Source of the DNA: Auricularia sp. M13
Lineage: Eukaryota; Basidiomycota; Agaricomycetes; Auriculariales; Auriculariaceae
Reading direction: 5' to 3'
Assembly: GCA_037042915.1 (NCBI GenBank)
Contig: CM073204.1
Location: 1,178,001 to 1,242,000, forward strand
Length of the DNA: 64,000 bases
The notes beneath the pieces are model-generated. The model did no database searches, had not been told where the DNA came from, and saw only the letters and a program-made list of their open reading frames with translations. Shown here one piece after another: positions 1-64,000 of the stretch (position 1 is the first letter of the stretch; every line of letters begins with the position of its first letter). Position numbers and translations under genes: made by a program.

Positions 1-3000
1 CACACCTGCGGTATGATGTCCTCGTAGGTGCACTGGCTCCCATGTGTTGAGGTGTGGGGATGCAATGTGGGGGTGCGGGGGACCCAGCACCAGATACACG
101 CAAGAGCGCCGTCGATTTTGACTTGCGCCTTAATCTGGGCATATGTCGCAGGTCCATGCGCTGTTTCGACGCTCGTGTGGACGATGTTGCACAGGCGAAT
201 ACAGCTGGCTGTACCATGGTCGTCGTGTCTGGACCGATCGGCGAGCCAGCACCCGCGGCAGATATTCCTACTCCCATCAACATTTTGTCAAGACTCGCAG
301 ACGTACGAACCTGAGCATCTCAAGGCGGACTTTGAGGTAGTCGTCCGCATTGCGTCTCACCACGGCCTCGGTGTTGAGGAGCTCGGCGCTCACGCGCAGC
401 ACTGCATCGCACGCAGGATATGGCGTTGGCAGGGCAGCCGTTTGAACGATTTGAGAGCGAATGGGTGCCGCACGTGGAGAGATCGCAGCTCCGGGTGCAG
501 GCGCGGAATAGTTTGGCACGCACCGTGAGCATGGCACGTAAAACGTCGGCAGATCGTCACAGCGCTCGCTGCAACCGTCGATATATCGTCCAGAGCCCTG
601 GCGCAAACACGCGCGGTCGTCCTTTAGACACACCATCATCTCACGATGACCGAACATCCCAGGATTCGCAACAGAGTACGTTTTTGTCGGATCCAGGAGC
701 GTGTGAGCCTCGCAATATGTATCTCCGCGCCCGCCACGCCCTGTGCCTTGCACATGCGTGATGTAGTTCCAGCTCGCACCGTACTCGACCACGAGACGCA
801 CGCCCGGAAGATGGTAGCCAGTCGAGAGAAGTGTTGTCGCCACAATGAGCCGGTGGTGCCCCTGCTCCCATCGTCCGAGGGTCGCGGTGCGGTCTTCGGG
901 TGGCAATTTGCCATGAAACGCCTCGCATCCCAGCTGCTGTGCGACCGCGACGGCCTCATCGATCTGCCTCACAAACACAATGCCGCGGTCTGTGCTGCTT
1001 GTGAGTAGACGATCTGCCGTGGTCGCGATGTGGGCGATGAAGTCAGATGTACGCATGCGGAAAACACAGTAGCGGATTGACGCCCGAAGCGACCGCTCGC
1101 GGAACGTCTGAGGCATTGCGATGTCTGCGATGCGGAGTTGCGTCAGAGCCTGATGATAGATATCGACAGGAACGGTGGCCGAGAGGAGGTGGATTGGGAC
1201 CGCGTACGAAGTCAGTTGAGAAGCATCCAGCATAGCAGGACGGTACGACCGATCCATCACCCACGAATGCATCTCGTCGAGGAAGAACCGCCGCAGACGG
1301 TCAGTTGCAGCTAGCTCTCGAACGCAGGCATGAAATTCGTCGGTACTGCCGGTCTCTGGGAGCACAAACGTCAGCTGCTGGAACTGGGAATCCCCGCGCT
1401 TCCAAATGCAGGATGGAACGCCAGCATCGCGGCTTGCGCGGAGGTGCGACTCGGCGAGAACAACCCAGGGTACGTAGACAATCGTGACGGAATGTGGCTG
1501 GTCGAAGTGCTTGCATGGTAGTAGCCACAGCATTGACTTTCCTCCGGCGGTAGGTAGGAAGGTGGCCGTGTGCACGTGCTGTCGCACGATAGCCTCCATG
1601 GCATCACGCTGCGCTGGCGATCGAAACGTGGCCCCGGGGTCGTCGAGAAAGGCGCGTAGAGACGTTAAAAGATCGCGGCCTTTCAAGTCCAGGACGGCGG
1701 CGGGCTGAACTGGAGCACGGGCGGGCGAACCAGCATACATTGGTACATAGCCATGACGCCTGAGTTCGTCGACCACCGCCGCCGCTGTTTGCGCATTTAG
1801 AGATGCAGCCAGTGCGCGCAAGCGAGGCTCTAGTAGAGGCATGAGGTTTGAGGCCAGCGTGGCCTCGTCGACGGCGAGAGCTCTCAAATGCGGAGCCAAA
1901 GCATTCACCACAGCGACTTCGAGTTTGGGATCGTCTGTTCGAGATACGCCGTCCTGCGACATATCCAGAGCTGGTACTGCCTCTGCAGCAGAAGAGAGTG
2001 GCCGGTTCAAGATCTACAAGTTGGTAAGCTGAAGCAACTTCTTTGCGGCGCATACGCGCCTTGTGAACACAACGGCTAAGGGGCAGAAATCGGTTTATCA
2101 GCTCGTCTGTCAGCCCGTTGCGCTCGCGGCCGTAATGGAGCTGCGCAGTGAGAGATGAATGTCCCTCCTGATAGTCGAGGTCGCACTGCAGAGCCGTGGT
2201 CGTAATGTCGATGTCACGTATCAGATGCCGGGCTATGGACATCATGATATGGCGCCAGTCGGATACCGTGAGGCTGATGTCCACGAATCAAATGGAGTAC
2301 TGCTGCATCGTCTTGCTGACCTGCTCCGTGCCGATGTCCTGGCCGAATATGCCTCGGTTCAAGAACTTGTAGCCGTTGAGAACGCTGACCGCGTCGCAGT
2401 CAAATACCTCGGCGGCGAGAAGCTGTGCAAACTTGCGCATGTGCGCGACCTCGCGCTTCACAAGGTCGCCGAGGCCACGGTCCAGTCCGCGAATGATCGT
2501 TCGGTCAAATCCTATTCGCATGAGTTAGCGGTGTGTGTCTGCGGAACCGAGTCCAATTGGCCACGCACCTCCCGTAATCTCGCTAGATTTGTTGTAGTCC
2601 AGCACCCAGAGCATCTCGGGATCGTCTGTACAAATCAGGCTCCGGCGGCGGTCGGCATTAACGATTAGCGTCTGAAGAGCCTCTGTTCCCCGCGGTGGTT
2701 GACCTGCGCACATATGCATTAGAGTCGCGCGGAGCGAGCAGAGCTCAAGGTATCCCTCGCGCCACTCGTTGCATGCGCCTTGGACCCATATTGGTGCGTC
2801 ATTCCCCGGGATGAACCGACAGTACTGGCCGCTGTTGAGCAGTTGCCTGGCGTAGGCGTCGCAAGAAATGTTATTCCCGGGTTCTGACATAAACGAGTAG
2901 CCAGGTTGCAAGTTGGCCGGGTCGTCGCGAAGCACAGGCGGGATCGCCAGCTCCACGCTCGCAGGGTCGGCGTGCCGGCTGAGCAAAGCCATCAACTGGT

Positions 3001-5070
3001 CGGCGCGCGATGATATGGCCTGCACCATGGCCTGCACTGCGCGAAGGGCGACGGTCTGGCCGAGATACCGGAACGACGACCTGTTGCCATTCGCCCAGAA
3101 CACGCGGTCCGGCGAAGCGGTGTGGAGGCTGATGTTGCGAGCGAGGTCATGTACGCTGAACGTGTTTCAGTCGCATTGCACACCCATTTGTACACGCCAC
3201 GTACTATCTCAAGGCGTCAAACGCGTGTGGCTCGCCCACCTTGATCCACCGCAAGTGTTTCGGCATCGCCTGATAGGTTGTTACACCGGAAGTCGCATCG
3301 GCGACAATCTGACGGTAAATAATGCAGCGCGCCGCGTAGGTCAAGGCCGCACTATATGGCGTGAAGAGCGAAGGCGGTAAGAAGTAGCCGTGGTATCAAT
3401 CCAGCGTGACCAAGAATGTGAAGGTCACCAGCGCGGTTGAATAAGGCTTGCGACCGTCATAGCTGTCAGCGATGAGCGCGAGCGCGAGATCGTGAACGGC
3501 GTTGTCGAGAACGGTCTCTCCCACGTTATCCGAGGAGCAGACTGATATCAGGTGCTCAGCAGCAATTCTCTGGGCGTCCGTAAAGCTGAAAGGAGCACGC
3601 TCAGGCTGCTGAGAGTTGCGTACAACATAGCAAACCAGGCGAGAAAATATGCCTCTGTACTTTGCTGTGTTGTCGATGCGCAAAAGAGGGCGTTGGTCTG
3701 GATCTCGACTATTCGAACAGTCAACAAAGGCGCACGTAACATAGTTCTTTCGAGACACACCTCTTACTCCGAACGTGACGCAACACAACATCGTCGGCGT
3801 GGGTATCCAGGAGGTCCACACAGGCGTCGAAGTAGCGCGATGCACCACGGACAAGGACGGCAATCCAGCCTGAGCAGCGCTCCGGCAGTACGGTCAGCTC
3901 GGCACGGGAAATAAGCTCGCCCTGGGTGGAGGATCCTGCGAACATGGCAATACCAGAGCGCGTTAGCCACTGGGATGTGTCCTTCGTCGTCCCACTCAGA
4001 TGGCTGGCACTGCGCATCGTGCCCGGTTTCCTGTCATGGTCATCCAGAACGTTCTGCATCGCGCGATCGGGCTCTTCGGCACGAGAGGGAAGTATGACCT
4101 CGATGTACGTCCGAACTTCGGGTGCGCGATACGGCTGCTGAACGCTCGCGTTCTTGTACGGTAGATGTCCAGAGGCTTCCAGGCTGGCGTGCGACTGCTG
4201 GCGGTGCTGATACACCAGAGACTTCTGATCGAAGCAGGCGTAGTCGCACCCAGGTACCATGCATACGACGCCGTCCTTAACGGCAACTCCAGTGATGGCA
4301 AGCGATCTTGGCGGCGGAAGAGCGGGACTGGGCGCGATTCGATAGCGTTGCAGCCAGTACGCCGCAGTTCCCGAGCGAATGGGACGGTTGTGCTGCGCAA
4401 GATGGCTCTTGTTCGCCGTCGCCGTCGGTAGCAGCGCGAATTCACAGCCGGGCTGAACGCAGATAATCATCCTGTAATAAAGGTTGACAACCAGTCCGAA
4501 AGACTGGATTGTGTGGTCCGTAACCAGTTGGTGAGACTCGGTCGCGTCTGAAACGTCTGACGCAGATACGGGCGACGGTGATGAAGAGCGCACACGTTTC
4601 CTTGCGGGAGAAGCAAGCGGTTGGCTAATCGTAGCTGTAACAGGCGTTTCCTGAGCTGTTAAAGCCGGAGAATCGCCGTTGGAAGAAGATCGTGCACGTT
4701 TCGGGGCAATGCGGTTGGATGCGTATGACTTGTGCTCGGCGAGCGCGAGCGGGATCGACTCTGCGTAAAATGAGCAATAGTCCATCACTAGCCCGCTCTG
4801 CATACCTTTTTGCACGAATTCTTGTGTGGCCAAACTCGTAACCGAAGGGCTAACACCCGAAGGTTGGACGGTCGGAGGTTGAACTGTCCGTCGCGCCTCT
4901 TTCGGAGTTTCAACACGCGTCACCGGCACATCTTTTGCCGCGCCTGTCAGCAAAACAGACCGCGCGCGCAGGTCTTGTGTTGCAAGCGTCTTACCTTGCT
5001 CGCTTGGCGCTCCTCTTATCTGGAACTGGGCAGAACCTGTAGCGCTCGGTGTTGCCACATAAGGCGCCAC
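1..5070 (-). pseudogene. OrsD/DUF3505-type + RecQ-like helicase, copy 1 (disrupted, runs off left edge)
   Basis: Minus-strand multi-exon gene. About 3720-5070 encodes a disordered Ser/Lys-rich N-terminus, then an OrsD/DUF3505-like part with paired Cys and His (IICVQPGCEFALL...H). About 2525-3700 encodes a conserved middle domain (PPRGTEALQTL). Positions 277-2010 encode an SF2 helicase with RecQ-like motifs: FRSPAQRDA, Walker A LPTAGGKS, DEMH box FLDEMHSW, LLSATVP, GIVFVRQ, ATTLLSTGYHLPGVR and the arginine-finger motif QGTGRGGRGD. The C-terminus (1-250) begins a Cys-containing module that leaves the window. The helicase part is open, but the middle domain carries two in-frame stops (near 3396 and 3213) and a frameshift near 3160 compared with copy 2; both stops look like C-to-T changes (CGA to TGA, CAG to TAG). 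Related RecQ-like genes are known next to fungal telomeres. The true start lies upstream of 5070, since no good ATG is visible there. The helicase family is secure; the in vivo role is not. Confidence 0.85.
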
Positions 5071-5696
5071 GCCCGCGCGGTTTTTCTCGGTCGCGCCTGG
5101 AATAGCTGTGACTCGCCTGTCTCGCTCAACGCCCTGAAATATCGACGAGAACGAACCTGGCCTAATATTGCTGTCTTCAACCCCATCTATTTACCAGTAT
5201 GAGTATATCCAGGCCGGCCAAGAGCGCACGTTACTGACCTTTGGCGTGCTTGTTCAGGTGCGTCGCATATGCCGTGTCGGATTTGAACCGTTGGCCACAA
5301 ATTATGCACTGCACGCATTGCTCAATGTTGATTCTACCATATTGACCGCAAAGAACGTACTTTGGTCATTCTTTCGCGCGGCGTAGATGCGGTGTTGGAT
5401 CAAGAGCATGCCAAGGTCCGTAACTCCGGCAACTCCGGTTCCGAGGCCACGCCCGAACTGATCAGCCATTCCCTCCCCGGTCCCCTGCGTAATCATGGAC
5501 ACAGAAAGTCGGACAAATCGCCAAATACATCAGATACGATGTTTCAGAAATCCAAATTATTTTGGTGGGTGCAGCAAATTTCAAATATTAGTCATGGTGG
5601 AGATGATAATCAGCGTCTAGTCCGCGCAGTGCTCCGCCATAAAGTCCCTCTCCCTTCGAGTTTTTGCCCTCGGCCCCCACCGACCCATTTCCCACC
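5071..5696. promoter_or_regulatory. Divergent intergenic region between helicase copy 1 and finger gene A
   Basis: About 0.6 kb separates the 5' end of the minus-strand helicase from the plus-strand zinc-finger gene. I see no convincing coding exon, although a short 5' helicase exon may lie here. Head-to-head placement suggests a shared promoter; this is inference from orientation only. Confidence 0.3.
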
Positions 5697-7910
5697 ATGC
5701 GCACCAGCATTGCGACGACGGCATGCCCGCTCTGCGACATCTCCCTGAATGCTTTCTCGTCCACTATCGCCCGCCACCTCAGAACCAATAAGCACCAGTT
5801 TCCGAAGAAGATGGCCAAGTTACTCGCCGATCGACTCGTCGCCGACGCTCAAGCCGTCTCTTCTGCCTATGTCGGTGGCTTCACCCAGGGCCACGAGGCT
5901 GCTATGAAGGGCATGTCTGCGGTCCCATCCCAGGATCCCAACTTGCAGGGTGAACCCGGGGGTGATGCTGACGCCGAGCACGACGGCGAGCAGGAGTCGG
6001 ACGGCGACGAGGACACGGACTACGACACTCCTTCAGCTCAGAGATACGTCCCAACTCCAATGTCCGAGGACCTTGCCGACACAGACACCAACGCCGACAC
6101 CGCCGATGCCGACACCAACGTCGATACCACTGCCAGTGGTGGCGACGGTGATATGGAGGATGACGACAGCGATCGTGAGGCTGGTACCGGGTCTCCTGGA
6201 ACGGTGCTGACTGCTTTTCTAGGTGTACAAGACGCGGCGACCACGGTCACAGCGCTAGGCACGCCATCAGCTCCTAAGCGCAAGACGCTCGCGGTCATGC
6301 GTGGATCTCCAGCAAAGACAACCCTCGGCCATCGTCCCCGAGAGACCATGGACACCGTGCTTCAGGGCGACTCTCCCAGTCGTCGCCCGCCGGCCCAGAA
6401 GCGCGCGCGTGGTTCGATTACCCCGGTCGAAAACGACCCCTGTGAGTCTCTGTACTACGGCAAATCGCATTGCGCTAATATGCCCAGTTGCGATGAGGGG
6501 CGTTGGCATCATCAATAATGCGCCGTCTACGCAGTTTGTTGCGCGCCGCCCCGGTACGAAGCTATATGCATGTTTGATTTCTCTCTCACCCGGCATTCAG
6601 TCTACTCGCCGGTCCACCAGAATGCTTCCCCGCCGTCCGAGCATATCGAACCTGACTCTTCACAAAGCTCGACGTCTACAATTAGCACCCTCGCCCGGGA
6701 ACTCCGGTGCTAACTCTCGCCGGTACGTGGATGTGCGCACTCGTCGCGTTTGTCCCTGACTCCCCGCAGGTCACCCTCACAACGTTGCTGGCGTGGGGCC
6801 GTCTCAAGGTTCGCCCCTGCATTGTGTTGTCGCAGCGCGTTTAGCCGGCTTGACAGGAACGGCTGATTCGACGGCTCACACTGCGACGTTGGCACCTCCG
6901 GCTCAAGGTGCAGATGGTACTCGGCCCAGCTCATCAGGGATGGCCGGCTCGGCGCCATCATCACCAGGTACTGGCCATCCTCCGTCATTGCATGAACAGA
7001 ATCTCACGATGCCACAGCTCCCCTCTATCCCGGCATCTTTGCCACTGCCGAGGATGTTCAACGCATCCAGACTCACCCCAGGGCACACTATATCGAAATC
7101 ATATTGCCCCATCTCTGCGGCCCAGACCGCATTCGCGGTGAGATTGCCGTCCTCTGAACCGAGAGCGCTCGCTGACGCTTGCGTAGTCTGCCCGCCAGGT
7201 CCAACCGATTGCACCCCGAACGAATTCCCGCTTCTGCCGGCCCACCTGCGTGGTCCAGACTTTGTTCCCCCCTTATACGTCACGCCGCAGGTCTTGGAGT
7301 TCCTTGACGGCATCCATCCCCTCATTCGTCGCCGGGATATCTGCATGAACCATTACGCTCAGGGTATGGACGCCTGCGGGCATGGCGTGTGGCGGTGCCA
7401 GCTGCATGAACCATTACGCTCAGGGTATGGACGCCTGCGGGCATGGCGTGTGGCGGTGCCAGCTGCACGGTGACCAGAACTCCTGGTTCGCCACCGTTCC
7501 GTTTGCCGGCCAGCAGAAACTCCTCCGCGATGTATGTCAGGCTGTTTCTGGTCCAAATGCCGCTAATCCCCAATCAGATCAAGATGACACCGTCCTATCC
7601 GTACATGGACCATGAGCACCGGGTCTGCTTCAAGTGCATGTTCCCCATGTCGCTCCATGTCGATCCCTCCCGCTGCATCTTCCAGGATATCCTCCCCCAG
7701 CTATTGCTCATGTTGTTCCTTCACCGCCGCAATGCCCTCGTCGCCGCTGCAGAACTCCCGGAGGTGGACGACAGTACGACGTTCACTCAATACTGGAGCA
7801 TGCTAAAGCTCGCGGACTCCGATGGCTACCCCAACATTCTCAAGTTTGCTCTTTGGGCCGTCAAATCGCTCGGCGTTGAGACCCTGGGTATTCCTCCTGT
7901 CGCACATTAG
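5697..7910 (+). pseudogene. C2H2 zinc-finger protein with helicase-shared C-terminal module (gene A, frame broken by a tandem duplication)
   Basis: The start at 5697 has a good context (cccaccATG). Exon 1 (5697-6441, donor GTGAGT) encodes a C2H2 finger (CPLCDISLNAF...HLRTNKH), then a long Asp/Glu/Thr-rich acidic stretch and a basic segment. Later exons (about 6600-6707, 6771-7531, 7578-7910) encode a Pro/Ser-rich part, a CMNHY...DACGH motif and a terminal module with CFKC, DILPQ and FTQYWSML. The intron 7532-7577 is 46 nt. A 61-bp direct duplication (7342-7402 repeated at 7403-7463) lies inside the coding exon; being 1 mod 3 it changes the frame. The central and C-terminal parts are paralogous to the gene at 8264-11177, but the PHD array is missing. 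This looks like a truncated tandem copy. The C2H2 finger suggests DNA binding, which is inferred. Confidence 0.65.
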
Positions 7911-8263
7911 GCACTGGTTCCATGATCTGCTTCCCCTCACGCGCGTGCTCTATTCTCATGACTATTTACGCTTATCACGAAGCCTCTCCCCTCGCGACGT
8001 CTATCCTCACGATTCCTTACGAATCTCATCACGAATTACGAATTTCATGACCGTCACTCATGTGTTACGATGCCAATATATGCTTCAGTGGCTGCTGATC
8101 AGCCTTGGCGGCAGCCTATGATAGCCCGGTACCTGTCGGATACTCTAAGAACCGGTGCTCACGGCAATTGCCTATCTTTGTGGTGCACCAAAGCCCTGGC
8201 GACCGTGGTTTCTGCCTCCCATGTGTGTTTCACACTCCGACGCACCTTTCCGACCAATCCCCC
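7911..8263. other. Spacer between tandem finger genes A and B
   Basis: Short spacer with no supported exon. It contains several imperfect repeats of a tcacgaattacg-like string around 7975-8050. It presumably holds the promoter of the next gene. Confidence 0.4.
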
Positions 8264-11177
8264 CATGTTGCCCGCCGGCGCCACTGGCTCTCCCGCACAG
8301 TGCGCACAGTGCTCCCGAGACCTTGCTCCCGACTGCTCGTCGTGCCTATGCCCATCTTGCATGGCTGCCGCTACACCGACACAGCAAGCCGCACGTCTGT
8401 GCGCTTCATGCGACCTGCCTTTCTCATCGTCCGACCCGTCCGAAAGCATCTGCGCCAACTGCTCGGCCGAATTTCTCGGTACGTACAACCATCCGCTGTG
8501 GGCCTTGTGACTTATTCCCCGCAGAGGCCAGCGATCTTAGCCTGTCATCGCCGGTACCCGAGGCTCGTACACCCACGACCAGTCAGTGGCCGCTCACAGT
8601 GTCGACCAACAGCTCATTCATTCATTTAGACACCGTTGATCCCGAGAACACCGAACCCGGCGCTCAATCGGATGTTCGCGTCGCCGACAGGGAGCTCCTC
8701 AAGACCCTACAGGCCCTACCCTCCACGGGCTACATCCACAACATCGTCTATCACATGATGTTCGACTACGAGCTCCTTCGCGGTACGCCGCTTGCTTTCT
8801 GGAGTTTCTTTCCTCACGCTGACCATCCTGCAGAGCGTCCTCCTGATGCCCAACCTCCTCGTGTCGAGCCCGACAAGCTTCCGCTCCCACCACCATATGA
8901 CGAGGACCCACGCCATCCGCTCTACATGGAACGACGCTGCCCCCGTCTTGATTCTATCCTTTTGGCGTTTTGGGAGCCCTGTTCACGCTCAGCTCGCGCG
9001 CCGACATTTGCACAAATCACTACACATCTAGGCAAGATGCAACCGGCCATACGCACAACAATTGCACGCTCACTGGTGCGGACCACGTCCTCGAGGCAGT
9101 CGTCGAGTGGGGGTCGCAGCGGCTGCGATACGCCCAGGTTCGTATTCTGTGACAGTGGCACGCTGGTACTGACCGCGCTCAGATCAAGAACCTTGTGCCC
9201 TTCGATCCGCGAGACTATCTGCACAGCGCACAGTCGGTCTGCTTCCACTGCTACGTCCCCACACCGCTGCATCTGTCGTCATTCAAGACCTGCCCCTTTG
9301 GCGACATCGTTCCACAACTTCTCTTCATGCTTTGGCAACACCAGCGGAAGGCCATGGCCCGGTCACGCTTCCTGCCCGAGGTTGACTCCAGCACCGTCTT
9401 CTCCGAGTACTGGACGATGCTGAAGGCTCCGGAAGACTCGGGCTACCCGAAGCTCCTCAAGTACACAGTCTGGGCCGTCGCCTACTTTGGGCCCGATCCA
9501 CTCGGTTACCCGTGAGCCCACGCCCTTCTTTGCTCTCCCTGAACGCTCACAGTGCATGCAGTGTCAGAAGCGACCAGAAGCGGCGCGGCCGATGCTTCAA
9601 ATGCTTGAAGCCCATCGACATGGACACATCCCATCTTTCCTGTGCCAAATGCAAGCTCAACTTTCACGAGGGTGCGTGCCTACTGCCTTCTGTTTTGGCT
9701 GCTGTTCGCCACGCTCACTGGCTTCTCAGACTGCACTACGCGGCCTCAGCTTCGCGGCGTTGACTGGCTGTGCAGCGCCTGTGGCTGCGAGTATTGCTCC
9801 GCCCCTTACGAACCCATGTTGGAGTGTCGGTTTTGCCCGAGGCGTTGTCATTTCGGTGCGCGGTGTCGTGCTCCGCTACCAGGCGCTAAAATATTCTCAG
9901 CCTGCACCCCACGCCCGGTCCCAATGCACCTCGTCCGCCTGGATGCACAAGGGTCCTCCGTGGAGCCGATGCCTGAAAGCTGGGCTTGCTCGAGCTGCCG
10001 AACCGCCAATGCGGCATGTTGCGGCAAACACATTGAGGGGGACGCTCTCGTGCGCGTCTGCACCGTCTGTGGGTACTCGTATCACGCAGGTGAGTCGCTT
10101 TACCGCATCCTGGTCAGGCCTGCGATTGACCGGATCTCAGACTGCTTCGACGATATGCAGCTCGCCGGAAAACCCCATCTGACTCGAGGCTGGGTTTGTC
10201 ACCAGTGCAATCCCACCCGATGCAGTACCTGTGAGGCCGACCCTCGCACACCAGATGAGCACTTCATCCAGTGTCATATATGCCGTTGGCCTTTTCACGT
10301 GGGTATGTGTGTGTGTTGCTTTCATCGGGCATTGTCTCTGACACATGACAGGTTGCGGTGCTCAGAAACACGGCCTGACTCGGGAAGAGTTCGAGTTTAG
10401 GATCATGGCTACATCCACCTACCGCACCCGTGCTACCATCTACGACTGGACCTGCCGTGACTGTGACTCGTGCCAGTATTGCACGGATTCGCAGTCCTGC
10501 CTGCGCTGGGATCCGCGCCCGCTGCTGCAATGCAAGACATGTCCGGCTAGGTACCATATGGGTGCGCAGAATGTTGTTCTCGCCTCATCCCCAGCTCACC
10601 TGCATCCAGCGTGCGAAGGCAGTGCCGTTGGCCCACGATACATCTTTGCTGCCATTACTGCGCGTTGCCTGGGCGTCGTTGCACCACGATTTTGGAGTTG
10701 CCGTGACTGTCGCAAGAAGACGTGCGCTGGGTGTGAGGCTGCTATCTTGCCAAAACAGCAGGTCTCCGATTGCGACGACTGTGGAGATATCTACCATGCC
10801 AGTGAGTCTTTGGGAGTTTCTGGTCTTAGGCAATGGTCCTTCTCATCCTTCGCATGCAGAATGTGCTGGTCCATGCGACGATTATGGCCTATGGCGCTGC
10901 CCCAAGTGTCCTGACGTCATCTGCGCCCTCTGCCATACCAAACGCGACTCCAATCTTGACCGCTGCAAAATGATCTGCATTGATTGCGGTGACGCCTTCC
11001 ACCCTGGTGAGACCCTCCCATTATCTATCCCCGGGCAGCTCGCATGCTAATCAATCAGAGTGCACACACCCAGCAACGTTCTTCAGTGCCAGGCTGGAGT
11101 TGACGGCCGCAGCCATACAGGACAAACGACGATCGTGCACACTCTATGATTGGAGATGCCAGCGCTGCCGTGCATGA
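8264..11177 (+). CDS. Cys-rich + central module + exon-modular PHD-like finger array protein (gene B)
   Basis: Start chosen at 8264 (MLPAGATGSPAQ), just before a Cys cluster with five CxxC-type pairs. The middle (about 8520-9509) has a CTNHY...DATGH segment and a module with CFHC, DIVPQLL and FSEYWTML, paralogous to gene A and to the helicase C-terminus. An intron at 9510-9559 keeps the frame (GYP|VRSD) and joins it to the array. From about 9565 each exon encodes one finger of the form WxCxxC...CxxC...CxxC...(Y/F)H, with an intron of about 50 nt just after the final His-x-Gly and the next exon opening with a Cys. Seven fingers plus a terminal half finger (DWRCQRC) are visible, ending at 11177. 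The fold resembles PHD or related treble-clef zinc fingers, so chromatin or protein binding is likely. One stretch near 8950 needs an unrecognised intron or has a frameshift. Confidence 0.75.
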
Positions 11178-11839
11178 CCGAGTGTGTTTGTGCTTTTGCG
11201 ACGAATTACTAAGGTTGTGATGTGGTATAATGCCAATGAGGATACAATTATCTATCTACTGCCTAAGTGTCATCAAGGCCGGACCCCGAGGGGTCGCTGG
11301 AACCCAGTTTGAACGGACCGCCGCAGCGCAACCGAGTTTGGAAACTACCGGTCACAGTCGAGGTTCCAGCCGCACAAAATGTCCTCGTGACGAAATGGTA
11401 AGGAAAATGAACGTGTCAAATGGGTAGGGAACAATGTTCTCTTTGTTTTGTCTGCATCTCATAAAGGCCGGACATTCCTGGTGTTCAGTATGCTCGAGTT
11501 GGTGCTCCTCTCGGTTGTTCGGGACAGCACATGCGAGGACGCCAGCAGCAGTCCTCCTCGAGACAAACAGGGATGCGGCACGCAGTGGCTGAATTGGCCA
11601 AGAAGGCAACACATGCGCGTAGACACAGCCGGCCTGATCAGCCGTACCAGCGCACGTGAAGTCACAGCTGGTGCGAGGCCAGGAGGCATAAACCGCGTGC
11701 AGAAAACGGTACATCGCCGGTGCGTCCCTAGCTCGCTGTCGACGACTTCCGTGCCAAGACTGACCTATATGATGTGTTGAAGCAGACAGCAGCTATGAGG
11801 AGATGACGAGCGCAAATCCCCAGTAGTAAGAGCGCAATC
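11178..11839. other. Gene-poor spacer downstream of the finger array gene
   Basis: No coding exon supported on either strand. Open frames here lack recognisable domains. It leads into the 75-bp tandem array. Confidence 0.5.
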
Positions 11840-12535
11840 CTCATGCCCAAGGATACGATTCAGCGCGCCTCAAAGGCTGTGCGCACAATTCCTCAGTAGG
11901 AAATGCACAATCCCCCAGTGCCCAAGAATATGATTCAGCGCGCCTCAAAGGCTGCGCGCGCAATTCCTCAGTAGGAAGAGCACAATCCCCCCGATGCCCA
12001 AGAATATGATTCAGCGCGCCTCAAAGGCTGCGCGCGCAATTCCTCAGTAGGAAGAGCACAATCCCCCAGTGCCCAAGAAGACGATTCAGCGCGCCTCAAA
12101 GGCTGCGCATGCAATTCCTAGTAGGAAGAGCACAATCCCCCCGATGCCCAAGAATATGATTGCACGCCTCAAAGGCTGCGCGCGCAATTCCTCAGTAGGA
12201 AGAGCACAATCCCCAGTGCCCAAGAAGACGATTCAGCGCGCCTCAAAGGCTGCGCATGCAATTCCTCAGTAGGAAGAGCACAATCCCCCCGATGCCCAAG
12301 AATATGATTGCGCGCCTCAAAGGCTGCGCGTGCAATTCCTCAGTAGGAAGAGCACAATCCCCCAGTGCCCAAGAATATGATTCAGCGCGCCTCAAAGGCT
12401 GCGCGTGCAATTCCTCAGTAGGAAGAGCGCAAACCCCCCTGATGCCCGATTAAATACAATTCAGTCAGCGCGCCTCAAAGGCTGCGCGTGCAATTCCTCA
12501 GTAGGAAAAGCACAATCTCCCAGTGCCCAATAATC
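11840..12535. repeat. ~75-bp minisatellite, about nine copies
   Basis: Tandem copies begin near 11851, 11928, 12001, 12076, 12150, 12224, 12300, 12373 and 12450. Each contains cagcgcgcctcaaaggctgc, then caattcctcagtaggaaga, then cacaatccccc. Copies differ by a few bases and small indels, alternating between a 'gatgcccaagaatatga' and a 'gtgcccaagaagacga' version. Open frames through it are by-products of the repeat. Confidence 0.95.
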
Positions 12536-14801
12536 TGTTTCGGCATGAAACAGTGCCGAGTCTGTGCGGTAAAGAGGACGGCGAGGATAATGTTACAGTC
12601 AATTGTCTGTAGCAGCTTGGAAGAGATGACTGAAGCACACACCGGATCACAGAGATTCTGGCACATACAGCAGGGTACAGTTGCACGTACACAAGCTTAC
12701 AAAGTCTCCAAACTTTGCCTCGGTCAGTCTTCACTTCACAAAATATCTCGTTGGGAGCACGCACTCCGGCATCCCACAGTGACCCCCCAAAATGCGCAGT
12801 CAGCGCGTATTAATCTTGTGTTAGTTGGTATATGTTGGTTTTGAAACTGCTATAGCCCATTCTGCCGCAGGTCACAGAATATCAGCTCTATGGTTCCAGG
12901 TGAAAATTGTCTGGAGCGGACGAACTAAGCTGGCCATGGCGCAATAAATGCCCGTGATAACGGAAGGATGGGTTCCACAGTCGTCCGCCATCGCGGGCGC
13001 CGCGACAAAGAACCTGTAGGTGCGTGAGTAGAGAGCTGGATGGTGGGCGGACGCTGACACGATTTCAAACACCGCCCAGGAGTTAACCGATCCGGTCAAC
13101 GGACGGTTGAAGTCACTTTGCCTGATGCTCAGATTCAATGTGAAACAGATATTGGAATCCTATTTAAATTATCACTAAGACTTCCCATGATTTTGAGTGC
13201 AAGCAGCCCTAAAGGAAATGAAGCTGATAGCAACCGCGGCGGGCGAGCAAATCTAATCACTGCAACATTTTGCGCCACTGGGGGCTCATTCAGCGAGTAT
13301 GAGACAGGAATACACAAGGGGACACCGGAAGCAAACTGACGGCACCGGGTTGGTAACCTCTGCAAGGCCATGAGGCAAGACCCATCCATGCTATTTCCGC
13401 GGATATACCTCCGATTTGCTTCCGGAGATCCGCAACTGGCCAGGTTTTAGTCTACCCAAAGGCTTTCTGCATTGGAAATTTATTTTAATGCTCCCAGAAC
13501 ATGTGCACATCCTGCACCTTGCCCAGAAGTCCCAGTAGCTTGCCCAGAAGTCCTCTCTCATAATGGTGATGCATTACGTCAGCAAGCAATATGCATCCGA
13601 GGGATCTGTGAACAAACAGCAATATAGAAAACTGAGAAGGACTCAAACTACATGCAGTTCATTTATTGGTTCCCCTTACAAGCAGAATTGAGCCTCCTGG
13701 GGGCTCTCCGAGCCAATTTGGCCGGGGTCCCGAACCTCTGCAGCGCGAGGTCGGCAGACCCATCCATCCTAACCTGATGTTCCGGATTTTGCCGGCTGGG
13801 TCCCCTTGGGAATACATGGCATTTCGAGATGATATACGAATCCGTTATTATTTTGACGAGATTCCGGCAAATTGACATTGTGCACCTGTAGCGGCAGGTA
13901 CCCAGAGGCAACCAGTGCACCGTTCGGCGGCGTAGAGGGATCGTTGAATCGGCAGTGACGACGCCAATCGAACGGTCCAAGAATCGAGGAAATATGATGA
14001 GAACTGGCCGAACAGTCAGCCAAATTGCACTTGAGCAAAAGTAGCGGCAGATGAGCACGCGTACGGAAAGCACCGTTTGGGGTCGTATAGGGCTTGTTCG
14101 AACCGCGCAATCACTGGCTATCGCACTATATAGAAATTGAACAATACAGCGAAGGAATACACCTGCTGGAGGCACATATCAGGTCATTTCAAAGACACCG
14201 GACGACGCTCAAGCACAAGAAACGCACCGTTCACGGAGATAAAAGGCTCATTTTTACCGCGCGCGCAGGGGATACACAGCGGGGTAGGATTCAAGAGGTT
14301 CGTCCAGGTATTGAGCAAGCTGCGAGCGGAAGCCTCCCGGACAGCAGCCACAGCTCCCAACGGCCAACGGTCAAGCGGTCTTCCGTCACAAGCATTGGAA
14401 ATTATAGCCTACGCTATGCCAATCAAAATGACGTCGAGACCGCCCGAATATACTGAGAATCGAGCGAGCAGCGTGCATATCTCTCCAGCTGGTTCGGCCA
14501 AAGCCCAGCCAAAATCGGGACCAGTCGAAGCAAGCACACGGCACTGTTTGGTGCACCACAGTCAGTAAATCCTGTTTCGGCGTCAAATCCAAGCCTGAGG
14601 CACGTGCCTTGAGTAACGTGAGCAAAGAACCGGTTCGGGTCGTCACCTGAGAAACGGAGCTTGCCGAGACACACTGAATGACATTTAAAGCATAGAATTG
14701 GTTGCAGAATGGGTGTCAGGATGTATATACTTGAATTATCAAGGTATTTCGGGTTTAGTCTCTCTGTCGAGTGAACAATGAATTTCCGGATGGGACAACG
14801 C
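12536..14801. other. Gene-poor region with a diverged protein-repeat-like remnant
   Basis: No complete gene is supported. On the minus strand between about 13140 and 14290 the translation repeats a loose module, (P)xTPPNGAxxx...LPLxxxxxNL, three or four times (near 13880-13960, 14040-14100, 14230-14270 and perhaps 13230-13290). This suggests a decayed repetitive coding sequence or an old tandem duplication. I do not recognise the family. Confidence 0.35.
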
Positions 14802-14850
14802 TATTGCTCCCGTCTCAAACGCTCATTGAGCGTTTGAGACGGGAGCAATA
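14802..14850. repeat. Perfect inverted repeat, 24-bp arms with 1-nt spacer
   Basis: Arms 14802-14825 and 14827-14850 are exact reverse complements (left arm begins tattgctcccgtctcaaacg) around a single T at 14826. It could form a cruciform or, if transcribed, a long hairpin. No poly-T tract or gene end adjoins it, so I do not call it a terminator. Confidence 0.95.
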
Positions 14851-15059
14851 AATGGACTTCGCACAGCGTGAGCAATGGGTCGTCGGCACTGTGAAAAATG
14901 TGATGCAACAGAGCGTGATGTAGGCACTAGACCTGCCTATAGCGCATCGTCGAAGGAGATGCGAGCTGAGCAATTTGGACGAGTGCCCTTCAAGTTGAAT
15001 TCAGCTTTGCAGACAATTACTTGGCTCACAGACTTTTTAAAGAGAATGAAGACCTATAG

Positions 15060-17290
15060 ATCATGGGGTTTTCGAGATTTCCACTACCGGATGTTGCGTT
15101 GGGCGACGTCTTGACGAAGACGTGCGGCGGAGCTGCAAAGCGCGAGTCTGCGCGACGCCGCTCTTCTCATTCCCGCCTTGACCGCCGCGCGCGCGCTGCA
15201 GCCTGCTGGCGCCGCCTGCATACCTTCAGTCCAACATTTTCCTGCCTCTCTGTGGCAGCCAGCGCGCGATATGCTGCGCATTCAGGCAACGCCCACGCCG
15301 ACGCTGGCCGATTTCGACTCGCGCGCAGCATCCGCCAAATCGTGCGTGATTTCAATGACGATCCGGTTGTTCTGCTTAATTACGGCCGCTTCTAGCATCT
15401 GCTCGCCGCGACCAACGCCAAACTATTCGAATTCGGAACAGCATGAGCTCGACAGCAGCCAGAGGATTAAAGCCAACGAAGGCACGAGCACCTCCAAGAA
15501 GGCGCTTTAACGACCGCGCTGACGACAGGCCGACATGGCGGCGGTTCATGCAATGTGAGCCCTGCCCTTTTTATATTCCATTTCGTCAGCGGCGGTCGGC
15601 GCGGCCAGGGCGTACCGCCTTGCAACGCCCTCAGCGGCTCGCGCTCGTCTCGGCGCTGGCACCCTTCCTCTACACCGGCGGCGCTGCATGCGAGGCGCCA
15701 CACCTAGCCTGCGACCGCGTTCCAGCGAGGAACAAGCTGCGCGCGTCGTGCTTAAGCTTGTGCCCAGCTCGCTGCACACCCGTCGTTCTCATCTCCACGC
15801 GCACCCGCCGCGTATCGAGCGTGTTGCACGCATGCGCGCGGCGTCACATGCGAGCCAGCGCCACCTTCTTGGCTACTCGACGGCTGCTGGCTGGGCCAAC
15901 GCGCGCCGCAAACTGGCATCGCGCGCCTCCGCGCAGGCGCGCTGTTTGTTTATACGTGCGCATGCTCCAGCCAGTACCTAGGCTGCAGGCCCTACGCGCG
16001 CTTCGTCCGTCTGTGGCCCGATATTGACGCTTTCTCGCAGACATCTCGCACACCGGAAGAACGCCCGAACGGATGGCTCGAGCGCCAGCCCTGCGCGCCC
16101 GCTGTTCTCGACGCGAAAGCTCGGTGCACGAGGCTCAAGGTCACCCGCGTTGCTTGCGCATCGAGAGCGCTACAGGTAAGCAATAGCTGATATTTTGCTC
16201 GAGGCCGAGGCTGCCACAAGACTACAGGATAGACACCCTCAAGTTTATTATCGGCGGCCCCATCTACCGCGCCACGCTCGGCCTAACTGCGGCTTCGAGC
16301 AATAGTTTCGGCGCGCTCTGCAGTCCGGTATGTCCAGGATCGATGTCTGCGTGCCCCAGTGCTGATTGCGCCTCCGCTGCAGCAGCACAGGCGTCGCGTT
16401 CCAATCCACCCACCAGCGCACTCTCGGAATACTTCAAGAGTGGTGCGTGGCCTGCCGCTGGCCCTGCACGAGCTACAAGCCGGCGCTGAGAGCGGGTCGC
16501 GCAACTGCAGGAGGTGCTGCTAGCCGCTGGCATCTCCGGGCCGCAGCGGCGTCGTCACGCGTGGACATTATCTGCAAGGGCATTGCGCCCGCAGGGCAAT
16601 CTCCGCGGCGAATCGACCCGCTGAGTAGGGTTGCTTCGCCGTCCAACACCGCGAGCGCGAGTGACGCGGATATGGCGGCTCCGTCATCAGGCCCATGCCG
16701 TCGCGGGCGCCGCCGCCTGACACCATACTCCGGGCGGACTCGCTGTCTTGCGGGGACGCCAGCGGCGCTGGCACGAGCGCGCGCGCGACACCGGGACCGC
16801 CATCCTTTTCGCGGCAGGCGTCCACGGCAGCGTCGGGCTCAGGGATCGCCCGCACATGCTTACGACGACGCGCGTTGGCATCCACACCGCCATCGTCCCG
16901 GCGGATGTGCCTCCGCTCGGGCGACGCGCACCGCATTGGCGCTGAACTACGCGGACGCGCACGCCGACGTTGACATGGTCGATGCAAGCCTTCGCGCATG
17001 GAAATGCGGAAGCACGCGCCGCCCGGACACAGCGACGCAGCGTCGTGCTCGGCCGACGCGACAGCGCTGTTTGCGGCGCACACACGACATCTTTGGCTTC
17101 GCGCCAGCACTGGCGGCGGCAACTGCAATCGTTGCGCCGCGACATCGCGCGGTCCCTCCTCTGCGCTGTCGAACGGAGCGAACACAAACGACGGGGAGAT
17201 GATCCGACAGCGCGCGCTGGCGTCGTCGCCAGGCTCCATGATCCTGCTGAAGCTGGCGTCCATCTGTGTTGATGCCTAGCTCTTCCACCC
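15060..17290. other. GC-rich block, possible decayed Ala/Ser/Arg-rich coding sequence
   Basis: Visibly richer in G+C than its surroundings, with many cgcgc strings and open frames on both strands, as expected by chance at high GC. Plus-strand translations at about 16230-16460, 16620-16960 and 16998-17275 are Ala/Ser/Pro-rich and in different frames; none has a recognisable domain or a clean exon structure. It could be a degenerated gene for a low-complexity protein or an isochore-like insertion. I do not assign a gene. Confidence 0.35.
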
Positions 17291-17705
17291 ATCGGACACA
17301 TGCTACTGATCTCCGACCTTTGTGACGATCCGTAGGCAGTGAGAATATAGTGCTCTCAACTTGATTACATGCTCACTTGAGCTTGCTAATTTGTCACAAC
17401 CCTACATAGTCTATGGGGTACTGAGGCCAGTTGCCTACCAAATGATCGGCTCAAGCACCATCGTCATGTCTATTCTTTCTAAGGACATATTTCAAAGAGG
17501 TGCCTTTCCGAACCTCTGCTGTCGGTCTGCACGCGTAACCTATTACTATGTCGCCCGGCTTGATACCATCAAGCCCGTTTGCTTCCTGAGGACCAATTAC
17601 TGCACTTACCATCAAATTTTTCTGCTCAAAAATTATGATTGCCATCTGCGACATCAGTTTTTTTTTCTGGTGGGTTCACATGCAATATTGAGCCTTTGAC
17701 AGCAC
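17291..17705. other. AT-richer spacer without a supported gene
   Basis: Composition drops sharply compared with the preceding GC-rich block. No domain-bearing frame is present. It borders the minisatellite on the right. Confidence 0.45.
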
Positions 17706-18725
17706 TTCATCATTTGCGCTTCCCATCATGGTGAGGTGATGGGAAGTCAATCCTTACCATCACACTCGCCTTACCATCAGGGGAAGCACAGCAGATGGTA
17801 AGGGCTCGTGATGGGAAGCACAGATGATGGGGAATGCAGTGAGTTAGAGTTGCTGAGGCGAAGATGCTTCAGATTCGATGGTAAGTGAAAATGATGGGAA
17901 GCGCAAATGATGGTAAGCGAAAATGATGGGAAGCGCAAATGATGGGAAGTGCTGCGGAGGGAAACGCTGCAGCTCAGAGTTGCTGAGGCGAAGGTGCTTC
18001 AGATTCGATGGTAAGTGAAAATGATGGGAAGCGAAAATGATGGTAAGCGCAAATGATGGGAAGTGCTGCGGCGGGAAACGCTGCAGCTCAGAGTTGCTGA
18101 GGCGAAGGTGCTTCAGATTCGATGGTAAGCGAAAATGTTGGGAAGCGCAAATGATGGGAAGCGAAAATGATGGTAAGCACAAATGATGGGAAGCGCAAAT
18201 GATGGGAAGCGAAAATGATGGGAAGCGCAAATGATCGGAAGCACTGCGGCGGGAACCGCTGCAGCTCAGAGTTGCTGAGGCGAAGGTGCTTCAGATTCGA
18301 TGGTAAGTGAAAATGATGGGAAGCGCAAATGATGGGAAGCGAAAATGATGGGAAGCGCAAATGATGGTAAGCGAAAATGATGGTAAGCACAAATGATCGG
18401 AAGTGCTGCGGCGGGAAACGCTGCGGCTCACAGTTGCTAAGGTGAAGGTGCTTCAGATTTGATGGTAAGTGAAAATGATGGGAAGTAGAATTGATGGTAA
18501 GCGCAAATGATGGGAAGCGCTGCGGCGGGAAACGCTGCAGCTCAGAGTTGCTGAGGCGAAGGTGCTTCACATTTGATGGTAAGACAAAACGATGGGAACT
18601 CCAATCGATGGGAAGCCCTTCGGTTGGAAACGCTGTGGTGGGAAACGCTGCTGCTCTAAGTTGCTGGGGGAGATGCTTCACATTAGGTGGGAAGTGCTCC
18701 CAAAGAAAACACTGCAATGGCTGCT
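17706..18725. repeat. Hierarchical minisatellite (15-bp unit inside a ~110-170-bp unit)
   Basis: The basic unit is about 15 bp (aaatgatgggaagcg with variants gatggtaagcg). Runs of 3-8 of these alternate with a longer block containing gctgcggcgggaaacgctgc and cagagttgctgaggcgaagg. The longer block starts near 17843, 17975, 18090, 18267, 18430, 18543 and 18650. The left edge (about 17708-17735) carries the array unit in inverted orientation (catttgcgcttcccatcat), making a hairpin-prone border. Long antisense frames here come from the repeat. Confidence 0.95.
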
Positions 18726-19610
18726 TCACATTCCCTTAACAAAGTGTATAATGTCTTGCAATCAAACAAACTTTCCTCCCCATCTGCTTGTACAATCCGC
18801 CTGGAGAATATGCCTTCTGGTGGTGCGTTGATGCGTCTTCCATCCCATCGTGCTATCACCTCTGCAGTTCCTGCAGTTCCTGCATTACTGTCTCTGAGCG
18901 AGATGCTTTCATAGCTACAGAATCATTATCATTTGGGAAATCCAAGTTGTTGAATCGAGGTTGATACTCGACCAGAATCGGAGCCGCCTTGTGGGACCAG
19001 ACCTGAATCAAAATTGACACCAATCCGCCGATTCACAAGATTTTGCGAAACGACTCCTCTAGTCAATTCAGGTTCCAGACTCCGAATCTCTATTCTCTCC
19101 GCTGATGAATCGTGTCCGCTGAATCGGGCGTAATCAATCTTGAATTCGTTGTCCTCACAGAATGAGAAGACCGCATCGACACAGAATCACAGTCACAATC
19201 TCCAGCTTTGATTGCCGATATTATCACTGACGCCGGCACATGAGGCGCTGCCTAAACATGCGTCATATGCCCGTCGCGGTCTCACGGCGTCATGCACTGA
19301 TTCTCGCACCTCGCACTGCATCCACAGGCAGCGGAAACTTGTCTGCCAGTCTATTCGTTTGTGACACGTGTCATCTAACCCAAACACCCAAACAAAGACT
19401 CGAAGTCTGAAGCCGTGCTTCGCGCTGTCTTTTTCCATAAATATCAACAATCAGTCAGTCATCAATGCACTCGAAACATTCAGCCAAAGCGTCACAGGAT
19501 TTCCTCTATCACTTCCAAAGTCGCTTGTGAGCCCCTCCCGGTCTTTTCCCCGTCTTAACACAATCCAAACACATCCAACGCAGCTTGTCGACGACCTACA
19601 CAAATGTCCG
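18726..19610. other. Gene-poor spacer
   Basis: No coding exon supported. A short purine-rich and GAATC-rich stretch (18930-19190) has several near-repeats of gaatcg and gaatct strings. Confidence 0.45.
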
Positions 19611-21265
19611 TCAGCACCGCAGAAAGAAGTACGCTATTAATCCTACCTTGGGCTGCTTTCCGCGTTTCAGACAACCTAAATAACGTTAGCGCGATGTTGT
19701 GAGACATCGCGATTACTTACAGTCATGCCAGACGCCTAGGCAGGCCGCACATGTAGCGCGTGCTCCATTATCAGACACCTTGACGTCGCAAACCATGCAC
19801 TCGTCCGCTGGACAGTTCCTGCAATGGTAGTCGCTGCCCGCCGCAGGCAGGACGTCGTTCCATACGGTTTCAATACACTCTAAAACCAGGTTCAGTCACA
19901 ATGAAATACTTGCACACGCACGCACGCACCCGTATGATAGTGGTATCCACAGCGAGCACATGAGATCGTCGTCTTGTTGTGCATTTTGTCCTTGCACAAT
20001 CCGCACTGCGTAGGTTTACAGGCGTCGCACCTCCATGTACGTACGCGAAGCACTTCGTTGTCATGCGCCGCCTGCGTTGCAATTAAGATATCGAGGCCCG
20101 GTCGCTTTTTGAGGCATTCTGGCACAAATGTTAGCAACGTCACACGCACATCCAGCAATGTGCACCACATACCAGGGTGCACTCTATGCTCGCAGGTATC
20201 GCATTCCAGGAGAAACGACGTCGGCGCAACAACGACAAGACACACATCGCACGTGCAGCAGCGCTCGCACATCCAATCATGCAGCGTACCGCTGTAATGC
20301 CCCTCCCTCTGCCTCTGTAAGCGAGCGTCGAACATAGCGTCAGGCATTCCCTGCTTTCGGACCTTGCACTCTAGACGTTCCATGGTCAGCATTCCCCTCT
20401 GACACACTCTCGACTGAGCACGCACGTTGATGAAACGCCTTGCTGCATGAACGGCAGAAGACGAAGACGCTCTCTGGATCTCCGGGGAATTCGCCACAGG
20501 CCGCGCACGTATGGGTCTCGCACCGCACGCAGATGGTCGTACCCTGGATTAACGTGGGATTGTCGAAGATAGAGTAACGCGTCGCGCACACTGTCAAACT
20601 GTCAGGCCCTGCACGGTGTCTGGCCCTCGCACGAACCTTTGCAATAGCGGTCTTCGCAAGCAACACATCTGACAGCCAGCACCTCACGTCGCGACGAGCA
20701 GCCTGCGCATCGACCTGCCTGACAACTCTTGCAGTACCAGCGCTTAGCATCGCGAATCGTAGTCACCCCTGGAGGCACTCTGATGGCGTCCGGCCTGGCA
20801 GGCACGGGGCGCAACCTAAATTACAATTTGTCATCACATCGCCTCACAGCCAGCACCTAGCGCCGATGGATGACCACGATGACCACGTACTGAGGTGACA
20901 AGGCTGCTTGCATTCGGCACAGGTCAGCGTGAAGCCGTCGGCCTCGAAGCACTCCTGGCAGCGACACAGCTTGCAATAGAAATCAATGCCGTCGAAGCCA
21001 TCCAGCCATCCTGGCATGCATTCTGAGGCCGTAGTTAGCTCTATTTGCACAAAATATCCCGAATTTACCCACTCGCAGAGGTATGGTATGCCAAGCCACA
21101 ACGTCCGCAGTGCAACGCCAAAGCCGGTGTCCGTGTGAACGCGTCCAAATCGATGTGCAAGTTGCAGACGTTGCAGAACTCGACCTCGGAAGTGCCATCA
21201 GGCGTCGCTGTTGGTGAAATGCCTATCCTCGGCCTGCCAGCCGTCGCGATTTGGCGCGTGGACAT
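19611..21265 (-). CDS. Exon-modular PHD-like finger array protein, copy 2 (5'-truncated)
   Basis: Minus-strand counterpart of the array at 9.56-11.18 kb. Fingers lie at about 21190-21075 (FCNVC...HCGRCGLAYH), 21020-20885 (FYCKLC...TCAECKQPCH), 20815-20640 (WYCKSCQAGRCAGC...CEDRYC), 20590-20440 (ICVRCETHTCAAC...F H), 20380-20190 (WMCERCCTCDVC...CEHRVH), 20115-19940 (WRCDAC...CARCGYHYH) and 19880-19725 (YHCRNC...CLGVWHDC). Introns again follow the His of each finger and the next exon starts with Glu-Cys or similar. A last intron (about 19685-19725) leads to a short tail ending near 19611. Compared with gene B the N-terminal Cys cluster and the NHY/DIVPQ module are absent. It lies 3' of helicase copy 2 on the same strand. 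Finger 3 lacks the usual terminal His pattern, so some decay is possible. Confidence 0.65.
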
Positions 21266-22087
21266 GGTATGGGAGGGAGAGACGTCTTGGATACCAACTC
21301 CGATTGAATATTCTAGTGCGCGTATCCAGCTGTTCTTCCCCGCAGAAACATGTGATTAAATTACATAGCCGAACTTTACCGGACTGCGCATCCATGCCCA
21401 ATTCAGCCCCGAGATCATGACGCATATGACGCGCGCTGAGCTCAGCATGAACCTTACGCACAGCGAGCTAGGGCGCTCGGCGGGCGCATTTCCTCCCAAG
21501 CATCGTAACATCAGTGAAGGCCTGGCCGTCATCATAAACATTGCATTCAGTGTCGGTGCCTCCCAGTGTTATGTCCGTCCACAGAGCCTGCGGAGTGCGA
21601 CACACACAACCGTCGATCTTTGTACTACCAATCTACACTCTACTGCGGTGTCCTGCGGTGTTGAGATATCAGGGTTTTATTACTTATCAAGCGCAGAGAA
21701 TAACAGTTCAGCAGCTCGTCAGGCTTATTCTACAGATAAATCAGACGAGAGCAAAAGCGCAGTTCCAAATGTGCCGGGATTTCCCGCCAGCCCGTCCTCC
21801 CACACTCCCAGGCGCTGTGCAGGGGCATTGAGACCACCGGCCTTCGTGAATCGCGCCAATAACAGAGAATAGGATGTCAGCTATCCGATTGTTGTACGCT
21901 CTCATCTTACCAATTCGTGAGATCGGAGCAATTACACCAGTTGTGAACACTCCGGGATTTCCCACATGTTCGCGTGATGACTCTGGGAATTTAAAAACTG
22001 CCAAAGTCTGCCTGCATGAAGGATACATCCCTTTGAATCCCGTCTAGCGCCAGTCACAGTCTCAGCTCTGTTCCAAAGTCAAACGAT
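21266..22087. other. Spacer between PHD array copy 2 and helicase copy 2
   Basis: Open frames occur on both strands but none matches the N-terminal part expected of the finger protein. No gene supported. Confidence 0.45.
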
Positions 22088-25000
22088 TCAACTGCTAATC
22101 ACATCATCTGCAATCGCTAGAAAAGCTCGTATCGAGTTCGTGTGAGTGTCCTCTGATGTACGCGCGCAAACCCACGCCCAATATGCTGCAAACGTGGTTT
22201 CGTCCGTCACTGTAGGGAACTCTCTGGAACGCACCAGAAATGCGCGGCGGATAATCCAACCTCCCAGGCATATCTGAGGCACTATATCCTCGTAGTAGCA
22301 CTCACTGCCATGCCTGGATTCGTAAGGATGAAGTGTTCTGGTGCGCGGGACCCAGCACCAGATGCAGGTCAGCCGACCGTCTACTCTGCACTCCTTCTTG
22401 ATGTGTTCATATGTCTGGAGTCCCTGGGCTGTCTCTAGGGCAGTGTTGACAAGGTTTCCTGCGTGCAGGCAACCCAACGTGGTGTGATCCTTGTGGCGCG
22501 CGCCGGTGCGCAGCCAGCAGCTTCGACACACATCCCTGAAAATATCAATCATGATAAAACCACAGACTACAATCATTCCCACCTTAACATCTCCAGTCGC
22601 ACACGCAGGTAGTTATCGACTTGGACCCGTCGCCTTTCGTTCAAGTCGAGGAGCTCAGCGCTGATGCGCAAGGTCACATCGCACTCTGCATCCATCTTTG
22701 AAGTCTGAACAGGCTGGAGCGTTCGAATGTCCATTCGACGTGGAGGTATTGCTTTTCCTGTCTCGGGAGCGTCGTAGTGGGGTACACAGTTACCACAGGG
22801 CACGTAGTCGGCAGGAAGATCCTCGCAGCGCTCGCCGTATCCATCGATATATCGTGAGGCGCCCTGACGTAGGCATGCTCGATCGCGGCGAAAGCAGTCC
22901 ATCATCTCTCTCTGTCCGAACTGGTTGGGGCTTGCCGTATTGTATGTCTTCTTGGGGTCCATGAGCGTGTGGACCTCGCAGTATGTATCGCCCCGCCCTC
23001 CGCGACCGGTCGCTGCGAATGCGAGATGTAATTCCAAGACGGACCGTACTCGACGACCAGACGAATTCCTGGAAGATGGTAGCCTGTCGACAACAGCGTT
23101 GTTGCGACTATAAGGCGATATTGACCGGATTCCCATGACGCAAGGGTCGCTGTGCGCTCCTCGGGAGTGAGTTCACTGTGAAACGGCTGACAGCCCAGTT
23201 TTCGCGCGACCTCAGCTGCTTCCACAATCTGTCGGACAAAGACAATGCCACGGTCACCGTCCGCCGTCAGCAAGCTCGTCGAGGCAGTCATGATATGACT
23301 GATAAAGTCAACCTCCGGCATCTCCAGAACGCAGTAACGAAGTGAGCGTCGGACGGAGCGCTCACAAAACGCGTGGCGCAGCAATATCGGCTATGTGCAG
23401 TTGCGCCAGCGCCTGGTGATAGATCTCGATTGGCACCGTGGCTGACAGCAGGTGAATGGGGATGCCATACGAAGACAGCACCGATGCGTCCATCATCGCA
23501 GGCCGGTATGAACTGTCCATAACCCAGGAATGAACCTCGTCAAGAAAGATGCGGCGTAACCGATTCGTCGATGCTAGCTCTCGAAGAGAGGAGTGAAATT
23601 CGTCTGTAGAGCCAGACTCGGGTACGACATAGGTGACCCGCTGGAAGCGCGGATTCTCTCGTGTCCAGATGCATGCTGGGACCGCGTGCTGAAGGCTAGT
23701 TCGTAAGTGTGATTGCGCCAGGACCACCCACGGCACGTAGACGACAGTAACATCGGTCGACTGATCATAGTGCGCGCAGGGTAGCAACCACAGAAGCGAC
23801 TTGCCTCCTGCAGTGGGTAGGAATGTTGCCGTATGACTCTTGTCTCGAACAATAGCCTCGAGCGCACTGCGCTGTGACGGTGAGCGGAAAGTCGCACCTG
23901 GAAGATCCAGGAAGTCACGTAAAGAGCTAAGCATGTCTCGGCCCTTGCGATCCAGAACGAGGGCGGGACGATGCTGCACATCCAAGCGTGGAGCGGGGTA
24001 GAGCGGAATATAGCCGTGGCGACTGAATGCATCAACGAAAGCAGCGGCCGCTTGCGCTGTCAGAGACATCGCCAGCTCTCGCAGACGGGGTTCAATCTGA
24101 GCCATGAGGTTGGAGGCGATCGCGGCCTCGTCGACGGCTAGAGCTCCAATCTGCGGCGCAAGCGTCGCAGAGACGTGCTGCGCAACAGACGCAGGATCCA
24201 CCAAGATCTGACGCGGCGTTTTAGTCTCCTCGTCCGCATCCGGTGCTGGGATGCTGTCTGGTGCCATCGCCAATGGCCGCTTTAGGATCTTTACACGTTA
24301 TCATATCAGCGCCCACCGCATCAGCTGATTGGAGAAATTCACTCCCCTTATGAACACATCGGCTCAGCGGTAAAAACCTATTGATTAGCTCGCTCGTCAG
24401 GCCGTTGCGCTCTCGTCCATAGTGGAGCTGGGCCGTCAACGACGAATGGCCCTCCTGGTAGTCTAGGTCCTCTTGTAGCAATGCAGTGGTCGCCACTTCC
24501 TGGTCACTGATAAGATGCCGAGACATCGAGGCCATTATGTGGCGCCAGTCGGAGACAGTGAGCTCGAGTGCTACGTGTTCCGCAGCGTATGCTCTCATTG
24601 TACTGCTCACGACGTCTGTTGAAATGTTCGTGTCGAAAATGCCGCGATTGAGATATTTAGACCCGAGAAGAATCGAGGAATCGGGGCAGCAGAACACGTT
24701 GCCGGCCAGAATTAGCGCGAATGCGCGCAGAGAGACGATGTCGAGTTTCACCAAGTCGCTCAGCTGTTTGTCCAGGCCACGGATGATTGTACGGTCGAAT
24801 CCTGGGTGTGCATATAGTGAGTTCAATCATGTGAGCCGTCAGGTATCTCCGTACCTCCGGTAATCTCTCCAGACTTGTTATAATGCAGAACCCAGAGCAT
24901 CTCGGGGTCGTCCGTCACTATCAAACTCCGTGGTCGATCCGCATTCACCATGAGCGTCTGCAAGGCCTCTGTGCCTCGGGGTGGTTGTCCGGCGCACATA

Positions 25001-27460
25001 TGCATCAGCGTCGCACGAAGCGCCGAGAACTCGAGGTAATCGTGTCGCCATTCGGTACAGGCCGCCTGGTTCCAGACTGGTGTTGCCTTCCCCTGCAACC
25101 AAGTACAGAACCTCCCGCTAGCCAGCATCTGCCTCGCAAACGCCATCGAGTCAAGACCATTGGTGGGTTCCGACACAAACGAATAGCCAATCTGAATGTT
25201 TGCCGGATCGTCGTGCAGGACGTTCGGGATTGCCAAGACATTTGAGTCGCCAGCGTAGCGAGTGAGTCGAGCCAATAAATCATCCAGCTGCGAAGCCATA
25301 GCCTGCACCATGACTTGGATGGAGCGTATGGTAATGCTGTGTCCCCGATATCGAAAAGATGAGCGATTCTTAGCCGTCCAGAACACTCGATCTGGAGATG
25401 CAGCGTGAAGGCTAATATTGCGTGCGAGCTCGTGGAATCTGTGCCGCACGTTAGCCGCGTTGCATGATGGACACTGTACGTACTGGCGCAGCGCTTCGAA
25501 AACATGAGGCTTTCCGACCTTGACCCAGCAAATATGCTCCCCCATGGCTCTGAACGTTGTGTTGCCCGGGAGGTCGCCATCCTGCACGATCTGCATGTAA
25601 ATCACACAGCGAGCCGCATATGATAAGGCTGCGGTATATGGTGTAACCAGCGCAGGCGGCAGAAAGTGGGCGTCGAAGCGGTCGAGGCTAACGAGTATAG
25701 TAAACGCCATGAGCACGGTGGAGTGCGCAGCGCGTCCGTCGTATTCATGCGCGATGAGCGAGAAGGCCAGGCGATGCACTGCATTCTCCTTGTCCTTTAT
25801 GCCCGCATGCTTCTCGCGGCAAAGGGCTGCAAGCTCCCTAGCTGCTACGCCCTGCTCAGCCGTCAGTAAACAGCCGCAAGGCCCTTGGTATTCAGCCATC
25901 CGCATGGCAAAGCCGATGAGGCGCGTAAAAATGCCGCGGTATTTTGCGAAATTGTCAATGCGTGAGAGCGGGCGAGAATCCACTCCGGCACTAGATTCTT
26001 GCTCAGTTTACTCGAATATTCTCTAATAAACACTCACGTTTGGCTACGGATGTGACGCAGCACTAGATCATCTGCTCGTGCATCGAGCAGCGTGATGCAG
26101 TTGTCGAAGTATCGGTCAGACGAATCCGCAAGAACCGCAAGCCAGGATGGCCGAGGATTGGGATACACCGTCAGCTCGCTCTGAGCAATGAGCTCGCTCT
26201 GGGTGAATGGTTTCGAGAAGGATGCAATACCCGACCTCACGATCCATTGTGAGCTATCCTTCACGTTCCCGGCGACATTGGAAGAAGCGCGCTCTTGGCG
26301 TAGACGCTCCTCATGACCGTCGATGAGGCTGGAGATATTCTGCACCGCGGCACGTTCGGGCTGAGGAGCCACATCAATGTACTGCTTGTGTCGTGGCGAG
26401 CGGTACGGCTGCTGGACCCGAGCCGTGCGATACGGTAAATTGCTCAGTTCTGGATGACACTCGCCGCGGTGCCTCGTGCGAAGCCGATCGACATCCACAG
26501 CTGCAAATGTGCAATGGCCAGCCGTGCAGCGGGCACCCGAAGCAATTGCCACTCTGTCGATCGCAGCGCTTCCGGGTGGTGGCACCACAGGCTCGTCCGG
26601 TATCGCGTAGCGCTGAAGCCAGGCTGCCACGACTTTCTCCTCCAACGCCTGACCATGTCCCGTTACATGTGCAGAAATGGCGCCTGCAGTCGGTGTCACC
26701 GCATACTGACAACCATCTTCGACGCAGATGATCATCTTATAGAATAAGTTGACCACGAGGCCGTACGACTCGATCTCCGGATCGTTGCAGAGCTGGTTTG
26801 ACGCATTGTAGGTTGCTGAGTCGTGTCTTTCTGCATCTGTCTGTGGCGATTTTGCTGCATTGGGCGTCGGCGATTCGGATCCAGGTCGAGGACGTTTTCG
26901 TGACTCTGAATCAGCTGAGGAGCGACGACGCCGACGTGAAGTAGCGTCTGCTGTGGTTCTAATAGGGGCTGCACCTGAAAGGAACGTTCAGTTCCATTGC
27001 TAATCATGCACGCCAGATTTTAGCTCACCGGCTTTGCTGCCAATGTCTTCTTCCTCGTTATCTTCGCCACCGTCCTTGTTGCTAAACGCTGGGGCCTGGT
27101 CTGTGGTTTGCCCTTCAGCATTCACCCTTTGCGATTGCAGCCAAAACACTCACCGTCAGTCGTGCAGGCCTGCCGGGAGTTCCGCATAACGGTCTCTGGC
27201 GCGCGGTCTGTCTCCTCTGTTTCCATAGTTTGCGACTGCCGCTTTCAATGCATACACAATGACTCACCTCGATGGACGTCCGTATCCCCAGTAGTCCGTA
27301 TATTCGTTGCGCCGCCTGGGTCGGGTGCCATAGCAGGAGTATCCCTCCCATGCGCAGCTGCCAATACATCAATCGCGCGCGCGAGAGTTGCTCTACAGAC
27401 ATACCTTGCTGTGCAGCGCCATGAGCCCGGGATTCTGCAGCGTTGTCAGTTACATACATT
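22088..27460 (-). pseudogene. OrsD/DUF3505-type + RecQ-like helicase, copy 2 (two frameshifts in helicase core)
   Basis: Paralogue of the gene at 1-5070 with the same domain order. About 26034-27000 encodes a Ser/Arg-rich N-terminus and the OrsD/DUF3505-like part (IICVEDGCQYAVT...H); 24823-25983 and 24221-24801 encode the middle domain; 22583-24273 the RecQ-like helicase (LPTAGGKS, FLDEVHSW, LLSATVP, GIVFVRQ, LLSTGYHLPGIR, TGRGGRGD); 22088-22535 the C-terminal module (CIWCW, YYEDIVPQ, FAAYWAW). Clear introns lie at 24802-24854 (53 nt) and 22536-22582 (47 nt). Against copy 1 a 2-nt loss near 23373 and a 1-nt loss near 23008 break the helicase frame, the latter next to motif VI. The N-terminal half, broken in copy 1, is open here. 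Exons upstream of 27000 are uncertain. Confidence 0.85.
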
Positions 27461-28072
27461 TTCGCCTAAAAAGATCATACTCTTTGTCGTTTTGTCCACT
27501 GTCTGAACGTTTTTATTTGGACAGATGTGAACTGTACGCCCAAATGCAGTCTGAAACTTCATTCCGCAACCCACACACAGTGACTAGATCAAATTAGTCT
27601 CTCATTCAGCGTGCCACAACGGGCTCACCATGACGGTGTGGCGACGGTGTTCTCTGGCGAAGAGCGTCACTGCGGGTGCCGACCCGTTCCAGCTCCGATT
27701 GAATACGTGCCATCCCCGGCAATGTGTGCGCGGTCCTTGCTACAAATCCTTGACCATCCAGGCTTGCCCACAAGGAATTTAATTTTTTTTTCCCGGAAAA
27801 ACGAGATGCATGACACGTTTGCAAAACCGCTGAACGTATTTCCTCCCAATCAACCCGTTGCGGCCCTCCTGCATGATTCGGCTGTAAGCCATGCAAAGGA
27901 GCGCTCTTTCCTTCCAGCCACCAGATTCAGAAGTTGACCACATCTCTCGTATCCATACTATCCGAGAATTATTCGCTATCAGTATTATTCGGACGAACGT
28001 CGCAGCGACCAATTACAGGTGGTGGAAGTCGCGACATGCGTGCATTACACGCATTACAAGCATTACGTATCA
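27461..28072. other. Spacer upstream of helicase copy 2
   Basis: No supported exon. It may contain the promoter of the minus-strand helicase and the 3' end region of the PHD remnant. Confidence 0.4.
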
Positions 28073-28389
28073 TCAGGGGCGGCAGCGCATACATTTCCAA
28101 TCCCAGAGCGACCCAGAACGTCTCCTGTCTGCGATACCAATGTCCTGCAGCGTGTCGTAGGCTTCCCAGGCGCCGGCGGCTCTAGTGCATTCTAAGGGAC
28201 GGGTGAGCAGCAGCTTAAAAACACAGCAGATGCTCACCGCGATGGTACGAATCGCCGCACTCCACACATATCAGTTTCTTGTGCTCGCGCCCGTCCGGCC
28301 GAATGGTCTTGCAATGTAAGCATTTCTCCAACGTACAGCTGGAGCATTTCCATTGGCCACGAGATGCCCCGGCACCTGCGCATTCTGTC
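28073..28389 (-). pseudogene. PHD-array gene remnant: last finger and terminal half finger (copy 3)
   Basis: Minus-strand exons encode ECAGAGASRGQWKCSSC...ICVECGDSYHR, then an intron of about 45 nt starting GTGAGC, then ECTRAAGAW...LWDWKCMRC and a stop. This aligns closely with the last finger plus terminal half finger of gene B (ECAGPCDDYGLWRCPKC...CGDAFHPG; ECTHP...LYDWRCQRC). Only about 12 nt of the preceding intron remain before a TTAGG array; no other fingers follow upstream. So this is the 3' end of a third array gene. Confidence 0.75.
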
Positions 28390-28394
28390 GTCCG

Positions 28395-28417
28395 TTAGGT
28401 TAGGTTAGGTTAGGTTA
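28395..28417 (+). repeat. Short telomere-like array (TTAGG)4.6
   Basis: Four full TTAGG units plus TTA read on the plus strand. On the minus strand it is a CTAAC repeat about 10 nt upstream of a splice acceptor (gacag) of the PHD remnant, so it also resembles repeated branch-point sites. The usual fungal telomere unit is TTAGGG, so this five-base unit is atypical. Confidence 0.9.
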
Positions 28418-28870
28418 ATGCTCATAGATGCCTAGAATCTGGCTAGGCTATTCGACGAAATAATTCGAAGTGATATATTGCCAGATAGCCCTTTTCAATG
28501 CGGTCACGATGGTATAGCAAGACTGGGATTTTGATAAGCGCCGGGATGGGAAATTGCGAAATAGAGTTCCCGATGGACCCGGCATGATCCGGCTTCGTAA
28601 AAATATGCTAAATTGGGGGAATATTGGTGGAAAGGTATCCCCAAGGTATCATGGGTGGGGGACCACTGGATGCCGGGATATTGATTGTACCTTCCTTATT
28701 GGGATGGTATGCATCACTGTTATGTCATTACATGTTCACAATGTGAATTTGGAGAACTATAGGAGCAGCAGCAGACTGAATAAAATATTTTAATCAGGTT
28801 GAGAAGATATGAGAAACAGGAATTCGAACTATGGTGAATGTTGATGACAATAGATTAACATAGTTCATGC
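28418..28870. other. AT-richer spacer, no gene seen
   Basis: Low coding content; no homology with the PHD array continues past the TTAGG repeat. Confidence 0.5.
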
Positions 28871-30335
28871 AGACACACATGACCGCTGTTGGCTCATCAT
28901 GCCACTGGCCAGACTGACTCAAGTGTCATCCAGAGGACATGTTCTGCTTGCTGGGGTCTTTGCTTTTGATACCAGGGTCCCTGGCCCAGCGGACTTCAGC
29001 CTGGAGCAGCAACTTGGATGCTTCCGGGCCGTCGGAAGCATACAAGAAGTTGTATGCTTCCGGGCCGCCGCCCACACATGACCGCTGTTGGCTCATCATG
29101 CCACTGGCCAGACTGACTCAAGTGTCATCCAGAGGACATGTTCTGCTTGCTGGGGTCTTTGCTTGTGATACGTCCCTGGCCCAGCGGACTTCAGCCTGGA
29201 GCAGCAACTTGGATGCTTCCGGGCCGTCGGAAGCATACAAGAAGTTGTATGCTTCCGGGCCGCCGCCCACACATGACCGCTGTTGGCTCATCATGCCACT
29301 GGCCAGACTGACTCAAGTGTCATCCAGAGGACATGTTCTGCTTGCTGGGGTCTTTGCTTTTGATACCAGGGTCCCTGGCCCAGCGGACTTCAGCCTGGAG
29401 CAGCAACTTGGATGCTTCCGGCACCTCCAGCTCCAGCTCACAGCTTCTGTCACCTCACCGCACTTGTCAATACAGCCTCCAGATGGCTCTTGCAAGCGTA
29501 TCTAGCTTCAAGACGGCTTCGCCCAATCGAGGGGTGACCTGTGGTTGAGCCCAATGCCTCAACTTGGATGCTTCCGGGCCGCCGCCCACACATGACCGCT
29601 GTTGGCTCATCATGCCACTGGCCAGACTGACTCAAGTGTCATCCAGAGGACATGTTCTGCTTGCTGGGGTCTTTGCTTTTGATACCAGGGTCCCTGGCCC
29701 AGCGGACTTCAGGCTGGAGCAGCAACTTGGATGCTTCCGGGCCGCCGCCCACACATGACTGCTGTTGGCTCATCATGCCACTGGCCAGACTGACTCAAGT
29801 GTCATCCAGAGGACATGTTCTGCTTGCTGGGGTCTTTGCTTGTGATACCAGGGTCCCTGGCCCAGCGGACTTCAGCCTGGAGCAGCAACTTGGATGCTTC
29901 CGGGCCGTCGGAAGCATACAAGAAGTTGTATGCTTCCGGGCCGCCGCCCACACATGACTGCTGTTGGCTCATCATGCCACTGGCCAGACTGACTCAAGTG
30001 TCATCCAGAGGACATGTTCTGCTTGCTGGGGTCTTTGCTTGTGATACCAGGGTCCTGGCCCAGCGGACTTCAGCCTGGAGCAGCAACTTGGATGCTTCCG
30101 GGCCGTCGGAAGCATACAAGAAGTTGTATGCTTCCGGGCCGCCGCCCACACATGACCGCTGTTGGCTCATCATGCCACTGGCCAGACTGACTCAAGTGTC
30201 ATCCAGAGGACATGTTCTGCTTGCTGGGGTCTTTGCTTTTGATACCACGGTCCCCGGCCCAGCGGACTGACCCCAATGCCTCAACTTGGATGCTTCCGGG
30301 CCGTCGGAAGCATACAAGAAGTTGTATGCTCAGAT
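28871..30335. repeat. ~165-205-bp satellite, about seven copies
   Basis: Copies start with cacatgaccgctgttggctc near 28878, 29071, 29272, 29588, 29752, 29952 and 30148. Each continues through ggacatgttctgcttgctgg to ggagcagcaacttggatgct. Several copies carry an extra short inverted piece (gaagcatacaagaagttgta) between cttccgggcc strings; others lack it, giving two length classes. A non-repeat insert sits at about 29420-29560. Plus-strand frames of up to 188 codons are read-through of the repeat. Confidence 0.95.
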
Positions 30336-30599
30336 GGTCTTCATCTTCTTTGTCGATGTGCAGTCTAACACGGCGTCAGTGTGAGCCTTGCAGGTGCATG
30401 ACCAGCCCATACGTTCCCCGGAAGGCATGGGAAATTGATGGTTGTTGACAGAGCGGCGACTTGAGCGTGCTGGAGTTTGCAGACGGCGCACTGGTGCCGC
30501 AGCGCGCAGGGGTTGATTACTTACCATTCCCTGCTCAGTGCTCAGTGCGTGTCAATATACCGGAACACGGCATGTACGAGGCCGGTGCCCTACCGGTGC

Positions 30600-31995
30600 T
30601 GGGGGGCCGGAACCCCGCCCGGCATGTACGAGGTCGGTGCGTACCGGTACCGGGTGCTTTCAATCTCTCACCAGGACGGCCATGCAGCTGAACTCGAGAC
30701 GAGGGCAAAATCCAGCCCTCGGTCTTGAATCCTCTCTCCATGGTTCTACGCTTGCATGTCACAGTACTGCATACCTTCAGTGGATGAAACGTATGTCCCA
30801 GAGCACTGCGATCATGCGGAATAGTCGCACTCATGCTGCTGCTGCCTGTGCCGTAGGACAGGGATCATTGTTCAAGTACCGGCCAACTAAGCTGGTGAGT
30901 CGTGCTTGTTTGATTGCGCTTGGCCGCGCAGATCGTCTTTAGATGCTGAAGCGCCCTCAGCCCCGGCAGCAATTTGTTTCTTCATCGGGTGCAAGGGCTC
31001 CAGGGTATGTCTGCACCATGCTATCTGCTTCTTGATACGACGCTTTTCTATGGGCTGTGGCTGGTTTTGCTGATCATATATGGCCTCTGCAGACCGACTC
31101 ATAACTGCAAAAGATCACGCTTCGGTCCAAATCACCGTCGTCGACGTAGACGCAGAGGGCCGCTGTGCTTTGCCGCTGAGATATTTGCAAAACGTTCGAC
31201 GACTGAGCCAGCTTTGTTGAGTTCATGTTAAACCTGATCCCTCCCCCCGTAGGACAGGGATCATTGTTCAAGTGCCGGCCAACTAAGCTGGTGAGTCGCG
31301 CTTGTTTGATTGCGCTTGGCGGCGCAGATCGTCTGTAGACGCTGAAGCGCCCTCAGCCACGGCAGCAATTTGCTTCGTCATCGGGTGCAAGGGCTCCAGG
31401 GTATGTCTGCACCATGCTATCTGCTTCTTGATTCCTCATTAGCTACTCTCGATGGATGACTCTGGATGGACAGATGTCCTGGCTTCCAGCCAAGGACGTC
31501 ATCGGAGCGGTACCTTGATCGTTCTCCATGGCGGAAGTTGGGAACTCAGCGGCTCGGTTCTGATGTACAGATATGTGTCCTTTGAACAAATGTGCCTATT
31601 TACGCCCTCGACGGAGCGCGTGCTGAACCTATGTCCCTTGGAGAAGCACAAGCAGACGAGCTTCAAGCGCCTTTGTGCCTTTCGCATAGCAACTCTGCAG
31701 CTCGGTTCTGATGTACAGTTATGTGTCCTTTGAACCAATGTGCCTATTTGTGCCTTTTGCATAGCAATGTCAAGCCTCAGATAAACTTCCCTTGCAGTAG
31801 AAAATCGGCGAAAATGATTTGATAGTGCTACAACAAAGGGTTTGGACTTGGACCACATCTCCCAGTACAGTAAGAGGGAATTACAGAATACAGGACTTCC
31901 AAGCTTCAGGCCTAAATCCACAAGTCCGGCCGGAGATCATCTTCAAATGTCCACGGATAACAATCCTGTGGAAAGGTCCTGCCACGAGAAGGCGC
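30600..31995 (+). repeat. Left copy of a ~1.3-kb duplicated mosaic (X1) containing eS21 fragments
   Basis: Nearly collinear with 59205-60470, same orientation. Inside, a ~185-bp block (aggacagggatcattgttca... to ...ctatctgcttcttgat) occurs twice (about 30852-31037 and 31250-31432). Between them lies an eS21 intron end and exon start at about 31076-31165. The right end coincides with the short TTAGG array at 32001. Confidence 0.85.
31076..31165 (+). pseudogene. Ribosomal protein eS21 exon fragment (in X1)
   Basis: After a splice-acceptor-like ctctgcag, the sequence translates as [20 protein letters not shown], the conserved core of small-subunit protein eS21 (RPS21). It then passes into eS21 3'-flanking sequence seen at 35125-35215, so the rest of the coding exon is deleted. 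It is a fragment with neighbouring intron sequence, hence a DNA-level duplication and not a processed copy. Confidence 0.7.
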
Positions 31996-32000
31996 ATAAG

Positions 32001-32017
32001 TAGGTTAGGTTAGGTTA
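32001..32017 (+). repeat. Second short telomere-like TTAGG array
   Basis: TAGG-TTAGG-TTAGG-TTA on the plus strand, same orientation as the array at 28395. It sits exactly where the homology between the two mosaic copies stops. Confidence 0.85.
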
Positions 32018-32542
32018 ATATGGTAAAATTCCGGGCACAATGCTCCCTGAGCAAGATCGCCATACAGCAGAAATGATAACTAAGCAAATGGGGTGCGAGA
32101 CAGTGCTACCAGAACGCTCGTTAGTGCCCGCTGTGGACTGATACTGATATCGTCAGTTTATGTAATGCCAGCCTCTTTTAACCTCATCCCCTGCGCCTTT
32201 TCCAGGGACTTACTACTCACTTGCAGCATTAATGATTGCAGGAAGGGATTTACGTTGATCTGCAGTGTCTCATTCGGCCCTTTTAAATATGATGCAAACG
32301 ATCAGCAATCCGAGCCACAATTCGAGGCGCAAACGGACCCCGGAACCGCCCTTTTGATTTCGTGAAAACCGTCCGATTGCTTGCAATCCGGAAAGGACCT
32401 CCGGAGGTGCTTTTTAGTTTGCAATCAAGCCGGATTGTCGTGTTTGCTGGCGCTACTGAGGCCTCCGACTGACGGGACGGTCGATTTTCACTTTTCTTGG
32501 CGCCGGATTGCGGCGCGTTTATGCTCGGATTGCGGTGCGCAT
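32018..32542. other. Spacer without supported gene
   Basis: No domain-bearing frame. Several 'cggattg' strings recur between 32380 and 32540. Confidence 0.4.
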
Positions 32543-32995
32543 TGCACCATAGTTGAAAGGGCCTATTTATTTGGAAAAATGGTCTGTTAGAATGCGGTGT
32601 ATCGGATTTTGCCGACGCAAACGCCAGCTGGCGTTTGCGTCGGCAAGTTCCGAAAAGAGGGGGCAAGGGCCGTAATAGTACTTGAATAGTACAAGACGTG
32701 GATGCACGGCGCGCGCGGGCTCCTGCCGCCCGGATGCGGCTCCCACAAGCTGGGACTGCACCATATTTGAAAGGGCCTATTTATCTGGAAAAATGGTCTG
32801 TTAGAATGCGCTGTATCGGATTTTGCCGACGCAAACGCCAGCTGGCGTTTGCGTCGGCAAGTTCCGAAAGAGGCTTAAGGGAAATACCCATTCCGCCGGG
32901 GGCAAGGGCCGTAATAGTACTTGAATAGTATAAGACGTGGCTGCACGGCGCGCGCGGGCTCCTGTCGCCCCGGATGCGGCTCCCACAAGCTGTGC
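32543..32995. repeat. Tandem ~210-bp duplication, each copy carrying a 38-bp palindrome
   Basis: Unit 1 (about 32543-32755) and unit 2 (about 32756-32995) share gcaccata(g/t)ttgaaaggg, aaaatggtctgttagaatgc, the palindrome, and ggggcaagggccgtaatagt through to cggctcccacaagctg. Unit 2 has an extra ~28 bp after the palindrome. The palindromes are 32609-32646 and 32823-32860 (19-bp arms, no spacer). Confidence 0.9.
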
Positions 32996-33282
32996 ATTCG
33001 ACGCGGGACGAGCTGTATGAAAGGACGAACGCGAGAGGGTCGCCCATCATGAACGGACGAACCTTCCCAGACGGTCTTCATCTTCTTCGTCGATGTGCAG
33101 TCTCATACGGCGTCAGTGTGACCCTTACAGGTGCCCATACGTCGACTGGAAGGCTTGGCCAAATGATGGTTGTTGAGTGATGGTGGAGCGGCGACTTGAG
33201 CGTGCTGGAGTTTACAGACCGCGCACTGGTGTCTGCGTTCCGGAGAGCGCAGGCGTGTGAAGGCCAGAACGCGCCGGGAACC

Positions 33283-33654
33283 TTACGGGGATCGAACGGG
33301 CGTGACAATCGTGGCAGGCAGGGGGACGCGAAAAGCAGCTGCCTGAGCAAGCTCTCTGTCTCTGCGTGCTATCCGCTCATCCTCTTCGATCTGGGCGAGA
33401 AGATCGGCATCGCCGTCCAGAGCTACAGCGAGACGGTAAGCCAGTTGGCGATCAGCGAGTTCTTGCCCATAGAGTGCGAAGGCCAGCTCTTCATCTGTGA
33501 GGCTGTTATCGGATCGCGCCTTGCCCATGCGCTGTTCAGCCACGTCTTCAGCGTCGTAGAGAGCCAAGGCCACTAATCGACGGTCAAGTGCGGCAATGTC
33601 AAAGTCGACGTCTCCGTCGTCGTCTTGCAGTCGAAAATCTTCAGAGGAGATCAT
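33283..33654 (-). pseudogene. N-terminal part of an RBR (RING-between-RING)-like E3 ligase, fragment
   Basis: An open minus-strand frame from an ATG at 33654 encodes an Asp-rich start, then a helical segment with recurring ALxDRRxxLA / ELAFALYGQELADRQLAY / ERIARRDRELA patterns. This is like the region before the RING domains in the expanded fungal IBR/RBR protein family. No RING follows on this strand; matching RING/IBR pieces lie on the opposite strand at 34.6-35.5 kb. It therefore looks like a rearranged fragment. Assignment is by pattern and moderate at best. Confidence 0.4.
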
Positions 33655-34261
33655 GGAGGGTAGTCGACCGTAACTTTGGCCGTTGTCCGCTACAGAACGT
33701 TTGTGCCACGCTGATCTGGAAGCAATGGCGGTCAGTTGGACTGAGATGAGATAGCTGCCTCTTTGCCTTAAAATGTTGCACGACCTGCCCATGAAGAGCA
33801 CCAGCGGCTTCCCAACGAACTATGGTGCAATCTGGGGATTTCTGCCACTGGACAGCGTATTCTCCCATAGCAAACAGCACGGTGCGCGTGTGATTGCGCG
33901 GGAGTTGTCCGGTCCAAGGTTGCCGGACGGACCCGTCACATACTCTTGCCCTCGTACTCCCATCCCCACGACCGCCGCCACTCGCGCCCATGGCCGCCGC
34001 GGGCTCGCCCATCCTTGCCTACGCTGTCCGAGCTACCAAAATGAGTATTGTGTGCATGCTGTATGTGTCGGCCTGTGTTCCCGCTTTCTGCGGTGCCAGT
34101 TGCTGATGCCCGTGCTTTCTGCTCAGTAGCGCCTATGTGTCCACGGCCCGTACACGCAGTTCGGAGCGCCGGGATGCACACTTCTCGACTGCCATCCTGC
34201 ACTGCCGCTTGTGTCTCCCGGATTTACTTGCTCGGGGATCTTACTGCTGCTACTGTCCGTG

Positions 34262-34425
34262 CATCATTGTTCAAGTATCGGCCAATCGCGTTCGGTCCCG
34301 ATTAGTATCGTCGACGTCGACGCCGAGGGCCGTTGTAAGCCTCCAGCGTTCGGTCTACTCCAAGCTGGTGCTGACGTTGAATTTCTTCAGTGCTGCGGAA
34401 TGTGTGGTCATACCAAAAGTGACCG
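34262..34425 (+). pseudogene. Ribosomal protein eS21 fragment with terminal exon (copy with internal deletion)
   Basis: The sequence retains SIVDVDAEGR (about 34300-34335), then jumps to the last intron and the terminal exon LRNVWSYQK-stop (about 34396-34424). Most of the third exon is absent compared with the copy at 34755-35085. An RBR fragment follows, as in the next unit. Confidence 0.6.
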
Positions 34426-34559
34426 CGCCGCGACGCTGGTTGTCCAGGATCCTACTAGCTTCGAACATGCAATAGACCCTGCCGTTGTGCTTTGCCCACG
34501 CAATATTTGGGAAATGTGCAACGGCTGGGACTGCTATGGCCTTGTTGAGTTAGTCTTGA

Positions 34560-34757
34560 ACCTCTTATGTCCCTGGTCGCCGTTCCTTGCCACCACCACT
34601 GCCTCGCGGACCTCTTCCCGCTGCGCTGCTGCCGGCAAGAGTTCCCCGTCGAAATCGTGCGGCCCTTGCTGGCCGCCGTGCTGCTGCAGCGTTTCGAAGC
34701 CAATGTGACGGAGCTGCACACCCTGCGCGCGGTGTATTGCGTGAGCCCCGTGCCCCG
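34560..34757 (+). pseudogene. RBR E3 ligase IBR-region fragment 1
   Basis: Encodes ADLFPLRCCRQEFPVEIVRP then LLAAVLLQRFEANVTELHT and VYC. The CCR...P...LL...L..RFEAK..EL.T....YC pattern is the segment between RING1 and IBR of fungal RBR ubiquitin ligases. It joins directly to an eS21 exon end (VPRKCAAT). Both upstream RING1 and the rest of IBR are missing. Confidence 0.55.
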
Positions 34758-35085
34758 GAAGTGCGCGGCGACGAGTGCGTCCAATGTTTTTCTATGAGCT
34801 GTGGTTTTGCTGATCATATATGGCCTCTGCAGACCGCCTTATCACGGCAAAGGACCACGCTTCGGTCCAAATCAGCATCGTCGCGTCGACGCCGAAGGCC
34901 GCGCGCTGCCGACCTCGACCTCGTTCGCCCTCTGCGGCCAGGTCCGCGCCATGGGCGAGAGCGACGACTCGCTCAACCGCCTTGCCACCAAGGCCGGCCG
35001 TAAGCTGGATGCCTTCTGTCTACTCCAGCTGGTGCTGACGTTGATTTTTTTCAGTCCTGCGCAATGTCTGGTCTTACCAGAAGTG
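34750..35085 (+). pseudogene. Ribosomal protein eS21 (RPS21) 3' half with introns, one-base frameshift
   Basis: eS21 is a small-subunit ribosomal protein of about 85 residues. Here VPRKCAAT (34750-34773) is followed by an intron of about 60 nt (GTGCGT...CTCTGCAG) that restores [17 protein letters not shown]. One base is then missing near 34885, after which the +1 frame gives the family-typical [20 protein letters not shown] and RLATKAG. A second intron (GTAAGC...TTTTTTCAG, about 35000-35055) precedes [10 protein letters not shown] and a stop at about 35085. The 5' exons are replaced by RBR sequence. The frameshift and missing start make it a pseudogene, though an otherwise well-preserved one. 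Confidence 0.8.
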
Positions 35086-35194
35086 ACCGCAACCCTGGAG
35101 CTCTACTCGGTTAGAATATAAAATAGACCGCGTGCCGTTGTGCTTTGCCGCTGAGATATTTGCAAGACGTGCGACGACTGAGCCAGCCTTGTTG

Positions 35195-35520
35195 AGTTCA
35201 TGTTAAACCTGATCCCTCCCCCACCCCTGCCTACCTCTTCGAGGCATCCATGACGGACGGGTTGCTCTTCCCGCCGCGCTGCTGCCGGCATGAGTTCCCG
35301 GTCGAAAGCGTGCGGCCTTTGCTGGCCGCCACGCTGCTGCAGCGTTTCGAAGCCAAGGACACGGAGCTGCGCACCCTGCGCCGGGTGTGCTTCCTCGGCG
35401 CGCAGACCGCGAGCCCGGCGCCGCGATCGCATGCAGCTCGCGTGCCCCGCCTGTGCGGCGGCTACGTGCTCGGTGTGCTCTGCAAGCGCTGCCGTAACAA
35501 TCCCATGTCTCTAAGCATCC
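35195..35520 (+). pseudogene. RBR E3 ligase IBR-region fragment 2
   Basis: Encodes LLFPPRCCRHEFPVESVRPL then LLQRFEAKDTELRTLRRV, FLGAQ, and in another frame QLACPACAAATCSVC, matching the RING1-IBR linker and part of the IBR zinc-binding CxxC pairs. At least one frame change separates the two parts. It is a duplicate of the fragment at 34560 and follows an eS21 3' end in the same way, so the pair form tandem eS21-RBR chimeric units. Confidence 0.6.
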
Positions 35521-35586
35521 ATATGCATATGATATAATTCTGTGCTCTACGTATTGCCGACCTTGGAATACATACGCGCTTCTGAG

Positions 35587-36703
35587 TCAAACCATCTCCC
35601 CGGGATCCAGTGCCCTCGCCTCCTCTGAGCCTTCCTGCGATTCGGCGTCCATGTCTCTGAGGTCCGCGTCCATGGGAACCGAAGGGCCGACGAGCAGGCT
35701 GTTGATGTCCTCGTCGTCGTTGGACAACATGAGCTGCGAGATCGTGCTGTCGTCGTCGTCGTCGTCGCGCCGCGAGCTCGAGGCGCCATCCTCGCTCTCG
35801 CTCTCGCTGTCGGGCCGCTCCGCGCTCTGCATCTTGATGGAGTTCGGACGACTGCGAGTCCGTATGAAGATAACGTCTGGCTCGGCCGGCGCCACCGGGA
35901 GCCCGAAGAGGTCCTGCTGCGAGGGTGCGCGCGAGAGCGCGGGCTGCGAGTGCGTGCGGACGTAGTACTTGAGCTTCGGCTGGCGCACGGTGGCGGGCGG
36001 GGCGACCACTGGGGCGGGCCGCCCATCGACATCCTGGATCTCGGTCGCGGCGGCCTGATGGGCTCTTCGTCGCGGTCCAGCGATAGCGAGCGCGCCCAGG
36101 GCGAGGACGGCAGGAGCGCGAGCCCGCCTGCCGGCGTGCGTTCGGCGCGTGGCGCGGGCTGTCATGCATAACGGGAGCTGCGAGCAGGGACGTCGCCGCG
36201 CCGAGCGCGGACAGCAGAACGGAATCCGGATCGCGTGGCGCATTATGAGTCGACAGCGACCGCGGTTTGAACACCGGGTTTGTGGATGCGGCACCAGGGA
36301 AGACGTCGTTTGTGGACGAGCGGCGGAGAGGTGGCAGGCGCTCCGTGGATGCATTGGACCGCTCGTCGAGGAGGCTCAAGGTAGACACCATTCTGCTTTT
36401 CGTGCGTCCACGCGAAAATGAGGGCCGCTGCGTGTACGACGAATGTGTGATGGAGGAAAGGGACGATTGCGAGGAGCTGGGTCTAACTCTCCTCTTTCCA
36501 TGGGGTCTTCCCCTGGGCGTCGCGTCGTTGTATGGCTGTCTGCGACCGGCGGTAACGGTCTGGACGGGTGCTATTTCGGGCGAGTCCAAAGCATACGGCA
36601 ACGCATCCTGCCAGATAGGCCACCTGGCATTCGGAACAGCATTCCCCCTCCAAAAAATGTATGGCATGTATTGGTACTCATACCAACACCAAGGATTGCA
36701 CAT
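35587..36703 (-). CDS. Disordered Ser/Arg- then Asp/Glu-rich protein, unrecognised
   Basis: The minus-strand frame from 36703 starts with a short aromatic stretch (WYEYQYMPYIFW), then Ser/Arg-rich low-complexity sequence. The C-terminal half (about 35587-36060) is in another frame and reads KYYVRTHSQPALSRAPSQQD, VIFIRTRSRPNS, then an acidic run with poly-Asp (RRDDDDDD) to a stop at 35587. A frameshift or unrecognised intron between about 36030 and 36190 is needed to connect them. No domain is recognised. It may be a nuclear or regulatory protein, but this is only a guess from composition. Confidence 0.4.
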
Positions 36704-37082
36704 TTGTTGATAGATGGCTAATTTTGGGCATGGTGCTCAGCGAGCTGTCGCAGACGATGACGCAGGAGGCAAATGCGGTCATCTACGACCTTTCCAGTGA
36801 GGAGCTGTCTGGAGTCTCCCGGCTAAGTTCATTCCAGGTCCGATGTCGAAAATCGAAGTTACGTGGGCAAAACCTCCGCCCGATATTGCCTTATAATACA
36901 GGCGTGATTGCATATCTTGCCTACTAACTGCAGGAATACCATGAATCTCTCCACGCTTCATGAATCTCTCCACGCTGAGAAGAAACTGCAACAGGGTTTC
37001 CACGCTGCGAAGAACTGCAACAGAAGTATTGGCGCCAGGGCTCAACATTTCGGCTAAACATCAAGAGACGTCGAAAGGGGGT

Positions 37083-38768
37083 TTACAAATGAACATGCCT
37101 GATAGATATCTGGAACGCTGGTCTCGCCGGGCTCAAAGACACCACCTGCGGTGTTTCTAAACCAGTCGGGCGGCCTTTCCTGCAATACCCGCACAGAAGC
37201 ATCGGGAGAGAAAAAACGAATGAAATACGACCAGGTGTGATTTCATCGCCGATGTGATAATCGTGGGGAGTCCAGTCGTCGACGAAATGCCAGAGTGCTG
37301 CTGATCGAAAAATGATGATGTCACCAGGCCTATAGCTGCATAAACAGATCAGTAGAGAGGCGTAAACATAGGACATGGTTCTCACGCAAGCTTCAAACCA
37401 AGGTCTGGAAGGTAGAATGCACCACCGTCATAGTAGCCACCGTTGAGCAATAGGCACCATTTCCGATCCAGAGTATCCCTGTGACAGCGGCTCTGGCACT
37501 TCCAGACAATGACCTGTGCAAGAAAAGGCCCCATATCCCCGTCGATGACATTGCCTGCAAGGTATGATGCCTCGTATAGCCTAAAGTCTTCCTCAGGGAC
37601 TGCGGCCTGAAATGTCTTGCGTAGCCATGCGCGCTGAAGAACTGTGTTTTTGAAGTACGCGTCCACGCACATCTTCTTGTGGCAGTTTCCGAACCCAATC
37701 ATCTCTTTCGAGACAAATAACCGTTCCTAGTGCTGGTTAAAATTTCGCAGATGGGAAATTATATCACGCACAGTTTCTCGGTGACCACTCATGTGCCAAG
37801 CATGAATCAGGTGCAACGTCGTGACATTCTCGCGGAACCGAATCCACAGATCGGAGCGGACGAAATGGTCGTTGGACTGAGCCTTCCGCAAAGCTTGCAG
37901 AATGTCTACAGTCTCCGCACATAGTGAATAGCGCATGTACGGGCCAGAGCCACCACCATGGCGTGAGCTGTCGTCAACCTTTGCCCAGGTAGTGGGCGCA
38001 AGACTAGCTACGAGCAGCTGCGTCTTGGCCAAGAAATCGTCTAAAAGCTCAGGCTATTCGCCGTTAAGTTAAGTGTGAAATGACACCGATGAATAAATAT
38101 GACATACAATAAGACCATGAACACCATCCTCCTGAAGACACCTCGCATATACCTCTTCGAAGATTTGATCATCGCTCTTACCCGCGCTCTCAGATTGAGC
38201 CTGGGCAATAAGTGATTCCAGTAGATCGCGATCCGCGGCAAAATAAGAGACTAATCGCTCGCCGTTCTTGTCGTTCCATTTGCCTGACCAGCAGGTTGCA
38301 GGAAGATCGCGCATAGATGCGATCTTGTCCTCGGCCTTCTGACGCTCTGAGTCCGTTGCCGGTCGGGCCGCTAACTGCTGGACGTCCACATCCGCAGTGA
38401 ACTCGGCTATGAAGGTTATTCGAGTGTATTCATACCAAAGGCACACTCACGAGCACTCTCCACCCAATTGCAAAGTCTGCGGTCCTGCTGGAAGGTGCGC
38501 CAGCGCTTGTTGGTGCGACTCATCGACCTTTTCTTCTCGTGGCCTACGGCAGGCTTTGGTAAGTCATTCTTGGGGGGTGGGGCCTATTAAAAAATGAGGT
38601 CATCGAAAAGTGGCCCGGGAGAAAGAATTGCACCTTGGGCAAGGCAGCAGTTTGGTCCTCGTTCTCAGGTAAATCATCATCGACAGCGGCGTTGTATTTG
38701 AGGCTTCCATTGAACCCGACCTCTACCGGGACACAGATATTGCGTGGCCTAGTGGAATGATAGGCCAT
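37083..38768 (-). CDS. TET/JBP-like 2-oxoglutarate/Fe(II) oxygenase domain protein
   Basis: Exons on the minus strand: 38768-38634 (start MAYHSTRPRN), 38553-38451, 38406 to about 38130, about 38040-37790, about 37730-37385, then about 37335 to 37083; introns are about 45-90 nt with GT-AG borders. The oxygenase core lies in the last two exons. It has an HxD iron-binding pair (CHRDTLD), a GGYYDGGAFYLPDLGLKL segment, the core strand YRPGDIIIFRSAAL with distal His (LWHFV), and an Arg suited to 2-oxoglutarate binding (GRISFVFSL). This pattern matches the large Agaricomycete family related to TET/JBP enzymes, some members of which oxidise 5-methylcytosine. The frame is open across all predicted exons. 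Substrate is not shown by sequence. Confidence 0.75.
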
Positions 38769-39811
38769 GGCTCGCCTCGTGTTCCTATACTCGATCGGAG
38801 AATGTTTTGCAGAACGCTGCAGGGCTATCAGTAGTGGCTACTACCAACGATTTCGAGCTTACACCATCAGGAGACGTCTTCAAGTCTCTTAGGCAGATTC
38901 GCACCCTACAAGTAGCGGCCGCTGGGCGAGTGTGACGAATGTCACAGCATTTTTGAGTCTCGGTTGGCGACCTCAAAATAATTTCTTTATCCAGGACAAC
39001 AGTCGGACTACGAGAGGGTCAATGAAGGTAAGCGGAGCTCAGATATTACTGACGCCTTGGGTGTTGCTTTCACAGGCTGCTTCGAACGAGTGAACTGGAG
39101 ACTATCAGAGGTTCGTTTAGCCGGATGTCTTGGAGCTCTACCTGACCGTCTTTGTGATGCGCAGGACCAATGCTCTGGCGGCGTATCTGCCGGGATTCGC
39201 TTTTTCACGTTGGCGTCGAATGCGTCGTGGACTCCGGCGGGGGAACTGGCTCGCAACATGTCTCGGGAATATTTTTGCGCGCCGCTGCTGGTGAATGCAG
39301 CGGCAAACCCCGATGTGCCTCTATATTGTTGGCTACCATATCCGATTTGCGACCATAGGTTCCGTCGTGCGGATTATCCGCCAGGGGAGCTGAGCTCTGG
39401 ATTATCTAGGCTCAGTCTTTCAACCACCAGCCGACACTTACCGTATCCGATTTGCGACCATAGGTCCCCGCCGTGCGGATTATCCGCCAGGGGCGCTGAG
39501 CTCTGGATTATCCAGGCTTAGTCTTACATCCAAGCGCCTACATTCGACGGATTCTGGAAGGTCGATCATCGAAGTCATCAAGGCTTTTCTAGTTCTGGCC
39601 AGCTTTCATATCTTCCCTCTTTGACAAGTGGTGCTTCGCTCACTCCTTGGTAATTTAGGTTGGGGTACACTTGAAGCCATGCATGATCTCGAACGGCCGG
39701 TTAGGCTTTCTTGGATTCGGATTCGCTAGGTACACTTCCTTAGTTTCTCGGCGGAGTTCAAACTTTCCTTCACGTCCACAAAAGGCGCAAAATAACGACC
39801 GCGGCGGCGCA
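38769..39811. other. Spacer with a ~100-bp tandem duplication
   Basis: No supported gene. A segment containing tccgatttgcgaccataggt and ggattatccgccaggggcgc-like strings is present at 39336-39420 and again at 39441-39525 with small differences. Confidence 0.5.
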
Positions 39812-41270
39812 ATGACCAACAACCCACCAAATGTTGTGGACGTTGATACCATGTCATTGATGATCACCCGGGTCACCCAGATGACAGATGCTCGAGGCTT
39901 GTGCAAGCATTGGAAGGTGGGTCGGTTCTACATTTTGCTGGGATGCCTGACGACGCATTGGCAGCCATTGCTTGCAGAGGAAGGCTTAAAAATAATCCCC
40001 ACGTCACGCCTCGCTCCACAGGAGGCATCCGAAGTTTATGACGTGTAGCCCTAGTTTTTTTTCTTCTGCAAGGTTGCATAAACTGAAATTCTAGCTTAGG
40101 CTTTGCGCCTTTTCAAGGCTGAAGGTCTCTCCAGCACACTTGACATGGCCTCCTCCGACAGGCTTCTCGAGGTTGCGCAATCCGGCCGTCGGCTGCTGGT
40201 TCAACGCCCTCGTCCAATGCTTGTCGGCTTGTGTGCCCCTGAGAGTCGGCCTGCATGAGCTCAAGGAAGAAGACAGGATGGCAAGAAATATAACGTGCCT
40301 AATTGACCGCAGCATCCCGCTGCACGATGCACTCGTGCTTGACTGGCCGCCTCCAGAGGCCTTTTTGCACAGTTGTGGCCTTGGTACGCTGCTCTGGCTG
40401 AAGGCGGTTCGCTCATCTTAGCCTTTCAAGGCCGAATCCACCAGATGCTAGGAAGCAACCAGCAGCAGGACGTGCGGGAGGCCTTTGAGGTCTTTTTCGG
40501 AGCTCTGAGGTCCGCAGAGAATCTCCGTTGCCTTCTTTGTTACTCACGTCTCGCAGAAAATGCGGCGCGGAGGAATCCACACCTGCTTCTATGTTCGAGG
40601 CCCAATACATAGAAGCTGAGATATGTGGACAGAAACATGTTGCCGCCCTGTCGACCGTAAAGGAAACGCTGTTCACGATCCAAGTACGTCGTGCAACGCC
40701 ATTCAACGATTTGGACGCCACCGTCCTCGACATGGGCGAAAGTTGTTCCGTTGCGTAAGTTCAATATACCATCTAATGAGTTCCATTGATGGGCACACTC
40801 TCAGAAACTGCGGCGGGCCGAAATACAAGATACGCCTGGTGTCGAAGCCTCCCCAAATCCTCGTCATAGATGTGATTCGCAACGTCGGGAACAGGAAAGA
40901 CTCCTCGCAACTGGAATTCATCTCTGATCTCGATAACATCATAATCCCCTCGGTAAGCATGTCCCGTATCTGCCACCGTGGTCTCTGAGCTGGTTAGGTG
41001 GACGGACACTACCGGGCATTTGCTGTTGCAAATCATGCTGGCCCAACGGTGGCCGCAGGACACTGGACTGCACACGTTCGCAAAGGTCCAGATTGGATTC
41101 TCCTGGATGACGCAGAGCGTGCCAAGGCCGTACAGCCTGCCAAGGTCCTCAAGGATGCAGGCATGTTGTTCTGCATAGCTGACAGAACGGTGAGGCCAAA
41201 TATGTTCTTCCTAGCAAATGCTGACCGATTCAGGCCTTGGACAGTCGGATTCCCGCACTTGCTGAACTGA
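39812..41270 (+). CDS. USP-type (peptidase C19) deubiquitinase-like protein
   Basis: A small cysteine protease of the ubiquitin-specific protease fold that would remove ubiquitin. Exons from about 40162 encode GFSRLRNPAVGCWFNALVQC (Cys box, normally GLxNxGNTCYxNAxLQ), LGSNQQQDVREAFEVFFGAL (QQD motif), a CxxE finger remnant, YKIRLVSKPPQILVIDVIRN (the LPxxLxxHLxRF strand), and the His box SVDGHYRAFAVANHAGPT...GHWTAHVR...WILLDDAE. Catalytic Cys and His and a following DD are all present. Introns of about 37-50 nt at 40391-40420, 40510-40556, 40755-40801 and about 40952-40997 all keep the frame, and the protein ends at 41270. The 5' exon is uncertain; an ATG at 39812 (MTNNPPNVVDVDT) is a candidate. 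The Cys box departs from consensus, so activity is plausible but not certain. Confidence 0.7.
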
Positions 41271-41720
41271 GCCTCCCAAATCAGAAGTCAACCAGGAAGC
41301 GACCTAGGCGCGTTTCGGAAATAACAGCTGACCCAGCCCTTCAACTTGGTAATCGCGGTTCCAATCATCATCTGCCATCTAACAGGCTTCAGGATTGAGA
41401 GAACTGGATGATATACAAGCAAAAGAAAAATCTAGAACGACGGCGTTGCGTAAAGATCAAGCGGCAGGTAATCCACTATTGCGTCCTCGTTGTCGCTAGC
41501 TGATAATTGTCCAAATTTCAGTGCTCATCCAGCTGCGAACACATCGGCAAGTCACCGTACAGGTCTCTCCCGGCTTAAACGTTGCAAAAAGTAAGGAATA
41601 GACCATACTAGCAGAATTCCAAACGTCTGAAAGACCACAGTTTTACCCGAGAATCACGGTTTCACACGTGTTATTTTCGTACACGATTCGGCTGAAGGTC
41701 TACTGGCGCCTCCTGGCGGA
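41271..41720. other. Intergenic region between USP-like gene and unrecognised gene
   Basis: No supported exon. It is expected to carry the promoter of the following plus-strand gene. Confidence 0.4.
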
Positions 41721-43330
41721 ATGCACAACATGCTAGACTGGGAGATCCTGAGATTCAAGAGGGAAATGGGCGATTACTGCTTTGTGTTGGACCGCACAGT
41801 GGAGCGCCCGTTGAACCCTCTCATCATTTCCACACTGGGCGAAAGCTTCAGAATCGATGTGGTCACAGGCCCTACGAACGAACCATCGTTGAATTTCGAG
41901 GCGTTCATATGTCCCCAGACAATATCGCCTGTACGACTGCCCTTCACTGGGATTAGCTCCATCCTCTCTGGGCTCCAAAAAATCGTTGAAGCAGGGAACC
42001 GTGGACCTATTCTTGTTGTCGCAGAGAGTGAGTGATATTGACCTATGTTTCCGCTGCGCAGAATTCAGTCTTTGACAGATTGGCCCATGGTTGTCATTTT
42101 AAGCCAATACGTGGAACGGCTGTATTTTCGCGATATGGGCCTCAGATTCTTATTGCCGTCCGCTACTATGATGGAGGTCGACAAAGGAAAAGGCCAAATC
42201 TGCATACTGGCCACTGCCTCCACATTGTCCTTTCACCAGTTCGAGCTCCCGGAAGTGGCGCACGTGATAGCACCAGATGGCTTCCTGAGCCCTTTTTGCA
42301 TTAAGGTGCGCTTCTCATGTGACCATTGGGCCGCTTGTGATTGAACGTGCAGTCGAACGGCACCCTGCATGCGTATTCCCGAGAAGCACCTGTAGACTCT
42401 GACTTCATTCCTTCGGCTTTTCTGCTTGAAGCAGCCGATCTGTGCAGGGATCAGCCCCTTTCTCAAGTTATCTCGACAATGGCACCTACTTCAGCCTGTG
42501 GGTTCTGTGGTCTCACTGGGATGAGATCGCTCATCACAAACCTAGGGCTACATGCCGCCGAAGAATACATCAAATGGCAGGGGAGCCGGGCTAAGGTTGA
42601 CACACCATTTATATGCTTTCCACCGGAACTTTCGGCCGCCTATAACGCTTTTTTTACGACGACGTTCGCCCGGGCCGCGGGAACTCGGACTCTACATTCT
42701 TTCGCTCAAAGCATCGTTCTCTGCATTACAGTCCTGGGCGACTGTCCCGGCGTGCATGGGCATGTTTGAGATCGTTGACACATACTGTCTCCGGAACGTC
42801 CTTGCCCGTGAGGCCCTACTGAAGGAAACTCTGGCGCTAGCCAAGAGTCTTTATCGCTTTCTTGCAAACGACACGAGGAACGGAGTGAGACAGCAGGGTC
42901 CGGCAGAAAGGCTGATCAAGAAGGAGGATATGCTTACGGTTTTCGAAGACCTCTTGCCCATACATACGAAGATGTACGACGGCATGCTCGTAGTGAATTC
43001 GGACGGAAATCCGTGGCAATGGGTAACGTCTCACAGCTTGAAGGTTGGAATTGTTTCTTCAATTACAGCACGCGTTGATGACGCTCGGCAGCCTGTTGTC
43101 CTGGATGGTCTGGATGCGCCCAAGAGAGTCACCGATCATATGATGATATTTGGACTGGTGAGCCAACGACAAACATCCGCGATATGTAGCTCATCGAATC
43201 TCAGTATCAGTCTCATGGAGTTGCCAGAGCATTTGCACCCATACCCTGTGCCCCTCGGCGTTGATACAGATTCCCGCCACGGGTGGCTATCTTGTCTTTG
43301 GCGGAATTTCAGCACCAACAGATGAGTGTT
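41721..43330 (+). CDS. Unrecognised multi-exon protein (has a degenerate paralogue at 60.5 kb)
   Basis: Start MHNMLDWEILRFKREMGDYC at 41721. Later exons at about 42060-42306 (DWPMVVILSQYVERLYFRDM), 42355-42650 (SACGFCGLTGMRSLITNL) and 42650-43155 (LGLYILSLKASFSALQSW, then WVTSHSLKVGIV). The frame shift within a T7 run near 42650 is either a real frameshift or a homopolymer artefact. The final exon is uncertain. I recognise no domain. A decayed copy at 60510-61050 keeps LGL..ISLKAS..AL.SW, then EI...YC, and D.N...WVTSHSL. That conservation supports the reading chosen here. It sits directly downstream of the USP-like gene on the same strand. Confidence 0.5.
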
Positions 43331-43793
43331 GCGTTGTCGGTGGATAGTCAGGCAGATGTGCTGGTTCTAGTCATTACCACGCCTTTGATATATTCATGCT
43401 ACAATGGCTAATTTTGGCTGTGTTGTTACATACAACGAGAAAAGGTCAGTTAAACGCTCGGCACATACTTTATATCATACCCCAAGGATATTTCTTAGGC
43501 AAAGAGGACGACAGTATCGTTGGCAATATGCTGGAGAAAGACTCGGAGTTTGCCGACGCAGACGCCAGCTGGCGTTTGCTTCGGCGTTTGCGGCGGTTTC
43601 CGCCGAGGCGCTAGTTCCGGCCCATCCCTTTTGATCCGGCTTGGCTGCACATGGGCAAGGAATATTCCGCAGAAATTTTAGGAAAAGAACGTATCGGCCT
43701 TCAGCGTGTCGTGGTGCACTGGATGTGATGACACAGTAGGAACGCGGGTGCCGGACCGTCGGCGTTTGAATACTCTTTCCTCCCTCCGCGACC
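43331..43793. other. Intergenic region with a diverged palindrome copy
   Basis: It holds an imperfect member of the GACGCAAACGCCAGCTGG palindrome family at about 43548-43600, followed by extra gcgtttgcggcgg and a near-inverted piece. The next gene starts about 200 bp downstream. Confidence 0.7.
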
Positions 43794-45388
43794 ATGGCCA
43801 AGCGCAAGACGTACGCGCGTCCCACTGGCCTTGCGCCACGATCTGACAGGCTTCTGAAGGAGCAACTCTGGGCCGCGCAAGTCCAAGAAAGGCCGAAAGG
43901 CGTACGACGCCGCGTCCGACAGTGACGCAGATTACGTCGCCGGGACGAAGCGCAAGGCGTACGCGCGCGTCCCATTCGCCTTGCGCCAAGCTTTGACACG
44001 CTCTTACAGGACTTCATCTGCGGCACGCAAGGGCAAGAAGGCCCGAAAGGCGTCCGAGTCCGCGTCGGACGTTAACGAAGAGTTCCTCGCCATGGCCGGC
44101 GCAAGAAGGTACATTTAGCACTATGTACTCCCCATTTACGCAAGATCAGGGGCGACGACTGGAAGGTCACGGAAGCGCCCCGTGACTACTACAAATGCAC
44201 TCTCGCAGTAGAGGTGGATCCAGTTTTTGGCGACGTTGAGTACTGGAGCTTTCCTCCAGAGGACCTCATCGACTCGGACAAACCTGGTAAGTCAGCAATG
44301 CTCTCTGAAGTTTACGGAGCCTGCTGACGCATAGAAGTGCGCATCGTATACATGCACAGCTACAACTGGATAAGCAACGATGTGCCAACCGAATGGATCG
44401 CCACGGCGGAAGTGCGCTTTGATTACCCATATCATGCTCATACTCACCGTCGGCAGTGGCTGCCTCGACTCCCGCAGGATGGGCCGCTATTGGCGGCGCT
44501 GCCCTTCGCGGGAAATTTCCGGCCGACGTGCGCATTTAATTTCCAGGCCAACATCGACCAGCGTTGCCTTCAATCTGGTGACGACTACCGCTACGAGTCG
44601 CGCATCTACCCGACGAAGGAATACGCATGTGAGAGTTAGACTCCCTTATCTAAGAGAAGTGCTCATCCATGTAGGTGCGCGGCTCCAGGTGGCGGCGGTA
44701 CGACGCGCCAAAGGCGACGGCGAGCTCGCGCGCAAGTACCTGCAGAACCATCCTGATTACTTCATGCTGCCCGACCGCACATTTCCCATCCCCAAAATGG
44801 TGCGGGGCAAGTTGTTCAAGAAGCAGCCCAAGATCCCGCTCCCCAAGGCGCCCGGGAAACAACCAGTTTCCCCGGACGTAATCGCGCGCCGCCACGACAG
44901 CCTCATGGAGGGCAAGATCCCCGACGACATGAAGAACGATGTCGCCGCTGACGACGAGCAGGAGGGCGACGAGCAGGAGGGCGAGAAGCCGGGGGACGAG
45001 GAGCCGGGGGACGAGGAGGATGGACTCGACCCTTCCAGCCGCGGCGACGATCGTGCAGAGCCGAGCGCCGGTGCGCACTCACAGGTCGCGGGCAAGAGGC
45101 CAAAGCCCATATTAGTCGCCGGCGCCTCTGAGCAGGAGGGCGACGAGCAGGAGGGCGAGGAGCCTGTGGGCGAGGAGCCGGGGGACCAGGAGGATGGACT
45201 CGACCCCTTCCAGCCGCGGCGACGATCGTGCTGAGCCGAGCGCCGCTGCGCACTCACAGGTCGCGGGCAAGAGGCCAAAGCCCATATTCGTCGCCGGCGC
45301 CTCTGCCGAGCAATTGGCTGCGCGCCTGTCAGACGACCCAGACGACTCCGAGAGCGAAGACGGGTCCGATGTCGCTGGCGACAAATAG
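43794..45388 (+). CDS. Lys-rich / Glu-rich nuclear-type protein with duplicated exons, unrecognised
   Basis: Start MAKRKT at 43794. The first two exons and their upstream introns are tandem duplicates: introns open GTACGCGCG and end about 40-50 nt later, and exons read SGPRKSKKGRKAYDAASDSD and SSAARKGKKARKASESASDV. A central part (about 44140-44635) has no low complexity (YMHSYNWISNDVPTEW, RYESRIYPTKEYA). The last exon (from about 44688) contains RKYLQNHPDYFMLPDRTFPI and an acidic segment duplicated as a 174-bp tandem repeat (44956-45129 and 45130-45304). One extra C in the second copy near 45205 ends the frame early; without it the tail would run to 45388. I do not recognise the family. Composition and basic clusters suggest a nuclear protein. 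Confidence 0.5.
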
Positions 45389-45561
45389 TCTCTCGCGGGT
45401 GACACGGAAACTTGCGCCGACGGTGTAGCCGATGAAGCGTCTTGATCTGCCTGCTTGTCTCCGCATCTTGCCCATGGACGAAACGTATTGCATATATAGC
45501 CGTGCATCTGAAGATAAAATCTGTTTCTGCGCTCGCAAATACATGTACAGAGTTCTTGATC

Positions 45562-46544
45562 TCAAGGGACCCGTCCACATAGCAGCTTTTCGAAATACAG
45601 TTCCCCATAGTCCAGCAGGAGCTCTTCGCCTTCGGAGATGTCCCTTGTCGTCCTTATGAACAATGTCGATGGACTGTGGGCGGCGTTCGGTACCATCTAA
45701 TAATGCTGTTGTGATCAATCGTAACTTTTGCAAGGTAACGCGCGCACCTCGCAATTATGTCCCTTTTTGCACGCGAGACAGTGTTTATTTAGACACACAG
45801 AGTTGAGGAAACGGGCCGGTCCAGCCATGATGCAGGCGTAGTCCTCCTTGTGGTGAGCATCCGGGTAGTCGACGGCGGAGGGGTGCACGCTGTCATCGGC
45901 CAAGTGAAGCGGCGCCGACAGATAACCCGGGAGGCAATAGAGGGAGGTGCCCTTGTCGATTCGTGTCACGGCGCGAACTCCTATTTGCATCTCGCCAAAT
46001 ATGGGCGTTCTGAATAACTTGACGGGGTGCGTGTTGCAGTGAATCCAAAGGTGGGAATGGAGAAGCCTACTCAATTGTGAACCCGTTGAAATGAAACCTA
46101 ATACCGCTCACCTCTTGTAGCGCCCGAGGGCGGGTGTGTATGTCCTGTTCGTGACAGGCAGGATCGCATTTGACAGATTGATGATATCCGCCATATCGAA
46201 GGACGATGCCGTGCGAAGGGGGTCCCACTGAGCGTCGGCAGGGTCCTATGTTGACTCCCAAACATTGGGTAGGCCTGAGCGACGCATGGCGCGTCGAGTC
46301 CAAACCCATGCACGGCGTACAGGTGCTCGGCGATGGTGTTCTCCATCAGGTTAACGTAGTCCGCGTGCGGAAGACCGTTTATAGCCCAGTCCTGGCCATC
46401 CTGCCGAAAATCAAGTTGGGCAAAGGGACACGAGCTGAAGAGCCTGTCGAACATGTTGTCGGGTGGGCAACGTCGCGTGGCGGACTTCGAAACACGGTGC
46501 GGGATTCGAAACCGTGTCATTGATGCCGCTAGTTCAATGCGCAA
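45562..46544 (-). CDS. SET-domain protein, SUV4-20-like layout
   Basis: Probable lysine methyltransferase-like protein. Exons on the minus strand: 46544 (or ATG at 46520) to about 46252; about 46225-46113 (WDPLRTASSFDMADIINLSN...GRYKR); about 46070-45752; about 45700-45562. The third exon has FGEMQIGVRAVTRIDKGTSL, then IMAGPARFLNSVCLNKHC, in the place of the usual NHxCxPN. After an intron of about 53 nt ending attattag, the last exon has MVPNAAHSPSTLFIRTTRDI and SEGEELLLDYGELYF, the classic GEEL...DYG end of a SET domain. A stop follows at 45562. All four joins keep the frame. The NHxC motif is altered (NSVC), so cofactor or substrate binding may be affected. It is convergent with the Lys-rich gene at 43.8 kb. 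Confidence 0.7.
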
Positions 46545-46580
46545 CTTCGCAAGGAATTAATCACATTTTACACTTTTGTA

Positions 46581-47964
46581 TCATTCTATAATGTTGAGCC
46601 ACCCATCACGATTCCCGAATGAGAGGTCTGGTTTCTGCACAATCCTAAAACGGTCTCCAAGGCTAGGCACTCGGACGCCGTTCAGGATGTACACCGGCAG
46701 CAGCGGCTTGTAAGTAGCGCACAAAACGTGGTCCTCAAGGAAGGCGTTAATGGTTTTGTCGTCCAGGGCGACTTGATTTTGAATTTCTGGGACGCCGACG
46801 AAGCCAACGCGGCGCAGCATTGGTGCCCGGGTAGTCGCCGCAAAGTCCAGGTTGTTTTGCTTGTCGTCATTAGACACGAGCAGTAAGATGGATCGAAGCG
46901 TGGGGCACGCGTAGGCGATGTTATTGTTAGGCCAAACGCCTAGGTGGACGACCATGTGCGCTAGGAAGGCACCAACTGGTTCGAGCAGTAGAGCCAGCAA
47001 GGGAGAGCCATCGGTGGACCAGCGCCTTGTGAGTCTGCGGACGATAGGTGGGGAAGTTGGCGGCCGTTTCATGTCGGGGACAGTCATGGGTAGATTAACT
47101 GGCCCATTTTCAAGGATAACGCATTCGGACGAATCCTTCGGACGTCGAATACAAAAGAAGGCGATCGCGAGGGCTAAATCTAGAGAATATAGCCGGCGCC
47201 TGCGTAGCGAATCTGTCTACCAGTACGTCGATGTGGCGGGGCACGAATTCCACAAGAGATATAGCGGCCTCGAGGTGACAGTCCACGTCGTATGTCGAAG
47301 GTGCGCGAATACAAAGTGAATGTTCAGGCCGCGAGTAGGTGAACTCGAAGGAGACCTTCCGAAATTGTCACCGTTGCAGTTGGGAAGAGCCCAACGAACT
47401 GCCGAATGGCAACGTCGACGGGGTGGCCATTTCCGTGCACTGCACACAGGTGTATGTGCACAGATATCAGGAACGAAGGGTCTGAAGCAGGCCGTGATGG
47501 GTCGTGTTGAGTGGCACATAGACTAGTTCGAGATGTTGGACCTGCCCAATGAGAGGTCCAACTGCAACCAGGAGTTTTTGGAGACCGCCTCACGCTGCCA
47601 TCGCGCGATTATGCGCACAGATCGAACACGCCCAATTTGCACAATGTGCGCAGGATACTTCGGAGGAATAGCGCATATTCGTCCGCTGCACCGATGTGGT
47701 CGAGGGCTGGGGATCCTTTGATGACGATCTGTAGGTTGGCGCGCCCACGTTGTCAGCGGCTTTTTTGAAGGATCGAAGACGTTTACAGGCGTCACTACGG
47801 CGGGCCGCCGAATTATAAAAACCGAAGAGTACGTCGATGGTGCAGTCCATGGCGATCCTGAATAGCGAGCGACGTAAGGAAGAGCGCATGCAATATTCCA
47901 AGGTCGATGTAGAGAAAGACATGGAGCCATATCTCAGGCGGAAGCCGCTGGGTGTACTGGACAA
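46581..47964 (-). pseudogene. F-box-like protein, decayed
   Basis: The minus strand at about 47950-47860 encodes RLPPEIWLHVFLYIDLGILH, typical of an F-box (LPxEIxxxIFxxL), followed by an early stop. Further down, 47087-46581 is open and reads PTSPPIVRRLTRRWSTDGSP and a leucine-rich part (YACPTLRSILLLVSNDDKQN) as in the C-terminal half of basidiomycete F-box proteins. Between the two parts the frame changes several times. F-box proteins are SCF ubiquitin-ligase adaptors; this one is probably non-functional. Confidence 0.45.
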
Positions 47965-48381
47965 GCATGGCGAACGAGATTGAAACTCAGCACCGTCAGA
48001 AGATTTCCGGAAAACACGTTGTCCAGTACAATGGTGATAGGATGATCACACTCAAAACAATATTGTGCATTAACTGAGGCACAGTCGGGTCCACCATGTT
48101 TTGTTGAGCATGTCTTAGAAGGAGCAGACGGTGGACTTCGGAATCCACGGCGAAAGCTAGACCGAAACAAAGACTACAAACAGGGTAAATGTCAATGCTG
48201 GTTAAGACATCCCTATTACCGACGAGTGCATGGGCAGCAGCATTGATTTTGGGAAGGGGAGGCTGAGTCTCGGCGTTTGCCGACGAAACGCCAGCTGGCG
48301 TTTGCTTCGGTGTTTGCGGCGTTTGGCTCGGTGAACGCCGAATGTTGACGCTCCGTCGCTCGCAACTCTCGACGCACCACA
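47965..48381. other. Intergenic region with palindrome family member
   Basis: A diverged copy of the palindrome lies at about 48273-48320 (gtttgccgacgaaacgccag then ctggcgtttgcttcgg), about 60-110 bp before the ATG of the next gene. Confidence 0.7.
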
Positions 48382-51195
48382 ATGGCCGCACCAGCCGTAG
48401 ACCTGCCGCCGACGTTCGACATGACACAGCTGGCTCAAAAGGCTCTGCATCTGATGTCAGCAGAAAAGCACCTTAGCCAGCTATGGCTGTTTGACCGCCG
48501 CTGCCCATTCAGCTTTTGTCGGATAGACGGTCGTTTGTTGAGGCGCGAACGAGTGTAATTGAGGCGGCCTACCCATCGTGTGAAAGGGAACCGCCTGCGT
48601 CTACCAATCAGGAAGACATAGCCATCAACATTCTGCGTTCGTGGGGTCAGGGTTACGAGTCCCTCGTCAAAGATGCCGACAGGCCAATCGCGCCTTTGCC
48701 GTATACATATAACGAATTGCTCACGAGTACGCACGACTCATTTTGACCACACTTTTTTCGCATATCTTACATGCCAAGGTTCTCGACTGCCGACAACAAA
48801 CGAAGTCATCAGCAGACGAGTTCGGGACCGTGAGGACGGTATCAAGCCGCTCCTGAGGATGAAAAAATCAATGTATTGCATGGAGCACGTGTTCGCGGCC
48901 GGTACGGAGCTGCTCAGGCTCATGTATGAGGGTACTTTCTTCCCAAGGCGCCAAGGTACTGCTCGCAGGGACCTGAAGTTCAAGAGCGTCGTGGTTGCGC
49001 TCACTGTCAGCCCTGTCGTGCTGTTGGCACAACGGAAGGTGGAGAAGATTAAAGAGGAAGGAATAGTATATGTGAGTTTCCTGCTGCATTTTTTTGGCCC
49101 CCACATGACCTGCCCGGCTATTAGTTGCACTCTCTCGTCCTCAAACATATGCGCAGCAAGGCGCGTGAGCTCGCAGAGATCGAGTATGGCCTTCTGTATG
49201 CCATCTTCCGGAGCTGCTGCCGCGACAACGGTAGCTTGGATATTGTTGTCCAGGCGTTGGCGACTCTTCCAACATCTCATCGCGATCTCCCTCCTTTGGC
49301 CGACACACTACCGGTGTCCAAAAAGTACAGGCGGGTCGACTCGGACGGCTCAGAGCCGGAGCCGGAATACCTACCCGCTCCCTCGTTAAAGTGCGCGGAA
49401 TTTCTATTTGCAGAAGAACCTGAGTTCTTACAATGCATCCACAGACAGGCTAATGACGCGGATGAAGACGGTCTGGCCAGGTCCACGGCGGCGCTGAGCA
49501 TCGATACTAGCGGCAGCGGAAGGACTGGTCGCCAACTCAAAAGGTCTCTCCAATCAGATTTTAGTTCACGTTTGTGTAATAATTTTCCCGCAGCGCCTAC
49601 CTTGTCGAAATCGAATCGGGTGCAGAGGACGAGCACCCACACTCTCGACTGCTGGAGTCCGCACCTGTTGATCTTAACCATGGCGACGCTGACGACGTCG
49701 GAGAACGAGGCCCTCGGACATGCGCCTGAATTGCATGCGAATCTGACGACTATGAAACGTATGCGCTGCCCGACGATGAAGACTCAAACTCCGGCTTTGG
49801 GTATCAGGCCATTCCTGCGTCGAAGCGGGCACGGTGTGTGACTGAAATACTGAGCAAAAAAAGATAGCTTCTTACGGAGCGTCCACAGTTTCGCCATCGA
49901 CAGCGTCAGGGACACAGGCGCAAAATGTCCGCCCACCGCCTGCCTCACTACAACTGCAGAAAATGCAGACACACCGCTTGCCACAGGGGAAGGCAAAGAA
50001 TTTGAAATGGATGTTGACGGGCATGGGAACGACGACGCTTCCAAATCAGCTGCCGTCAAAGGGTATGTTCACAGAGAGCGGCATCGTTCACAGAGAGCGT
50101 AATCCCCAGGTCTAATGAGGCGTAGGACCTCGATCTCTGAAATCTCAGAGCTGCTGAATGGTGCAGGAGCTATGTCAATCTGTGGCAGCGAATCCGCAGA
50201 GCTTTCTAACCCGACCGACGTTACAACCACGATAGAATCCTGCCCGCTCAAGGACGCCGACACCATTATTCCTTCAAGGCCTTCAATTTTCGACAGGTAA
50301 GTCAGCAATATGGCCAATCGCCCTTTTACATGGGGCGTAGTGCTCCTGTTTCAGGACATCGCAATACGCCTGACAACGAAGAAACGCTCGAGAGCAAGAA
50401 CGATGTCCTGCAGATGGACGCCAACATCACCGCGGGCGAGGGGACTCTACCATTCAGGCGCGTGGAGGAGGGCCTTTCAATGGATGTCAACACGGTCAGG
50501 AACGAAGGTATGATTTGTCCTTCCAGTTCCACCATTGTCAACGGGTAAGTTCGATAACAGCACTATCCCAAAGTCTAATGAGGCGTAGGCTCCCCACCTT
50601 CGTGGTAGATAGCGCCGGAACAATGATCGAACGTTGCGAGGACCGAGCGATGGACTCCGAGCCGCATGGGGACCATGTCACATTCGACGTTCGGCCTCGC
50701 TGCCCACCACCGCGTACGTTCGGGCACATCAGCTATCCCGATTTATAATGAAGCTTTCTGCGCATAGTTTTCAGCCTTTCGAACCGCGCAGTGATGTCGA
50801 GGTCTCCGCGGCGGACATCGCGATGGAGATGGATCTGCGTGAACACTCCGAGTTAAATCCCAAAGAACGATCTCTTGTCTCGGAACATCCCACGGGCGAC
50901 TTGGATGAGCTACCGGAAGACACGCATGAAGCAGAGCAGGATCCTCCCAATGCCGTTGCCGGGAAGGCCAGGTTTGTCGTGTCTTATCCGATTACCATTC
51001 AACGCCGCATAATAATCATTACAGGTCCAGTGCGCGACTGGCGAAGCAGAAAAATGCTGCACAGCCTGGCAGCCTGAAGGTCCCACCGGCCAGCCGACCA
51101 CCAAGGCGTAAACGAGCGGCTGGCACACGCGTAGCGCAAACTCCCCTGCAGATGCCCCACGTTGCGCACTGGAGATTTTTCCGCGCCTTGACTTA
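48382..51195 (+). CDS. Unrecognised multi-exon protein with a repeated acidic tail
   Basis: ATG at 48382 (MAAPAVDLPPTFDMTQLAQK). Better-supported exons: about 48516-48740 (RSFVEARTSVIEAAYPSCER), 48780-49070 (SRRVRDREDGIKPLLRMKKS... then FPRRQGTARRDLKFKSVVVA), and 49135-49545 (LKHMRSKARELAEIEYGLLY...). The tail (49585-51195) is a string of short acidic Ser/Thr-rich exons with recurring EMDV(D/N)-type segments, and two of its introns end in the same string tctaatgaggcgtag (before 50129 and 50591), so exon-intron units were duplicated. One in-frame stop near 49730 may be a real break or part of an unrecognised intron. No domain is recognised. The exon set may represent two genes. Confidence 0.4.
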
Positions 51196-52746
51196 GGGGT
51201 GGATGGTTCCGCAGTATACGGTACTACGGCACCGCCGGTGAGTCCTTCTGTCAGATGTCAATAGGGGACATGCTGATCATGCCTTCAGAACACCCTTTGT
51301 TGCGTTGGCTACGACATTCCTGTGAGCAAAGCTACACCACATATTTCGGCTTTCTTGTCGTCTTTATGTGGGGATACGGGCATTATTCGCCTGCCAGACA
51401 CCGGCGCCTCGTCTGTTCGCATCTTGCCGCTTTGCGACCTTTTCAACGGCTCGCGCAGTGTGATTCAAAGCAACATCCTGGTCCGGGGATTGCAGCCAGC
51501 CTTGCCGACATCATTCCGATCTGCTCTGGTTTCCGGAGAGCGCAAATCTAAACGGCCTTGTACGCGTGCAAGGTACGAGGCCTAGCTCTTGGCCTCGCGC
51601 TTCTTCTGACCCTTCTTAAGTGCCTTTTCTCGCAGATGCGAAGGAGGGACGTATGCGAGTCTGCTCGTGGAGAGCCTTCATTGATGCTGGAGATTATCCC
51701 GCGGCAGTTGGTCTGCAAACATCAAAGGTATCATGTTCGCGTCTATCAGGAGATGTAGAGGACGTCGTCCGGTTCGTGCCAGTTATATCCTCCGCTGCTT
51801 GGTCTGATCAGAGCTGAAGGACCATCTATCCTTTGGATGACGTCTGGTATCAGACCGAGCTCGACCTGTGCACCGAAAGTTCCGGACCCCGGCGCGGTCT
51901 TTCTGGTTCGCCGCCCAACGCGGCGCCGTCGACGAAGACGCGATGGACCGTGCCGGCCCGCGGTCTGATCCTGCATTCGAGTATGGCAGGAGTTTATTCA
52001 TCCTTCGGTCAATCGGGAAGCAAGCGCGGAGGAGCCGGGTGCATATGCTGTACTCCTGGATGCAGGCGATATCCTGTGAGCTTTCGTGGCTCCCGCTGCT
52101 GCACCATCTTCACAGTAATTTCAGGTATCTGAGGCCCGGGCAGCCATTCACAAGGATTACCTTGTCGCATTCAGTGATTTCGGGATCCTACACGCTTGCT
52201 CCAGAGACGATGGAGCAGACTCTGCGAACTGTCGCTTTTGCGCCTACCGGGGGAGATTCTGCAACGCATCTTGATCTTGCGTGGACTCGCTCGCATATCG
52301 CGCGTTTCGGTCTACATCAATTCGCCTTCTTGCGCGGCTACAACGAAGACAAATGGCGCTTGGACGGGACCTTGGAAGCGCCCGATATCGACAACACCGA
52401 TGTTAGGGCCGCCTTGATGCGGTGTGTGGCTACCATGGTCATTGCCTCTCGCATCCTCGGCGTGGACAGCGACCAACGGAAGGCGAATCCCGCAGCGCGC
52501 CGCAGCGCGCAGGAGCTTGACATCGCCCTAAATTTCACAGGCACATTCATGGCGTGGGCACATCAGAGGGGAGAACGGGGATGGTGCCCATACAACACGT
52601 TGATATTCACCGTCACGCCGGTCATGGAGTTTGCAGAGGCGGTCTACCAAAAGGAGCTCCCACTTAAGGAGATTGGAAAGCTCGTCGAGCAGGTCGTGAT
52701 GGATCACGTGCAAGAGCTCTGGCCAGAGGAGGTCCAGGAAACCTAG
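51196..52746 (+). CDS. Unrecognised protein, long conserved-looking 3' exon
   Basis: The 3' exon (about 51880-52746) is open and non-repetitive: LYSWMQAISCELSWLPLLHH, LRTVAFAPTGGDSATHLDLA, RSAQELDIALNFTGTFMAWA, ending LWPEEVQET. Upstream coding-looking exons lie at about 51290-51568 (KATPHISAFLSSLCGDTGII then ILPLCDLFNGSRSVIQ) and 51640-51725 (GRMRVCSWRAFIDAGDYPAA). I recognise no domain. It follows the previous acidic-tail locus on the same strand, and the two could be parts of one gene. Confidence 0.45.
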
Positions 52747-53989
52747 CTTAGGTATTTTTCATATGTGTTGGCATAAATCAGTGTCTTTCCCATAATATTT
52801 CAGTCTCTTAAACGGGTAGGAGTCAAAAAATGACATGCGCCTCCATTCGGTGGAATTTATAAATGCTCGTAAAACCAACAAGTGGCCTTTCTTTGATGGA
52901 CGAACGTAGCCCCCGTACTTGAACATACAGCAGCCGGTTACACGCCAAGAAGGGCCCTGTTACCGGACGCGAAGTCCTTTGCGGCTATTCACGCTGTAAT
53001 GATATACAGCAGTCACCTTGTTGGCGGTCGGTTTCATCCAGTTTTATTTTCTTGGACATTAAAAATTGTGCTTATATGAAATTTGGACATCGATCGTATA
53101 TTCCAACTGTGTTGCACGATCAGGTTGGCGGCATAAGAGATTACTTGAACTTTCTCCTTTCCTGTAGACGCACTAACGGCTTTTCAGTGTTCCATTCTTC
53201 TCTTCGGACGTGAGAACTAATCTTTCCAGGTGGTGGACATGTCCAGGCACCTTGCACGGTAGGTCTTCCGGCTATGAAGTATTGCATTAGGCAGTGGGAC
53301 ATGAGTTTACCCCTTCCGATAACATAACGTGGACCTCATACATCCATGACCAGCAATGCGGGCAACGTCCCAATCCACTGGACTCCGGACGGCCCCAAGT
53401 TCCATGTAGCTCTCAAGATGATTGTTTCAACAGATAAGATAAACTGGATTGACAACTGGAACACCACTAACTTATTTGTCATATTTCTTGAGTTCACAAC
53501 AGCACCTCCTGCAGTTTGATCAGGAGCAGTTATTCTCATAGATGCTGGAAACTGGGTTGCTGCGTAGAGGGTCAGATACGTTCTGTGCTGCGGTGCATGA
53601 GTGATACCAGCCAGTGAGCGCTTTTACGGTCTTGAAGGTAGCCAGAACTGCCTGGAATGCTAGTAGCCCACCCTTGTCACTCCAAAAACATTCTGTGGCT
53701 GTTTGTATGGTGGCTCTTCGATCAGCTATCACGGTCTGCAATACCACTCAGGCAGGCTTGAAGGCCACAGCAAGAGGACCCTGCAGCAGTATTCATAGCA
53801 TATTAATCTTACTCGTCCGTCGCCTTAAACCTGATGGTTGTCGACAGATTGTTTCGCCAGTTCTGGCCGGCGCCAGGCACAACGCCGTGTGACGGAAAGT
53901 TCCGAGACAGTTTTCCTCCTTCCCATCCAGATTCCGGAGTTCTGCAGCATGACCAGCCGACGACGCCGCAAGCCTCCTGTGTGGGTATC
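52747..53989. other. AT-richer spacer, no supported gene
   Basis: Open frames on both strands around 53520-53890 lack domains. Nothing else seen. Confidence 0.45.
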
Positions 53990-54830
53990 CCAAACTCATT
54001 ATAGAGCTTGAAATATTGACAGTGTTCGCCAGCGCGTCGTTTGTTGGAACCGTTCAAACTGCGCGCAAGCATTTCGACGACCTCGGCGCCATCCAGGATT
54101 GGACGACGACCGACAAGCAAAAGCTCAATGATGCAGCGGTGGAGCTCCTGAAGTTGTGCAGGGACTTCTTCAATCTGGTGGACGGCCGCGTACTGTCACC
54201 GGAAACTGTATCAAAACTCGTTGAAGCAGGAAATCTTCGTACGCCGGTGGATATTACGTCAGCTGCCACCTAACAATTCCTACAGCGAGCGACACGTTTT
54301 CGTGCCCCTGCATAATCCCGTCATCAGATTGCTTTGATACGGAGCTGGAATTGGGTCAGCACTCAGTCAACTGTGACGGGGAGTAGGATCCGGGCTGACT
54401 CTGACACAGAGATGGACAAGGAGTCTGTCAACGGAGAAGTAGATATTTCGAGCACGGACGCAAACACAACAACTGACTGGTCTCGTCCGGTCTGTCTCAG
54501 CACGGGATTGCTAATGCCTTTGGCTGAAATTATGCTATCCTTCCAGTCCATCGCGGTCGATGAGGCACAGACGCGGCGGGCTGAATTTGAAACGGACATG
54601 GACCAAGATTCTGCCAACGGTGAAGCCAACATGGCGTCCCACACTTCCACGATGACCCCGAGCAAGAAACGGCCTGCCTCGGTTTGTTGCACCGTCGGCC
54701 TTATACTGCACAGTGCTGACACAGAGGTTCTCTTCAGACTGCCCCACAATGCGCAAGTCCATCCAAAAGGGGAAAGTTGTGGGCAGGACAATCTCATACT
54801 TCGGAGGTTTGCATCCCTCTAGTTGTTCGA
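53990..54830 (+). CDS. Unrecognised protein fragment with two tandem acidic modules
   Basis: An open exon 54016-54273 (FVGTVQTARKHFDDLGAIQD... then LLKLCRDFFNLVDGR) is followed, after a possible short intron, by two tandem ~60-residue modules. These start DSDTEMDKESVNGEVDIS and EFETDMDQDSANGEANMA and continue to RPVCLSTGLL... and RPASVCCTVGLI.... The style matches the acidic tail at 49.9-50.9 kb. The minus strand is also open over 54535-55220 (DNYEVAYRDLAWRTWASETL), so strand assignment of the part after 54840 is uncertain. No function can be given. Confidence 0.35.
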
Positions 54831-55292
54831 AGCTCTTTGACAATCTCAGTATATCCAGTCCAGCCCTGGCAGCCCGAATACGGACCTATTCTCTCAGCCG
54901 GCCAGTGCGAGTTCTCCTGCATCCACCCCGCCGCCGGATGATGTGGTCGCCAAAGAGATACCATTAGCCACAGAAAGTGTGTCACCCTGATCGTCCTCGT
55001 CGACCATGTGTTCAAAATTTATTAGGCCCAAATGGACGTGACGTCCAAGGGTCTCTGAGGCCCAGGTCCTCCAAGCAAGGTCACGGTACGCGACTTCGTA
55101 ATTGTCTAAATTATCCTGTATGACGGTGCATGATTGGCAGATGGTACGAAAGCCGTTTCGAATACCATGGCTCCGACGCCGCCAGCAGTTGCTGGACGAG
55201 GTACGCTCACAGATCTGCATCTATCTTGAAATAACAGAAAGTAGAACATACAACAGAGCACATAAAAATAGGACAGAAAGAGCTCAGGCATA

Positions 55293-56327
55293 GTGCCGCA
55301 GTGGGCGTCACGGGACAGGAGCCAGGCCGCCACATCGATTTGTCTGACGAAAGCTCCGCAGACTGCGACCAGCGCTCAGCTCCTGGTGCGTAGACGCATC
55401 TATGACAATATTCTACTTACAACGTTGTCAGCTCAAATGCAAGACGGTCAAGAGGGTCCTCGATCTGACGCCAGTCCACCGCAGCAAACGAACGAGGCAC
55501 AGCGGATCCTTGCAGAACAGCATGCCATCTCGGTCAATTTCCGAATGTCAACTCACAACTCGTCTGCGTTTGTACGGGTGTTCTGCGAACACTGGTATTT
55601 TCCACAGGCGTTGCCGGGCTTTGACGTTCCCAGTTCTCCGGCCCTTCAGAGCGGAGTAAACGACTTCATCTCCGCGTGTCGCAACTCTCAAACGGGTGAA
55701 GGACTCGAAAAGATGTATCATGCTCTGGGTGATATCGAGCGTTTTAACGACGCTGCATCTGGACTCTCTCTGGGTCGATTGAAAATGCTGATGGCGTTTC
55801 GAGGTACGCGCATATCGACCTTTTATCTTCATATTTCATCTGTTCCAGGCCTCTTGGTTGTTTGCTGGGATCTGTGCGAATGCACAACAAGGTTGCAACC
55901 CGTCGCCCAGATATCTCGGGTCATCGACTCCTTTCCCACCCGTGAATCACGGGAAATAGTTCGGAGACATGTTTCTGCGGCATGGATCCTGTGCAGGGTG
56001 AGTCTGAGCCTTTACACAGAAGGACGGTGCTGATGGTGCTAGATGGGACCGGGCTTTCTACTCGACGAAAGACTTCATAAAGTCGACATCTTCACGAAGC
56101 GTGTGGCCACTTGCAAGGCATTGGCAGCTTGCCTGACTGCCGCAAAAGTTTACCCGCGGGACAAACACCTCGCAACCGGAAAAGATCTTTGGAATCCAAT
56201 CAATGATGCGCTTATTGCACTGCGCCTCACTGATGCTGGTCTGCCAGAGCATATGCGGTCTGCATTTTTGTCGTCCTTTTCCATTCTGGTGCGTCCTTAC
56301 GATGACTCTCTCATATTCACTAAATAG
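55293..56327 (+). CDS. Unrecognised multi-exon protein
   Basis: Open exons at about 55440-55803 (EAQRILAEQHAISVNFRMST, FVRVFCEHWYFPQALPGFDV, LSLGRLKMLMAFR), 55850-55997 (LLVVCWDLCECTTRLQPVAQ, ESREIVRRHVSAAWILCR) and 56043-56327 (GPGFLLDERLHKVDIFTKRV to a stop). They are joined by introns of about 45 nt starting GTACGC and GTGAGT. The start is unclear. No recognised domain; it may be the continuation of the 54-kb locus. Confidence 0.45.
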
Positions 56328-56628
56328 TTTGCGTAGGTTGCGTGCGGATACGTGTGATTGCATTGCCAGCAATATACAGTGGTCATGAATCGTCATCATC
56401 GTCCGAAAATCCCTCAATCAGAATAGTGCAGATCCGTTTAATTGCGTTGACAGCAAGGTACAATCATGAGCCGCCGATTCGTCTACATGTATAAGGCACA
56501 GCTAATCGTCATCATCGTCCCAATTGGCCAGGGGTTCGTGATAATAATTGATCTCTGGAGTGGACCACAGCTTATCACTGCCTGACCGCACTTCGGTCGA
56601 GCCGTCGGACAGTGTGACAACTTCTAGT

Positions 56629-57650
56629 CTATGGCAAGATTGAACGATCGTCGGCAGCGCGCAACGCGAACCCGTTCGAAAATTCCCAGCTTCCAGAGCT
56701 CCGCAGATGAAGAAAGCGCAACTGAGAAGCGGGCGCCAGAGCGTGGGCTAGAACATCGGGATCACAGAAACTGTCCAGCGCCAGGTCTATTGACCTCAAG
56801 TCGGGAAATACGCGTGCCAGGCGACTGATGTGGGAGAATGTGATGCCCTTGATTCTCACTATAGCTTCTTCAATCGTGAAGCTACAGTGCCCTTGCAGCC
56901 GGCGGAGCGGCGGCCACTGGCGGTGGTCAATCACGAAGGCTGCGATGGACTCGATGTCTCCAATTTCACGGATGGCGACCTTATCGAAGGCATAACAAGG
57001 TGTACTAGCACCCAATCCCCATATGACGGTGGAACTGCGCACGGAAGCGGAGACCATCCGATAGAGATCGTGGCTGAAGATGGAAAACAATATGCAGATT
57101 TCAAGCAGCGTTTGGCGATGTGTGCGCAAGATACTAGTGACCAAGGTCAGCTCCGATTCGATCCAAACACCGGGGATATGAAGGTTTTCGAGTCGCGCTG
57201 AGAATGAGCCTGCGCCAAGGGCGCTTGCCAGCATTGCACACAGGTTCACTACGCGCGCATCATCGCGTACATATAGCGACGTGAGTCCTGTAAGATGTGG
57301 GAAGCATAATCCAAATAGTTGCGAGAGGGGCGCCCCGAAAGGTCTAGCGGCACATGCGACGTGGGCGTGCATGTAAACAAGTGCAGTCCCCGAACCAGGG
57401 ATGCCTTGAGCTCAGACGCAGCGAGAGTTGAGATTATAGCGTTCGTACGGGCGATTGCACTCTGGGATGGCCCAAAGAATAGTGTGATGCGTCGGTAAAG
57501 CAAGGGATGACAGTCCCTGCTCCATCCTTGATCTAAGAGGCAAAGAGTAGACCATGTGGCTGGCGTGCAGAATCTCGCTATATGCATGTGAATATCCAGA
57601 AGCAGGCATGCGGGATGGGGACCATCGCGTTGTGGGGCGTCCATGCTGTG
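56629..57650 (-). pseudogene. F-box-like protein, one frameshift
   Basis: The minus strand starts near 57643 (MDAPQRDGPHPACLLLDIHM) with a basidiomycete F-box-like start (IARFCTPATWSTLCLLDQGW then CHPLLYRRITLFF). The frame changes once near 57360. The second frame then runs open to 56629 (FPHLTGLTSLYVRDDARVVN, WPPLRRLQGHCSFTIEEAIV, FPDLRSIDLALDSFCD), Leu-rich as expected for the C-terminal half of such proteins. A 50-bp perfect palindrome lies directly upstream. Likely a recent pseudogene; a short intron could also explain the change. Confidence 0.5.
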
Positions 57651-57659
57651 AAGCTCGGC

Positions 57660-57709
57660 CGGCGATTGCCGACGCAAACGCCAGCTGGCGTTTGCGTCGG
57701 CAATCGCCG
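57660..57709. repeat. Perfect 50-bp palindrome (25-bp arms, no spacer)
   Basis: The sequence is its own reverse complement across 57660-57709, centred on CCAG|CTGG, with inner core shared with 32609-32646 and 32823-32860. It lies between two divergent F-box-like genes. Confidence 0.97.
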
Positions 57710-57877
57710 TCCGCTGACAAATTCTAACCGGGCTTGGTGACAAGGTTTTCATGAGGACAGCTCAAGAACATCACCCCGTCACTCCGGAAATACGCACCAG
57801 GATCAAGTGATATATTCTCCAAGGAGGTCGCTTGACAGTAAGTAGCTGGGCTACAGTGCATAATAGCCTGTGACGCA

Positions 57878-58776
57878 ATGCGGCAGCTACCGGCAGTGTC
57901 AAACTCCGCATGGCAATCTCCGTTTCTTTAGTGGAGAGATGGTCACTCTTCCACTGGAGCTTGTAATCGACATTGCCTCAAGGGCCGCTTGGGACGACAC
58001 CTGGAACAAAAAGAGCAGGGTTGCCGGGCTGACGCTCGTTTGCGCTCTTTCAAGCAGGCCGCTGACCGCGCACTCTTCTACTCAATCACCATCACCGGCG
58101 CGAACTGGCAGAAAGTCAAGCAATCCGCGGACGGTGGCTGCTCTGGCTTTTCCTGCACTCGAATGCTTTGCTGCGTCGACCTCCCACTTGAAGCGCCCTG
58201 GTCTGCAATCGCTGGGGTTTTTCCCCATGTGCAGCATATCATGGGTCCCCCAAACCTGGTATTCTCGCTTCTGGCAGTAAACTCTGCGCCGCAGCCCACC
58301 GCTGTCTGGCTCCTATACACGCCCGGTTGGCAGATTTCCTTCTTGGAAGTGCCTACGCCAACGATGCGCCGCTGCACGCACCTCCTTATAGTCATCAATA
58401 CCGCCGCTTTTTCACACGCAGGCGACCAGTCATGTTGAAGGAACTCGAGGCATTGACGCACCTTGCACTCGACGTACAACCGAACGGCCCTCCACCCGCC
58501 GAAATTTATCGCGCCTTTCTACCGGCACTACCGCCCACCGTCGGACGTATACTGTTCCGCGCTCATGATCTTGTCTCCCCCGAAAGGTTTTGGCACGAGC
58601 TTGAGCAGGCCGTCACGGCCAGCAGGGACGGCCGGGTGTGGGTCGCGTCGACTGCGGGACACCGTAGTTCGCTTGCCGGACGTCACTATGATTGCCGCTC
58701 GGAGCAGGAAGACCTTCGACGCGGGGTCGAGGCGTGGGAACTGGGCCAAAGGGTGTATACCGCGCCAGAGTGCTAA
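57878..58776 (+). pseudogene. F-box-like protein, two frameshifts
   Basis: The plus strand encodes MVTLPLELVIDIASRAAWDD (F-box-like start, 57938), a break near 58045, then RSFKQAADRALFYSITI and a long middle part in the next frame. A second change near 58425 leads to MLKELEALTHLALDVQPNGP...LPPTVGRILF...SPERFWHEL and a stop at 58776. The layout matches the expanded Agaricomycete F-box-like families. The first break fits a single missing base compared with the expected LVCRSFK. Confidence 0.5.
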
Positions 58777-59204
58777 ATTGCGCGTGGCTGGGATTCCGTT
58801 CTGACGAGCATTGTCATTTTATGTCCTTGAATAGTAATTATCACCAATTCCATCTCTCCAAGTCTGTGGAAATAAACTTGCCTAATACGATGGAGATAAA
58901 TTTGTCACTCAGGGATACAGTAAGCAAATCCTCGGTGACCCTTGCCATGCTCGTGAGAGCTCGAAGCAATATCATCGCGTGTACTGTATGATCCCAGAAA
59001 CAGGCATCCGAGGACCCGTCGAGAGATGCGGTGTGCATCAGTCTGATGCGACGACGAAGAGGTAGATGCCGAGCTCGCCGATCGCAGTGACCCACGCTCC
59101 CATTTGACCTATTACAGAGCAAGGAGGCTCCCCCTTTGGCCGGGGCTTATAACCTGATAGGGGTGCAAGGGGAGCGGGTGATTTGTCCGCGCTCAGTAGG
59201 GAAT

Positions 59205-60470
59205 GGGACCGGAACGCCGTCCGGCATGTACGAGGCCGGTGCGTACCGGTACCGGGTGCTTTCAATCTCTCACCAGGACGGCCATGCAGCTGAACGTGAG
59301 ACCAGGGCAAGATCCAGCCCTCCGTCTTGAATCCTCTCTCGATGGTTCTACGCTTGCAAGTCACAGTACTGCATACCTTCAGTCGATGAAACGTATGTCC
59401 CAGAGCACTGCGATCATGCGGAATAGTCGCACTCATGCTGCTGCTGCCTGTGCTGTAGGACAGGGATCATTGTTCAAGTACCGGCCAACTAAGCTGGTGA
59501 GTCGTGCTTGTTTGATTGCGCTTGGCCGCGCAGATCGTCTTTAGATGCTGAAGTGCCCTCAGCCCCGGCAGCAATTTGTTTCTTCATCGGGTGCAAGGGC
59601 TCCAGGGTATGTCTGCACCATGCTATCTGCTTCTTGATACGACGCTTTTCTATGGGCTGTGGCTGGTTTTTGCTGATCATATATGGCCTCTGCAGACCGA
59701 CTGATCACGGCAAAAGATCACGCCGGTCCAAATCACCGTCGTCGACGTAGACGCAGAGGGCCGCTGTGCTCTGCCGCTGAGATATTTGCAAAACGTTCGA
59801 CGACTGAGCCAGCTTTGTTGAGTTCATGTTAAACCTGATCCCTCCCCCGTAGGACAGGGATCATTGTTCAAGTGCCGCCAACTAAGCTGGTGAGTCGCGC
59901 TTGTTTGATTGCGCTTGGCCGCGCAGATCGTCTGTAGATGCTGAAGCGCCCTCAGCCACGGCAGCAATTTGCTTCGTCATCGGGTGCAAGGGCTCCAGGG
60001 TATGTCTGCACCATGCTATCTGCTTCTTGATTCCTCATTAGCTACTCTCAATGGATGACTCTGGACGGACAGATGTCCTGGCTTCCAGCCAAGGACGTCA
60101 TCGGAGCGGTGCCCTGATCGTTCTCCATGGCGGAAGTTGGGAACTCTGCGGTTTCGGTTCTGATGTACAGATATGTGTCCTTTGAACGAATGTGCCTATT
60201 TGTGCCTTTTGCATAGCAACTCTGCAGCTCGGTTCTGATGTACAGTTATGTGTCCTTTGAACAAATGTGCCTATTACGACATCGAGCTCGCGTTCAAGTG
60301 GCTCATCTTTGCGCGGTACGGTGACACCCTGCAACTGTATCCGGCGCTCGAGTCGAGCGAGCTTACTTTGATCGTTCTCCATGGCGGTCGGTCGGATCGC
60401 GCGGACGCAGTTCTGATGTACACCAATACATAACAATCCTGTGGAAAGGTTAGCGATCCACGAGAACAGC
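59205..60470 (+). repeat. Right copy of the ~1.3-kb mosaic (X2) with eS21 fragment
   Basis: Matches 30600-31995 in order and orientation: the gtacgaggccggtgcgtacc block, the ~185-bp block twice (about 59458-59640 and 59852-60032), and an eS21 intron end plus exon start near 59690-59775. The shared strings aacaatcctgtggaaaggt and ccacgagaa mark the right end near 60470. Minus-strand ATGGAGAACGATCA strings (60117-60130, 60368-60381) resemble an eS21 first exon in inverted orientation. Confidence 0.85.
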
Positions 60471-60509
60471 TTCACTGGCGTGACACATACCTCGCAATCG
60501 TCTTCGGGG

Positions 60510-61050
60510 GGGCTCCGTCCATGGGCTTTACCCTGATCTTAGAGTTGCCTCGGCAGCGTTCCTACAATGTTTGCCCCAAGTGCAACAGCTGGGACTTCTT
60601 GTCATCTCACTCAAAGCCTCGCTCATGGCCTTGAATTCCTGGGTATCGGTACCGGCGAACATGCATATCTTTGAAATTGCCAAGGAATACTGCGTTCTAG
60701 GAGCCAAACTCATGACCCTCTTCCGAAAGCAACGGGGGAGCATGCACTAAAAATTTCACATTTTCTAGATAACGAATACCTTCCTTGGACAGGCAGTCGG
60801 GGAAACGGCCTGAAAATGTGTCTCTCCTCAAAGAGGACAGACTTGCGTTTGTTTACTAGCTATACCCCATTCATGAGATCATGCATACGACGGTACACAC
60901 CTCGTCGTGATGTCGGACGAGAACAGAGTGCGCTGGGTGACATCTCACAGCTTGAGGTCAGACTTGTTGCAGCAGTTACATCAGACCCTGACGTTCCCTT
61001 GCAGCCTGTTATCCTTTTTTACTTGAACGATTATCTTGAACGTAAAGTCT
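60510..61050 (+). pseudogene. Degenerate paralogue of the unrecognised gene at 41.7-43.3 kb
   Basis: Translations keep LGLLVISLKASLMALNSWVS, HIFEIAKEYCVLGAKLMTLF and, in another frame, YDGTHLVVMSDENRVRWVTS, matching LGLYILSLKASFSALQSW, EIVDTYCLRNVLAREALL and YDGMLVVNSDGNPWQWVTS of the 41.7-kb gene. Stops and frame changes separate the pieces. Only the 3' third is present. Confidence 0.65.
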
Positions 61051-61409
61051 GATGAGACTAGTTATCTTGAGTATCTGTGCTCGCCGTTCCTAACAATCTG
61101 TGTGCATCACTGTGACTACGGCGCCTGTGAAAGATGCGGAGGACTCCGGAAAACACCAAAGCTGACGAATGAAATTGGGAGCACCGACGACGGATGCGGA
61201 GCGAGATGAAAAGCGGCCACGGTCAGGACATGTCCGAAAAAAGCTGGCACGTGGACGCGGTGAGCGACCTGGCGACGGTGACATCGCATTAGCTCATCGG
61301 TGTTATTAAGGCGTCCCGTCGCCGCGTTGAATACTTGGGCGATATTTCGAGCAATTCTTTGTCGTGTTCTGAAGTATCTGAGCCATGTAGCTAGCCGGAA
61401 AGTTTTTCC

Positions 61410-63962
<2,553 letters not shown>

Positions 63963-64000
63963 TTTCGTACCCGTAACGCATACGAGTGGAAAGCTATAGA

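Follow-up and report, generated by a model that had tools for sequence, protein, structure and literature searches.

A RecQ-like helicase and PHD-like finger arrays in a putative multi-gene cassette of Auricularia sp. M13

Introduction

The stretch of Auricularia sp. M13 DNA analysed here (64,000 nucleotides, hereafter the window) contains two large helicase genes, each with a gene for tandem PHD-like fingers as its neighbor, which raises the question of whether these genes act together or simply travel together. RecQ-like helicases lie near chromosome ends in many fungi, and those of Agaricus bisporus are described, in the excerpts of the literature available to us, as consisting of a helicase core alone. 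A linked gene for tandem chromatin-reading fingers, whose product has a domain in common with the helicase, would provide a concrete, testable idea of what directs such helicases and of why these genes are retained at chromosome ends. The reading we prefer, at a probability of about one half, is that of a cassette of several genes, belonging with the telomere-linked RecQ helicases, with a selected chromatin-targeting role. Coordinates of the features are given in Table 1.

Table 1. Features of the two loci, in window positions unless a contig is named.
Feature	Position	Strand	Description
Helicase gene 1	1..5190, model end at about window position -178	-	Spliced model, Pfam
Helicase gene 1, domains	OrsD ~4189-4485; middle ~2060-3708; RecQ-like core 280-2013	-	
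Helicase gene 1, shared C-terminal domain	1-269	-	Extends ~180 bases to the left of window position 1
T array of helicase 1	C12:1175366-1174187 (outside the window)		Downstream, on the helicase's own strand
Gene A	5697..7907	+	Divergent from helicase 1; C2H2-like motif at start (by eye); shared domain ~7617-7907
Gene B (type-B PHD-array gene)	8239..11169	+	Upstream of helicase 1; shared domain ~9153-9512, then 7 PHD-like finger cores ~9569-11169, several exons
75-bp tandem repeat	11812..12541		Just downstream of gene B; also behind the duplicate at C2:55337-56189
Type-T PHD-like array	19933..20972 (about)	-	Downstream of helicase 2, same strand
Helicase gene 2	22088..26987 (about 26987-22091)	-	OrsD, middle, RecQ-like core, shared C-terminal domain; spliced model, Pfam
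Helicase gene 2, shared C-terminal domain	about 22091-22534	-	
Array remnant	28081..28384 (about)	-	3' end of a type-B array gene, cut off at the telomeric repeat
Interstitial telomeric tract, (TTAGG)4	28395..28414	+	TTAGG strand points to the near end of contig C12

A family of OrsD/RecQ-like helicases

Searching the 52.1 Mb genome that carries the window, we detected at least four helicase copies, i.e. a multi-copy family (counts of helicases and arrays are lower bounds, the best candidates alone having been scored). The layout comprises an OrsD domain, a middle domain of ~510 amino acids without classification, a RecQ-like core and a C-terminal domain, also without classification. With Pfam OrsD (PF12013) the window helicases score 30.1 and 29.9 bits (cut-off 26.6), DEAD and Helicase_C exceed their Pfam cut-offs in both, and the genome-wide scan recovered OrsD at two of the four helicase loci. 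Among 52 PDB sequence matches the best 14 are RecQ1, RecQ5 or "ATP-dependent DNA helicase" entries. Against TIGR00614 two whole cores score 58.8 and 63.0 bits, short of the cut-off (219.8), and for one exon of helicase gene 2 this profile is outscored by DpdF. Judged by these matches, the core is RecQ-like rather than a typical RecQ.

The copies differ in their state of preservation. Helicase gene 1 carries two in-frame TGA codons. In helicase gene 2 the RecQ core is interrupted by two frame breaks, and a stop falls in the doubtful upstream exons (its first exons, upstream of 26987, are uncertain). If a GC donor is accepted at intron 4, the reading frame is open in the copy close to the beginning of contig C2. 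A further copy, in the middle of C2, is adjoined by a satellite repeat and is missing its N-terminal part, including OrsD, in the spliced model. The middle domains of the aligned copies are 63-72% identical.

For three of the four copies the nearest contig end, which has no terminal telomere repeat, is no more than about 75 kb away, and interstitial TTAGG tracts occur near two of these three places, pointing towards that end. The initial annotation had suggested, as an example, a subtelomeric module, a description which may apply to these three copies and does not to the fourth, located at 2.6 Mb of the 5.18 Mb contig C2. TTAGG is the right telomere repeat, TTAGGG having been rejected with two internal sites only. 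Positions 28401-28504, covering 14 bases of the window tract and 90 beyond, are identical to C2:5173229-5173332.

PHD-like arrays beside the helicases

Two types of array were distinguished. The array part of gene B contains seven C4H finger cores; 2000 composition-keeping shuffles average 0.23 such cores and never exceed two. Against Pfam PHD (PF00628) it scores 29.8 bits, above the gathering cut-off of 24, with three stretches matched, and two of its spliced fingers read as full C4HC3 with WxCxxC. For both duplicates of gene B the model includes frame breaks and a stop, which we take as unmodelled introns; frame breaks are also needed in the models of gene A and one T array. Type-T arrays have three to five PHD-like finger cores across loci, four of them in the model of the array next to helicase 2. 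This array stays under the PF00628 cut-off at 22.9 bits and the mid-contig C2 array gave no PHD match in Pfam at E<=5, these being the two T arrays scanned out of four. A phmmer search of the first finger pair against PDB returned nothing at E<=0.1. The arrays are candidate chromatin readers. The remnant at 28 kb fits the 3' end of type B better than type T (score 165 vs 98), and it ends a few bases before the (TTAGG)4 tract.

It had been claimed from the window that the helicase lies beside a PHD-array gene; this is true of both window helicases and of all four copies detected genome-wide. At every one of these loci a T array follows 1.1-2.5 kb downstream on the same strand, so the different relative orientation that had been described is an artefact of comparing two array types. 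The zone within 10 kb of helicase copies makes up 0.19% of the genome, and array matches in the genome fall within it in 8 of 8 cases in one search and 10 of 10 in another, which places the pairing above chance in this genome. PF00628 matches as such are mostly located elsewhere (16 of 17 outside helicase zones), in an exon-wise scan that is insensitive and picked up one finger only of these arrays.

Two further genes, F1 and F2, lie between helicase and T array at locus 1 (the locus of helicase 1), and the order helicase-F1-F2-T is kept in the mid-contig C2 copy, with F1 42% and F2 47% identical between the two. Both look F-box-like by eye (LPxEL...), and neither matches any Pfam family, F-box included, at E<=5. 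We saw neither F1 nor F2 at the helicase 2 locus, and F1 is missing beside the copy close to the beginning of C2. A single ancestral cassette is suggested by the conserved gene order. The core of the set consists of the OrsD/RecQ-like helicase, F1 and F2 on the same strand (two of four loci) and the T array, to which one locus and its duplicate add two divergent genes, A and B, the latter with its seven cores.

A domain common to the helicases and their neighbors

Sequence comparison revealed a domain common to the helicase C-termini, gene A and gene B. Matches between the helicase C-termini and genes A/B reach 42-50 bits, with E values of 3e-7 to 8e-10 in a set of 3996 segments; the best of 2000 shuffles gave 28.1 bits, compared with 43, and the hhalign probability is 96%. 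The homology between the helicase C-terminus and the domain in gene B is the strongest new link between the partners. The domain has no sequence match of known structure and no significant fold match, the AlphaFold model being of middling quality (pLDDT 63). A fragment of it is also present twice, with 4.4 kb spacing, at C11:1.37 Mb; the 7 kb read there hold neither helicase nor array, and we rejected the domain as a mark of the cassette alone.

Under the cassette reading, the RecQ-like helicase would be directed to certain chromatin regions, probably those at chromosome ends, with the PHD-array protein as the reader of histone tails. The domain that both partners carry in paralogous form would either keep the complex assembled or contact DNA or a common partner.

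Duplication, decay and selection

Locus 1 and C2:52-72 kb form one segmental duplicate of ~20 kb, with 89-92% identity in the three largest blocks. A haplotype duplicate was rejected as an explanation: in the stretches compared (C12:1158001-end against C2:40001-80000; C2:1-10000 against both the window and the end of C12), the sole C12-C2 matches found beside the helicases lie between C12:1173353-1195541 and C2:71801-52003. The repeated association noted in the initial annotation is not supported as an independent recurrence and reflects duplication of the cassette itself. Linkage is described for one genome in which the copies are related by duplication, and independent retentions amount to three loci at best.

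Between these duplicates dS is 0.18 and substitutions are strongly biased to synonymous sites. The dN/dS ratio is 0.093 for the helicase middle domain, 0.081 for the RecQ core, 0.169 for gene B (0.156 for its array part) and 0.20 for the T array; constraint is weaker in the shared C-terminal domain (0.30), the helicase N-terminus (0.38) and gene A (0.47). Such a synonymous bias in helicase and array is typical of purifying selection. Gene A also contains a perfect 61-bp tandem duplication (7341-7467), seen as a 61-column gap against the C2 duplicate.

The duplicate lends itself to a passive explanation, which we consider possible and less probable than the cassette. Chromosome ends exchange blocks, and a subtelomeric block with helicase, F-box-like and array genes may have been duplicated and shuffled among ends with no functional link, its genes staying together only through the youth of the copies or through recombination of the ends as blocks; the high identity of the ~20 kb duplicate and the decay of the copies agree with this. 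However, linkage and order persist where middle domains and F1/F2 have diverged far beyond young duplicates, and the mid-contig copy kept its order away from a contig end. Passive linkage also does not predict a domain common to helicase and gene B, nor the low dN/dS for both. The cassette reading shares some of these processes: cassettes would be duplicated and recombine ectopically among chromosome ends, spreading in this way, and would then decay copy by copy. We count against it that both window helicases are broken, that the mid-contig copy is without its N-terminal part, that one locus in four is distant from any contig end, that F1 or both F genes are absent from two loci, that the models of genes A and B and of one T array need frame breaks, that the T arrays tested score below the Pfam PHD cut-off, that constraint is weaker in the shared domain, the helicase N-terminus and gene A, and that the C11 shared-domain fragment stands alone. 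The earlier idea of a functional or co-mobilised pair is partly borne out: the pairing holds in this genome for all four helicase copies detected, both partners show the synonymous bias, and the helicase and one array protein have a domain in common. It is not borne out as a set of independent recurrences.

Decay could be taken further, to the view that the whole set is dead subtelomeric junk in which gene conversion between copies mimics conservation. Stops and frame breaks in both window helicases, the breaks needed to model gene B in either duplicate, the truncated array at 28 kb and the duplication within gene A are all in its favor. We regard it as very improbable, given that the copy near the C2 start is open if the GC donor is accepted, and that conversion alone does not produce a synonymous bias over a dS of 0.18.

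A candidate recombinase in the middle domain

A different origin of the linkage would be a transposable cassette, in which the large protein is a recombinase-helicase, its middle domain a divergent tyrosine recombinase, and the PHD arrays steer integration. The middle domain contains the motifs RGTE, K, RH and GHSSLTA..HY in this order, the candidate catalytic R-K-R-H-Y residues are invariant in all three aligned copies, and XerD is similar in its motif letters and in the distance from H to Y. A loose pattern of these motifs occurs in three of three copies vs 259 of 60000 shuffles and a strict one in one of three vs 0 of 60000, both patterns being post hoc, i.e. written after seeing the sequence. 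The domain is also among the most constrained parts of the protein. On the other hand, it finds no profile support in Pfam, PHROGs, NCBIfam, PDB sequences or hhalign against five recombinases, its AlphaFold model is unusable (pLDDT 38) and the fold search gave nothing significant. Of known recombinases, lambda Int and Cre fail both forms of the pattern and FimB and FimE fail the strict one. Among viral and prokaryotic contigs, pattern matches were obtained for 41 and 48 stretches, none of them confirmed as relatives. At the ends of the 20 kb duplicate (~120-150 bases per end) we saw by eye no obvious terminal repeat or target duplication. A mobile element seems unlikely to us, and we rejected tyrosine recombinase as a settled identity of the middle domain, which is without profile or structural support.

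The fullest form of the idea, to which we give slightly less credence still, would have a fused zinc-finger, tyrosine-recombinase and RecQ-like helicase protein that makes up, with PHD-array and F-box-like partners, an element at chromosome ends which spreads itself and whose chromatin readers select the place of recombination. If true, this would be an element class combining a site-specific recombinase, a helicase and a histone reader.

Relation to known systems

KDZ transposons with CxC clusters share cysteine-rich arrays with the genes described here, and a weak CxC5 match was obtained (13.8 bits vs a cut-off of 26.9); KDZ transposase itself had no match in the proteins scanned. Ten other window ORFs were scanned with Pfam, none of which matched. 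The yeast Y' subtelomeric helicase elements are, like the cassette, helicase-coding chromosome-end repeats spread by recombination, in which the helicase context differs, and we know of no PHD array in them.

Telomere-linked RecQ helicases are the closest comparison. In the parts of the cited reports accessible to us they include UTASa/UTASb of Ustilago maydis and near-telomere RecQ helicases of Agaricus bisporus var. burnettii and Ganoderma leucocontextum, with an OrsD domain reported for UTASb and purifying selection (0.342) for a U. maydis member (PMC10532341, PMC7473861, PMC7593156, PMC10817607). The helicases described here resemble them, as far as those parts go, in their RecQ-like core, OrsD domain, several copies that lie mostly near contig ends, truncated copies and purifying selection. 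For A. bisporus and other fungi the same excerpts report no domain besides the helicase core, whereas here we find the ~510-aa domain, a C-terminal domain common to neighbor genes, a PHD-array partner and one mid-contig copy. An open-access literature search on PHD finger terms showed, among the papers listed, no helicase with a PHD-array partner. The shared domain and the constrained ~510-aa region are candidates for classification. The type-B array resembles PHD finger proteins (PF00628) in its two full C4HC3 fingers and its score above the Pfam cut-off, and differs from them, as the tested T arrays do by scoring below it, in carrying seven tandem cores over several exons, preceded by a domain without classification.

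Helicases and PHD-like arrays in a probable recurrent cassette

The loci described here most likely belong to a cassette of a telomere-linked RecQ helicase and chromatin-reading partners, copied by duplication among chromosome ends; what was observed is their gene content and order, their linkage, a shared domain, a bias towards synonymous changes, and decay. The test of the pairing covered the whole genome of one species, using the 52.1 Mb assembly of 14 contigs in which contig C12 spans 1,246,538 bases. The window corresponds to C12:1178001-1242000. Scans that scored only the best candidates detected four helicase copies and no further ones; consistent models of these four, with five matching intron positions, were obtained with a custom protein-to-genome aligner (see table). 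Exon-by-exon Pfam scans identified OrsD, DEAD and Helicase_C in both window helicases. By sequence, the core resembles RecQ. Among 52 PDB matches, the top 14 are RecQ1, RecQ5 or entries that carry just the name ATP-dependent DNA helicase. TIGR00614 is the highest-scoring NCBIfam model for both complete cores that were scanned, at a score far under its cut-off; DpdF outscores it for one exon of helicase gene 2.

Positions of helicases, arrays and associated features
Feature	Position	Strand	Remarks
Helicase 1	window 1-5190	-
Helicase 2	window 22088-26987	-
Helicase, C2 start copy	C2:62735-68104		in duplicate of locus 1
Helicase, mid-contig copy	C2:2599181-2603680
Gene A (locus 1)	window 5697-7907	+
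Type-B array (gene B)	window 8239-11169; also in the C2 duplicate	+ (window)	seven C4H cores in tandem
Type-T array	window 19933-20972; three more elsewhere		models show three to five cores
Type-T array of helicase 1	C12:1175366-1174187		just outside window
Type-B array remnant	window 28081-28384	-	ends just before (TTAGG)4 tract
(TTAGG)4 tract	window 28395 onward		oriented towards near end of C12

The genome contains two types of PHD-like array, B and T. Shuffles of the window type-B array part yielded a mean of 0.23 C4H cores and a maximum of 2 (n=2000), compared with seven in the real sequence; two spliced fingers have the full C4HC3 pattern, and the array scores 29.8 bits against Pfam PHD (cut-off 24). 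Type-T arrays did not reach this cut-off where tested. At each of the four loci, the helicase is followed on its own strand by a type-T array, 1.1-2.5 kb downstream. The initial annotation had described a helicase recurring next to a PHD array despite different relative orientation. The association holds, in that a type-T array accompanies every helicase, but the two pairs seen in the window are not one and the same: helicase 1 had been paired with a type-B gene and helicase 2 with a type-T gene, and the apparent change of orientation results from comparing these unlike pairings.

Every array match in the genome lies within 10 kb of a helicase, whether the query was a type-B exon (8/8) or a type-T exon (10/10), and this 10-kb zone amounts to 97 kb, or 0.19% of the genome. 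A control scan with PF00628 gave 17 matches, one being the array of helicase 2 and 16 lying elsewhere, although this exon-wise control is insensitive and picks up only one finger of the arrays studied here. The chance that three independent, randomly placed arrays all fall inside the zone is ~6e-9, but the copies are not independent, since C12:1173353-1195541 and C2:71801-52003 constitute an inverted duplicate of ~20 kb (identity of 89-92% for its three largest blocks and of 85% and 79% for two smaller blocks). Persistence is the better argument. The mid-contig copy and locus 1 have in common the order and strand of helicase, F1, F2 and T array, F1 and F2 being two intervening genes with 42% and 47% identity between these loci, respectively. 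F1 and F2 share 27% identity over 175 residues and look F-box-like by eye, with no match to a Pfam family. F1 was not found in the C2 duplicate of locus 1, and neither gene was found at the locus of helicase 2.

A domain shared by helicases and gene B

The C-terminal ~90 residues of every helicase copy, with the motif CxxC...C...D[IV][IV]PQ...W..R...TTF..YW, are homologous to a domain in gene A and to one that immediately precedes the gene B fingers. Matches score 42-50 bits, with E values from 3e-7 to 8e-10 in a set of 3996 translated segments and no adjustment for composition. Shuffling the gene B region (n=2000) gives at most 28.1 bits against 43 for the real sequence, and hhalign gives a probability of 96% from shallow alignments. 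This domain ties gene B to the helicase beyond mere neighbourhood, and the array protein may assemble with the helicase through it; the fingers would read histones. No significant relative was identified in Pfam, PDB sequences or PDB folds, and no match was seen in type-T arrays. Genome-wide, the domain occurs in the four helicases, twice each in gene A and gene B, and as a fragment on C11, whose two copies lie 4.4 kb apart with neither helicase nor array in the 7 kb read (C11:1371501-1378500). This C11 segment is duplicated in tandem, with 99.8% identity over the 2.5 kb covered in both copies, and also contains inverted repeats.

Constraint and decay

A comparison of locus 1 with its duplicate on C2 gives a dS of about 0.18. 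Within the helicase, dN/dS is 0.093 for the middle domain, 0.081 for the RecQ core, 0.38 for the N-terminus and 0.30 for the C-terminal domain; the values are 0.169 for gene B (0.156 for its array part), 0.20 for the T array and 0.47 for gene A. It is therefore likely that constraint acted on these genes during most of the period following duplication. For a U. maydis member of such helicases, a dN/dS of 0.342 is reported (PMC7593156).

At intron 4, models of helicase genes 1 and 2 and the C2 start copy require a shift by one base. For the C2 start copy, a GC donor (GT in the mid-contig copy) gives an in-frame reading across this intron and, once accepted, leaves the copy free of stops and frame breaks. 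Two TGA codons interrupt gene 1, the RecQ core of gene 2 is broken in frame at two places, with one stop in the doubtful first exons of that gene, and the model of the mid-contig copy starts inside OrsD, adjoined by a 1.4 kb satellite. Given the dN/dS values, the window copy probably acquired its stops recently, although they may instead be sequencing errors. For both duplicates, the gene B model contains frame breaks and one or more stops, which probably represent missed introns. CpG sites account for 429 of 806 transitions between the duplicates, which would fit methylated repeats. The window copy of gene A carries a perfect 61-bp tandem duplication (7341-7467) that is likely frame-breaking.

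The middle domain of the helicase

A region of ~510 amino acids separates OrsD from the RecQ core. In this region the other two aligned copies are 72% and 63% identical to the C2 start copy, and it matched no family in Pfam or other profile searches. Its motifs RGTE, K, RH and GHSSLTA(Q/S)LHY follow the order of tyrosine-recombinase active sites; key residues are invariant in all three aligned copies, and the H-to-Y spacing is that of XerD. These features would favour a tyrosine recombinase, a minority reading against which stand uniformly negative profile tests and a low-confidence structure prediction with no significant fold match. A loose recombinase pattern is matched by three of three copies and 259 of 60,000 shuffles, and a strict one by one copy and no shuffle (0/60,000); among five control recombinases, XerD passes both, lambda Int and Cre pass neither, and FimB and FimE pass the loose pattern but not the strict one.

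Position relative to chromosome ends

The presence of RecQ-like genes at the chromosome ends of fungi is established. OrsD is reported in the UTASb class of U. maydis (PMC10532341), only the helicase core and no additional domain in A. bisporus (PMC7473861), and RecQ genes near some telomeres in G. leucocontextum (PMC10817607). A PHD-array partner of such helicases did not turn up in the open-access literature searched.

For three of the four helicase copies, a contig end is at most about 75 kb away; the fourth lies at 2.6 of 5.18 Mb, beside satellites. The cassette may have spread by ectopic recombination. The terminal repeat at the right end of C2 is TTAGG, and no telomere is present in the assembly at the C12 end or the C2 start. 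Window positions 28401-28504, including 90 bases beyond the (TTAGG)4 tract, are identical to C2:5173229-5173332 near the C2 right end, there too after TTAGG repeats. The simplest reading is that the remnant derives from an array gene that was broken, capped by telomeric repeat and then buried under further sequence. Short internal TTAGG blocks are numerous (208 + 215 = 423 matches of a 20-mer, e.g. C1:8998548-8998636 and C2:2614741-2614797), and one tract alone is therefore weak evidence.

The junction at window 28395-28504 is of the type found at chromosome ends, and the block at C2:2614741 sits in repeat-like sequence. An unclassified open frame at C2:48.7-50.0 kb is closed, after a frame change, by a stop codon, and TTAGGG/TTAGG repeats oriented towards the start of the contig come immediately after it. 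The 1.4 kb satellite by the mid-contig cassette (C2:2592946-2599125) recurs at the start of C4, where it takes up most of the initial 5 kb, with up to 94% identity. The window also contains two copies of a ~1 kb repeat (30603-31601 and 59205-60201, 97% identity) and tandem repeats at 17877-18684 and 28874-30330, with units of 16/162 bp and 195 bp, respectively.
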